Assembly: GCA_026874595.1 (NCBI GenBank)
Contig: CM049321.1
Span: forward strand, 22,561,979-22,625,978
Source: Sipunculus nudus
Lineage: Eukaryota; Annelida; Sipuncula; Golfingiida; Sipunculidae
Length of the DNA stretch: 64,000 nucleotides
Direction of reading: 5' to 3'
Made by a program: the position numbers and the translations under genes. Under the pieces are notes generated by a model, which worked only from the letters and a program-made list of their open reading frames with translations, was not told the DNA's origin and did not search any database. Below are positions 1 through 64,000 of this stretch, one piece after another. The first letter of the stretch is position 1, and each line of letters starts with the position of its first letter.

Positions 1-109
1 TGCATTCTGAGACATTTTTGAACATATGTCTTGTTTTACACATAACCTTAACCCTAGACAGAAGGGTGTTGCAATATGCTTGCCAGTAGCAATATATATT
101 TAGCTGAAC

Positions 110-133
110 GTATGTATGTATGTATGTATATGT
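110..133. repeat. (TATG)n microsatellite
   Basis: Short run of TATG units inside repeat block X. The equivalent stretch near 43,900-43,920 has fewer units. Confidence 0.7.
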
Positions 134-1047
134 ATCATACTATTGGTACTTCGTCATAAAAAAATAAAATTCCAACCCTACATAGTCACCAAAATGTTGT
201 CTTCTAAATATCTCGGCCTTCCACAAAGGTGTTGGAAAACAGTCTGTCTTTATATGCAATCTTACGTTCACTATGATACTACTGCCTCCATTTGAAATCT
301 TAATTTACCATTTTGTGATCGCCTTTAATGAAATTTCACACATCTAATAAAAAATTAGGGATTATATGTAGCAGAAGAGAAAAATGCATGTTATCGAACG
401 ATTTCTAATTCTTTTTTTAGATTTAAATTCTAAATTAAAATTTGAAAATTTAAAATTTGAGACTCTGGTGAAATTGCAGATAAGTTGCCTACTCAAATAC
501 CTCTGTATTCTGAAAAAGGTATTATCCCTATGTTTCTACTTGTGTGTATGTGGTTCAAAGACCAAACATAACCGCCGCTATCTTACAGGGCTGCTAGATA
601 CATTTATTTTAAATTACATGGCACGATAATGGCACGTGTCGTACCTTGCCGCCACGAGCGTCACCTCGCAATAAGTCGATCAAGGTGTTTTTAGGAATAA
701 TCGAAAATGTTCTGTATTGAGATAATGTAAATAAGCTGACAAGAAGAGATGTTCTAATGACAGTGAATAATGGGATAATAGTCAGTATTCATGTTTAATT
801 ATGTAATTTATTATGTAATGGCATTCCTTGATATATATTGTGTGTGAGTATCATAAAACACTTAGCAGCAAATCAAGCATGCTGGCATGTGTTTTCTAAT
901 TTGAAACACATTAAAAGAAGTGACAAGACTTTGGGTCTTGTTCAAATGCAACCAAATATTTCTCCGTATCATTGCTATAATTAACATCTTTGCCAAGAAC
1001 AAGGACGCACACCATAACATGAACATATGCATACACACGCAACACAC

Positions 1048-1048
<1 letters not shown>

Positions 1049-1113
<65 letters not shown>

Positions 1114-1130
1114 ATATATATATTTATATA
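1049..1130. repeat. (TA)n microsatellite
   Basis: About 30 perfect TA units followed by an imperfect AATATA tail. The open frames of alternating Tyr-Ile across it are artefacts of the repeat. Confidence 0.95.
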
Positions 1131-1526
1131 CAGTAAAGTGGCCTTCAAATGTCTGCTCTAACTATTGAGCTATAAGAAATCCCTGACCAATCTATGTATT
1201 TTAACATATTCATATGAATCCGTAATTTATTCACATAGGTGAGCAGTTAAAAAAAGTAATAGACTAAAGGTAATTATGCTGTTGCAAACATTAGAAAACT
1301 CAAAATTAATAGAAGGGGGAACAGAGCCGTAAAACACCGCAAATGGAAACACCGTAGGGGGTTTGTGAGCACAATCTGAACATCTGAAGCAAGATTATCA
1401 GTACAGTGACAGAGAGACTAGATGTAATAAAGCTCAAAGCATTCAGGCAGTTCTGGTAAATTCCGAGTCAACAAGAAACAAATATATGCTATAACTGGGT
1501 TTCTTTAACTGAGGTCAAAGGCAATT

Positions 1527-3520
1527 TATGTGTAGTGACTGAAACATTGCTTGATCATTAAGACGACGACGCATGACTGGAAACAAGTAAAATTAAAAAA
1601 AATGGCTTTCGTATTTACTTTGTAAACCGTGGACAAATAGGCAGAATTGATATCATATATGATTCGGTCCTAGCTGATCAGAGACAAACAGGAGTAAGTT
1701 ACAATCCATGCATCTTGCTACATGGAAAGAATCGAAATCAAGCAAGGTATCACTTATGATAAATGCAGTACATCATCCACCTTATGCTGCTAGAAATCCA
1801 AAAACAAATGCGGTTTGCTTAGATGAACTCTTGTATATACTCGCAGACTCTATCACAGCAGACTAAGGAAACATTTTCATGGGTGACTTAAACATACATT
1901 TGAATGATGAATCTGATTATGAGGTGGAAATACTAAGAAATTTATTGGGTCCCCTGGGCCTTACACAGCATGTGGATGTCTATGGTCACACAGCTGGAAA
2001 CATATTACATGTAGTAATCACTGAGGTGGGCAGTAATATCACAGTGACTAAATGTATAATTGGCCCTTTTATTTAGAATCATCGTGCTATAGTCTATAAA
2101 CCTACATCTCTAAGGTCAACACCATGTCACGAATGAGTTATTATAGAAAGTTAAATGAAATCAACAAGAAAGAGATGGAAAATGAAATCACATTGTCTAA
2201 TAAAATCAGTGACATTGACATAATTGTAAACAAATTAGAAAGTGATTTCCGAGTTATTCTGGACATACATTCGCCGCTCTAGCCTAAGAAATTAACGAAC
2301 AGAAAGAAGTACCCATGGTATGAGGAGGACATTAAAGAATAAAAAAAAGAAAACTCAGACGTAGAGACAGACTATGGAAAGAAGCAGGACGGATTCCATA
2401 CTGGAAGCGCTATAATTGGAGCAACATGCTTAAATCATCAAAATTCAATACATTAAGTGAGAAGACACACAAATGTGTAGATAACATAAAGAACCTATAC
2501 AAGCTTGTCACTGAGATTACAGGTGTTAAATAAAGACAATCCAGCTCCGGGGGGGGGGGGGGGTTATGTGATTGGGATTTAACCAACTAATGTGCCATTT
2601 TTTTTCCTGATGAAATTAAGACTGGACGAATTTCTACATTATCAGCCTTCAAGAAATGATGTAAAATCTTTGATTAATTTCAGGCCTCTAGCCCATAAAG
2701 AAGTTACAGTCATTATTAATAGTTAGCTAAGTAAGAGCTGTGAAACAGATGTAGTACCAACAGTTCTTCTGGAGAATATGCTTCCAGTAGTGATCCCAAA
2801 CAGACATGATTTACGATTCACTGGTTGAAGGGATATTTCCCATAAGTTAGAAGGGAGCTATATTACATCCCATTCAGAATGAGAAACTGGTCTTGAGTTA
2901 ATATCTTCAAATTACAGACCTGTGAATAATCTACTATTTCTATCTAAATTATTCGAGAAGGCAGCACTGTCTGATTTCAATCAACACACTAAGAGCGAAG
3001 AATTAACGCTAGATTAAATAGATCTGTCAGTCGCCCTTGACACGGTGGAACATTCAATTGTATTAGCAGTATTGTACAATAAATTTGGTACAAATGGAAA
3101 AGTTCCGGAATGGTTTGACAGTTATCTAAGTAAAAATAGGTGAGGAGTTTTCAAGGAATATGGATCTTACTTTTCCGGTACCTCGTGGAACCTGGCTTAT
3201 GCCAGTGCAATACAGGAAGTTATTCCGGGAAAAATGACCATGCGATAAAGTGTTCATTCATCGCTAACAATCGTCAAACAGAGAACACCACAATCCGAAT
3301 ACTAGAAACTTGTGCCAAAGACATTAAAACGTAGATTGACTCAAATAGACCAACAATTAATAGAATTTATGATGTTTGGTTACAACGTACAGCTAGCAAA
3401 ATGCACATCTTATCAGTTAAATGTGACGGAGAAAACGTTAAAGTGTAAGATACTAAAAAATACTTGGGAACTTGAAAAGACAAGCAGCTATTTTTTTATC
3501 ATCACTGCTCATTGAAATTT
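1527..3520 (+). pseudogene. CR1/L2-like LINE remnant: endonuclease, linker and RT pieces
   Basis: A degenerate non-LTR retrotransposon read across several frames. Landmarks in order: a TETLLDH match to the endonuclease TETW motif near 1,540; GDLNIHLND at 1,882, the catalytic GDxN block of the endonuclease/exonuclease/phosphatase fold; VVIT near 2,010; the basic linker KKYPWYEEDIKE near 2,305; NYRPVNNLLFLSKLFEK near 2,915; ALDTVEH near 3,035 and WFDSYLS near 3,110, both reverse transcriptase blocks; and KKYLGT near 3,455. Stops and frameshifts throughout make it non-functional. The same remnant is at 45,237-46,805. The assignment to a CR1/L2-like lineage comes from domain order and motif style. 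Confidence 0.8.
2549..2562 (+). repeat. Poly-G run
   Basis: About 14 consecutive G inside the LINE remnant. It is absent at the matching point of the second copy near 46,260, so it is a local expansion. Confidence 0.85.
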
Positions 3521-3530
3521 CAAATTTCAG

Positions 3531-3533
<3 letters not shown>

Positions 3534-3575
<42 letters not shown>
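3534..3575. repeat. (TA)n microsatellite
   Basis: About 20 TA units just after the LINE RT remnant ends, followed by ACATAC. Confidence 0.95.
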
Positions 3576-3578
<3 letters not shown>

Positions 3579-4035
3579 CACATATAAGCGCAATGGAGCT
3601 CTTGGCTAAACCCGTCCTCATTAGTACTAACTATCGGGGAGACGAATGACCGTGAGTAAAACGGTAAAGAATATATCCACCTGAAATGTGACGAAAACCT
3701 TAGGTTGTCCGTGGGAGCTGTCATGGGCATGAGGCACACTAAACTGGTTCATGGCTGTTCATCAAAACAGCAGAAATTCATCTCGTGCAATGCGCATGCT
3801 CATAAAAAAGCAATTTTTAGGTTTCTATATAGAGGAATGAAAACAACATCTAAATTTCTAATTCTGAATCTGCCTAGACGTATATTAAGAGAAGTGTTAG
3901 TAATACAAAGACAAATCACTGCCAAAAAGACAGAAGATCAATTCAGTTAATTTTATAACCAAAGGCACTGAAAGCATATCTCGTGGTATATCTGCAAATG
4001 AATCTGACAGAGAATCAATTAGTAAACATGTAGTC
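3576..4035. other. Unassigned sequence
   Basis: Sequence between block X and duplication unit 1. An open frame of 81 codons (3,705-3,950, +) has no recognisable domain, and I do not call it a gene. Confidence 0.4.
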
Positions 4036-4119
4036 CATGGGCCTATAGGAAACGACATAAACTTTATGAATGGTTAATTAAACATGGGGGCCAAAACGCC
4101 GAAGGTTTTTTTTTAATAT

Positions 4120-5990
4120 AAGCTCATCGTACGCCAGACCTAGAAACAATGGTAGGTCAACAGTGGAGAGGGGAGCGCTATTTTGCTTTTGCAGGTAGTC
4201 AGAGTGCTGGTGTAATTATATTAATTGGAAATAAATTGGAGTATATTTAAAAAATAAAAAAATTAGGATTCTGGAGGAAGGTTTATCATTTTATATTGTA
4301 TAATTCAGGAAAACCAGCATTATTTATGAACATTTATTCACCAAATTTTGAATTATTTTTTTGACAAATTTGCCAGATTTATTGATTCTTTAAATATCCC
4401 TGTTGCAACGATTACTATTTCGGGAGGTGAATTTAACTGCTTTCTTTCAGTTAAAGAATGGATGATCCGCGCGCAAGTGCCTTTAAACATAGGTCATCCG
4501 AGCTGTTAAATCGATATATGGAGGATTATGTATTGTGTGATATATTAAGGATAAGGTACCCGGAAAGAAAACTGTTTACTTGGAGATTAGACAAAGATGC
4601 CTCATTTTTTTAAATATCGAATTATGCCCAACCAATGGTTGCAGATATTGGTATCACACCGACAGTTGCAACTGACCCCTCAGTATAAACTAAGTATAGA
4701 ATTTCTAACAGATTATCAACGAGGTCCTAGTTTCTAGCATTTTAACTGTTCGTTGTTAGCTGTCATTAATTATAAAGATTCTTTAAAAAATGAATTTAAT
4801 AAAAAGGCAACAACAGTGGCACAAAAATGCAGACCAAGACGTAAAAAATGGTGACAATAATTAAAATATAAAACGAGGTAATTTACTATGACTTACACTA
4901 AACAAAAGGCACGAATAGCCAGGGATAAAATACGTTTATTTAGAAACTAATAATTAAACTAATAGTAAAATTCCAGTCCATAATGTCGGTGTCAAAACGG
5001 TTATCACCTGATGAATCTATTTGTAAATGTATTCCTAAGCATTATTTATCAGGCTTTGGAGGTACAGCTATGATACTATCAAATTTTGGCTTAGCGATGT
5101 ATTCCAATCTAAACTATCAGAATTTTATAGGATGGGATTAAGTCACTGGGCGGAAATTTTTTAGTTAAACCGACCCGCCTGAATTAATATTAAATCAGCA
5201 CCTGTGAAATAACATACAGGTTAACAAGAGTATCTAATGTAGTTACACACAACAGTAAGATTAAAGGAATTCAGGTACAAAACACTACACCTAGGTTATG
5301 TCTGGAGTGGCTTGGTATAGTTCCTGCTATCGCAAGAGAGTAAATTTCGACTCTAAAAGGTTCACATAGCAAACAAGTTCCTCCCAAGGACAAAATAGGT
5401 ATTGTTACTTTTGGAAAAGGAGAAAAAAACTCATGGCTACTTTAACTGAAAAATATATTTTTAATGTTTGAGGCAGAAACAATGTGTGCAAACAGGCCAG
5501 CTAAAATTGAATAAAAACTTGTATACTTATGATTACGCTATTGATTAGGCAGCTTTGTACAGTTCTGTTTATAAAACTACCCTTGATGCCAAACTGAGAG
5601 AATTTCAGTTCAAAATACTATATTAAATTCTACCTGTGAATAAAAAAATGTACAAATGGAACATAACCCCCTCAGCCCAATGGAGATTTTATAAAATATA
5701 TTTAAGGAATTATAGACCATCTATTCATGTACTGTAAGGATACAATATTTTATATCGCCAAATACACCAATGGGCGCGGGAGTGTCGTATTGAACTACAG
5801 GGTAAAAATTCGAGGGGATACAGTGCTTTGCATTACAGTAGATTTTCCATTAAGCCCGTTGGTCAACCTCGTATTACTTGTTTATAAATACGTAGTCTTC
5901 AAGACAAAAGAAAGCGATGTTTTGAAGTTTTGTACATTAAGATCAAAACTCATAATCATTAAACAAATATAAAATTAAATAACAAATAAC
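4120..5990 (+). pseudogene. L1/Tx1-like LINE remnant
   Basis: Translation gives pieces typical of the L1/Tx1 endonuclease: GERYFAFAGSQSAGVIIL near 4,160-4,220, NIYSPNFE near 4,330, then YMEDYVLCDILR followed by KLFTWRLDKD near 4,520-4,600. The last resembles the D-x-W-R...FTW region before the catalytic SRID block. Near 5,860-5,970 there is a downstream match to the C-terminal region of such LINEs (VNLVLLVYKYVVFKTKES). Frameshifts and stops separate the pieces. A shorter relic of the same element, 3-prime part only, is at 20,920-21,725. Confidence 0.6.
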
Positions 5991-6845
5991 AGAAATACAC
6001 TTAAAATCCATTTAGAAAAAAAATCGAGAAAATCCTCCCTCTTATGTGATCACCGCATATATCTCATAATTTGTGTTCTGAGCAGGATATGTGATGTGTA
6101 TGTGTTTGATTGTCATTGTAAGGGTTTGTTTTGTTTGTAACTGGTCAGGCATCTGTAGATACGTAATATAAAATATTCTTTTATCATTTTGTGTATGTTA
6201 CCACTTTAGATAAGGAGAGCAAGATGAGGCCATTTTTGACAGACAAAGATAAATATAGCGTGACGATTATGTTCGTATATGTAGGTATTTATGTATGTTT
6301 ATCTAGTGATGTTTGTCATATGAACATATGCCATATATTATTTGTCTGTATGTATGTTGTTTGCAAAATAATATATCTAAAAAAATGTAGTCCATGGGCC
6401 GGAATTCGTAATCATCCGCCCAGTGATATTTTAAAGACACAAGTATTTATAGTCAGGTCGCTTGAAGGGAGTATATACATAAAGAACAGAAGGTAAAAGT
6501 TCACCAGTAAAATGAAAAGATCGTTTCTGAGGATATATATACACATACTATAGATCTCAATTTTGCTGAAAGGGGAAGGATTCATTAATAGTTTATGTAG
6601 TTCTAAAGTTTACTTCTAATATATCCTGAATTTTGTTTATCCAATCATTTTCCTCCTATAAATCTGCTTGTCATAGTTATCTATGGCGCTTGCAAGCACT
6701 CTTGTTTGCCTCTGCCAGACAGCTGAGCCCCTTACTCCTCAGAGATCTTGTATGAGGTCACCAAATCAATGACAGTGTGAAACAGTTACCAATCAGTCTA
6801 AATAATTAAGTCTGCCACAAATAGAAAAAAAAATAACCAAACATA

Positions 6846-6846
<1 letters not shown>

Positions 6847-6881
<35 letters not shown>
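6847..6881. repeat. (TA)n microsatellite
   Basis: About 17 TA units between two conserved parts of duplication unit 1. Confidence 0.95.
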
Positions 6882-6886
<5 letters not shown>

Positions 6887-9689
6887 TTAAATATGGTCTT
6901 CAGCTGATTTCATGCGTGTGTGATAAGTTTTACACGTTTGGAGCCGGAAATAATTTGGGTTTTTTATTTTGCTGTCATTGTATATATTTTTGCTATATTT
7001 TATCGAGAGGAAGCGTATCTGAAGAGAATTGTCTTCCGCTTCTCTGTTTAAATGGTTATGTTGATTTTGTTATTTCAATTAGTGAGGTCCGGATGGTTTT
7101 AGGGGCTAAAACGTTACTAATTTGAACCTCAGGTGGGCATCCCTTCTGAAATCTTGGTTGGACTTTACCCACATGCAAATGTTGATCCTTCTTTTTCGAT
7201 CTGTAAATATATGACCCATAATTTACCATAGCTACAAGTCTATTAAGGTCAATGCAATAATTACAATAATTTGCCTGTTTGACACACTGTAACCTCAACA
7301 ATAACCAGCTACTTTAAAATTAGTAGATAAATGTTGAGAGAACCGTTCCGAAAATAGGGACAGGTAAGAGTCTAGAAACGTTTATTTATTTAAAAAAATT
7401 ACGTGTATTACGTGTTTTGATTAGGCAAATTTATTGTTTATTTCTGGAAGTTATATGTCAATTTGGAATCTATAACAAGGACAATGAACAGCTTATCTTA
7501 ACGGAGCAGTTGCATACCTGACACAATATACCTCGCCTAACGACCAACTACTTTTTTTCATTGTCCCGATTTTTTTGCTCTTTATATCAGATATTTAAAC
7601 TCCGGAATAGGGGGCATCTGTTTTCAGTTTTACGACCACTAATGCTGGTCCCAGTGAGGGACCTGAACCTCAATCATGCAACCACTTAGTATAGAGTAAA
7701 CGTTTCTTTGACAGGCGTAGCGGTGGATCGGGCGAAAACCAATACATTGCATCACTAATGCGTGAAAGGCAGGAGGTGAAACAAGTGCAGGACATATATA
7801 AAAGCGTGTTCATGGATGATTACAGCAGGCCAGAATTGTTTACGTCACGGTTTCATTATTTGCATGAGACCAGCCGATAATTATATGCGTGATACGTAGG
7901 CCACTAGCTTTGATTACATCGCTGATCAATAATGTTTGAGTCGCTATTGGGCTCTTTATAAGCATTATTGACTGAGGAAAGCGACTGAGTACTGCTCATT
8001 GTCCAATGGTCATTGTACACTTTTTGGTAATAATAGACGTTGTGTTTTAGAAGTGCTTGTATATGAATTTTTATTTTTTTAATTTTTAGTTTGACTTTCC
8101 TCCAATTTGTCAACATAACTGCATAATATTACACAATTGCATCGTGTTAATTTCTGAGCTAATGTAGATTTAGGTGGAAAACACAATCAGTAATTCCAAA
8201 TTATATTAATGGCTAAGGGCTGGTCACAGGACACTTAATGTTAAGAACGTACAACAAGACGAGCTTTTATAAGGTTCTTGACAGTCAAACCTCCCTGAGG
8301 CGACCACGTGGGAAATGCGACCACTTCATCGTTGGTGTTTGTAATTCCGAGGTTTTACTTTATACCTAAAGCATCAGGATTCGTTTATAATTAATGACAG
8401 TGAGTACTACAGCAGTAGTCTTGGTTTTATGGACTTATCATAAAAGCAGAACTGTAAGACCATTAAAATTGTTTTTGATGATTATGTTACATTTATGAAA
8501 GAGTTTACAAAAATATTCATATGACTTTTTTACATAAAAGGGGGAAGAGTTTTGAAGTTTAAAGTAGTGAGTTACTGCTTCAAGAATTTATACTGGAACA
8601 TATTGGAAATACATAGTATTAGTAAGCGCGATTAGGCCCAAAGTATTCAAATCATATTCCATTCACACCCTTGTTATTGAAGGTATCGATGTACACACCA
8701 AGTGATATACGACGTTTCAAGATAAAGATAATCCTGACAAATTGTATACTAAATCAGGTCCGACATTTCACTGATCAAATTGCTTCGGTAAATGTGAACC
8801 TTACAATATTACCAGAAACATAAAAGGTAAACCTGAACTTATTATATGCCATTGAATTTACATTAATGGTCTCATTGCTGTTTGTATTTATATAACAAAA
8901 ATAAGCAAAAGAACTGAAATAAAGCTGTACGTTGAAATGACCGTATAGTATTTAGTCCAAGATTCTTAAACAATGATTAGTTATGTATAAAAAATAATTG
9001 CCTGAACACATTTTTTTTTGTTAACGTATTATGTATGTTGCGGAAAGTGCGTTTAAGCAAAGTTGCACTTACTTCGAACCTTTTGCACAATTGAATGTAG
9101 GATAGTGACTTAAAATATATACAGTACACAATGCGGATGCAAACGAAACACGTTTCAATAAACAGTTCAGTTCTAATGGATATGATCAATAGAAATAAAA
9201 GAATAGGGTTTATTAATTTAAGGCCGTTTTATGTAGTTGACAGGTAACAATGCTCAATCTAATTTAAATGATTTATGCGAAAAAGAGGGCCGAGTAACTT
9301 TACATTTGTATGTATATTAATGGTTATATGTATCTTGATAATTTTTATCAATAAGCATTATACTAATCAGGTCCACGCAACAAAAAGACTGATTATTCCT
9401 GCTTTTATATCCATATGAGTATATTATTCGGTATGTTTTGCCTAATTTATCCATGTTTAACACTGCGTCAAGGCGTTATAATTCATATTAATTTAAAATT
9501 TCTTTTTTTTTTCAATTGCCTCTGTTTGGCTATACAATTATATATGTGTGTATATATATATATCTTTTTTTATCGAAATGATGCTTTTTGATGAAAATGT
9601 TGATCTCAATTTATAAACATGGAAATTGTGAAGTCGGAGAAACAGCAAAAATCTCTGATTATACATGTATGTAATGAGCTGACACAAGG

Positions 9690-9772
9690 TCATATTCGAA
9701 CCAACACCTCCTGAACCACCAACTGAGTATCTGACATGCTTACCACTCGGGCGAAGGACTTGTTTGATAAAA
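9690..9772 (-). repeat. tRNA-like SINE fragment
   Basis: On the minus strand an A-box-like GCCCGAGTGGTA (9,741-9,752) is followed about 40 bases on by a B-box-like GGTTCGAATATG (9,691-9,702), as in Leu/Ser tRNAs with a long variable arm. The acceptor stem does not close, so this is a SINE or tRNA relic, not a tRNA gene. The same fragment is at 26,318-26,395. Confidence 0.5.
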
Positions 9773-10379
9773 AAAATTTAATATCTTTAATTTAATGGTA
9801 ATTTGTCCATACTTTTAAAGGTAATAACGTTATGTTGCACATTATTTCATCCTTCTAATACCATATTTACATGATATTAAATTGATGGGCACGTCAATAT
9901 ACAATGTCCTTCGAATTTCTGTTACATGTTCATTCTAATTATCAAAATGTTTCCTTCCCGCATATGACAGTTGTATGTTACTTATACAAGACACTTTGTT
10001 TACTATTCACAGAGCCTGCTTCTATTTTGTCAGAACTTGCCTCTCAGTACAGGCACTAGTTCTTCTAGTTGGAGCAATGAGCATGCTGTTCAACCTTTGA
10101 CGCTAATGGGAAATCTACGAAACCTAATAATTCATAATTTTCAGATTAATTCTATTTTGCTCTTGGCACAGGACCCCGGTTATAACAGAAGGAATACCGG
10201 GGAAAATATGATAATAAATTAATCTTTTCTCAGCAAACAGATATATGCATATCACGCATGAAACACTCTCACACAATAACAATATGAGCGGATATTTCTA
10301 TGACTTTACATGTTATAATGATAAATGATTATTCCATGTCAAGATTAATTAGTTTCAAATGGTTTGTAGAATGGAGAAA

Positions 10380-10490
10380 TATTTTAATGTAAATATTAAC
10401 ACACTGCAGCAACATTACTTTCAAGTAGTCACTGGAAAAAAGTCTTCTGTCCAAAATATAAAATTAGTGATGCCCATGAGGAGCCGTATG

Positions 10491-10493
<3 letters not shown>
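10380..10493 (+). repeat. Repeat shared with 20,490-20,604
   Basis: The stretch around 'cactgcagcaacattac' up to 'gccgtatgaacaat' is nearly the same at both sites, and both run directly into a long (TA)n. The pair marks a rearranged junction between the duplication units. Confidence 0.7.

Positions 10494-10549
<56 letters not shown>
10494..10549. repeat. (TA)n microsatellite
   Basis: About 28 TA units. A Penelope-like fragment in minus orientation lies just to its right. Confidence 0.95.
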
Positions 10550-10552
<3 letters not shown>

Positions 10553-10559
10553 CGAATGT

Positions 10560-10775
10560 TAAGATAAAAACGTGACGTCTTTTTGATAGACTAACTAGTT
10601 TAGTAACACAGAAACTTTCAAAGTACAAAGACTTCTTCGTCAGGTGGTGATTAAGTGGGAACGTGTAGAGAGATGTTATATGATGGAACGACAATGTATA
10701 GAGTCCATAATGTCAGAGACAGTGTATTTACATGCTGATTGGATATTTAGCAATATTATAACCATGATTAAGAAA
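10560..10775 (-). mobile_element. Candidate Penelope-like element end with hammerhead-like motif, inverted
   Basis: The reverse complement matches 26,455-26,690. On the minus strand CTGACGA (10,643-10,637) is followed by a GAAGT/ACTTT stem and GAAA, the order found in hammerhead ribozyme cores. Its orientation is opposite to the copy in unit 2 although the flanking units run in parallel, so it was either inverted or inserted independently. The Penelope-like label comes from general resemblance to ribozyme-bearing ends of such elements and is tentative. Confidence 0.4.
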
Positions 10776-11265
10776 TGCCTTGAAATTATAACGAGATTGC
10801 GTGCGTTATGTTGTGAACACAAAAAATTGCACCGTGAACGGAAACGGAATAGAACGCATAATTTCCTTGGCAGAGGCAATTACCGTGTGTAATCATTCAG
10901 TAAGCGTGGGTAAATCAGGTTCTCATTTAAGATTATTCTTTAAATAGTACTTGACAGTTACATATACATGTAGTATTTAGTCAAGTTTTGTTTTATTAAT
11001 TATTTAGAAAAAAAAGGGAATGAGTTGATGATCACACTTATATCTTCTTTCAAACATTCAAAACTTTCGTCAACATTTCAATGTATTTTGTGAAAAAAGG
11101 TAAATTGTAGGGACCGGAAAAAAGAATTGGCCTGATTTATTTTAGGTAAAAAATTAAATGGTAAATGTGCTGATTGAGGCATGTTATTAATTGAAGTAAA
11201 CATTTAAGATGACTTAAAAACAAATGGAGGTATGATTAACCTAATAAACTATGACTGTAATATGA
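10776..11265. other. Unit-1-specific spacer
   Basis: Sequence without a clear match in unit 2 and without a recognisable gene. Overlapping open frames on both strands at 10,644-10,892 lie in the inverted repeat and its flank and are not supported. Confidence 0.4.
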
Positions 11266-11787
11266 CGTTTGCCATGCACCTTTGTCCAGATGAATTTAAT
11301 AAGTACATTTCCTTGGCTTTTATTGGCAAAAATCTTTCCAGTTTATTCATCCACCTATATTTGTTTCTGTTTAATGCATCTTTCCTCTTGTTTCGATTGG
11401 AATATTTCGTATATTTATGTTTTTATTAATTTCTTAGATGGGATATAATATATATGTAACGGGTCCTTTTTGAACCCTCTCTTTGTACTGAAGTGAACTA
11501 AATTACCACTCAAGTACCAAAGGTGCAAGTTCAGTGCAGTAAATCTCAATGCACTCTTAAGTACTAAGAAATGACACGTTAATGCCCCACGGACTCTCAT
11601 AGTGATTTTGTTAATCGATATAATTCAGACAGTATCCAAGACTCAAGATTAATAGATTTTCGTTCTTTATATTAGTATTGACTTCTTGATGCATGTGACA
11701 CTTCTCATTATCATTTTGCACATATTCAACGCAGGTTCTTAAGTGCTCGGTTTAGATCATTCCCCGAAGAATCATATCCGGTATAAG

Positions 11788-11851
11788 ATGTTTTCCGTGC
11801 AGATGTGGGTAATGGTCTTACAGACTGCCTTCTGTGGATTTTTGGCAGCAG
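11788..11851 (+). CDS. Gene A exon 1: start and signal peptide
   Basis: Begins at ATG with an A at -3 (AAGATG). Encodes MFSVQMWVMVLQTAFCGFLA followed by A and a split Gly codon: a short N-terminus, a hydrophobic core and small residues before the probable cleavage site. The donor is CAG|gtaata, phase 1. Any 5-prime UTR extends left into sequence shared with unit 2. Confidence 0.65.
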
Positions 11852-13753
11852 GTAATAATTCTAGATGTCAAATTTTCTATTAATCTTATCGGTATTCCAA
11901 TGTCCGCTTACTTATTTTGTCCCCTTGTGTGTCCTTTAGTTAGTTAGTAATATTTCATCTACAGCTGTTAAAATGTTTGATGAATACCTGCAGTTCACTA
12001 TTCGATCGATATCCCTGACGTTATTTGATCTTTAGATCAAGATTTTTGTAGATTTTAAATTTCAACTTAGTTTAATAGGGACCTTTTCCGCTTTGTTCTT
12101 GCGATACGCTCCTAAAAGAGTTTCTGTTGTCAGCGCCTCAGATATTGGATAAGTCACTCGTCGACCTACCTGTTAATACAAGCATATTCCTTCCTTCATA
12201 CTTACGCGTTTATATATCCACCCATTGGTGAACTGACGTCTTGGGGTTTATGGTAGAAATCTTCAGGAAACTGATACAGGAACAGTCCCTGCGGCAAATT
12301 ATAGAGCACACATTGCTATTTTATTTAATTCATTGAATATTCCTGACTGCCCATAATACGTGTGTGCTGCTTTTCGTATAAATAATATATTTATAACAGA
12401 AGAAAATTTATACGGGATATATGTATATCACTAGTTCTTTAGTGCTCAGTTTAGTTTATTCCCCGGAGACGCATATGGCGAAATCGTGGGTAGTAATGTT
12501 TTGGAACAGGTTCGCTACAGATATTAGACATGTCACATGTCGACCACACGTTTTGTATCAGCATATTGCTTTCTGCATATTTCCACGTTATATACATCAA
12601 CACCTGTGTGTATTGACGCCTTCGGATTTATTTTAAAAACCGGAACCATCCACGTTATAAATGTTCAAAAAAGATATATGCATGAATAGTCCACGTCAAT
12701 TTACAGTGCACCCTATGCTATTTTAATTTCCGTTTCTATCCAAATGTCCACCTTTTGTAATTATACCCAGCTAAAATAAAGATCGCTACTCATGGAGGAA
12801 CACATCTTATCTGTAGAATCATCAAAAAGAGACCAAACAGTTGGGAAAAACAAACTGGACATTTACTGTAATTTTGTTTTGCCCTGTTAGATTGTTACTT
12901 CCACATGTAGTTTCTTAGAAAATTATTGAAAGTAAAAACTTATAAGAAAATTATCTATAAACAAAACAGGTGGACATAAGTTGGTGGAACGGACTATAAT
13001 TTCTATTTATTGATTAGTCCTGTATGATCATATAATAATATTTAATTATAAATATATAAATAACATGTAATCAAATAATAATATTTATAGCGCAAGAAAA
13101 TATACAGATTTATATTATATTATAGCTAGAGCCCCAATATTCACCAACATAGATTACGGTGTGCAATTACCTGTGAATCAATGTAAAGAGAAGAATCATA
13201 TTTTGTATTATGCATTTGTTTATTCTTTTTTTTATATTTGGTTAATGAATCAAATACAGCATGCATTTTGTTTTTCTGTTTCGAAACGACAGGCAGTGAT
13301 GAATGTAAACTGGAATTCAGCATAATTTCATCGAAAACTTATCTGGAGAATATCAGACTGCGGATAGTGCTTTCTGGACCGTCTAGATCAGAGAAACCTA
13401 AATTATATAGTCTTCAAAAACTAACAAACGCTAAGTGAGTCTTTCATGCTAATTCCTGTAACAATCATTGCCATGAAATGTAATTCTTTTACCTGTTCGG
13501 ACTAGTGGCTTAAATATATGATTGAGATAAATGTTACAAAATGTATTTCCTAATAAACAGCCAGATAATAGAAATCCATAGATCCCTTGTTAATTCAATG
13601 AGAATGCAGTGACATTTAGTTTAATTTACATATATATCACGATGAAAAAAACCCTGTAAATTCACTACAGATTGTTTCACGGGATGCGACCCGATCCCCT
13701 GGTAAATGTTGTTAGAATCTTCCGTGCCCCTGCACTCTCGAGATATATATATT

Positions 13754-13809
<56 letters not shown>

Positions 13810-16800
13810 TATTTGTATGTGTGCGTGTGTGTATCCTGTTTTATCGGTGGAACCTGGACTTTTCTGAAAGTCCATTCTGTCCAAGTCTTTATCTTTTCTT
13901 TTATTCAGAAAGTATTATTCTTTATTCTTAGTAATATAACGCAATAAGCTTCATCGTTTGAAAATGTGTGTACGTTTAAATCATACATATCCTATTTGGA
14001 TATGATGTGACACTGGAAGAATTACATGTTGGAATATGTTATTTAATAATTAGTGGCCAGACACCTGTAAATAAAATATGCAAAACAGATAACGGCTAAT
14101 TTGATAAATAATCAGCAGCTATTTAAGTTATGATGTTCTTTTAAAAGAAACACTACACTTAATCCCAAGAACTTGTTTCATTTTCATTATTTATGTGCAT
14201 TTTAATATATTAAAATATACTTTATTTACAAGCGTATGTCAAATTGTGTTGATTTGAATATTTTATACCCGTATATCTTTATCTGTGCAAAGCAAATGAA
14301 TTTATTATCAATTAATATATTCCACAAATTTATTTTGTTTTCGAATGATATTTATGCATGGTTTTAATATGATCGCCATTTATCCAAGATTGCGGAAGAA
14401 ATAATGCACATGACGTTTTAGTAACAGTATGGTTCAAAGTATGGTCGGAGAACTACATTTGCAAAAATATATATGAGAATTCCACAAAATATCCATACCT
14501 GACCTATAATTTTCCTTTTACAAAAGAGAGAGCTATCCGTTAACACGTTCTCATGTTTTCATCTGTCGACAGCAAGGGGCGCAGCCTACACATTACAGGA
14601 ACATGCCCATCAGGAGAAGTGGAAAAAAATCCAGATTAAAAAAACATCCGGGGACCATTTCATCATAAAAAACGTAAGTTATGCAACAAGCAGTACACAA
14701 TGGTCGAATTACATTTGTGTCAACTCAGCTCCTCCCATTCAAACACTGCTTTCAAATATCCTGCAGTAGTTGCTGTATATCGCCACTAGGCAGTCGGGTT
14801 TTAAATATTCCTGACAAATTGTGGAACTCCCAATAACCCGCTCTTATTGTTCGAAACATTTCTGGCGACATGTTGACCCCTAGGGACAATATATAGCAAG
14901 CCATGCTTTTAAATGTAGTGAAATTTATTACATAATATATTATAAGTAACCGGTACGTAAAGGAGAGTAAGCTAATGGGAAAATAAGGTCTTTACTGGGG
15001 ATAAAATCCTGAACTTTTCTATTTAAAAACGTACGTGAATAATCCGAACAAACTGCTATGTATGCTATATGTATAATGTATGTTTAAATGTATGTCATTG
15101 TATGGCAAACTCAAAAACAAATTAGACAGACATTCTTAAAGAACAAAATATATAGGTTTTAAAGAAAGAAGACACATTTCTTTGGAGAGGCGTTCCACAT
15201 GTACAAGTACTGATGGTTAAAAACGTCAAATAATAAACATAGAAATAAACACCAAGTCCATTTATCCCACTACACAGTGGAGTCCCTTGTCTTCACTTCT
15301 CCTGATCACATGACCTTCGCTCACAGTTGACATAAGAATAATGAGCTGGTCGCCTCACTGCTTGCTCGTGCTCGGTACATAGTACAAGCTTTCAATTTAT
15401 AGATACTCGGAGCTTCGGCAACCAACAGGCCCTCGCTGGAATACTGGATTGCCTCTCGTAATACAGTTCAAACAGCACTTACCAATTAGCGCATAGAATT
15501 TCTATCTGGACAAAGAATCAATGTCTTTTACAGTTGATGTCTGCTGCAATCAATCACCTATATATGGTTCCACACAGCGATTTCCACTACCTCTACAGGT
15601 TCGCGGTTAAATAATGTCCTCGGTCTGTTTCTGGAAGCGCTTACTACAGGTATAAATCTTCAGGTTTACCGGTCCTCGGCATAAATGCGATGCTAAGTCT
15701 GAAGTCCGTTACAGAGTAATTACCGTGGCCGTCCTGAGACACCGATTATCTAAGCTTATAGACATCATCTCTCAGCTGTCTCGACTCTGATACACGCAGA
15801 CCTGACAACTAGAATGCAGATCGCCTCAGTCTACACCGGCTGCATGGCGTACTGGTCGGAATATTGTATCCAATAACTTCTTAATCACGTCTTATATTTG
15901 CATGCTGACCGTCTTCTGGCCAGTCATCACTTCCCACTACGCCTACCGTTAATAACAACATGGATTTAAATATAGATACGCCTCAAGTGAAACATAAACC
16001 TGAGAAAACCAAACGTAACAAGTGTTTTTCCTTTGAAATCTACATAAAACACTCAACTATAGAGACCTATAGGTAATCCGATAGAGACCGGCAAACAGAG
16101 ACTGCTCCGACGGAATTAAAATGCACTTAAATTAACATCAAACGAGACACCTGTGCTCTCTTACCAAAGTTCTCACGCTTATATCTAACCATGATTCTCC
16201 ATATAAATGTATTACAAATTAACATAACAATCATCTGATTATACTCTCTAGTTAAATATTCAACACAATGGCTAAGTCACAGTTCTCTGGTAACAAAGTT
16301 ATTATTTATAAAACATCATGATTGACTCAAAGTATGTTGTTTTGAGTGTATAGTGCCATATTAACCCGGGTATGACGGATTTGTTTGATAAACTGACAGA
16401 CCAGTGATTTAGGTAAGACTAGTGATTTAGGATAAATATATTCATAAAGTAGATAAGTGTCTATCCAAATGTAAATAAAAGTGAAAGTAGAATTTATGGA
16501 AAAAAAGTTATAATCTTTAAATTGTTTTTTCGGTAATAAATAACCTTTAAGCCAGATATAGTAAAGAATACATCTTCTCAGATAGATTCTCACAATAGAC
16601 TGTGAATTCAGCAGGCCACCCAAATAATCAATAAAGCATACATATATATTTGAAAATGTTACAGTATTTAGAAAAGCTATTCAATTTTCGTTGTGCATTT
16701 TTTTAATTTTAATTTTAAAAAGACAAACTCGTCACAGAAAACGTATTTAGAGAGAAAGGCATAATTTTGGTTTCACACTAGTTATTGTGGAAATACAATT

Positions 16801-17356
16801 CATGTCATGGTTTCGTTTATATATATATGTAGGTAATCCTAGGTGTCACTGGCTAACGACTTTGTAATTTGGTAAAAAAGAAAATATGCTGTTGTTTACC
16901 TCACAAACATAGGTGTAGAAAGATATTGGATATGATTGTTTAATGACGGCAAATGACCCTTTCAATTCAATTCATAGTTTCTATTTTATAGGTGACCGTT
17001 CTCAGAAACAGAGACCAGAAGAAATGGCATTTCAAGGGTTCAGATATTCTAATTGGAAGAAAACCATTAGTAAAATTCTACAGTAGCGGTATGAGACATT
17101 ATACTACATGTTAATGCGTTGAAATATGTTTTCTCAAACGTAGACACCAGCATAAAGTTTGCAATATCAATCACTTTCTCTCCTGCAGAACTTGTGGAAA
17201 CGGTATATCTATGTAAATGACGTACTTTGGTCTTTACTGTTCCAATCTCAGTAAAGTCATATGTTCCCCACTGCTTTGGACATACCTGTTTGTTTAGCTC
17301 TTCTTATATATATCTAATATACCTAATATCCCCATAACAAGGTCGAGCACTATATG

Positions 17357-17406
<50 letters not shown>

Positions 17407-17889
17407 GTATATATATAAATATATATATTCTATTTCGGAAACATAAAAACTTAATATTTGACAGCCGTTGAATGCCTGATGTATGTTAAAGCTCCGTTAA
17501 AATATGGCTGCATTTAAAAGAAAACAGTTGGTTTCCAGAACCATGGAAACGGTCCATTTGAGCACAAATAAAACAGATTCGGAGCAAATTAATAGCCTTT
17601 AAACCGATTGAGTTGTCCCCCACAAATGTAAGATTTTATAGCCATGCGTACAAATATGAATACAAGTAATATTATTTTAGACTGTCCAGTGCAAAGGTTG
17701 CAGGTCACTCTGAAGATTGACCCTTTGCATTGGAATGGGTCACTTTATTTAAAACTGCATGGAATATATGGCATATCCTACAAATGGAAGGTGATTCCGG
17801 AAAATTTCTTATTTCCAACTAGGTAGGTTTCCTTACCTGAATAAACACAATAAGGCTCGATATATATATACATATACATATATATATAT

Positions 17890-17940
<51 letters not shown>

Positions 17941-18248
17941 ATCAGAACTTTATTCAGAGTAGACTTAGCCCAGTTATAGGCATTTGATGTCATATTAAAT
18001 TCTTATCAAAAAGTAAAGATCAACATGACTAAGGAATTAATGAGAGATATATTTTCTAATGTATCCATTGTGGTCTTCAGCATTTGATCAAGACAAAGCG
18101 AGAGGTAGTGGTTAAAGCACATTCACCTGATGATCGGGTCGCACCCCGTGAAACAGACTGATGTGAATTAAGTGTTGTTTTTCTCCAGAGTTATACCGCT
18201 CTGGCCTAGTCTGTAGGCCATAGAGCACTTTACATCGGAGGGTAACAC

Positions 18249-18341
<93 letters not shown>

Positions 18342-19674
18342 TTTAGCTTTAAATATTACTTGATTAAAGTTGCAATACTTTTGACACAAATAATTTTTCT
18401 TTTAATATAAATATCGTTTTCTACAGAAAAAAAGATCAGTTTACAATATCTTATGGAAGGAATATATTTTTTCAGTGTGATCAATGTGGCAACGGAAGAG
18501 TACTTGAGGATAAGAAATCTGACTAAAGTCACTCTAATACCCGACAGCGTCAGTCAACAGTACAAAATAATGCAGGTAGACGTATTGAATTTGACAAAAA
18601 AGATGATATAAACAACAAAACGCGGCGGATCACATACAATGCCTCAATTATAATTTGATTGTTATAGATATATGGTTCCCCATACAAGCGACTGAGAACA
18701 GTTCAGAGATGAGAATAGTAATTTTCACCGCTTAATTTGTGCCTTGGGAAAAGTGAGCAAAGCCATCAAAATGGCTATTATATTCTATAAGTTACATATT
18801 TTGAGAAGCTCCTTATATTAGATGACACATATTCCATGCCAATTACAACGCATTAGAAACGTTTTGTGTTCCCATCAGGGAAGCATGAGTACCAAACTAG
18901 TTTCTTTTGATTCAATAACTTATTTTGTTATCGGGTGCTACTGAACACAATTGTATTGAATGTTGTTGCCAGATAACCCTTGTTGAGTATCCCTTCAAAC
19001 GTGAGTGGAAGCTTCCATGCCCCTGCAATCTCGCAAGCGGCAATGTGGAAATCGACTTATCTATGACGAAGGAGAGAACGACAGCTGGCTGTCTGTCAGT
19101 GACAAGAACTTTTAAGGTTGACGCTCAAGGTAACTAAATTTACTCGGTTGATTAAGTTTTGCTGGTTTGGTCTCGTCATTACTTTCAGCAGATTACAAAA
19201 TAACCAAGCTTCTTGGAGCGCATAGCAAGACGTCTAAAAAACTTACGCATATGTCATCTTTTCCATATTAAAGCAAGGTTTCCAAGTGCCTTACAAGAAC
19301 GAACGATTTTTAATGTGGTTTCTCATCTTTTTACCAAATGACTATATGACAAATTATTTGAGAATATACTCAAGGCAAATATAGATCTTATATTGAATTC
19401 AAGTGCATAAACAAAACTTGAAGCAACATTCAGTTTTACGCCTATTATAGGTAGAACACGCAAAATATCTGGAAACAGATTCTGCAAGATCGACTACAAA
19501 GGGGGCCAAGTGGGTCCAGTTTGTGCGAAGACCCATTGTGCTTCAAAGTGCGTGGCCAAAGAAGGTTGTCGTGGATTTGCAATGACTCAAACACAATCTG
19601 GTATCTGCAAGTGTGAATTGCTGTTTGAAAGAGAGGCGGTAAATAACAAAGTTGGAACATACTGGAGATGTTAA
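11788..19674 (+). CDS. Gene A: secreted two-domain PLAT-like protein, eight exons, exon 3 frameshifted
   Basis: Predicted exons: 11,788-11,851; 13,293-13,434; 14,573-14,673; 16,992-17,088; 17,681-17,822; 18,476-18,575; 18,973-19,129; 19,451-19,674. All introns are GT-AG and phases agree. The product would be about 340 residues: a signal peptide (1-21), PLAT/LH2-like domain 1 (exons 2-4, about 22-134), domain 2 (exons 5-7, about 135-267) and an eight-cysteine tail (268-341). The PLAT call rests on LRIVLSGPS and YLKLHGI strands, V-x-I/KVTLIPDS strands and W-x-x-(L/F)-P-C-like ends (EWKLPCPC); such domains bind lipids or proteins in lipases and lipoxygenases. Exon 3 has 101 bases instead of 100 because of an extra A, giving a stop at 14,637. 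Either the gene is dead, or exon 2 is skipped, or the base is a sequence error. Function is unknown. Confidence 0.65.
12421..12640 (+). pseudogene. Decayed duplicate of the exon 1 region
   Basis: The stretch 'gtgctcagtttagtttattccc' repeats the flank upstream of exon 1 ('gtgctcggtttagatcattcc' near 11,740), followed by remains of an ATG region. Equivalents are at 28,521-28,740 and 50,030-50,230. In unit 2 an ATG survives (28,588), but no signal peptide plus donor can be read. It is an old duplicated first exon inside intron 1. Confidence 0.5.
13293..13434 (+). CDS. Gene A exon 2: first part of PLAT-like domain 1
   Basis: 142 bases, phase 1 in and 2 out, acceptor gacag, donor AA|gtgagt. Encodes CKLEFSIIS, then LRIVLSGPSRSEKPK, which resembles the PLAT strand pair before the conserved Gly-Ser turn. 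The length and phases equal those of exon 5. Confidence 0.7.
13672..13745 (-). repeat. SINE-like fragment
   Basis: The B-box-like GGGTCGCATCCC on the minus strand (13,681-13,692) and its flank recur at 29,860-29,935 (same orientation) and 18,120-18,150 (plus strand). It directly precedes a (TA)n. Confidence 0.45.
13741..13812. repeat. (TA)n microsatellite, interrupted
   Basis: TA units with TG and GTA interruptions, followed by a TG-rich stretch. The matching tract in gene B is at 29,923-29,980. Confidence 0.95.
14573..14673 (+). CDS. Gene A exon 3, frameshifted by one A
   Basis: The acceptor cgacag and donor AAC|gtaagt are intact. The run at 14,623-14,629 has seven A; gene B and the relics imply a 100-base exon. 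In the frame set by exon 2 translation stops at TAA 14,637-14,639. In the frame compatible with a direct exon 1 to exon 3 splice the whole exon is open and leads correctly into exon 4. The ancestral peptide here is C-P-S-G-E-V-E followed by I-K-K-T-S-G-D. Confidence 0.65.
15190..16140. repeat. Conserved GC-richer block in intron 3
   Basis: A 0.9-kb stretch clearly less AT-rich than its surroundings and well conserved in gene B (31,120-32,060) and relic C (53,020-53,840). No open frame of note on either strand. It could be an old LTR or other element, or a regulatory block; it was present before the copies split. Confidence 0.6.
16992..17088 (+). CDS. Gene A exon 4: end of PLAT-like domain 1
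   Basis: 97 bases, phase 0 in and 1 out, acceptor tatag, donor GCG|gtatga. Encodes VTVLRNRDQKKWHFKGSDIL and on to FYSS; the V-T-V strand followed by W-H-F is the usual C-terminal pattern of PLAT domains. Confidence 0.7.
17189..17202 (+). other. Possible 14-nt micro-exon (poison type)
   Basis: AACTTGTGGAAACG is flanked by ctcctgcag and gtatat. The same 14 bases with splice-like flanks are at 32,999-33,012 in gene B. Skipping it joins exons 4 and 5 in frame; including it shifts exon 5 into a frame that stops quickly. Conservation could simply reflect recent duplication. Confidence 0.25.
17357..17430. repeat. (TA)n microsatellite in intron 4
   Basis: Interrupted TA tract; gene B has a shorter one at the same place (33,175-33,211). 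Confidence 0.95.
17681..17822 (+). CDS. Gene A exon 5: first part of PLAT-like domain 2
   Basis: 142 bases, phase 1 in and 2 out, acceptor tttag, donor ACTAG|gtaggt. Encodes CPVQRLQVTLKID, then GSLYLKLHGI, a match to the PLAT 'vyikLyG' strand. Compared with exon 5 of gene B, nine codons change the amino acid (counting the two split codons) and two are silent. Confidence 0.75.
17860..17938. repeat. (TA)n microsatellite in intron 5
   Basis: Starts about 40 bases after the exon 5 donor; the gene B counterpart is 33,644-33,728. Confidence 0.95.
18097..18165 (+). repeat. tRNA-like SINE fragment in intron 5
   Basis: A-box-like GGTAGTGGTTAAAGC (18,104-18,118) and B-box-like GGGTCGCACCCC (18,136-18,147). 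In gene B only the first part survives near 33,860, so this segment is partly missing there. Confidence 0.55.
18253..18339. repeat. (TA)n microsatellite in intron 5
   Basis: About 40 TA units with single interruptions; the counterpart in gene B is 33,889-33,966. Confidence 0.95.
18476..18575 (+). CDS. Gene A exon 6
   Basis: 100 bases, phase 2 in and 0 out, acceptor ttcag, donor CAG|gtagac. Encodes VINVATEEYLRIRNLTKVTL followed by IPDSVSQQYKIMQ, the middle strands of domain 2. Same length and phases as the ancestral exon 3. Confidence 0.7.
18973..19129 (+). CDS. Gene A exon 7: end of PLAT-like domain 2
   Basis: 157 bases, phase 0 in and 1 out, acceptor gccag, donor CAAG|gtaact. Encodes ITLVEYPFKREWKLPCPCNL and continues to DAQ. 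EWKLPCPCNL matches the aromatic-x-F-P-C-N end of PLAT domains. This exon is present in all four copies (35,192, 49,799, 54,780). Confidence 0.75.
19451..19674 (+). CDS. Gene A exon 8: eight-cysteine tail and stop
   Basis: 224 bases, phase 1 in, acceptor tatag, ends in TAA at 19,672-19,674. Eight cysteines; CAKTHCASKCVAKEGCRGF and GICKCEL resemble the core of PAN/apple domains, though it is short for a whole one. An even cysteine count in a secreted protein suggests four disulfides. Only genes A and B have this exon. Confidence 0.75.
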
Positions 19675-19797
19675 ATGCTGGTAGATGCCCAACTATCCTC
19701 GGGAAGCAGAACAAAACAACAAATAATACACTGATTTATCAACAATACTACAATATAAAACTTTCAGCATAGATATTGTATATGTGAAATATATGTC

Positions 19798-19803
19798 AAT
19801 AAA
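19798..19803 (+). other. Polyadenylation signal, gene A
   Basis: AATAAA 124 bases after the stop codon, conserved at 36,016 in gene B. Confidence 0.55.
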
Positions 19804-20142
19804 TTCATCAAATTTGAGCTGGACATAATGAGTTTAAAAACCATATGAAATTATTTTCGAGGTCCGACCGTCCATTTAAAGGGAAAGCTTTGTTATTATA
19901 CGTCCCTTATATCTATAAGGGTACGTTTCCTTAGAAACCCTATCTCTTAATCCAAAGTTATAATAATCATTAAATAAAATATCAAGACCATCAGCAGTAT
20001 CTTAAACATATATGTATTTCTAAAATTAGGTATTTAATTAAACCGACTGCACCATCATACACAGACTTAGAAAATTACTAGAAGACCTGTTGGTATATTG
20101 TGATTAGGCTGAAGTCGGAGCAGCTGACTTCTGTTGTTTTGA

Positions 20143-20290
20143 GGAAGTGGCTAACCAGCCGGCAGGGTCCGGGTGTTTAGTCCACAGTCCAAACAGCCGG
20201 TAAATGAATGCATGCTCGATTTTAGAGTTTCAGTGAGATACTCCGTACTTTCCATTATTTTCCTGTCAATGAGTTGACAATATACAGCTG
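20143..20290. mobile_element. MITE-like fragment
   Basis: Starts with GGAAGTGGCTAACCAGCCGG and ends near 'tgagttgacaatatacagc'. Relatives are at 36,361-36,508, 36,958-37,110 and the complete-looking element at 62,344-62,531. Only one terminal repeat is recognisable here. Confidence 0.5.
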
Positions 20291-20600
20291 ACATCCCAAA
20301 TTAGTTATTTTGCTGGTCTATATGTAGTAAATATGTTGAATATTTATTAAAAGGGCACATTTTGTGATATTTACAGGTTAGTTTAATATAAATTTATAGG
20401 AATTGAACTGAAGTTGACTGGCATATCAGCTGCTCATTTATGCTTAAGAGCAGACAATGAGTAATGTGTGAAAGCACAGGCAACTACATATTTTAATGTA
20501 GATATTAACACACTGCAGCAACATTACTTTCAAGTAGTCACTTGAAAAGAAGTCTACTGTCCAAAATATGAAATTAATGATGCCCATGAGGAGCCGTATG

Positions 20601-20604
<4 letters not shown>

Positions 20605-20669
<65 letters not shown>
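20605..20669. repeat. (TA)n microsatellite
   Basis: About 32 TA units at the junction between units 1 and 2, preceded by the repeat shared with 10,380-10,493. Confidence 0.95.
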
Positions 20670-20670
<1 letters not shown>

Positions 20671-20880
20671 TGATTATGTGCTGCCTTTCAATTAACGAAA
20701 TAAACGAAAGGTGTCCTTTTGCACGTGGACTGTAAATTTTATCTAACTCTGTCAATGTCCTATTATTTTGATGCTCTAGAGTGCAATATAATTTCCTGTA
20801 CCCTCTCCTGATCAGGAAACATATTTAGGATTCACTTACTTTAAACATTTATATGAATGCAATGTTTTTTTTATAACAGA
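20670..20880 (+). repeat. Repeat shared with 26,750-27,000
   Basis: Begins 'tgattatgtgctgcctttcaa' directly after a (TA)n at both places and includes 'ggtgtcc...gcac' and 'cctattattttga'. It is non-coding. Confidence 0.65.
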
Positions 20881-20919
20881 TCCTTTGTACAAGTAATTGC
20901 CTTGGACGGAACAAATAGT

Positions 20920-21725
20920 CCATAGGCCTATAGCAAACGAAATAAACTTTGTAAATGGTCCTAGTTTCTGCGTTTTTAACTCTTTGCTGCTAGCTTCCAT
21001 TAATTAAAATGATTCTTAAAAAAACTGAAATTAATAAGAAGGCGACAACAGTAGAACAAAGAATGCAGATCAAGACGTAAGAAAGTGTTGATTTTTTTAA
21101 AATATAAAACGCGATAATTTACTGTTTACAACGCAAAAGGCCCCGAGTGGCTTGGTATAGTCCATACGATCCTAAGAGTGAATTTCGATTCTGAAAGGTC
21201 ACATAGGGAAAAAGTTTCTCCAAAGGACAGAGTAGGTTTTGTTACTTCTAGAAAAGGAGATTTAGATACGACTAGTTTCAGTGAAACATATATTTATAAT
21301 GTACTTTTTAAGGGAGAAACAATGTGTGCAAACAGGTCAGCTAAAATTGATGCTAAGCTAAGAGAATGTCAGTCCAAAAGATTACATTACATTCTACCTG
21401 TATAACAAAAATGTAGAAATGGAACATAACCTCCTCAGACTAAAGGTTGATTTTTTTTAACCTATATATTTTTAAAGTATAGAACATCTATTCATGCACT
21501 TTAAGGATAAAAACTTTTTATATCGACAAATACACCTATGGACGCGGGAGTGTCGTATTAATTCGCTGGATGAAAATTCAACGGAAATTAGTGCATGGTA
21601 TTACAGTAGATCAACTCATCTTGCTTATCTATAAATACGTAGTCTTCAAGACAAAGCATGGCGAGGTTTTGAAGTTTTGTACATTAAGATCAGAACTCAT
21701 GATAATTGAAAAAAAATGAATAGAA
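20920..21725 (+). pseudogene. L1-like LINE relic, 3-prime part
   Basis: Matches the first 50 bases and the last part of the remnant at 4,036-5,990, without the endonuclease piece. The open stretch at 21,178-21,405 includes ETYIYNVLFKGETMC and is LINE-derived by its match to 5,440-5,640. Not functional. Confidence 0.5.
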
Positions 21726-22236
21726 ATAACAAATAAAAGAAATACACTTAAAATCCATTTAGAAAACAATGAAGAAAATACTGCCTATTATCTGATCATC
21801 GCATATATCACATAATTTGTCTTATGAGTAGGATACGTGTTTTTAATATGCATTTAATTATCATTTTAAGGTTTTTCTCTTGTTTGTAACTGGTCAGGCT
21901 TCAGCAGATACGTAGTATAACATATAAATTTATCATTGACAACGATAAATATAGCGCGACGAATATGTTTGAATATGTAAGTATTTATGTATGCCTATCT
22001 TGTAATGATTGTCATATAAACATATGCCATGTAGTGTTTGTATGTATGTATGTTGTACGCAAAATGATATATTAAAAAAAATAAATTTCATGGGCCGACA
22101 ATCGTAATAGTCCGCCGTTTAATATTTAAAAGACCCAAGTATTTATCGTCAGGTAGCTCGAAGGAAGTATATACATGAGACAGAAGGCAAAAGTTCACCA
22201 GTAAAATGAAAAGGTCGTTGTTTCTGATAATGATGA

Positions 22237-22238
<2 letters not shown>

Positions 22239-22290
<52 letters not shown>
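22239..22290. repeat. (TA)n microsatellite
   Basis: TA tract preceded by a short GATGAT run. The matching position in unit 1 (about 6,535) has only a few TA units. Confidence 0.95.
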
Positions 22291-23890
22291 TATAGAGCTC
22301 AATTTCGCTAATATAATCTTATGTTTGCTTGTCCAATCATTATCCTCCCCATACATCTGCATGCCAAAGTTATTTATGGCGCTTTCTAGCATTCCTGTTT
22401 ACCTACGCTGTAGAGATGAGCCCATTACTTTACTGATATGTTTGTTTATTTGTTTGTTTTTTATTGCTTTAATTTTATATGTTGTTTGCTATATATAAGC
22501 TGATCTCAAGAGAATTCCGCTATACTGTGTTAATGGCAAAGTTTATTTTGTTTTCTGAAGAGTAATGGCCAGATGGTTTTAGGGGCTAAAATGTTACTAA
22601 ATTAAACCTCAGGTGGGCATCCCTTTCAGTCTTGTTTGTACTATACCCACGTACAAACATTGATTTTTTTTCGATCTGTAACTATATTTTGACCAGAGCC
22701 ACAAGTATTTTAAGGTCAAAACAATAAGTATAATATTTTTGCCTGTTTGACACACTGTTACCTCAACAATAACAAGTTATTTTAAAATAAGTAAATAAAT
22801 GTTGAGAGAGCAGAGTCCAGAATTTGTCAAATTCCAAAACAATTTACACATATAAATTAGGTGTCTTGATCAAGAAAATTTAGTTTTAAGTCAATTTAGA
22901 ATTTAAAATAAAGAAAATGAACAATTTATCTTGTTTATCGCAGCAGTTTCATACAAACATAGCTGACAAGGCTACCTGATACAATAACACCTCGCCTAAC
23001 ATTCTACTCGTAAAAATGACCACCTATAAATAACAACCACTTTTCATGGTCCTGATTTTTCGCTCACTAATTTTCGTCCCAATGCGTTATCTGAACCTCA
23101 ATCAAGTGACCACTTTTTATGGAGTAAATATTTCCTTGACAGGCAGAGCGGGGAGTCACTAATGCATTGCATCACTAATGCGTTAAAGGCAGTAGGTGAT
23201 ACAAGTGCAGAATATATAAAAGCGTGTTCACGAATGCTCACACCAGCCAGGAATGTTTACATTGCGGTTTCATAATTTGTATGAGACCTGCCGATAATCA
23301 TATGCGTGATACGTGGGCCCCTAACTTTGATTAATTCACTGGTTCAGTAAAGATTAATAATTGGTTAATATTTGACTCACTGTTGGGCTATTTATAAACT
23401 TTATTGGCTGAGGAAAGCGACTGAGCAATGCTCATTGTTCAATGTTCCTCGTACATATATTGTAAATAAAAGATGTTGTGCTTCAGATGTGCTTGGATAT
23501 TATTTATTATTATTATTATTTGTTTGACTTTACTCCATTTATAATATAACTGCATAATATCACATAATCGTATCGTGTTTATTTCCTGGCTAATGTAAAT
23601 TTAGGTGGAAAACTGAATCAGTAATTCCTAATAATATAAATAGCAAGGGTTTGTTAACAGGACACTTAATGTTAAGAACGTACAACAAGACGAGCTTTTA
23701 TAAGGCTCTTGACAGTGAAACCTCCCTGAGGGGACCACCTGGAAAATGCGACCGCTTCATCGTGGTCCCGTGTTTGTAATTCCGAGGTTTTACTTTATAC
23801 CTAAAGCATCAGTATGCGCTTATAATTAATGGCAGTGGTTATTACAGCAGTAGTCTTGGTTTTATGGACTTTATATAAAAGCAGAACTGT

Positions 23891-23895
23891 AAGAC
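23891..23895 (+). repeat. Target-site duplication, left (AAGAC)
   Basis: Five bases repeated at 25,069-25,073 on the other side of the LINE insertion. Unit 1 has a single AAGAC at the empty site, 8,456-8,460. Confidence 0.75.
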
Positions 23896-23896
23896 T

Positions 23897-24889
23897 TACT
23901 CCTCATCGCGTGCTCTTGAATGCTCGGTCCCGCAAGGGAGCTGCTTGGGCCCATGGCTCTCCCTGACCTATGCAGGAACATTATTCAATGAGATCCCACC
24001 GTCCGTATCAGTCTACGGGTTCGCTGATGATCACATCGCCAACCTACGTTTTAGGCCTGCGTCTTCACTTGAGGAAATTGCAACTGTTAACAAACTTGAA
24101 CAATTTGCAGTAACTATAAATGATTGGATGAACAGTAACAAGCTCAAAATGAATACTAAAAAGACCGAATTTATATTGTTTGGTGGCAAAGCCCAATTGA
24201 AAAAATGTACAACAAATGAAATTGATATTGCAGGTGACAAAGTTTATTTAGTTAACTGTATTAAATATTTGGGGGCGTATTTAGATTGTGTATTAGACTT
24301 TAAAGAACATGTAAAAATGAAATGTCGTGTAGCTATGTTGAATTACTTCAGGATTAAGTGCATACGAAAATACCTGACAAAAGAGGCTGCTGAAATACTC
24401 TGTTTGTCATTGGTTATGTCACATCTAGATTATTGTAATGGAATACTATATGGAATTGCAGAAAGTGATATATATAAGATGCAGCGAATTCAGTCAATGT
24501 GTGCCAAGCTGGTATTAAATCGAAGAAAACGCGAAAGTTTTAAACAAGCACTGTTTGATCTTCACTGGCTTCCTATCAAAGCCAGGATAAATTTCAAAAT
24601 ATTAACATTTGTGTACAATTGTTCAGTTGGCAATGCTCCGGTGTACTTGACTGAACTTCTTAAATCATCTGAGGTGAAAAGGCCCGGACTGCGCTCAGAA
24701 AATACTTTGAACTCCTTGTATATTATTCCTTTTAACAAGAGAAAGACTTTTAATGATAGAAGCTTTGGAACTATTGGTCCTAAATTGTGGAACGTTCTTC
24801 CAGATTATATTAAGCAATCTGCCTCACGCGACACTTTTAAAAAGAATCTTAAAACATTTTATTTTAGTAATTTCTATTCACTCTTTTAA
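23897..24889 (+). CDS. LINE reverse transcriptase, C-terminal part, intact frame
   Basis: Open from the first base of the insertion; the first ATG at 23,945 is not a natural start. Motifs: CSVPQGSCLGP (RT block before the active site, residues 9-19 of the fragment), YGFADD (F-A-D-D catalytic aspartates, about residues 43-48), NDWMNSNKLKMNTKKTEFIL (thumb side), KYLGAYLD, then the C-terminal region LHWLPIKARINFKIL, TIGPKLWNVLPDYIK typical of CR1/Jockey-type elements. It lacks the endonuclease and the N-terminal RT blocks, so it cannot act alone, but there is no internal stop, which fits a young insertion. Confidence 0.9.
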   Translation, partial: YSSSRALECSVPQGSCLGPWLSLTYAGTLFNEIPPSVSVYGFADDHIANLRFRPASSLEEIATVNKLEQFAVTINDWMNSNKLKMNTKKTEFILFGGKAQLKKCTTNEIDIAGDKVYLVNCIKYLGAYLDCVLDFKEHVKMKCRVAMLNYFRIKCIRKYLTKEAAEILCLSLVMSHLDYCNGILYGIAESDIYKMQRIQSMCAKLVLNRRKRESFKQALFDLHWLPIKARINFKILTFVYNCSVGNAPVYLTELLKSSEVKRPGLRSENTLNSLYIIPFNKRKTFNDRSFGTIGPKLWNVLPDYIKQSASRDTFKKNLKTFYFSNFYSLF

Positions 24890-24894
24890 CTTGA

Positions 24895-24939
24895 ATATCT
24901 GACAAATCTATTTTAACTTTGTATATGTTTGTCAGATAT
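24895..24939 (+). other. LINE 3-prime UTR stem-loop
   Basis: ATATCTGACAAA (24,895-24,906) and TTTGTCAGATAT (24,928-24,939) are perfect inverted repeats around a 21-base loop, six bases after the stop codon. Such 3-prime hairpins are recognised by the RT of several LINE clades; that role is inferred here. Confidence 0.6.
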
Positions 24940-25068
24940 GTATGTAGGTTTTACTGTGGTCTTATTATGCTCTTTAAATGTTCTTTTATATACTGTGCTG
25001 TGTACAACGCCACTGAATATATATGTATAATAGTAGGCGTTTAATCAAATAAAACGTTTCAAGTTTTC

Positions 25069-25073
25069 AAGAC
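25069..25073 (+). repeat. Target-site duplication, right (AAGAC)
   Basis: Right partner of the repeat at 23,891-23,895. Confidence 0.75.
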
Positions 25074-26150
25074 CAAGAAAATTGTTTTTGATGATTATGT
25101 TACATTTATGAAAGAGTTTACAAAAATATTCATATGACTTTTTTATTACATAAAAGGGGAAGAGTTATGCAGTTTAAAGTAGTGAGTTACTGCTTCAAGA
25201 ATTTATACGGGAAAATATTAGAAATACATAATATTAGTAAGAGCCATTAGACCGCAAGTATTCAAATCATAAATCATTCACACCCATGTTATTTAAGGTA
25301 TCCATGTACACACCAAGTATACGACGTTACAAGATAAAGATAATCCTGACAAATTGTATACATAATCAGGTCCGACATTACACTGATCAAATAGCTTCGG
25401 TAAATGTGAACCTTACAATATTACCAGAAACATATAAGGTAGACCTGTACTTATTTTATGCCATAGAATTTACATTAATAGTCTCATTGCTGTTTGTATT
25501 TATATAAAAAAATAAGCAAAAGAACGAAATAAAGCTGTACGTTGAAATGACCGTATATTATTCAGTCAAATGCTTCTTAAACAATGATTAGTTATGTATG
25601 AACAATAATTGTTTGAACACATTATTTTTTTGTTAACGTAATGGGTGTGTGGAGGAAATTGCGTTGTAATGCAAAGTTGCACTTAATTCGAACCTTTTGC
25701 ACTGTTGAATGTAGGATAGTGACTTAAATTATATACAGTACACAATGTGGATGCAAACAGAACACGTTTCAATAAACAGTTCAGTTCTAATGGATATGAT
25801 CAATAGATATAAAAGAATAGGGTTTGTTATTTTAAGTGTTTTATAAAGTTGACAGGTAGCGATGCTCAATCAAATGTTAAGGATTTATGCGAAAAAGAGG
25901 ACCGAGTAACTTTATATTTCCAAGTATATTAATAGATATATGTATCTTGATAATTTTTATCAATAATCATTATACTAATCAGGTCCACGCAACAAAAAAA
26001 CTGATTTTTCATACTTTTATAGCCATATGAGTATATTATTCGGTATGTTTTGATTAAATTATTCATGTTTAACACTGCGTCAAGGCGTTATAATTCATAT
26101 TAATATCAAATTTCTATTTTTTTCAATTCCCTCTGTTTGTCTGTACAGTT

Positions 26151-26151
26151 T

Positions 26152-26174
<23 letters not shown>
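26151..26174. repeat. Short (TA)n/(TG)n microsatellite
   Basis: About 12 TA units followed by TGTGTG; the unit 1 counterpart is near 9,541-9,562. Confidence 0.9.
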
Positions 26175-26182
<8 letters not shown>

Positions 26183-26317
26183 TTGTATATATCTTTTTGT
26201 ATCGAAATGATGCTTTTTTATGAAAATGTTGATCTCAATTTATAAACATGAAAATTGTGAAGTCGGAGAAAAAGCAAAAATCTCTGATTATACATGCATG
26301 TAATGAGCTGACACAAT

Positions 26318-26395
26318 GTCATATTCGAACCGACACCTCCTGAACCACCAACTGAGTATCAAGACACGTTAACCACTCGGGCGACGGACTTGTTT
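26318..26395 (-). repeat. tRNA-like SINE fragment
   Basis: Paralogue of 9,690-9,772. On the minus strand A-box-like GCCCGAGTGGTT (26,382-26,371) and B-box-like GGTTCGAATATG (26,331-26,320). Confidence 0.5.
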
Positions 26396-26454
26396 GATAA
26401 AAATAATTTAATATTTTTAATTTAATGGTAATTCGTCCATACGTTGAAATAGTT

Positions 26455-26706
26455 AGCAATATTATAACCATGATTTATAATATTGCTAAATATCCAATCA
26501 GCATATAAATACACAGTTTCTGGCATTATGGACTCTATACATTGTCGGTCCATCATATAACATCTCTCTACACGTTCCCACTTAATTACCACCTGACGAA
26601 GAAGTCGTTGTACTTCGAAAGCTCGTGTGTTAATAAACTAGTTTGTCTATCTAAAAGACGTCATTGTTTATCTTAACTTTTGCTTCAACTACAGACTAAC
26701 ACGGCT
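26455..26706 (+). mobile_element. Candidate Penelope-like element end with hammerhead-like motif
   Basis: CTGACGA (26,593-26,599), then a GAAGT/ACTTC stem (26,601-26,605 with 26,612-26,616) around loop CGTTGT, then GAAA (26,617-26,620). This is hammerhead core order with one extra A after CTGACGA. Near its end is 'acagactaacacggct' and then a (TA)n. The flank includes a palindrome-like pair of 'caatattataaccatg' and 'tataatattgc'. The element label is tentative. Confidence 0.4.
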
Positions 26707-26712
26707 ATATAT

Positions 26713-26749
<37 letters not shown>
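26707..26749. repeat. (TA)n microsatellite
   Basis: Directly follows the Penelope-like fragment; the same flank-to-(TA)n order, inverted, occurs at 10,494-10,560. Confidence 0.95.
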
Positions 26750-26751
<2 letters not shown>

Positions 26752-27000
26752 ATTATGTACTGCCTTTCAAATCACTAACCCGTACCTTTTTATTTGATCA
26801 ATAAGTTCATGATTGTCTGTTAATAGAAAGGTGTCCTCTTTGCACGGGGACTGCAAATGTTATCTTACTCTGTCAATGTCCTATTATTTTGAAGCTCTAG
26901 AGTTCAATATATTTTCATGTACCCTCTTGGTATCAGGAAACATATTTAAGATTCACTTACTTTTAACATTTATAAGAATGCAATGACGTTTTTTTATAAC

Positions 27001-27364
27001 AGATCGTGGACGGAAATTCATGAAAGCATCGATATTTTTCAGCACATTTCTCTCTTAAGTTAGTGTATAAGTAATAAAAATGGTCAGTCATCATACTAAT
27101 ACAAAGGAAAATAGTAGGCAAATATTAATTATATAATTATATATTTTTCCCCTGCGTACGAATAGTAAGCGGTGCACACTTTTCACTCGTGTGTTATTTC
27201 CAAGCTGATGGTGGCGGTGTTTGCATTCATTTATTCAGCCTATATTCCCAGGTTCATTCGTCCATATTTAATTATACATTTTGTGAATATTCCTTGATAA
27301 CGATCCTGAATCCGGAGCATATTTTGTGTCCACATCAAAAACATTGATTCTTCATTGTCACATT
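27001..27364. other. Spacer without recognisable feature
   Basis: AT-rich sequence between the shared repeat and unit 2 part 2. I see no open frame, repeat or RNA gene in it. Confidence 0.4.
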
Positions 27365-27883
27365 CCCGAATGCCTTTGTCCAGATGTATTTAATAAGTAC
27401 ATTTTCTTGGCTTTTATTGGCAAAAAATGTTTCCCATTTATTCATCCACCTAAATCTATTTCTGCTTAATACATAATTCCTGTTGATTCGATTGGAATAT
27501 TTCGTATATTTATGTTTTTATTAATTTCTTAGATGGGATATAATATATATGTAACGGGTCCTTTTTGAACCCTCTCTTTGTACTGAAGTGAACTAAATTA
27601 CCACTCAAGTACCAAAGGTGCAAGTTCAGTGCAGTAAATCTCAATGCACTCTTAAGTGTTAAGCAATGACACGTTCATGCCCCACGGACTCTCATAGTGA
27701 TTTTGTTAATCGATATATTTCAGACAGTATCCAAGACTCAAGATTAATAGATTTTCGTTGTTTATATTAGTATTGACTACTTGATGCATGTGACACTTCT
27801 CATTATCATTTTGCATATATTCAACGCAGGTTCTTAAGTGCTCGGTTTAGATCATTCCCCCGAAGAAGCATTTCCGGTATAAG

Positions 27884-27947
27884 ATGTTGTCCGTGCAGAT
27901 GTGTGTAATGGTCTTACAGACTGCCCTCTGTGGCTCTTTTGCAGCAG
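27884..27947 (+). CDS. Gene B exon 1: start and signal peptide
   Basis: Encodes MLSVQMCVMVLQTALCGSFA plus A, then donor CAG|gtaatg, phase 1. It differs from gene A at five of 21 residues but keeps the hydrophobic core. Confidence 0.65.
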
Positions 27948-29918
27948 GTAATGATTGAAGATGTCACATCTTCTATTAATCTAATCAGTATTTCCATGTC
28001 TGCTTACTTATTTTGTGTCCTTCAGTTAGTTAGTAATATTTCATCGACTGCTGTTAAAATGTTTGATGAATAACTGCAGACCTCGGGTCACTATTTGATC
28101 AAAATCCCTGACGCAATAAGATTTTTGTAGATTTTAAATTTCAACTTAGTTTAATAGGGACCTTTTCAGCTTTGTTCTTGCAATACGCTTTTAAAAGAGT
28201 GTCTGTTATCAGCGCCTCAGATGTTGGATAAGTCACTCGTCGACCTCCCTGTTAATACAATATATTTCTTCCTGCATACTCACACGTTTATATATCCACC
28301 CATTGGTGTACTGACGTCTTCGGATTTATTTTAAAAAGATGAACATGACATGGTAGAAATCTTCAGGAAACAGGTACAAGAACAGGCGCTGCGGTAAATT
28401 ATAGAGCACACATTGCTATTTTATTTAATTCATTGAATATTCCTGACTGCCCATAATAATTGTGTGCTTCTTTTCGTATAAATTATATATTTATAGCAGA
28501 AGAAAATAAATACGGGATATATGTATATCACTAGTTCTTTAGTGCTCAGTTTAGTTTATTTCCCGGGGAAGCATATGCGGCATAAGATGTATATGACGAA
28601 GACGTGGGTAGTGTGGTTTTGGAACAGGTTAGCTACAGATATAAGACATGTCACATGTCGACCACACATGTTTTGTATCAACATATTGCTTTCTGCATAT
28701 TCCCACGTCATATACATCCAAACCTGTGTGTATTGACGTCTTCGGATTTATTTTAAAAACAGGAACTTGACATGTTATAAATATTCAGAAAAGATATATG
28801 CATGGATAGTCTTCACATCAGTTTACAGCGCACACTATGCTATTTTAATTTCCGTTTAATTCCAAATGTCCACCTGTCCTTTTTTAACTATACCAAGCTA
28901 AAAAAAGAAGGATATTCATGGAGGAACACATCTGATCTGTCGGATCTTCAAAAAGAGACCAAACAGTTGTGAAAAATAAACTGAACATTTATTATTTTTT
29001 TGTATTGCCCTATTAGATTTTTACTTCCATATGTAGTTTCCTAGAAAGTAATTTGAAATAAAAACGTATAAGAAAATTATCTAGAAAAACAGGTGGACAT
29101 AAGTTGGTGGAAAGGACTATAAATGCTATTTATTGATCTCCTGTATGATCATATAATAATATTTAAATATATATATATATATAGAAATAACATGTTATCA
29201 AATAGAAATATCTATAAAGCATGAAAATATACAAATTGGTATTATATTAAAGCCAGAGCCCCAATATTCACCGACATAGATTACGGTGTTCAATTACCTG
29301 TGAATCAATGTAATGAGCTGAATCAACTTTTGTATTATGCATTTGTTTATGTTTTTACATTTGGTTAATAATTCAAATACAGCATGCATTTTGTTTTTCT
29401 TTTTCGAAACGACAGGCAGTGATAAATGTAAACTAGAATTCAGCATAATCTCATCGGAAACCTACCTGGAGGAAATCAGACTGCGGATAGTACTTTCTGG
29501 ACCGTCTAGATCGGAGAAACCTAAAAAATATCGTCTTCAAAAAATTGCAAACGCTAAGTGAGTCTTTCATGTTTATTCATGTAATAATCATTGACATGGA
29601 AAGTGAATTCTTTGACCTGTTCGGACTTGTGGCTTAAGTATATGTTTGAGATAGATGTTACCAAATGCATTTCTTAATTAACAGCGTGGGAAATTAAGAT
29701 GGATCATCAGAGCACATAAATGATAGTATAAAGGACCATAAAAAATCATTGAAATCCAAAGAGCCCTTGATAACCCAGTGTGACTGCAATGCCATTCAGT
29801 TTAATATACTTATAATCACGGTGAAAAAAAAACACTGGAAATTCACTACAGACTGTTCCACGGGATGCGACCCGATCCCCTGATGAATGTTGTTAGAATC
29901 TTCCTTGCCCCTGCAATC

Positions 29919-29979
<61 letters not shown>

Positions 29980-32900
29980 TTGTGCGTGTGCGTGTGCGTG
30001 TATCCTGTTTTATCGGTAGAACCTGGAATTTTCTGATAATTCAGCAGCTATTTAAGTTATGATGTTCTTATAAAAGGAACACTACACTTAATCCCAAGAA
30101 CTTGTCTAATTTTCATTATTTATATGCATTTTTATAAATTAAAATATACTTTATATACAAACGTATGTTGAATTGTGTTGATTTGAATATTTTATACCCG
30201 AATTACATTACCTGTTCTATGCAAAACAAATGAATTTATTATTATGTAATATATTTCACAAATTTATTTTGTTTCCGAATGATATTTATGCAGGGTTTTA
30301 ATATGATCGCCATTTATCCAAGATTGCGGAAGAAATAATGCACATGATTTTTTTTTAGTAAGAGTATGGTTCAAAGTATGGTCGGAGAACTACGTTTGCA
30401 AAAATCTAGATGACAATTCCACAAAATAACCATACCTTACCTGACATTTTCCTTATTTCATCTTAATTCGAGCGAGCAATCCGTTAACACGTTCACATGT
30501 TTTATCTGTCGACAGCAAGGGGCGCTTCTTTAACATTACGACGACATGCCCATCAGGGGAAGTGGAATAAATCCAGATTAAAAAAACATCCGGGGACCAA
30601 ATCATCATACAAAACGTAAGTTATGTAACAAGCAGAACATAATGGTTGAATTACATTTGTGTCAACTCAGCTCCTGCCATTCAAACACTGCTTTCAAATA
30701 TACTGCAGTAGTTGCTGTATATCGCCACTAGGGAGTCGGGTTATAAATATTCCTGACAAATTGTGGAACTCGCAATATCCCTCTTTATTGTTCGAAACAT
30801 TTCTGGCGACATGTTGACACCTAGGGGCAATATACAGCAAGCCGTGCTTTAAGATGCAGTGGAATATATTACATAATATATTATCAGTAACCAGTGTGTA
30901 AAGGAGAGTAAGCTAATGGGAAAGATAAGGTCTTTACTTGGGATAAAATCCTGAACTTTTTTATAAAAAAGTACGTGAAAAATCCTAATAAACTACTATA
31001 TATGTACATATATAATGTAAGTTTAAATGTATGTCATTGTTTGGTAAACTCAGAAACAAATTAGACAGACATGCATTAACAAAAAAAATATACCGGTATT
31101 AAAGAAAGAAGACATATTTCTCTGGAGAGGCGTTCCACATGTACAAGTACTGATGGTTAAAAACGTCAAATAATAAACATAGAAACAAACACCAAGTCCA
31201 TTAACCGCACTACAAAGAGGAGTCCTTCGTTTTCACTTCTTCTAATCACATGACCTTCGCTCACATGTGACATAAGAATAATGAGCTGGTCACCTCGTGC
31301 CCTGTACATAGTACAACCTTTCAATTCATAGTTACTCGGAGCTTCGGCCACCAACAGGCCCTCGCTGGAATACTGGTTTGTCTCTCGTAATACAGTTCAA
31401 ACAGCAATTACCAAATAGCGCATAGAATTTCTACCTGGACAAAGAATCAATGTCTTTTACAGTTGATGTCTGCGGAAATCATTCAGCTTTATATGCTCTC
31501 ACACAGCCATTTCCACTACCTCTACAGGTACGCGGTTAAATAAAGTCCTCGGTCTGTTCCTGCAAGCGCTCACTACAGGTATAAATCTTCAGGTTTACCG
31601 GTCTGTCGGCATAAATGTGATACTTATTCTGAAGTCCGTTACAGAGTAATTACCGTGGCCGTCCTTAGACGCCGACTATCTAAGCTTATAGACATCATCA
31701 CTCAGCTGTCTCGACACTGATACCCGCAGATCTGACACCTAGAATGCAGATATCCTCAGGCTACACCGGCTGCATGGGGTACTGGTCGGAATATTGTATC
31801 CAATATCTATTTAATCACGTCTTATATATGCATGCTGGCGTCACACCTCCAGACCGTCTTCTGGCCAATCATCACTGCCCACTACGCCTACCGTTAATAA
31901 CAATATGGATTTAAATATAGACACGCCTCCAGTGAAACACAAACCTTAGAAAACCAAACTTAACAAGTGCCCTTCCTTTGAAATCTAATACAAACACTCA
32001 TAACTATAGAGACCTATAGGTGTTCCTAAACTGCACTTAAATTAGCATCAAACGAGACACTTGTGCTTTTTACCAAAGTTCTCACGCTTATATCTAATCA
32101 TGATACTCCAAATAAATGTATAATGATTTATCATAACAATCATCTGATAATACTCTCTACTTGATTATTTAAAACAATGCCAAAGTCACAGTTATCTGGT
32201 GACAATGTTATCATTTATAAAACATCATGATTGACTCAAAATGATGTTGTTTTGAGTGTATAGTTCCATATTAATCTGGGTATGACGGATTTGTGTGATA
32301 AACTGACAGACTAGTGATCTAGGATTAATATATAATACAGTGGAAGTGAAAGTGGAATTTATGGAAAAATGGTATAACCTTTATATTTCTTTCCGGTAAT
32401 AAATAACCTTAAAGCCAGCCATAGTAAAGAATAAATCTTCTCAGATAGGTTCTCACGATAGACAGTGAATTCAGCAGGCCACCCACATAATCAATAAAGC
32501 ATACATATTTATTTGTAAATATTAGATTATTTAGATAAGCGTTTCAATTTACTTTGTGCAATATTTTAATTTAATTTTTAAAAGACAAACTCCTCACAGA
32601 AAACATGTACTTTAGAGAAAGGCATCATTTTAGTTTCACACTGGTTATGGTGGAAATTTACGTCATGGTTTCGTTTATATATATGTAGGTAATCCTAGGT
32701 GTCACTGGCTAACGACTTTGTAATTTGGTAAAAAGATGCTGTTGTTTACCTCACAAACATAGGTGTAGAAAGATATTGGATATGATTGTTTAATGACGTT
32801 AAATGACCCTTTTATTTAAATTCGTAGTTTCTATTTATAGGTGACCGTTCTCAAAAACAGAGACAAGAGGAAATGGCATTTCCAGGGATCAGATATTCTA

Positions 32901-33170
32901 ATTGGAAGAAAACCAACAGTAAAAGTCTACAGTAGCGGTATGAGACATTATACTACATGTTAATGCGTTAAAATATGTTTTCTCAAACTCTCTTGCAGAA
33001 CTTGTGGAAACGGTGTATCTATGTAAATGCCTTTCACGTACTTTGGTCCTTTACTGTTCCAGTCTCATTAAAATACATATGTTCCCCACCGCCTTAGGGC
33101 ATAACTGTTTTTTTAGCTCTTCGTATATATATCTATCTAATATCCCAATAACAAGGTCGAGCACTATATG

Positions 33171-33212
<42 letters not shown>

Positions 33213-33642
33213 TATTTCGGAAACATACAAACTTAATATTTGACAGCCGTTGAATGCATGATGTATGTTAAAGCTCCGTTAAAATATGGCTGCATTTAAA
33301 AGAAAACGATTTGTTTCCAGAACCATGGAAACGGTCAATTTGAGCATAATTAAAAAAGATTCGGAGCAAATGTATAGCCTTTAAACAGCAATTGGGTTGT
33401 CCCCAACAAATGTAAGATTTTATATCCATGCGTACAAAGATGAATACAATTAATGTTATTTTAGAGTGTCCAGTGCAAAGGTTGCAGGTCACTCTGAAGA
33501 TTGACCCTTTGAAATGGAATGGGTCACTCTATTTAAAACTGCATGGAATAAATAATATGTCCTACAACTGGAAGGTGCTTCCTGAAAATTTCATATTTCC
33601 AACTGGGTAGGTTTTCTAAACTGAATAAGCACAATTAGGCTC

Positions 33643-33728
<86 letters not shown>

Positions 33729-33884
33729 GCCTAGTTATAGGCATGTGATGTCAAATTAAATTCTTATCAACAAGTAAAGATCAACATGACTAAGGAATTA
33801 TTAAGATATATTTTGTGATTTATCAATTGTGGTCTTCAGCATTTGATCAAGACAAACCGAGAGGTAGTGATCTGTCTTGAAAGT

Positions 33885-33966
<82 letters not shown>

Positions 33967-35892
33967 GTTTAGCTTTAAATATTACTTGATTAAAGTTGCA
34001 ATACTTTTGATACAAACAATTATTCTTTTAATATAAATAAAGTTTTCTCCCGAATAAATAATGAACTTACAATATCTTATGGAAGTAATATATTTTTATA
34101 GTGTGTTCCATGTGGCAACGGAAGAGTACTTGGGGATAAGAAATCTGACGAAAGTCACTCTAATACCCGACAGCGTCAGTCAACAGAAAAATATAATGCA
34201 GGTAGAAGTATTAAATTTGACAAAAAAGGATAATATACACAATGCACGGCTGATCACATACAATGCCTTTATTATAATTTGATTTTTATAGATATATGGT
34301 TCTCCATACAAGCGACCGAGAACAGTTCAGAGATGAGAATAGTAATTTCCACCACTATTTGTGCCGTGGGAAAAGTGAGCAAAGCCATCAAAAGGGGAAT
34401 CGACTGCTCCAGGTTCAAAATCTGAACTACTGGGTGGCAGATTATCAGAATCTTACATGTCGATAGAAGTAATAGGTGTAAAAAGAACCTGCACGGCTAA
34501 TATTGCGTCATTGTTGTGCCAATTTACAACCACATCAAGTTTAATCTTAGCCCCTATCAACAATTCAATTTCTTCGTGTCATAAAAACATACCAAAATAC
34601 AAGTTCTGCAATCAATAAATAACGCAAAATTTAAAAACAAACTAAAAATCTGCATTCTAGTAAATGCAAGCCTCAACCATGCAGAAAACCCTATTGTATG
34701 ATGTTCACAAAACCATGGTTGCATTATCTTATTCGCCCCGTATTGCAAGGTTCTTAAGTGACTGTACATATTTGAATATTCCTTAATAAAGTCCCTAAAT
34801 CCGAATCATATTCCGGAAATTCCAAAAAAAAATCTAATCTAATCGATTCAACAAAAGTCGATTCCCAAATTTCCTTGTAAATAATATGAGATTTCGATAT
34901 GATAGTGTGAGGTTTGTTGTTCGAAACAGAAACGCACACTTACGTATGAGAATGAAGGCATACCTTCCCGGCAGTGCCAATAATGTAAACTGCTATTATA
35001 TTCTATAAGTTATATATTTTGAGAAGTTCCTTATATTAGATGACACATATTCCATGCCAATTACAGGGTCATTAGAAACGTTCTGTGTTCTCATCAGGCA
35101 AGCATTAGTACTAAACTAATTTCTTTTGATTCAATAACTTATTTTGTTATCGAGTGCTATTGAACACAATTGTTTTGAATGTTGTTGCCAGATAACTCTT
35201 GTTGAGTATCCCTTCAAACGTGAGTGGAAGCTTCCATGCCCCTGCAATCTCGCAAGCGGCAATGTGGAAATCGACTTATCTATGACGAAGGAGAAAACGA
35301 CAGCTGTCTCTCTGTCAGGTACAGGAACTTTTAAGGTTGACGCTCAAGGTAACTAAATTTACTCGGTTGATTAAGTTTTGCTGGTTTGCTCTCGTCATTA
35401 CATTCAGCAGATTACAAGTAACAAGCTCCTTGGGGCGCATAGCAAGACGTCTAATAAGCTTACGCATATGTCATCTTTTCCATATTAAAGCAAGGTTTCC
35501 AAGTGGCTGACAAGAACGAACGATTTTTAATGTGGTTTCTCATCCTTTTACCAAATGACTAATGACAAATCATATGTGAAATGAACCCCAAGGCAAATCT
35601 AGATCTTATATTGACTTCAAGTACATAAACAGAACTTGAAGCAACATTCAATTTTACGCCTATTATAGGAGGAACACGCAAAGTATCTGGGAACAGATTC
35701 TGCAAGATCGACCACAAAGGGGGCCAAGTGGGTCCAGTTTGTGCGAAGACCCATTGTGCTTCAAAGTGCGTGGCCAAGGAAGGTTGTCGTGGATTTGCAA
35801 TGACTCAAGCACAATCTGGTAACTGCAAGTGTGAATTGCTGTTTGAAAGAGAGGCAGTGAATAACAAAATTCGAACATACTGGAGATGTTAA
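27884..35892 (+). CDS. Gene B: paralogue of gene A, in-frame stop in exon 3
   Basis: Predicted exons: 27,884-27,947; 29,416-29,557; 30,516-30,615; 32,841-32,937; 33,465-33,606; 34,102-34,201; 35,192-35,348; 35,669-35,892. Same GT-AG sites, phases and lengths as gene A, except exon 3 (100 versus 101). Signal peptide, two PLAT-like domains and the eight-cysteine tail are all present. In exon 3 a TAA at 30,568-30,570 interrupts the frame where the relics have a sense codon. Exons 2-4 form a phase 1-1 cassette; a transcript skipping all three would join exon 1 to exon 5 in frame and give a shorter secreted protein with only domain 2 and the tail. Whether it is a live gene with such a product or a recent pseudogene cannot be decided from sequence. 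Confidence 0.65.
28521..28740 (+). pseudogene. Decayed duplicate of the exon 1 region
   Basis: Counterpart of 12,421-12,640. 'ggcataagatgtatatgac' resembles the exon 1 start, and an ATG remains at 28,588, but the following sequence gives no signal peptide plus donor. Confidence 0.5.
29416..29557 (+). CDS. Gene B exon 2: first part of PLAT-like domain 1
   Basis: 142 bases, open, phase 1 in and 2 out, donor AA|gtgagt. Compared with gene A seven codons change the residue and six are silent. Confidence 0.7.
29860..29935 (-). repeat. SINE-like fragment
   Basis: Paralogue of 13,672-13,745; precedes the (TA)n at 29,923. Confidence 0.45.
29923..29980. repeat. (TA)n microsatellite followed by GTGTGC units
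   Basis: About 28 TA units, then a short GCGTGT run to 30,001, in intron 2. Confidence 0.95.
30516..30615 (+). CDS. Gene B exon 3 with nonsense codon
   Basis: 100 bases with intact acceptor cgacag and donor AAC|gtaagt. The frame from exon 2 reads CPSGEVE and then TAA at 30,568-30,570; the rest (IQIKKTSGDQIIIQN) is in frame with exon 4. The lesion lies in the same A-rich run that is expanded in gene A. Confidence 0.65.
31120..32060. repeat. Conserved GC-richer block in intron 3
   Basis: Paralogue of 15,190-16,140. A 62-codon minus frame (31,166-31,354) exists here but is interrupted in gene A, so it is not supported as coding. Confidence 0.6.
32841..32937 (+). CDS. Gene B exon 4: end of PLAT-like domain 1
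   Basis: 97 bases, phase 0 in and 1 out. Encodes VTVLKNRDKRKWHFQGSDIL and onward. Six replacement and one silent codon relative to gene A. Confidence 0.7.
32999..33012 (+). other. Possible 14-nt micro-exon (poison type)
   Basis: Identical 14 bases to 17,189-17,202, with cttgcag before and gtgtat after. Confidence 0.25.
33175..33211. repeat. (TA)n microsatellite in intron 4
   Basis: Shorter counterpart of 17,357-17,430. Confidence 0.95.
33465..33606 (+). CDS. Gene B exon 5: first part of PLAT-like domain 2
   Basis: 142 bases, phase 1 in and 2 out. Encodes CPVQRLQVTLKID, GSLYLKLHGINN and PENFIFPT. Replacement changes cluster after the YLKLHG strand, where gene A reads IYGISYKW and gene B INNMSYNW. 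Confidence 0.75.
33644..33728. repeat. (TA)n microsatellite in intron 5
   Basis: One of the longest TA runs in the window, about 40 units. Confidence 0.95.
33889..33966. repeat. (TA)n microsatellite in intron 5
   Basis: TA tract with GTA interruptions; counterpart of 18,253-18,339. Confidence 0.95.
34102..34201 (+). CDS. Gene B exon 6
   Basis: 100 bases, phase 2 in and 0 out, acceptor tatag, donor CAG|gtagaa. Encodes VFHVATEEYLGIRNLTKVTL and IPDSVSQQKNIMQ. Confidence 0.7.
34400..34980. repeat. Intron 6 segment absent from gene A, related to 54,250-54,560
   Basis: An extra stretch in intron 6 of gene B. Its 'tattgtatgatgttc' and 'ccatggttgcattatctt' parts recur at 54,285-54,330 in relic C. 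Gene A lacks it, so it was probably lost there. Confidence 0.5.
35192..35348 (+). CDS. Gene B exon 7: end of PLAT-like domain 2
   Basis: 157 bases, phase 0 in and 1 out. Encodes ITLVEYPFKREWKLPCPCNL and ends DAQ. Five replacement and one silent codon relative to gene A, all replacements in the second half. Confidence 0.75.
35669..35892 (+). CDS. Gene B exon 8: eight-cysteine tail and stop
   Basis: 224 bases ending in TAA at 35,890-35,892. All eight cysteines of gene A are kept, while seven other residues differ. Confidence 0.75.
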
Positions 35893-36015
35893 ATGCTGGT
35901 AGATGCCCAGCTATCCTTGGGAAGCAGAACGAAACAACAAATTATACATTGATTTGTCAACGATACTACAATATAAAACTTTTAGCATAGATATTGTATA
36001 TGTGAAATATATGTC

Positions 36016-36021
36016 AATAAA
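36016..36021 (+). other. Polyadenylation signal, gene B
   Basis: AATAAA 124 bases after the stop codon, the same spacing as in gene A. Confidence 0.55.
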
Positions 36022-36360
36022 TTCATCAAATTTGAGCGGGACATAATGAGTTTAAAAACCATATGAAACTATTTTCGAGGTCCGACCGTCCATTTAAAGG
36101 GGAAGCTCTGTTATTATTTGTCCCTTATGTCTATAAGGGAACGTTTACTTAGAAACCCTATCTCTAAATCCAAAGTTATAATAATCATTAAATAAAATAT
36201 CAAGACCATCAGCAGTATCTTAAACATATATGTATTTCTAAAATTAGGTATTCAATTAAACCGACTGCACAACCATACACAGACTTGGAAAATTACTCGA
36301 AGACCTGTTGGTATATTGTGATTTGGCTGAAGTGGGAGCAGCTGACTTCTGTTGTTTTGA

Positions 36361-36508
36361 GGAAGTGGCTAACCGGCCGGCAGGGTTCCGGGGGTTTAGT
36401 CCACAGGCCAAACAGCCAGTAAATGAATGCATGCTCGATTTTAGAGTTTCAGTGAGATACTCCGTACGTTCCATTATTTTCCTGACAATGAGTTGACAAT
36501 GTACAGCT
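36361..36508. mobile_element. MITE-like fragment
   Basis: Begins GGAAGTGGCTAACCGGCCGG; its later part is the reverse complement of the middle of the 62,344-62,531 element ('tcagtgagatactccgt', 'tgacaatgagttgacaat'). Paralogue of 20,143-20,290. Open frames on both strands are incidental. Confidence 0.5.
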
Positions 36509-36957
36509 GACATCCTAAATTAGTTATTTTGCTGGTCTATATGTAGTAAATATGTTGAATATTTATTAAAAGGGCACATTTTCTGATATTTACAGGTTAG
36601 TTTAATATAAATTTATAGGAATTGAACTGAAGTTGACTGGCTTATCAGCTGCTCATATATGTTTAAGAGCAGACAATGGGTAATATGTGAAAGCACACAC
36701 AACTCATCAAATGTCATATCAAAGGATATGCATATTCTTTCATTAAAGTTAATCAAGTGTGAAGCATAACACATGTTGATACAATAGTGCTTACAAATAA
36801 TTAGTGTTTCGAAACAAACAACTCAGTAAATGTCAGATACATGGTCCAAGGATCAGCTTATAACTTGATCAAAGGCAATCAAATAATCTTACATTACAGC
36901 CAATTAAAGCGGTTAAGCCTATTGTGCCCATTCTTACATATAGACCAGCAAACTATC

Positions 36958-37110
36958 TATATTGTCAGCTCATTGTCAAAAAATAATTGAAAGTATTGAG
37001 TATCACACTGATACTCTGCAATAGTGCAGCTTTCATTTGCCGGGAGTTTATGGCAAGGTCAATTTTACTGCCGGTTGTTTAGCCTGTTGACTAAACTGCC
37101 GGCGCTCTTT
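36958..37110. mobile_element. MITE-like fragment, opposite orientation
   Basis: Matches 62,390-62,505 directly ('attgtcagctcattgtcaaa', 'gactaaactgccggc'). Together with 36,361-36,508 it may be one larger or nested insertion. Confidence 0.45.
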
Positions 37111-39000
37111 TAAAGGGATCGATTTCGGTTTCACGCATCTATTATTTTTCAAATATATTCCCATGAATAAAAAAGAAAAAAAAAACAGAAAATGCGGTTG
37201 CAGACTGGCTCTTCATTGTTGTATAACCTTATGATTATGCTCTGAGGGGGGGTGGGGGGGGGACATATTCAACATCTGTTGACAATGTACGAGTAACATT
37301 TTTGACAAGGCCATTTGCAACTACTAACCTTAACACTTCCGCACATTAGCAACCAACCACTTTAGTTTATTTATTTTTCCGTTAGTCAACACTGCTGTGT
37401 TTACTTATAGTCTGACGATAAACAAGCTCATTCACCTGTTAAGAGGTGTATTAAGAACATGTTTTAACAAGATTACCTGGGTTCATCATATGTACACAGA
37501 ATAAGCCAAAAAGTACACAAACATCTTAAAAACCGGGGCTGATGAAAAAACTTGCTAAAACTTGCATAACTGGGAAACCCGATTAATACGGTCCAAATGG
37601 CCGAAACCGCAAGTACAAGGGCTATGGGTCTCGAAACAGTGTCGTTCACAAGATCGAGTTCGGCTCTCGAATGGCATGGCTGGGTCTTCGCTGCTGGGAT
37701 CGGTAGAGGGAATGTGGATTGCTTTTGGCTTTGTGGCTGTGAATGTTGTAGCTTTCTAAAAAGGTCACCGGCTTGGGATGGACGATGGCGACCTTTGCGG
37801 CTCCCTGCTTGGCTTGGCGTGGCACTGCGACTGTTGACTCGGAGAACATGCTTAAGTAGCGCACAGGGCTGAGGTCTTGACCGCAGCAACCTGTAGCTGC
37901 TCGATGAGCGTATACCTCTTTTGGCTTGGCTTAAACATTAACAGCAAAATATTAACAGCAGTCTTTCATGATTGAAAAAAAGTTACGTACCTCAGAGTAA
38001 ATTATTGAATCATAACTGTTCACGGAGAAGCATACGTGTGGTGAGGATTCTGGGGAAAAATTCATATTAAATACATGAAAATTTGCAATGATATGCTTCT
38101 TATCTCAGACTATAGTCTTTAATGGCTGAATACAAAAGATTCCGAGTAATGCTATCTTGTCACACGGATTTACTGATTCAAAGTCACCTGATCGGAAAAT
38201 ATAGGTTGTTCCTTGTGTGTATTACGCTCTGAACACAGTGCGTGACCCTCTAGTGACCTTCCACTCACACGCTGTGAGAATTGGCAGGATTTCAGGTTTA
38301 CCAATCTGAAGAACTTGTAAAAGAAATCCGATTGGCTTGGCGTGTAAACAAATATGGCTGCGCCCAAAGCAAACTCGCGTAGCACTGCAAAAGAGGAAAT
38401 ATGCAGAAAGTTGGGGATATCTGACCTGAGGCCACAACAGCAAATCTGTATTTAAAGTTGACGACTGCACCATGTGTATTCCAAAGGGGCGAGGTGTGTG
38501 TGTGTGTGTGGGGGGGGGGGTGTCTGTGCTACCAAGCGCTTTCCACCGCAGTGCATAGTGACCGGTACTTCAAAGAACATTCAATTGTTCTGTAGATACC
38601 TGCAATGTGATTGGTTGAATATTACGCAGCGTTGGCCAAACCTGATTGGCAACAGCGGTTTATTACTGCCGGTAGTTTAGCAAAGTGTTTAGCATAGGGT
38701 ATTCGCTGCTTATGGAGCGTATCTGTGAATAAACACAGTTCACATGTGACAGTAAACCAAGTCTGCGTGACCAAGGTTCCGAGTACGAATTAAAAAAAAA
38801 ATAATATGCACATAATAAGATTTCATGTCAAATGTGAATAGGAGTAATGGGTTATTGCCATATTCGTCTCACGCAAAAGCAAATGCTAGGTGTAAATCTG
38901 TTGGGAATAAAATTCATGCTGATTGGGGATGCATTAACGTACCTACAAATTAGGTCAGTTAGTGCGGGTCTGGATATCCCTGAATCCATGTGTAGTTTTT
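37111..39000. other. Less AT-rich unique sequence without a supported gene
   Basis: 37,245-37,262 has two G-runs split by one T, and 38,495-38,521 has a GT repeat running into about ten G. 37,560-37,900 is GC-richer and open on both strands in several frames (138 codons on the minus strand, 91 on the plus), but has no domain, splice logic or conserved copy, so none is called. CCAAT-type motifs (gattggttg, gattggc) lie at 38,608-38,652. Confidence 0.4.
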
Positions 39001-39159
39001 TTTTTTGGTCATAAGTCGACACTGGGACATAAGGCGACATCCAACCTATATTAGTAAATAAATCTTTGCCTTATTCTTACATGGGCATTGTACAGACATA
39101 CATATGAAAATAATTTATTTGTTGCCTAAATTTAAATTATAAAGCTATATAAAAATAGA

Positions 39160-39320
39160 AGAAATGTCGCCTTAATTTTGTCGCCCTAAGTCCTTAGACA
39201 GCATAAACGCTGTCGCCATGAATTTTCTATAAATCTTTTCAACAGTTAGGGCGACGTTAATAATAATATAATATAATATAATATAATGTACTAATATATA
39301 TGTCGCCCTTATTTTGGATA
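39160..39320. repeat. GTCGCCCTAA inverted repeats and (AATAT)n
   Basis: GTCGCCCTAA near 39,180 and TTAGGGCGAC near 39,244 form a 10-base inverted repeat; GTCGCCC recurs at 39,302. Between them is a short AATAT run. The GTCGCC core also occurs in the satellite that follows. Confidence 0.6.
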
Positions 39321-39449
39321 AAATAACCTTGAGCATCAGTTTCCTATGAAATAGAAGCATGCAGTTTACAAAACAAAATGAATGTCATTTTCTGATAACA
39401 AATGTCCTTATATTATCTTCGGTTATTTATTTGTAAACCCTTCATGCAT

Positions 39450-40766
39450 TCATGTCGCACTGTCATGCAAAAGCGTAATATCGCCACATTTATTACACAC
39501 CAGAATCGTTGAAATATCGCTCCAGGATTGAGCCTTAGTTTATAAGAAAAAAACTTGCAACACCATGACATCGGCACACATGTAATATACCAGAATTGCT
39601 GAAATCTTGATCCAAGCTGGGCTTACTTTAATTCGTCTTGTATATACAGAAATTGATCGATAGCTGCCATTTTCTCAAGAGAGTGATGTTTTCTCTTTTG
39701 AAAAGAAATTTCACGGGAATGCCACACTTCTTTTACACATGAAATGCTGAAATACCCTTCCACGCTAGTGTTACCTTAATTCTTATATTTCAATTACCCC
39801 TGGCGACAGCATGACATCCCCATACTCATTATACATTAACATTGCTGATATCTCCCTGCACACTGTTGCGCCTTAATTCGTATAGATTAAAATTAAATCT
39901 GGCAACAGCATGACATCACAACACTTATTGTGCAGATATTTCTGTGATCTCCCTCTATACTACCATCGCCTTTATTCTTATATATTAAAAGTAATCCTGG
40001 CAACTGTTCCGGTCTGATATCGCGACACCTATTGTATACCTGAATTGCTGTAATCTCTCCCAACACCGGTTATTCTGATATATTAAAAAATAACCCTGGC
40101 AACAGCATAAAATAGCCACATTTATTGTATATTAGGATTGCTGGGATCGCATTTCACGCTGGTGTCGACTTATTTCCTATATTAAAATTAACCCTGGCAG
40201 GAACATGATATCGCCAAAGTTATTTCTTTAAATATTGAAATATCGATCAAAGCTGCGGGCCGCTTTAATTCTTATAATACTAGTTTAATTCTTAAAATAT
40301 ATACTATAGTTATTCTTGACACTGCCATCATTCCAAGAAAGTAATCTCTTTATACAGAAATTATCGTGGTATTGTCAAAATTCATATACTCATGAATTGC
40401 AAAAGACTCCTCCGACGCTTTTGCAACTTTAATTATGTTATAATACAATATATATTTAATATTTGCAACAGTATGAAATCGCCATGTTTATCAAACACCA
40501 GTATTGCTGAAATCTCCCTCCACTCTGGTGTTGCCTAATTCTTATATATTATAACCCATGGCACCTGCATGACGTCGTCACACCTATTATATACCGGATT
40601 TGCTGAAACCTCCCTTCACACTTGTGTCGCCTTCTTTTTTTCATATTTTGAAAATAACCTGGCATGACATCGTCATCCTTATTATACACCAGAATTACTT
40701 AAATCTCCGCCCACGGTGGTGTCGCCTTAGTTCATATATATATTGAACCAATAAATACGCCAGGGG

Positions 40767-40811
<45 letters not shown>

Positions 40812-41340
40812 TTAAATTTGGCATGACGCTGTCACACTTGTTTTACACCAGAAGTGCTGATACTCCTTCCACGCTGGTGTCCCTCAATTCTTAAATATTA
40901 CATTAATCCTTGCAATAGCATGAAAACACCACACTTATCATACATGAATTGCTGGAATCCCTATCCATCAAGGTGTGAACTTAAATCTTATATATTATAA
41001 ATAATCTTAGTAACAGCATGGCATCGCCACAATTATTATACCATAGTTGTAGGAATCTCGCTTCTCGCTGTTGTCGCTAATTTCCTTTATATTAAAATTC
41101 ACCCTGGCAAAAGCATAACATTGCCGCATTTATTATACATCGGATTTGCTAAAATTTCCCTCCACGCGCTGGTGCTTTAATTCTTTTATATCACAATTAC
41201 CCATGCCCCTGCCATTAATTCAAGAACAAATTATATGGATCTTTATAGGGGCAGCATGGTATCAATGCACTCATGACACAAATGAATTGCTGAAATTATC
41301 TCTCATGCCTGTCTATATAGATCTCACCGCCATTGTTTGA
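39450..41340. repeat. Diverged satellite, monomer about 100 bp
   Basis: Roughly 18 tandem monomers recognised by 'ggcaacagcatgacatcgcc', 'attatacaccagaattgctg' and 'ctggtgtcgccttaattc'. Clear steps at 39,798, 39,898, 39,996, 40,098 and 40,196 give a spacing near 100. Monomers are quite diverged, so the array is old. Several contain an ACACCAG/CTGGTGT dyad (40,496, 40,687, 40,845). The open frame at 41,146-41,340 is part of the last monomers. Confidence 0.85.
40769..40809. repeat. (TA)n microsatellite inside the satellite
   Basis: About 20 TA units, probably grown from the 'tatatatta' part of a monomer. Confidence 0.9.
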
Positions 41341-43080
41341 ACATTAAGCTGCATGTTTCAAATACCAAGCAACAGTTTGCAGCTTTCTTCAAGAGAAAGC
41401 AAAATATATTGGAACGCTGAAAAACAAATACTGAAAAATATCGAGACCTACATACGTTATATATATGTTTAAAAACATAAACCGTTGATTATGTGAAGAT
41501 CTATCACTTCTGATCTGTTTACTTCAGCTGATAAATAAATATTGGATTTAAGATTTCTGCTTGGCCTACATCAAGTTATATTTATAATCTGAATCAAGAA
41601 TTAAGAAAAAATGTAGTATAACGAGTCTTTATACTTTTTTTGGTGATTTGTGTTCTTCAGCTTGTTTAATATAGGCCTACATAATAGTAAACCATGAATC
41701 ATGGTGCTAATAACTCAGGATTTTAGTTATCCGTACGTTTATAAAAAATGTATAACATCAAATTATAACACTATGCATGTATTCAATTACAATTTCTGCA
41801 ATGCAAACAGGGCCTCCCATTGGTCACAATGGCTAGCTGTGCACTTTCACCAAAACAGATCTACAGATGGATACGAGATAAAATTGATTGTAGGTGTCCC
41901 AAGCAGTCTTTTATACAAGATAAACCATTCAAAGAACTATGGACAATTTTTTTCAGGTGAATACATCAAACATCTCCTGAGGAAAACTCAATATATTCAA
42001 CAAAAACAAAAAGGGTAGGTGGCGCCACCTGTCTGGTCCTTGATGGATCTACGCCATGTGAAACCGATTGTAGTTTGAGCCACCAGACATGTGTACAAGA
42101 TGGAGGAATCTAAAATCTGTATCACTTGTGAAATTTCATCCTGGCACATTAAACCAGTCCTGAGATACATAAATAAACGTATTCTAAAGAATTCGTGATT
42201 GCAGGTGGTGCAACTAGTCTTTGAATGAGAAATCTACCCAAGACGGATTAACATTCAAAATTTCAGGCCGATACACCAAACCACTACAGAAAAAAAAGTG
42301 CAGCAGGATTCTAGGTCCAGACTCGAGACCTATATCACTGCAAAGAACGTACTCACCGGAGGAAAGTCTGGTAAAAGCCATAGTCTCACATGGTGATAAA
42401 TTTAATAAAAATTTTTACTATCCCGGATACATGGTTAAAATGTGATGAAAATCTTCAAATGAAAAATATTACTTAACAAAATGTATGCTTTACACCATTA
42501 GTGTATAAATCGTCTTCTCCATGTAAATATACTTGCTGATCCATGAGAATAACTAACAAAAATAAAAAGAAAGACATTGCAGTATAGTATACAGTAACCG
42601 ACAATAAACTTGTAGTTTTATGGATAAAATAAAAGCATATTAGTCATTTTAAGATTTCACTATATTTTGGAGCTCTGAAGAAACAAGATATGGTTTGTAA
42701 CAGGAGTAGCAACCCCATAATATTAATGATTGATAACCTTTCTGTGTAACTTAACGTAAGCATGTAAGTCTGCTTATGAAAATTTATATATACTTTAAAG
42801 ATCATAAATATATATAAAAAAATGGACCAAAAACTTGAAAATGTGGTACGGGGTTTAATTAAAATCAGCAGTTTAATGCAAGGTTTCTCCAGGGACTTTA
42901 ACAGTTGGCGGCACTGTATCTTGAATGAGGATAGTTTCTGTGTGATAAGAATGATATATTCTTATTATTGAGCCTTCTGGATTTCAGATATTTTTTTTTA
43001 TACACAGAGATAAGAATAAACTAGAAGTCATAACCTGTCGCTAAGATATTAGAGCAAATCTCTGAGGTTCTTTAATGAGA
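41341..43080. other. Sequence without a supported gene
   Basis: A 105-codon open frame (41,701-42,018, +) ends just before AAAAGG|gtaggt, so an exon is conceivable, but no domain or acceptor is convincing. Another frame at 42,221-42,445 is likewise unrecognised. The rest is AT-rich and featureless to me. Confidence 0.35.
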
Positions 43081-43084
43081 TCTT

Positions 43085-43165
43085 ACCATTTCACCCCGAA
43101 GGAATTCGAACTGGGAACCTTCAGCGCCGAAGCCCAACGCCTTAACCTCTAGGCCACGTCCTAAT
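43085..43165 (-). repeat. tRNA-like SINE
   Basis: On the minus strand TGGCCTAGAGGTTAAGG (43,156-43,140) fits the Pol III A box and AGTTCGAATTCC (43,112-43,101) the B box. The arms do not fold into a closed acceptor stem, so it is a SINE head or tRNA pseudogene. Confidence 0.65.
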
Positions 43166-44895
43166 CCTAATTCAGCAGTTTTAACTCAGATAGTGATTTA
43201 GCGAAAAACCCTCTCTTTCACGGCCGGCAATTCCGCCTTACTCGGTTCATTCTGATTAAAAATACAAGACCCTCAGTCTGTGACAATCTCTCCGGATTTA
43301 ATGACAGAAGCCAGTCTACACGCCGAAACAGTCGTTGACTCAGACGCTCTTTGTCCCATTGCAGCATAACAATCAAGTGTCTCTGCGCTTTGGGTGTATG
43401 TCAAAATGTATTGTGATGAACTCTTGCAGTGCTCTCCATATGGATTAACATAGAAACAGAAGGAAAGGCAAAGCAACAGATTACATAACAAATTTCAATT
43501 TCCGCGCCCTCCCATTCGGGGGCCTGTGTTATCTTGGAAAGCTATGCGAATATTGCAACAAAAGGACTCTGGAGGATATTAATTAAATGATGGGATGAAT
43601 GGAATCCCTAGGACCTTTGTTAATTTACAGTTATTGTCCCTTTATTAACAAGAGAACAGTAAATTTAACGATATGTGAGTATTTGGCTTGGTCCAGTGAT
43701 TGTTATTAGTTGGGATAGTGAGTTTATTTCTGCAATCGTTTTGGGGATGCCCCTTCGACCGTCTTAATGTATACGTAAGCTACTTGTGCATTCCGGGGGA
43801 TTTTTTAATATATGTCTTGTTTTTTTAAAATTAATTTAACCCCGGAAAGAAGGATGTTGTAATATGCTTGCCAGTTACAAAAATTATTAAGCTGAATGTG
43901 TGTATGTTTGTATGTATGTATCATAATATTGGTGCCTTTGATTTAAAATTCCAACCGTTCAGTGTCACAAAAAAATTAGTTTCCAAATATCTCGGCTTCC
44001 TCGAAGGTGGTGGAAACAGTAAGTTGGATATATGCACAAACATATATATCTAATCATCCCAAGGGACAAGGGCATATTTCTATTGAAGTTTGGTAGCTTA
44101 CACAATCTTTCGACCGGACCGTATAACCGATTTTATTGGGCGAAAACATGGGATTCAGATTCTTACGAGATACAGGAACCGTAAGTTATGCTGAATCATG
44201 AGGTGTTTTTGCGATTATGTGTAAACATCAATGTGAATCAAAGGAATGGGGGTGGCGAACATATTAACTATGCCATCAAGAAAGAATATGATATGAGCCT
44301 GTATAACGTTTTCAATAAATAATGATGCCGATTTGGTTTTCTCAATAATTTTATTATGACAAGTCTGCTTTACAAACGGCACGATAATGGCACGTTTCGT
44401 GCCTTGCCGCAACGAGCGCCGACTCGCTAAAGTCGATTATGGTGTTTTTAGGAAAAAAATTGAAACTGTTCTGCATTTAGATAATGTAATTACGCTGACA
44501 AGAAGAGATGTTCTGATGACTGTGAATAATGGAATAATGGTCAGTGTTCATGTTAAATTATGTCCTTTATTATGTAATGATATACATCATTATCATAAAA
44601 CACTTACCAGCAAGTTAGCCATGTGTTTCTGACGTGTTTTCTAACTGGAAACACATTAAAAGATGTGACAAAATGTTCGGTAATGTTCAAATGCATCCCA
44701 ATAATTCTCCGTGTCACTGCCATAATTTATATCCTTGCCAAGAACAAGGACACGCGCAAGATAACACGTACATATGCATACACAAGCACAAACATGTATA
44801 TGGGACATGGATACATATAAAAGTGGCTTCAGAGGGCTGTCTGTCTGCTCCAACTATTGAGCTTTAACAAATTTCTGACCCCTCTATGTATTTTC

Positions 44896-44896
<1 letters not shown>

Positions 44897-44938
<42 letters not shown>
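44897..44938. repeat. (TA)n microsatellite
   Basis: TA tract about 60 bases right of the position matching the tract at 1,049. Confidence 0.9.
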
Positions 44939-44940
<2 letters not shown>

Positions 44941-45236
44941 AATCAGGAATTTCTTCACATAGATGAGCAAATTAAGTGATTGACTAAAGGTATTTATGCT
45001 GTTGCAAACAAAAGAAAACTTAAAATTAATATAAGTGGGAACACCACAAAAGGAAACACCGTTGGGGAGTTTGTGAGCACAATTTGAACATCTGAAGCAA
45101 GGTTATCAGTACAGTGAAAAAGAGACCATAGGTAATAAATCTCAAGGCATTCAGGCAGTTCTGGAAAATGACAAGTCACCAAGAAACAAAGATATGGTAT
45201 AACTGGATTTCTTTCACGGAGATAAAAGCCGATTTA

Positions 45237-46805
45237 TTGGTAGTTACTTAATCATTGCTTGATAATGACGATAACGATGCATGACTAGGAACAAGTGAAA
45301 TTACATAAAAATGGCTTTTATATTTACTTTGTAAACCGTGGACATAGAGGGAGAATTGATATCATATATGATTAGGCCCTGCCTGTTCAGAGACAAACAG
45401 ACAGTTAGTTACAATCTATGCATCTTGTTACATAGAAAGAAACAAAATCAAGCAAGGTATGATTTATATCATCCACCTTATTCTGTTAGAAATCTAATAA
45501 CAAATGCAGGTTTCTTAGATGAATTCATGTATATACTTGCACACTATTTCACAACAGACTCAGACAACATTTTCATTGGTGACTTAACATCCATTTTAAT
45601 GATGAATCTAATTATGATGACGAAACACTAAGGGATACATTGGGTGCCCTTGGGCTTTCTTAGCCCGTGCATGTTCACACTCACACAGCTGGAAACATAT
45701 TAGATGTGGTAATCACTTAGGCGGGCAGTAATATCACAGTGACTAAATGTTTTATTAGGCCTTTTATTATTATCATCGTGCTGAATGTCTTTAAACTTAC
45801 AACTCCAAATTCAGCGGCATATCACAACTGAGTTAATAAAGAAAGTAAAAATAAATGAACAAAAAGAGATGGAAAAGGATCCTAATAAAATTACATTGTC
45901 TAACCAAATCAGTGAAATTGAAATATTAGTAAACAAGTGAGAAAGCTTTTTCCGAGTTATTCTGGACAAACATACGCCGCTCAAGCCTAAGAAATTAACC
46001 AGCAGAAAAAAGTGCCCATGGTATAATGAGGACATTGAAGAATAAAAAAGGAAAACTCAGACATAGAGACAGACGGAGGAAAAAACAGGACAGATTCAAC
46101 ACTGAAAGCTCTATAATAGGAACGGGCGAATTACAACAACATGCTTAAATCATCAAGGATCAATACATTAAGTGTGAAGAGAAAAGAATGTGGAGATAAC
46201 CTAAACAAAGTATGCAAGCTTGTTCCTGAGATTACCGGTTTTAATAAAGATAATCGCTAAAGGTTCTTTGTGATGAGTAATTAGCAAACGAATGTACCAT
46301 TTTTTTTCCTGATGAAATTAAGTCTGGGCGAATTTCCACGTTATCAGCCTGAAAAAAATGATGTAAAATCTTTGAATAATTTCAGGCCTCCAGCTCATAA
46401 AATATTAACAGTCATTATCAAATGTAGGCTAAGTAGGGGCTATGAAACAGGTGTAGCGGTAACCGTTCTTCTTAAGAAAATGTTTCGAACAAGGTCTTGA
46501 GTTAACATGTTCGAATTACAGATGTGTGAATAATTTACTTTTTCTCTTGGCGGTATTCGAGGAGGCACCTTAGTTTGATTTCATTCAACCCACTGACAGC
46601 CAAGTATTAACGCCATATTATCGGTCAGCAAGGAAAAAAAAAACCAACTTGTATGAAATGATACTTATGAAACTGACTACTGACTTACTATTGTCTATGA
46701 TACTTGATGGATTGGTTCCGGAAATGGTTTGACTGTTATCTAAGACACAAATCATGTAAAGTAAAACAGGTGATAAATCTTCAAGGATTATGGATATAAT
46801 TTTTT
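45237..46805 (+). pseudogene. CR1/L2-like LINE remnant, second copy
   Basis: Same element as 1,527-3,520. Readable pieces: YHPPYSVRN near 45,465, GDL near 45,580 (frameshift inside the GDxN block), AGNILDVVIT near 45,690, and LNNFRPP near 46,370. Multiple stops. Its 3-prime end is cut off at the start of relic D exon 3. Confidence 0.75.
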
Positions 46806-47489
46806 TCCTAAAATCGAGCTGCCATGTCTACCAGGAAGAGTGGAAATAATAAAGTTTAACAAAACATCTTGGGCTCCAATCATCACACAGAAGGTAAGTC
46901 ATGTTTTTATTAGTCAGCTCCTTCAATTCAGCGGCGGACTGCAAAGTAACTGCAGGCTTTGCTGTGTATCGGAACAAGGTAGTTGGTACATTCGAGACTT
47001 AATGGTTAACCCGGCATAGTCCGCTCTTACAGGTCGAAAATACTGGCGATGTGCCAACCCCTAGGGACTTTATACAACAAGCTTGCTATCAAAAGCAGGG
47101 AAGATGAAACAGAATGTACTTTGAGTTACTAGTGGGTGAGAAGAGTAAGCTAATTGGGGAATTTAAATGAGGTCAATGTAAAATATAAGTATGTGGTTTC
47201 TGGAAAAGGGAGGTTTTAACGTTTAACTACCGTCTATTTTTTGTTGTTGTACATATGCATAACACAATTAGGGAATATTGAAAGTAAACTTTTCTCAGGT
47301 AGGCCCCTTAACCATCAATCAACAAACAGTGCCACCAACAGGCCGCCAACAAAACTAAAACGGCTTACATATTTATTTGTGAATGTTATATTATTTTAAT
47401 TAGCTTTTTCATTTAATAAGTGCAATCTTTACCTCCCGATTATTTTTATAAGTCAGACTGGTCAAACAAAACATGTATTAATGGTAGAA

Positions 47490-47519
47490 AGATGATATAT
47501 ATATATAAATAAATATATA

Positions 47520-47569
<50 letters not shown>

Positions 47570-47570
47570 T
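47490..47570. repeat. (TA)n microsatellite
   Basis: Interrupted TA tract between relic exons 3 and 4. Confidence 0.95.
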
Positions 47571-47949
47571 ACATCCGTGTTTTTAATTATATCTCTGGCT
47601 AACGGTTCGCCGTCATTGAGTTGGTAAGTGTGTATGATATAACAGGGAAGCATGTACGAGGTATTTAAGATATGGATGTCTGTTTTGAACTGCTGTCTAT
47701 GGTAAAAAATTCGGGTTATTTGCATCACAAACACAGATGTACATATTACTACAATTGTTATATGAAGGTAAATGCTTCTTTATTTAAATTTAGAACTCTA
47801 TTTTATAGGTGACTGTTTTGAGAAAGAGGGACAAAAAAGAATAGGGTTTCCAGGGATCAGGACTTCTACATGAAGGAGAATCAAAAGTAACATTCTACAG
47901 TGATAGTATGAAACATTTTATTACAATTTAGCTAATGACCGGATAATAT

Positions 47950-49780
47950 TGATTTTTCCTTAAATTTAGTCACCGACCTAAATTTTGCTAAAAAAATTAA
48001 TTTCCCCCCTATGGAACTTACGACTTAGTCCTCGTTGGTAATATTTTACAGAGGTTAACACACTGTGGACGCTTTCTTTCATTTTTTTTCCTTAGTTTTG
48101 GTATAATCTCTCCATTAATATGTCTTAATATCTCCATCGAAAGGTGGAGCACTGTATCTAATATGGGTTAACAATATGATGAACAATTTTCCAAGAAAAT
48201 ATATCCATATCTTCAACAGCATCGTATACGATGAAACCGTGGTTGTTAGATTTTATATTATACATTTTCCCTTGGTTTGTGCAACTCGTCATTACAAACT
48301 AAATTTATAATAACAAAAAAGCATTTAGTAACTTCTTAATAAATTAACAAATACCGATATATACATAAAATCAATGTGGAAAACATGCATTTCTCCCCGG
48401 TGACATTTTTGAAGAGGTCCCATGGAACGTTTTTACCTAATATGTTGGGATCTGCATCAAGCCAAATCAATATCTTATTGTTTTTATTATAATCATTCAA
48501 TTAATTATGCAAAATATAAAGTATTATCTGTTACAATTCGTGTACGAAAACAACAACAAAAAACTCCATTTTTTTAAAGTTATCTTTAATCCCACAGTAT
48601 TTACCTGTATAAATATAAAACGTACACACATTTAATCCTTAATAATTCATGATTGACTTAAAAACGCTTAGATCATGTCAACAGACATATGAGATGAAGA
48701 TGTAGTCCCGTTAATGAGCGGCATAGAGCGTACCCAGTGAGGCGATTCTGTACTTGTAACTGTCACGAAAAGCATGGTGTTCATATATAAAAAGAAACTA
48801 CACAATTAAAATTTAAATCTCATTAATCTGCAAAAAATACCTGAAGATCTAGCTGAAGACACATTTGAATTAGATACTGCTATCTAATAAACTTACGACT
48901 GCATAACGTATGTTTAACTCGTTTGTATAATGGTAAAATAACCTCACCTTTAAATACTAGTGTTTATCATGAAAAGAACGGCTGTTAGATAAAAATTCAT
49001 AAATGCAAATATTGTTACAAGGCGTTTAATTTGACGGAGAAAAAACTTTAATATGCATATTTTAATATATCTAATGAAAATGTTATTATGAAGGTTTAAT
49101 ATCCCGTTTATTTATGAATCATCAATGGTATATGCATAACAATTATTAGTCAACTGTATTTCACTTATCTTTATAATTTCAGAAATGTGTATTAAGACCA
49201 TTATGTAATATAATACGGTTTGTTACATCAATTTTTTTTATGTAAACCCTTTTTTATGTAGAAGATATAGTTAAATGTCAAATGATATAATTCTTAGTTG
49301 CAACTTCGGCTGAGCAGTTTAGCTTGCCCGGGATGTGTGTTTGATCAGGACAAACAAGTACCCCACTTTGATGTGGTCAGATTAGTACGCCGACGATCAT
49401 TAATTAATTAGATCTGCCAATATTTTTGTCTTTCTGGTTTGAACAAGTTGGCCGGGCGCTATGTTGACACACAACCGGCTTGGGTAATGCTGACCAGAGA
49501 CTGTGACGAGCCCAATTTGATCTTGAGGTAGTGAAGCCTAAAACAACGCGTCCGGTGGGATGCGTAATTGATTCTTTATTGGTCCATTCACGAACTGTCC
49601 CGAATATTTCATGTAACTTATTTCATGTAAGCGTGAGTTGTGTTGTGAATAAAAACAAGAACACACCCACGGACAGGGATGAATACACAGCCTCCTGACG
49701 GAAGAAAATTTCTGTGGCATGAATACCCAACGAATTAATTTCGACTCCATAATTTCTTTTGTAACTGCAATCTATCAGAT
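47950..49780. other. Relic D intron-like sequence, nothing recognised
   Basis: No trace of exons 5 or 6 and no other gene. The minus-strand open frames at 49,538-49,750 and 49,775-50,212 are unsupported; the latter is antisense to relic exon 7. Confidence 0.4.
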
Positions 49781-50029
49781 TATCAATGTTCTTGCCAGTT
49801 GACGCTTGTTCAGTATCCTTCCAAACGTGAATGAAAGCTTCCTTGCCCCTGCACTCTCGACAACAATTATATGGAAATCGAAGTGGATATGGAAATCGAC
49901 GGTGAAGAAGGAAACGACATCTGTCGATGTGTCAGAGAGGACAAATGGAGAATGGCGCTCAAAGTAACTTACCTTCTTCAGTATTGCAAAGTGGATATAT
50001 GTGACATATCCCACTGTCATTTGCATATG

Positions 50030-50230
50030 TATTTCTGTAGTGCTCAGTTTAGTTCGTTCCCCAAAAAAGCATATTCGGCATAAGATGTATATGTGGAAGA
50101 AAATTTGTGTTCTTGGGGTACATGGTTCGCTACAGATATTGGACATGTAACATGTCGACCACATGTTTTGTGTCAGCATATTGCTTTCTGCATACTCACG
50201 CGTTTTAAACATCCAAACTTTGGTCTTAGG
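50030..50230 (+). pseudogene. Relic C exon-1-like region
   Basis: 'gtgctcagtttagttcgttccc' and 'ggcataagatgtatatg' match the secondary exon 1 copies at 12,421 and 28,521. It starts some 70 bases after relic D exon 7, so the D/C junction lies here. Confidence 0.5.
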
Positions 50231-51396
50231 ATTTATTAAAAATGGTTTAAATCCCCAGAAAAAAGATATGCATGAATAATCTTAACGTCAATTTTCAGAA
50301 TATACTATGGTATTTTGATTTCCGATCATCCCCTCATGTCCATCTGTTTGTTTTTTTCTATAAAAAAAATAATTGTTTTATTTCAAGGGAAAACGTGACA
50401 GTTAAGGGAAGTAGATTAAAGGACCTAATTTTCAATCAGTTAAATAAATACCTACCTAATAGCTTTCTCAAGAAAAAAAATAAAATTTAACAACATATCA
50501 GACCAACTTGCGGCAAACAAGTTATTTGTCAAATGCAAAATTAGCATCAATAGATAGCTGTTGATTGGATGGTGTTATGTAAACACTCTAAAATATAACG
50601 TACTCAAAGAAAGGTGGCTATTCATGCAGGAACACATCTTATCTGTCGTATCATCAGAAAGAAACCGAACAGTTGTTAACAATTAATTGAAAATTATCTT
50701 AAAAACAGGTGGGCATAGGATGGTGGAACGGACTTTATTTGCTATTTTTTGTAAAAGTCCTGTATGATTATAAAATAATATTTAATCGTAAATATATAAA
50801 TAGCATGTAGTCAAATACAAATAATATCTATTACCCCAGAAAATATACAGATTTATATTATATCTAGGCTAGAGCCCTATTGGTCATCGCCAAGGTTACC
50901 TGTGAATCAATGTAATGAGCTGAATCAACTTTTGTATTATGCCTTCGTTTAATTTTGACATTTGGTTAATGAATCATATACAGCATTTTGTTTCTCGATT
51001 TTAGAAACGACAGACAGTGAAAAATGTAAACTAGAATTCAGCATAATCTGGACGAAAACACATCGGGAATTTATTATACTGCGGATAGAACTTTCTGGAC
51101 TATGCATATCGGAAAACCTAGGACAGTTCGTCTTTCAAGACGAACAAACGCTAAGTGAGTCTTTCGTGTATTTCCATGTAATAATTATTGACATGGAATG
51201 TGAATAATGTGACCTGTGTGAGCTTGTGGTTGTAAAATATATTTGAGATATATGTCACCAAATGCATTTCCTTATTAACAGCCTGGAATTAAGATTGGTC
51301 ATCAGAGAATAAATAATTATAGTATAAGAGACTATAAAAGATAATAAAATCCCATAGAGCCATTGATAATCCAGTGTGACTGAAATGCCATTCAGT

Positions 51397-51400
<4 letters not shown>

Positions 51401-51446
<46 letters not shown>
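51401..51446. repeat. (TA)n microsatellite
   Basis: In relic C intron 2, at the place of the 13,741 and 29,923 tracts; a (TG)n follows at 51,611-51,635. Confidence 0.95.
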
Positions 51447-51450
<4 letters not shown>

Positions 51451-53019
51451 CAAAGTAATACAAATAGAAATATATTACATCAGAGTAAAAGTGCTTAACC
51501 ATGCAGGGGAGCATTAATAATTATCGTTTCCATCAGTTTTTCTTCATGTACGACAGAACTGTTTCGTGAGTACAGCCGACCAGCCGCCGGCTACCTCTTC
51601 AGTACCTGAATATGTGTGTGTGTGTGTGTGTGTGTCCTGGTTAATCGGCTGAAACTGGCCTTTTTTAAAAAAAAATGTCAAATACATTTACATTTTGTCC
51701 ATTTTTGTATCTTTTTTTATTCAGAAAGTATCCTTCTCTATCCTTAATATTATGCAATAAGGTTTATCTTTTGAAAATTTGTGTACGATTAAATTACACC
51801 ATATCCAAATATTATACTGATAGATTTGTTATTTAATAATAATTGGCCAGACACATAAAGACAAAAAATACAAAGTTGAATACGGCTTATATGAGAAATA
51901 ATAAGCAGCTTTTTCAGTCATAATGTTCTTATAAAAGATGCACTACCTTTAATCTCAATTACCTGTCTCAATTTCATTGTTTTGCATTTTATTTTATTAA
52001 AATATCCTATCTTTACAGATGTACGTTGAATTTTATTGATTTAAATATTCTGTACCTGAAATTTACCTTTCTGTGCTTTAAAATATATGTATTATTATTA
52101 AATAAATTCCATTTTTTTTTTAATGATATTTATACAGGGTGTTAAATGACCGCCATTTCTCCAAGATGGCGACGGAAATAATGCAATCATCGATTTTTAG
52201 TTGTACTATGGCCGAACTTTCGAAAACAAAACTACGTTTGCAAAATTCCATATAAATATTTCACACAGTAACATTACCTGACCTTACATTTTCCATTTAA
52301 CAAAAGCGGCCTTAATTCGAGCGAGCAATCCGTTAACACGTTTGCATGTTTTCATCTGTCCAATTCAGCAAGAGCAAAAGTCGACAGATAACGCTGCGAT
52401 GCCCATCAGAAGAAGTGAAAATTATCAAGATTCAAAAAAGATCCGCGGACCAAAACATCATACAAAACGAAAGTCATGTAGCAGATAGTAGATAATGTCT
52501 TATTACATTCTTTCAACTTAGCTCCTTCCATTCAAGCGCTGCTTTCAAAGATACTGCAGTAGTTGCTGTATATCGCCACAAGGTATAGCCAAGGTTTTAA
52601 TTTTCGTAGAAATTGTTGAATTCGCAATCGCCCGCTCTTATTGTTCGAAACATTTCTGGTCAATTATTAACCCCTGGGAGCAATATACAGCAAGCCGTGC
52701 AATTAAATGCAGTGTAATATATTACATGATATATGATAAGTGACCAGTGCATAACGGAGAATAAACTTATGGGAAAATAAGGTCTTTTCTTCGGATTTAA
52801 TCCTAAACCTTTCCATTTTAAAACGTACACCCATTATTCGAACAAACTGCTATGTAAGCTTAATGTAAGTTTTAATGTATGTCACACCACTAAAGATGTT
52901 AATGAAGACGTTCTTTTAAAAGTCAAACCAACTGGCTGAGTTCATGCATATGCAAAAAAAAAAATTAATAAGACAAGCGTAAACAAAATAATATTTTAAA
53001 GAAATAAGACATCTTTCTC

Positions 53020-53840
53020 TGGAGAGACGTCACATATGTACAAGTACTGAAAACTACAAAAGACGAGTTCCTTTTTTACACTCCTCTTGATCACATGTGA
53101 CATAAGAATGTTACACTGGTCGCCTCATTAATTGCTCGCCCTCTATACATAGTATAATCAGTCCATTTATAGATACACGGAGCTTCAGCCACTAAAAGCT
53201 CCTCAATGGATTACTGGTTTGCCTTTCGTGGCACAGGTCAAACAGCAAAACTAATTAACGCACAGATTATTCTATCTGGACACAGAATCAATGTCTTTCC
53301 CAGTTGATGTCTCCTGAAATTATCCAGCTATAGGTAGCCAACTATGCTTCCACAAAGCGATTTCCAGTACGTCTACAGGTACGCGGTTAAATAAAGTCCT
53401 CGGTCTGTTCCTGGAAGCGCTCACAATAGGTATAAATCGTCAGTTTTATAAGCCCGTCGGAAAATATACGATACCCACTCTGAAGTCGGTAACAGACTAA
53501 TCATCGTGGCCGTCCTGAGAGTCCGACTATTACGCTTATACACATCATCTCTAAGCTGTCTCGACTCTGATACACGCAGACCTGCTTCCTAGACTGCAGA
53601 TATCATCACGCAACACCGGTTGCATGTCGTCCTGGTCGGAATATTGTATCCAATTATCTTCTTAACCACGTCTTATATATGCTTGCAGAAGACACGTTCC
53701 GACCGTCTCCTGACCAAACTAAATTAAACAGGTGCCCTTCCTTTGAAACCTACTAGAAACACTCGTTACTATAGAGACCGCAAACAGAGACGGCTCCGAC
53801 GGAATTAAACTGTACTAAAATTAACATCAAGCGAGATAAC
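53020..53840. repeat. Conserved GC-richer block, relic C
   Basis: Third copy of the intron 3 block, e.g. 'gcggttaaataaagtcctcg' at 53,381 also found at 31,531. Confidence 0.6.
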
Positions 53841-54034
53841 CGAAGTTCTAACGCTAATATCTAAACATGATACTCCATACAAATACATTACAAATACTGT
53901 TCGAGTCTCAGTAAAATTCATTTGTTGCCCCTACTTTGCACAGACCTGTTTTTTTGCGGTTCTTTTATAGCGCTAATATTTCTATGTTTTCAAGTACTCA
54001 ATATTTTTTTAAATATTTTAAGAAACAGAGTTCG

Positions 54035-54036
<2 letters not shown>

Positions 54037-54080
<44 letters not shown>
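54037..54080. repeat. (TA)n microsatellite
   Basis: Counterpart of the intron 4 tracts in genes A and B. Confidence 0.95.
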
Positions 54081-54082
<2 letters not shown>

Positions 54083-54949
54083 TATTTCCAAAAACATAAG
54101 AACTGAATATTTGCCAGCCTCTGAATACATGATGTGTGTTAAGGCTCAATTAAAATAAGACTGCACTTAAAAGTATAAGTTTGGTCTTCTACGAGGTCTG
54201 CTTTTAATAAATAAAGTGGAATCTATAAACAAACCATGAATATGGATTCTCAGACAGCAAGCCTCCACTTTGTGTAGCTCCGTATTGTATGATGTTCCAA
54301 ACCATGGTTGCATTATCTTTTGTGCCCAAAATTACAAGGGTCATAAGTGACTGTACATTTATGAATATTCCTAATTGACGTTCCTGAATCCGAATCATAT
54401 TACAGATCTACCCCAAAAATCTAATCGATTCTTCATCCGTCCATTCCCGAATTGCCTTGTAAATTTAATGAGATTCCTTTCACGATTGTGTGAATTTCAT
54501 TTTGTTCAAAAACACAAACGCGCATTTACAAACGAGAATGAAGGCATACCTTCCTGGCAGTGGCATTAGAGTAAACTGCTGTTATATTCTACTAGTTAAA
54601 TATTTTGACAAGTTCCTTATATTAGATGACACATGTTCCATGCCAATTACAGGGTCATTAGAAAGGTTCTGTGTTCTAATCAGGTAAGTTTGAGTACCAA
54701 ACTTGTTTGTTTTGATTCAATAACTTCTTTTGTTATCGAGTGGTTATGAACATAATTATTATTTAAATGTTTTTGCCAGATAACCCTTGTTGTGTATCCC
54801 TCCAAACGTGAGTGGAAGCTTCGATGCCCCTGCAATCTCGCAAGCGGTAATGTGGAAATCGACTTATCCGTGACGAAGGAGAAAACGACAGCTGGCTCTC
54901 GGTCAGTGACAGGAAGTTTTAAAGGAAACAGATGCAGTACTTCAAAAGT

Positions 54950-55165
54950 TAAGGGATTTAAATAAATCCTACTTATTCGCAGATATGACCATGAAAACCA
55001 AGGTCAAGGTCGCCCGTCTTTAAATATAACCGAAATCTAGATAGCAACAATTTATATATCAAATTTGAAGAAGAGATTTGTTGTTCTTTAAAAGATATGG
55101 GGTAAACAAAGTCCTATTTCTCAGCAGATTTGACTTGAAAAGCACAGTTAAGGTCAGCCTTTTTT
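54950..55165. repeat. Two tandem copies of a repeat of about 150 bp
   Basis: 'aaataaatcctac...cgcagatatgacc' near 54,958 and 'aaacaaagtcctat...agcagatttgac' near 55,104, each followed by an AGGTCA-rich stretch. It starts directly where relic C homology ends. Confidence 0.55.
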
Positions 55166-55169
55166 AAAA

Positions 55170-56780
55170 CATGTCTGGCACCTTGGTGGAAACAATATGT
55201 GGGTCACATTTGAAGAATAAAAATTATAACTGGAGAAAAGTATATTTAAATATTCATGGGTTTAATAAGAGAAGACGTGAGCTTATCTGCGTATCTGAAT
55301 CCTCCCCCACCAACTTTGATGATAAATCGACGCCACTGATTGTATATTATATATTCTTGATATATGTATCAATTCTGTGTATTTATACATAAGTATAATA
55401 TGTATATAACTTACATATACATAGAAAAATCACGTGCTTTGTTTAAAAGGAAAATCGTGTGTGTGGGGGAGGGGGATCCATATTAGGTGAGGCCACCATT
55501 GCTCGTACCTTCAATAATGCATCTCACTAAAATCTACCCTAGATATATCCCAAATATTATGTCTTTACGTCCACTAAATATTATTGGAATACTTATATAC
55601 AGTTCAGATATGCTATGTCCCTCAATTCTGAACATTATTATTCATTATTTGAATATAATTTAAATAATCTCCATTTTCATATATTGATCAACATCCTATC
55701 GTCTTACAATTATGATATTCACTGAGACAATTAATTTGTTGACATAGCCTTTATTTCAGTACGTTAAAATGAAATATAATTTGATATTATGAAAAATCTG
55801 TAAATATATTTCAAGATATATTCTAGAGCCTGGTGGAAAAGGAACAAAGATCATTTATGGAAGCAGTACTGAGAAATAACATTTCCAGGATTAGAGAGGT
55901 TGAAAAAATTTTACTGACTATCAATGGCTGACATATACTGTAATTTACTATTATTCAAGATCGATATAGAGGTCATAAATCTTAACAATATTGGTTGCAA
56001 TGCATGTACCTGCTTTACATAAACTTTCTAAGGCTAAACCCATGTGCATATAACAAGGTGTAATGCATTACCCAAATAAGGTACTAAAATACTTATTTAA
56101 CTAGGACTACAAAGCAGTGTAATGGGATGCAATGGTTGATCACGCAATTTGGTAAATACCAAAAGGATAAGAGAAAAATAAAACGTAATATAATAACAAT
56201 CTCCAGGAAACCAAAGACAAAGGGTTCTGCAGGATTAACAAGCTAAAATATGCAAATAGAGAATCTCACAGTTGGATCGTTTCTTATCAATCTAGTCTGA
56301 TCAGCGCCCGTTCCTCAGTATTCCAGACTCTCCAGACTAAGGAAGAAATTGTAAGATTTGGTTGCTATACAAATGAGTATCCTTTTAATGCCGATCAAGA
56401 TATCGTTTTGAGCTTTGCTGTGATATTCCCATGATGCTTGCTGTTATATACACATTTGAAATTAAATTACTGTTTGTACAGTTGAAAGAAATGTTTTAAT
56501 ACATTATTTTATGTTCACGTGCTGCAAACATCGCGCTTGTATTAAATACAATGTATGTATGTATTTACATATATTTTTTGCCTAAGGCATATAATTTTTA
56601 TTTCCTTGAACAAATTTAGATATTGTCTTGGCTGTCCTCAAGCCAATGAAAGCGGATTTATACAGACAATCAGCTGATAATCATCCTATATGCAATCATC
56701 CACAAGTCGGCATTGTTTCACAAAGCACAGCTTCAATCCTAAACGGATCTACTTTATACCAGTGGAGGTCGTTATTTAGG
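55170..56780. other. Sequence without a supported gene
   Basis: AT-rich. A 73-codon frame (55,171-55,392) and a TG/G-rich run near 55,456-55,477 are all I see. A splice-like minus-strand stretch near 56,330 is discussed under rejected items. Confidence 0.35.
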
Positions 56781-56918
56781 TATAAATAGTCTGGTCCCAT
56801 CAACAAATGTTTCCCCATTTAAAAAATTCTATCTCTGCACCAGTTGCTTTCCACTTCCAGACTCCATCATTACCCCTAAAACCAGAAGTCCAGTACCCGG
56901 CCCATGTCTTCAACATAG
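56781..56918 (+). CDS. Candidate first coding exon with TATA-like box
   Basis: TATAAATA (56,781-56,788), ATG at 56,807, then 37 open codons to a good donor ATAG|gtaagc at 56,918/56,919. The peptide includes SLPLKPEVQYPAHVFNI. Against it: a TATA box there predicts a start site near 56,812, just after the ATG, and no downstream exon was found. It could also be an internal exon using the acceptor ccacttccag at 56,860. No family recognised. Confidence 0.2.
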
Positions 56919-57364
56919 GTAAGCCTATGATGGATATAGTAAATTATACATACAAACGTTGACACACACAAACACATATGTCTGTGTGTGTGCGTATCTG
57001 GTTGATGAATGTATGAATGCATACATATATTCCACATTATGGTTGAATCCAAAACTAAACTAACCATATCAATGTGAAAATAACAATTACCATATGTATG
57101 TGTATAAATATATATTCACAAATCATGATATCACAACCTCTGTGTGGTAAAAAAATCAACGGCAGAGAGTAAATATATCAATAGAAATATTAATTACTTG
57201 AGATGGGGTCCTGCTTTATATCATTTCCTTATGACAAAGGATTAAATCCAAAGCCAGTAATCCAAGTTACGCTGTCGGAAAAATTCTTGGCCGATAAAAC
57301 TTGATTTAAATCTGCATTTTATTATACGCATATAAGGAGAAAAAAAATCTTTACGCAAACTAAC

Positions 57365-57577
57365 CTTTAACAAACAACTCTTCCTTCTTTATGATATGTT
57401 CAAGGTGGTTCATCTCCATTTCTGTTTCAATGCTGACAAGCTTGGCTCCATCTGAACCACAGATTGCTTCAGCCTCGGTAAGTTCATGGAGTGTTTTGTT
57501 GTCGAATTTATAGCATGATTTCTCATTATCTATTCTCAACATGAACGTATAGCCATAACCTTTGGGGCACGGAGGTT
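57365..57577 (-). CDS. C-type lectin domain exon (N-terminal half)
   Basis: 213 bases on the minus strand, acceptor ttttag, donor AAAG|gttagt, phase 1 at both ends. Encodes PPCPKGYGYTFM, KSCYKF, EAEAICGSDGAKLVSIETE. This is the start of a C-type lectin-like fold: C-P-x-G-Y, S-C-Y, and A-E-x-x-C-x-x-x-G-A-x-L-V-S-I-x-(T/S)-x-x-E. The half with the WND and EPN/QPD-type carbohydrate motifs is not visible, so sugar binding cannot be judged. It joins in frame to the exon at 58,152-58,319. Confidence 0.75.
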
Positions 57578-57894
57578 CTAAAATTACATCAACAAGCAAA
57601 TCGATAAGATCGAAAATTGTTTGAAACTTGCTGCGTAAGAATACTTTACACAATACTCGAACCATCTGGTGTATGACAACAGATCATCTGTAAGGAACTA
57701 GAGTAAACAGTCACAGCCCACGGTCCTCTTAATGTATTTGACTGTCGGTATTCTCCAGGAAAGATAATTACTAAAATGTGTAACGGAGAAATCCAATCTG
57801 GCCTCAGCGGCTCCAAGTTTAGACCAATCCCCCGAAAACGAAAGCAATCTTTGACCCAGCATAGTTTGGCTAAGCTTCACTTTATTTGAGAATT

Positions 57895-57947
<53 letters not shown>

Positions 57948-58151
57948 CGTATCACAAATAGCGAAAGAGAGGGATCTAAAATGGTTCTGGTCTTATTAGT
58001 AAAGCACTGTGACAAGAAAAGATGCAGTTGGAGCCTGGAGCATGTTTAAGACAAATGTCAACTTTTCGACATTATGATCCTAACGCAATAATGATTCGGT
58101 TACAGTGGACAGACAGTTATTTTGACTGAGCTGTGTGCATTTGGCACTTAC
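57578..58151 (-). other. Intron of the lectin gene
   Basis: GT-AG intron between the two lectin-gene exons, containing a (TA)n at 57,897-57,945. The open frame across it is a repeat artefact. Confidence 0.5.
57897..57945. repeat. (TA)n microsatellite
   Basis: About 24 TA units in the lectin-gene intron. Confidence 0.95.
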
Positions 58152-58319
58152 CACACACTTTAAATGAAAATGGGCTTTCAGCTGTATCAAGCATGGTGAA
58201 TATCTTGACGATGTTGCTGGTTATGTCTAGTCGCACACAGCCTTTCAGGCAGACGTCTTGTCTTGCATCGTTCAACGTCCTCTTCCATGAGGCATTACGA
58301 AGATTACCCCGCGTGATAA
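58152..58319 (-). CDS. Upstream exon of the lectin gene, Cys-containing domain
   Basis: 168 bases, acceptor ctaag, donor GTGTG|gtaagt, phase 1 at both ends; its last base plus the next exon gives a Glu codon. Encodes NASWKRTLNDARQDVCLKGC followed by VRLDITSN, then SPFSFKVC. I do not recognise the domain. The matched phase, clean splice sites and neighbour support it as a real exon. The signal peptide exon and further 5-prime exons are not identified. Confidence 0.55.
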
Positions 58320-59030
58320 CTTAGATAGGAAGTTATTTATACATTTAAGTCATTCATTTGTCAGAGTATGTGATCGTCCAAACACTTTTAACTCTTATAA
58401 TAAAATTAGAGTAAATGCATGTTACATTAACATTTAATACCAAACTTGAGCTATTTCCTGTGACCCTAACAATTCAAGTAAAACTTCCTACCTGTAAATG
58501 TGAAGAAGTACCAGTAATACCAAGACAGCATTTTTTACCACACAGACCCTGTCCAGACAAATTCTTAAATAAACGAATACAAAATGTGCAGGAGTATGTA
58601 TAACATTAGATGAACTTTCCTTACTTTATCAATTTCTCCAATATTATACATTTTTGAGTAAATATTAAAAACATATATTGCTTATTGATATAATCTATCT
58701 AATTAAATACAAAAGCAATCTTTTAATCATGGTCCTCTGTCCACAAAACTTACAAAAGTATAAAATAATGTAGCATAAATGAAAAGAAACACCAGTATTT
58801 ATTAATTTATTATTATTATTATTATCATTATTACTATTATTTCATCATTTACCTACACTTCAAGAAGGGAACAGATTCTTTCATCAAAAGAGGTTGAATT
58901 CAAAAATAAAGAATAAAAGTCATCAGAAATTATGAAGTGTGCTCAAGGAATGCCATTGAAAAATAGGTTTCGAATCTGTTTTCCTTATACATGTTTGGTT
59001 ATAACATCTATATTCTTGTGATCACGTCCG
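58320..59030. other. No supported feature except an (ATT)n run
   Basis: A 62-codon plus-strand frame (58,415-58,603) has no recognisable domain. An ATT microsatellite is at 58,806-58,843. Confidence 0.4.
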
Positions 59031-59039
59031 GTTTGTTTC

Positions 59040-59170
59040 AGTGACGTAGTATTCGAATCCGGGCTTGGACTCGTGTTGGGACTTGATTCCATTTTTCTAC
59101 CCACTAGGACTTGGATTCGAAGGTTTTGGACTCGGACTTGTACTCGGACTCGGAGGCAAAACCACGAGAA
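59040..59170. repeat. Imperfect GGACTCGGACTTG tandem repeat
   Basis: Variants of 'ggacttg/gactcg' repeated over 130 bases. The minus-strand open frame here is repeat-derived (VRVQVRVQ). Confidence 0.6.
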
Positions 59171-59529
59171 ACCAGACCGAGTCAATCTCGAGTCCAATAG
59201 AGCTATGTCACATACTATAGAGACATGTATACATTAGAAATTACACAAATCCTATTCGACATATAAAATTAGATTATATTTACCAAAATTCAGTTTGACA
59301 TCGCGAGCTACAGGTAATTTACCATTCAAGGAAAAAACGTGCATAAACGTACTTAAAAATACAAATGTATTCTAGAATATCCATTTAAGATTTTTCTTAA
59401 GAAGATGTGTATTAGACTTGGATACCGTAAAATCATAATGTGGAAACACTAAAGGTCACTAAATGATGGTTCAGCACATATGGTTCGATAAAATGTCCCT
59501 TTATTAGCACTTTGCAGAGTTGGGTCCAA

Positions 59530-59680
59530 GTAGAATAAATGTACTCGAGTACGAGTTTAGAGTACTTATTAAGTACTCGAGTACAAGTACGAGTATTTTA
59601 GCTATTGAAAGTATGACAGTACTCGAGTACGAGTACTGAGTACTCCAAATGTACTCATGAGTACTGTAATGAGTACGTTA
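59530..59680. repeat. GTACTCGAGTACGAG-type palindromic tandem repeat
   Basis: Units such as TACTCGAGTACGAGTA and GAGTACTC repeat over 150 bases; each unit is itself self-complementary (ACTCGAGT). Confidence 0.75.
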
Positions 59681-59689
59681 AGCAGTTAA

Positions 59690-61735
59690 ACCTGAGATGT
59701 GTCACTGGCACCAAAGGACCTGAACAAAGTAAACTGTTACCTACCTGCTTCCCTGATCATATGTGATCTTTATCGAACAATTATAAAAAAAAACAAATAA
59801 CCCTCCTGTGAAAATTTCTGACGAAACTTGCCTGAAATTCCAACCCCTTCTACAGTAGGAAACAGGAATGATAACCAACGTACTCGTATATGTCCAAATA
59901 AAGACATTTGCTTTTGTTTCAGTTGTGCCTTATCTTCAGGCTAACAGATTAATTATGTACAGTGTCTCTTTTTTGGCAAGGTATCTTTATTCTGTATAGG
60001 TAGATATTTTATTTTTACATTTGAAGCAAGATAAAGACTGCATAATGAACACCATTGAATAGTACTTCTATATTTTTTATTTTTCTTCGTGAAACCGAGT
60101 TCCCACTCTTCTCCCAGTACCAAATAGAGGATTTATATAAAAATTGTCTGGTCAGTATTTAGGCTTATTGTCAAACTATGGCCATTTGGCGTTCTTGAAG
60201 AGAAACTGATATGATTTTAAGTGACGTGAGTGAACTAAACAGTTTATACAATCTTGATACCAAATGATCTGGCAAAGATGTAAAAGAGATATGAAATTTT
60301 CGCCAAGGTAAATATGGCTTCAATAATCATACCTACCTTCAATGTAGATTAACCATATAATACCGATGGAAATATAATAAACGCAGAGGCAGTATGTTAT
60401 TGTATATAACGCGATACGGTGTCTGACTTTTACAAGTTTCTATGCATGTCTGTCTGGTGACAGTATATTCGTGAGACAGGTTAGTGTTGTGTATTCAAGG
60501 ATAACATAATACACTGATGACACAGAATATGATTGAAATACCTTTATAACGTTTCATTCATTGCAACTATTCACTGACAGTTTTGAAATAAACGGATTGA
60601 CAGTTCTATAGACAACAATGTCCTTTTGCCGCTATCACGTCAGGGAGCCTATTGATCTGTAAGCTGTTACTGTCAAACATAAACGCCCACTGAGTCGTCA
60701 ACTGTTAAAGTTATGTGCGTTCCTGGGTGTTGAGCACTGAGAAAGTGAAACTGGTCTTGTTTTCATGGCTTCAAAACAACACTTTTGCATTAAACCCGAA
60801 AAAAATCAACAATTGTACATAATTGACACATACATTATTTGCCACTAAGTAAAAATTGCAGAAAATCAGCGCTACAGAAATGTTGCTGGCACAACTCCAA
60901 AATTTTAAGATTATGAGCTGTTGACATATAAAATTTATACTTTATATAAGATATCACTGTAATGATTATATATGGATCTTTCAGAAATTTTGCAAGCTTG
61001 TTGATCATGGTTGGTCCTTTCAGTTATGGATTGGTTGCGCCACCTACATGTTCCACAATTTTAATAATAATTTTTTTTCGGACTTTGAAATGAGTGATGA
61101 CATGTTACAATAGGAGCCAAGCGAACAAATTCCTCTTACGGTATGCACAAACTGAAATTACTCGCATCTTTTTCACATACGTTTATGTCACAATGGACAA
61201 TTTGAAGAAAACCAATTTTACCAGTTCTTCACTCTTGCAGATATACTAAATTAACAGCTAGTAACCTTGGTAGAATTTATTAGTTACGGTGATCATCAGC
61301 TGACCGTCATGTCCTGTTACCTGTTTAAAATGAAGACAAGCTCCTCGGTGATGTTGTTAATTTGTACAATGGCACAAATTCCTTAAAAGAACACTTAAAG
61401 GTATTGTAAATTGGCTAATATTTTTATTGATCATATACACCATTTCTAGAATTGAAACTTTTTTGTGCAATTCCACGTATTACGTCTTGACCGGAAAGAA
61501 AAACAAATAAAAATAAATCTTTTGTTCATGGAGTCCCTAGTACAATATACTGTTAAAGAGTGTTATCATTTTGAATTGTTTTTAAAGGTTTCCAATCACC
61601 TGGCTGGCCTTTATAAAATATAGGTAATCCCTTGAAGCGGTTGAGGGTGGGTCGAGACCCCCCCCCATGCTCTTAATCACCAATTTTAAACCATGACAGG
61701 TAAATTTCTCGGAATAATCACCCAATGTTTATCTA
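59690..61735. other. Sequence without a supported gene
   Basis: No open frame of 60 codons from ATG, no RNA gene and no repeat I can recognise, apart from a poly-C run near 61,659. Confidence 0.4.
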
Positions 61736-61740
61736 AACTA

Positions 61741-62084
61741 ACGTTGACAACCCCCCCCCTCCACCCCTGCAAACAATCCTGGATCCGTGATACAAAGACA
61801 GTAAGACATGCCGGCAATTATCTCTATACATGTGGGTAAAAAATATGCAGACGAATACAACTTTTTATAGCTTTTTTTAAGTTGTGTTCCGCTTAGCGGC
61901 GTTTCTAAACTAACGTTGACAACCCCCCCCCCCCCTCCACCCCTGCAAACAATCCTGGATCCGTGATACAAAGACAGTAAGACATGCCGGCAATTATCTC
62001 AAAACATGTGGGTAAAAAATATGCAGACGAATACAACTTTTTATAGCTTTTTTTAAGTTGTGTTCCGCTTAGCGGCGTTTCTTG
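61741..62084. repeat. Two near-identical tandem copies of a 172-bp unit
   Basis: 61,741-61,912 and 61,913-62,084 match almost base for base, starting 'acgttgacaaccccccccc' and ending 'gcttagcggcgtttct'. The poly-C run is longer in the second copy. Minus-strand open frames in both read LSGTQLKKSYKKLYSS and are repeats of each other; I do not call a gene. Confidence 0.9.
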
Positions 62085-62334
62085 TTTAAAAACAAACACC
62101 AAAAGGTCACCAGAAGGGTATGTAAAAATATATTCGAAACAAGATTTTTATCGGACTTCTTCTACAGTGCTTCTATAATGCCCGTTAAATGATTGATGAT
62201 GACCGACACTGCCAGAAATGAGAACACGATACGATACAGCCTAAACGGGTTTTGTTTTAATTTTTGTGTCATTCCTATGTACTACTAAGCCTGTCTTTTC
62301 AACAGAGTTAACGGCAAGCTGTAAATAAACATAA

Positions 62335-62343
62335 TTATTTCTA
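62335..62343 (+). repeat. Target-site duplication, left (TTATTTCTA)
   Basis: Nine bases repeated exactly at 62,532-62,540, flanking the MITE. Confidence 0.6.
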
Positions 62344-62531
62344 GGAAGTGGCTAAACAGCCGGCAAAATGTCTTATTTGTCAAGTCAGTACTATATTGTC
62401 AGCTCATTGTCAAAATAATAATGGAAAGAATTGAGTATCACACTGAAAATGAAATAGAGCAAGCATTCATTTGCCGGCTGTTTATTCTGTAGACTAAACT
62501 GCCGGCAAGAAGCCGGCTGTTTCGCCACTTC
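62344..62531. mobile_element. MITE, 188 bp, with terminal inverted repeats
   Basis: Left end GGAAGTGGCTAAACAGCCGG; the right end is the reverse complement of GAAGTGGCGAAACAGCCGGC. The termini agree over about 19 bases with one mismatch, and 9-bp direct repeats flank the element. No coding capacity. A second GCCGGC inverted pair lies inside. A hAT-, Merlin- or MULE-like origin would fit an 8-10 bp duplication. Confidence 0.75.
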
Positions 62532-62540
62532 TTATTTCTA
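62532..62540 (+). repeat. Target-site duplication, right (TTATTTCTA)
   Basis: Right partner of 62,335-62,343. Confidence 0.6.
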
Positions 62541-62559
62541 TTCAAAACTGACCAAACAC

Positions 62560-63650
62560 TCACTTAATGCAGTAAACTGGGTTCACCATGATTTGTCTTA
62601 CTGCAATGTTTCAGAGACAATCAAGTATATATGACTTTTATACCGATTAAAAAAAAATCATACAACCAGAAATATAACAAAGCATTTCCAGTCAATCAAT
62701 TACGGTCTAATTCTCAGTTGTATGTTGGTTTCTTTGTTATACCTCCTCCTTTGATATCGCATTCAAGGGTCCCATTCACGTGCCAGGTATGTTAAAATAT
62801 ACTATCACTGTGTCTGCGAATTAATTGAAATGCATGTCTCGCCCTTTTAGGAGAGCAATTTTGGGACATCAGTGCTTGGTTAAATGGAGCCGTAAACTAT
62901 ATTACATATATTATAAACGCAGGTACGTGACAAAAGACCGGTTAATTGTCAGGTGACCGAGATTCATTGAACGATGTATAGACCTAACTGACAAGTGCTT
63001 GCTCCACAAGTTTCCCGGAAAGCTGATCATTATTGACACTGTGACACCTGACCCACACACCCATTGGCTGACATTGCATCAACGTCAATTGACCCAAGCG
63101 TCCATTGGTTAACCCCAACTTTTTTTTTAATAGGCGCCATCTGACCTCCTACCCCGCTGGCGTAACTGTCTGACCGTTTAATTTTTTCTTTTTTTTTGCA
63201 TTGACAAAAAGTTCCCGCTTCGGTGGACTGCACATGGTAGCTTTCACCTATGTGAATCAGAAAGCGAAATATTTGTAATTATTTTATCAAAGCGAATTAT
63301 CCACACACATTAAACGGGCCGCATGCACTTTCGTTGTGCCCGCTTTTTACCGTTTCATCCAAATCATAACCAGTTCTAACAAAGTGCCGTCGATCTCGAT
63401 CTTATCGTCAGTGAGAATACAACATTACAAGTTTGTCAAATCCCGATTACGATTTTTCCTTGGAAAAAAGGGGCGAAAAAATATAAAAATAAATACTTGT
63501 AATTAGTTCTTATTATCTGGTCCGCTTTTCCGGGTATTTCGTCCCTTTACAGATGATGACATACATACCCGCCCGCGGTTCCGAGACATAGGGGGGAAGC
63601 GATGAAAAAGTTCGCGCACGTATCAGCAAATAAAAAAAGCGTCTATGTTT
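62560..63650. other. Possible upstream region with CCAAT motifs
   Basis: Inverted CCAAT boxes (cattggctgac at 63,062 and ccattggttaac at 63,102) and a stretch richer in CG dinucleotides near 63,300-63,640. No gene is seen within it. It could be a promoter for a gene to the right; this is inference. Confidence 0.25.
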
Positions 63651-63685
63651 AGAAATATATTTCGAAAGTTATCCGTTATATTATT

Positions 63686-63688
<3 letters not shown>

Positions 63689-63733
<45 letters not shown>
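63689..63733. repeat. (TA)n microsatellite
   Basis: About 22 TA units. Confidence 0.95.
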
Positions 63734-63736
<3 letters not shown>

Positions 63737-63754
63737 ATTTCATATGAATAAACC

Positions 63755-64000
63755 TCTCAGATTGACTTGTCTTGTCTAACCATTTCTCCTGAGGTATATG
63801 TTTATTTAGATCAGCCTCTTTCTTCAAACACAAGTGTAACTGAACCCTTGGTTTCTTTGTCCACATATAAAGACTCAGAATTATTGGGTGCCAACCCTAA
63901 TAATGAATTTTCATCTTCTGCTTCTATCGCTCCCGAGAAACTAGATATATATCCTGCTCTTAGTCAGTATTGTTTAATGAACAAAAGCACTATATTAGGT
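63755..64000 (+). CDS. Partial open frame at the right edge
   Basis: Open for 82 codons from just after a TAA to the window end, with a possible acceptor aacctctcag at about 63,761. The peptide is Ser/Leu-rich (LDQPLSSNTSVTEPLVSLST, later IAPEKLDIYPALSQYC) with a protein-like composition unlike the repeat-derived frames. It may be an exon, or part of a transposon gene, that continues beyond the window. No domain recognised. Confidence 0.3.

Follow-up and report, generated by a model that had tools for sequence, protein, structure and literature searches.

What do the genes at this locus encode, and do they still work? A first-pass annotation of the window, a stretch of 64,000 nucleotides from a Sipunculus nudus contig (CM049321.1), read positions 11788 to 35892 as a secreted protein family with two PLAT-like repeats and a cysteine-rich tail. 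We assembled the exons, compared them with relatives in the same genome and examined each part of the encoded protein for its domain affinity.

Two tandem genes of eight exons

The ends of the annotated stretch were placed correctly: gene 1 begins with an ATG at 11788, and the stop codon of gene 2 finishes at 35892. Gene 1 (11788-19674) and gene 2 (27884-35892) lie in tandem on the plus strand and have eight exons each, all with GT-AG borders; their exon order is common to both, and their phases match, as the first-pass annotation had described. Seven of the eight exon pairs have the same length and align without gaps. Exon assembly, which that annotation had called for, recovered from both genes a signal peptide, two repeats of about 100 residues and an eight-cysteine tail. 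Gene 1 displays the hydrophobic N-terminus, both repeats, the four motifs originally quoted (VLSGPS, YLKLHGI, KVTLIPDS and EWKLPCPC) and all eight tail cysteines, and gene 2 matches these features exon by exon. The exons are as follows:

11788..11851, + strand: gene 1 exon 1, ATG and signal peptide MFSVQMWVMVLQTAFCGFLAA, ending in phase 1
13293..13434, + strand: gene 1 exon 2, opening part of repeat 1, entered in phase 1 and left in phase 2, with counterparts in the paralogues P3 and P4
14573..14673, + strand: gene 1 exon 3 as read from the acceptor cag|CAAG, one base too long (101 nt, not 100), with the frame shifted at the A7 run 14623-14629
16992..17069, + strand: gene 1 exon 4, closing part of repeat 1 (VTVLRNRDQKKWHFKGSDIL)
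17704..17822, + strand: gene 1 exon 5, opening part of the PLAT-like repeat 2
18476..18575, + strand: gene 1 exon 6, repeat 2 with the KVTLIPDS strand; the donor, in phase 0, follows PLAT model position 84
18973..19129, + strand: gene 1 exon 7, closing part of repeat 2 (EWKLPCPC), then a linker
19451..19674, + strand: gene 1 exon 8, PAN-like eight-cysteine tail and stop, 224 nt, phase 1; AATAAA at 19798
27884..27947, + strand: gene 2 exon 1, signal peptide
29416..29557, + strand: gene 2 exon 2
30516..30615, + strand: gene 2 exon 3, 100 nt, the right length, with one in-frame TAA
32841..32918, + strand: gene 2 exon 4
33488..33606, + strand: gene 2 exon 5
34102..34201, + strand: gene 2 exon 6
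35192..35348, + strand: gene 2 exon 7
35669..35892, + strand: gene 2 exon 8, PAN-like tail with the stop codon; AATAAA at 36016

The protein is predicted to be secreted, with a hydrophobic signal peptide at the N-terminus and no further membrane stretch. Hydropathy in gene 1, P3 and P4 is maximal at residues 8-9 (residue 8 in gene 1) and lower elsewhere.

Paralogues and lesions in exon 3

P3 (328 residues) and P4 (321 residues) are relatives with intact frames on the same contig as the window genes. Exons 4 to 8 measure 78, 119, 100, 157 and 224 nt at all four loci, and because two intact-frame paralogues repeat these lengths, the gene structure is not a product of chance. Four full-length loci on one contig, in this genome, fit the earlier suggestion of a lineage-specific family. 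The window also holds two decayed copies:

46823..49891, + strand: decayed copy C, in which exons 3, 4 and 7 survive as remnants, with stops in exons 4 and 7
50033..54923, + strand: decayed copy D, in which exons 1, 2, 3 and 7 survive as remnants

Exon 8 of copy D was looked for and not found, and tblastn with the eight exons over 100 kb on either side yielded no copies beyond gene 1, gene 2, C and D. The six copies found on the contig, C16, include four damaged ones (gene 1, gene 2, C and D).

Judged against P3 and P4, both window genes are damaged in exon 3, which lies outside all four quoted motifs. When read from the acceptor cag|CAAG, which is used in P3 and kept in copy D, exon 3 of gene 1 gives ...GEVEKNPD followed by an early stop, caused by one extra A in the A7 run, and exon 3 of gene 2 gives ...GEVE, a stop codon and then IQIKK.... 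The first-pass annotation of two genes is right in layout and motifs, but the lesion in each went unnoticed. A frame open throughout gene 1 requires the acceptor before 14577, four bases further along. A gene 1 model with this as the natural acceptor was dropped, since P3 and copy D show a conserved exon 3 acceptor, and the PLAT tests of repeat 1 run on that model, including a 1/2000 result, were discarded with it; the isoelectric point and sequons computed for gene 1 come from that model as well.

Recent pseudogenes are the likeliest reading of the two window copies, with P3 and P4 the candidate working members of the family. It is rather unlikely that gene 1 works, whether because the seventh A is a homopolymer error of the assembly or because the acceptor four bases downstream restores the frame. 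One-base homopolymer differences are a common error of long reads, the downstream acceptor leaves a 326-residue frame open throughout, the other seven exons are intact and dN/dS for exon 8 between the window copies is 0.46. However, use of that acceptor makes the first half of exon 3 encode residues that differ from those of P3, P4 and copy D, gene 2 carries a separate, independent stop at this place in exon 3, and between the window copies dN/dS over exons 4 to 8 is 0.78, with exon identity about equal to intron identity.

Diverged PLAT-like repeats

No match to PLAT (PF01477) came from Pfam, whether the query was a scanned piece or the full protein of gene 1, P3 or P4, so that the domain-database check proposed with the first-pass annotation did not recover PLAT above the cut-off. 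Profile comparison did find a match for repeat 2: its four sequences aligned with a 31-sequence PLAT profile over 84 columns (hhalign probability 91.9; E = 6.8e-7, the value for one single comparison), a match that none of 300 column shuffles reached. The result is robust, with E = 7e-7 when one profile residue was corrected and 2.5e-6 when two joined rows were left out. Tested as single sequences, repeat 2 of P3 scored 15.6 bits and that of P4 7.4 bits against the PLAT profile (0 of 2000 shuffles each). The repeat 2 sequences of the window genes, taken singly, were modest against the larger PLAT profile (26 of 2000 shuffles for gene 1 and 32 of 2000 for gene 2), and against an 11-sequence PLAT profile the gene 1 sequence gave no significant match (339 of 1000). 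At the level of sequence, repeat 2 is a diverged PLAT domain.

Repeat 1 gave a weaker signal, both as a family (5 of 300 shuffles) and in P3 (42 of 2000); in P4 it scored 6.7 bits, with 0 of 2000 shuffles. Comparison of the repeat 1 and repeat 2 profiles gave 8 of 300 shuffles. Intron positions offer a second line of evidence. One intron falls at model codon 48, phase 2, in all six repeats whose alignment covers the site, and another after PLAT model position 84, phase 0, in six of seven repeats (at 81 in repeat 2 of P4). Among 18 bona fide PLAT exons of this genome, the best donor is at codon 49 in seven and after position 84, phase 0, in three, with introns at other sites in eight. The offset of the first intron from the common site by one codon (48 vs 49), the site at 81 in repeat 2 of P4 and the eight PLAT exons with introns elsewhere count against the PLAT reading, but the introns of both repeats follow the positions and phases of PLAT exons in this genome. 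The PLAT reading of the first-pass annotation stands for repeat 2 on its hhalign profile, and repeat 1 is probably also PLAT, given its weak profile signal and introns at the same model positions.

We consider it improbable that the repeats are some other small beta-sandwich with a like strand pattern, their resemblance to PLAT being convergent. This would account for the lack of any Pfam family match, for the absence from the repeats of the TGD..GTDANV and FERGQ stretches seen in PLAT exons of the genome and for the failure of a PDB profile search with repeat 2 to find a match; it is opposed by the near full-length profile match of repeat 2 and by introns at or beside PLAT intron positions.

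The repeats invite comparison with two clusters in the same genome (C14:59.94-60.02 Mb and C4:70.29-70.37 Mb), which we take to be LOXHD1-like multi-PLAT genes. These also have intron-split PLAT repeats starting in phase 1, with many introns at codon 49 and some after 84, but theirs are canonical PLAT domains with TGD and FERGQ in a long array, whereas the two window repeats are far diverged and, in gene 1, P3 and P4, are followed directly by the tail exon rather than by a long PLAT chain. PLAFP has one PLAT domain and, unlike the double-PLAT family, no cysteine tail. This Arabidopsis protein is described as a stand-alone PLAT/LH2 protein without a catalytic site (PMC4849433); it resembles the present family in the latter respect and differs in being a plant protein.

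A PAN/Apple-like tail and its relatives

By its cysteine pattern and profile matches, we classify the tail as a PAN/Apple-like terminal exon that falls below every Pfam cut-off. The core C-x3-C-x5-C-x-G-F ... C is found in gene 1, gene 2, P3 and P4; across eight aligned tails, C34, C40, C55 and G42-F43 are invariant and the first core cysteine is variable. The P3 tail matched PAN_1 (E = 0.005, 17.1 bits against a cut-off of 21.4), gene 1 matched PAN_4 (E = 0.021, 15.3 bits against 27) and one C7 tail matched PAN_2 (E = 0.019, 15.5 bits against 21.1). In favour of these matches, none of nine shuffled tails with cysteines held fixed hit PAN; against them, the tails of gene 2, P4, C15a and C7-1 had no PAN match in Pfam. 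The predicted fold of the tail was unusable (mean pLDDT 40). The best PDB sequence match, from searches with the full protein, a two-row tail, an eight-row tail and a repeat 2 profile, was a microneme protein (E = 0.42), presumably an Apple-domain protein.

This tail type is not confined to the double-PLAT family. Five of six tail exons on C7 lie at most 7 kb downstream of a SUEL lectin exon on the same strand; one such locus could be assembled as a gene with a signal peptide, a SUEL_Lectin domain (E = 3.1e-18) and a related tail, and another SUEL exon, lying upstream of a C7 tail, gave E = 3.9e-10. Kringles lie upstream of a C15 tail (E = 1.7e-25 and 7.9e-23). The tails resemble one another with E = 1.8e-5 and 3.6e-6. 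Exons like 5 to 7 were sought upstream of one C7 and one C15 tail, and none was found. A tentative reading is that one PAN-like exon cassette, in phase 1, about 224 nt long and placed at the protein end, was joined within this one genome to the back of three or more unrelated recognition modules (a diverged PLAT pair, SUEL lectin and kringles), giving a modular, lineage-specific secreted set with a common adaptor end.

Plasminogen and HGF are PAN/Apple domain proteins. The family tails share the C-x3-C-x5-C-x-G-F ... C core with such proteins, and a related tail lies near kringles; they differ in scoring below the Pfam PAN cut-offs and in forming a terminal exon with a Cys-stop end. The SUEL or rhamnose-binding lectins resemble the family through the C7 loci, with a lectin at the front instead of a PLAT pair. 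In the literature searched, with most subscription papers outside it, we found no combination of PLAT with an Apple domain, no work joining PLAT and PAN in molluscs and none joining three of PLAT, kringle, SUEL, rhamnose-binding lectin and PAN, in agreement with the first-pass statement that no described family is known to have this exact layout.

We lean towards the view that the window holds two tandem copies from a small, fast-evolving animal gene family whose products combine a signal peptide, two diverged PLAT domains and a PAN/Apple-like tail, and which may serve in recognition. The protein would be secreted, basic and about 320-330 residues long, with two PLAT domains (beta-sandwiches), probably the products of an internal duplication, and, at its C-terminus, a PAN/Apple-like disulphide module for which a single phase-1 exon of 224 nt codes. 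PLAT domains elsewhere are thought to bind lipids or membrane-bound proteins. In an extracellular recognition factor of this kind, the PLAT pair may contact the target surface and the common tail may act as an adaptor, either to a partner or in assembly. Front modules of different kinds could in this way feed one downstream function, such as humoral defence, mucus or a gamete coat. If true, PLAT would here have been turned into the leading part of a secreted recognition protein that evolves fast, one terminal exon would tie PLAT, lectin and kringle proteins together and provide a handle on the role of the tail, and PLAT domains would have drifted beyond the reach of family profiles with intron positions still betraying their origin.

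Divergence among the loci bears on this proposal. Over exons 4 to 8, dN/dS is 0.49 for P3 vs P4 and 0.78 for the window copies, which speaks for it; high values for exons 5 to 7 of the window copies (0.98) and for the tail of P3 vs P4 (0.88) count against the favoured explanation. It is very doubtful that the family consists of retired genes in decay on this chromosome, without present function: the four damaged copies of six and dN/dS of 0.49-0.84 over exons 4 to 8 in the six pairs among the four loci would suit it, but P3 and P4 retain eight open exons, with exons 4 to 8 of equal length, at a synonymous divergence of 0.92, which decay would not preserve.

Gene structure, paralogues and damage in the window

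The coding layout claimed in the first-pass annotation (signal peptide, two repeats, eight-cysteine tail) was borne out, with exons for all of these parts in both tandem genes of the window and AATAAA 3' of each stop codon. The genome searches yielded two full loci beyond the window and the places matching the tail only, the paralogues P3 and P4, both on the window's contig (C16).

11788-19674, + strand: gene 1, eight exons with GT-AG introns
27884-35892, + strand: gene 2, eight exons at places equivalent to those of gene 1
C16:24044751-24037135, minus strand: P3, 8 exons, 328 aa, open throughout
C16:14593949-14605161, plus strand: P4, 8 exons, 321 aa, open throughout

As lower bounds, the gene 1 protein matched at least 33 places in its own 1.43-Gb genome and P4 at least 21. 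Seven of the eight exon pairs of gene 1 and gene 2 match in length and give gapless alignments of 88.7-95.5% identity, and the exon 3 pair differs in length by one base; with the seven introns 89.9-93.7% identical, divergence has been about as rapid in exons as in introns. The lengths of exons 4-8 do not vary among the four loci; exon 1 measures 64 or 67 nt, and exons 2 and 3 are shorter in P4. Over exons 4-8, identity is 86.7% between gene 1 and gene 2, 56-58% between the window genes and P3, and 44-46% between the window genes and P4.

P3 and a decayed window copy (copy D) show that exon 3 starts at cag|CAAG. From this acceptor, exon 3 of gene 2 has the correct length but contains TAA, and that of gene 1 has 101 bases rather than 100, its frame shifting within an A7 run (14623-14629). 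Only if splicing uses an acceptor four bases further on (our first model) does the gene 1 frame stay open, and the residues so encoded have no counterpart in relatives. The window also holds remnants of two further copies (46.8-49.9 and 50.0-54.9 kb); none of the eight exons, used as queries, picked up another copy in the 100 kb to either side. The main escape from reading both genes as non-functional is a homopolymer assembly error in the A7 run, which would spare gene 1. We consider that gene 1 and gene 2 are both probably non-functional, the window copies of the family being probably broken.

Partial duplicates of the exon 1 region, possibly a former alternative first exon, lie inside intron 1 of gene 1 (12434-12476) and gene 2 (28534-28613), the one in gene 2 including an ATG and a run of hydrophobic residues. 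A 336-residue open frame between the two genes (23879-24889, +) resembles a non-LTR reverse transcriptase by eye. 3' of the PLAT-pair copies, at 57360-57683 on the opposite (-) strand, lies an exon similar to C-type lectin domains (Pfam Lectin_C, E 0.012, under the cut-off).

Relationship of the repeats to PLAT

Pfam reported no PLAT match, whether in the pieces scanned or in the complete proteins of P3, P4 and gene 1 (first model). We compared the repeats, each of about 100 residues (repeat 1, exons 2-4; repeat 2, exons 5-7), with a profile of 31 PLAT sequences: three from solved structures and 28 stretches of the same genome (loci L001-L008 and L029-L048, L033 left out). As a family of four sequences, repeat 2 matched over 84 columns (hhalign probability 91.9, E 6.8e-7), a match reached by 0 of 300 column shuffles; E was 7e-7 with one profile residue corrected and 2.5e-6 without two rows joined from two exons. 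Repeat 1 as a family was matched by 5/300 shuffles, and the comparison of repeat 1 with repeat 2 by 8/300. Among single sequences, repeat 2 of P3 (15.6 bits) and of P4 (7.4 bits) was reached by none of 2000 shuffles, and that of gene 1 and gene 2 by 26/2000 and 32/2000; for repeat 1 the counts were 0/2000 (P4) and 42/2000 (P3). The proposal that the repeats are PLAT-style thus stands for repeat 2 by its profile match, less firmly for repeat 1, and not by Pfam. Against a smaller, 11-sequence PLAT profile, gene 1 repeat 2 found nothing (339/1000 shuffles). For three PLAT domains used as controls, profiles of this small size gave E 1e-12 or better, which places the window repeats far outside ordinary PLAT.

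Intron positions were compared with 18 PLAT exons of the same genome, taking the best donor per exon; the window family had been aligned to the PLAT model blind to introns. Seven exons had their best donor at model codon 49 (phase 0 except L030, phase 2; in L039 the alignment ends one residue short), three had it after codon 84, in phase 0, and the other eight had it at other positions. An acceptor was found in 17 of the 18, always in phase 1. In the window family, the first intron within each repeat lies at model codon 48, phase 2, in all six repeats covering the site, which is one codon short of the common donor position, and the second after position 84, phase 0, in 6/7 (P4 repeat 2, at 81, is the exception). 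These positions, the phase pattern 2, 0 common to both repeats, the exon lengths (P3 exons 3 and 6 are 100 nt each) and the phase-1 start of exon 2, which opens repeat 1, support descent from intron-bearing PLAT repeats and internal duplication.

Elsewhere in the genome, C10:40.57-41.58 Mb holds nine PLAT places in about 1 Mb (including L003, L004, L006 and L007), each domain contained in a single open frame.

The shared tail and a possible role

The terminal exon is 224 nt, phase 1, in six of nine loci examined (gene 1, gene 2, P3, P4 and two on contig C7); two loci on contig C15 have candidate phase-1 exons of 239 and 227 nt, and one C7 locus showed no clear acceptor. The sites quoted for C7-1 and C15a are second-ranked by tract score. 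Five cysteines and a G-F pair are common to eight aligned tails, and similarity between the PLAT-pair, C7 and C15 groups is significant (E 1.8e-5; 3.6e-6). Pfam matches to PAN were all under the cut-off: PAN_4 in gene 1 (E 0.021; PAN was matched by none of nine cysteine-fixed shuffles), PAN_1 in P3 (E 0.005), and PAN_2 in a C7 tail (E 0.019) and a C15 tail (E 0.14). Gene 2, P4, C15a and C7-1 had tails with no PAN match.

Other modules lie ahead of related tails elsewhere in the genome. One assembled C7 gene encodes a signal peptide, a SUEL lectin domain (E 3.1e-18) and the tail, and a SUEL exon (E 3.9e-10) also lies upstream of a second C7 tail. Among six C7 tail places (two contain a stop), five are preceded on the same strand, within 7 kb, by a SUEL exon; C7:68334389 has none nearby. 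A C15 tail (L059, C15:55087950-55091949) lies, by position, downstream of three kringle-like open frames, two of which were tested (Pfam E 1.7e-25 and 7.9e-23).

The analysis establishes the architecture and homology of the PLAT-pair proteins: known modules in a new combination and a small family, interesting but not radical. A secreted protein that couples a PLAT pair to a tail also present in lectins would be best read as a recognition factor, in which the front module may bind the target and the tail a common partner or serve assembly. The mature proteins are basic (pI 9.66 for the gene 1 first model, 9.43 for P3, 9.37 for P4), with three, four and one N-glycosylation sequons, respectively. 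Over exons 4-8, dN/dS is 0.49 for P3 against P4 and 0.56-0.84 for the other five pairs; high values fit immune or reproductive secretions, and decay of the window copies also raises them.

SUEL lectin exons occur at 96 places in the genome at E up to 0.001; on the window's contig, 13 of these fall in the interval from the window to P3, 12 of them over the cut-off. Clusters of SUEL (rhamnose-binding) lectin exons were seen at C16:22.94-23.61, C12:7.35-8.07, C14:30.37-30.41, and C7:41.4-43.6 and 68.3-68.4 Mb.
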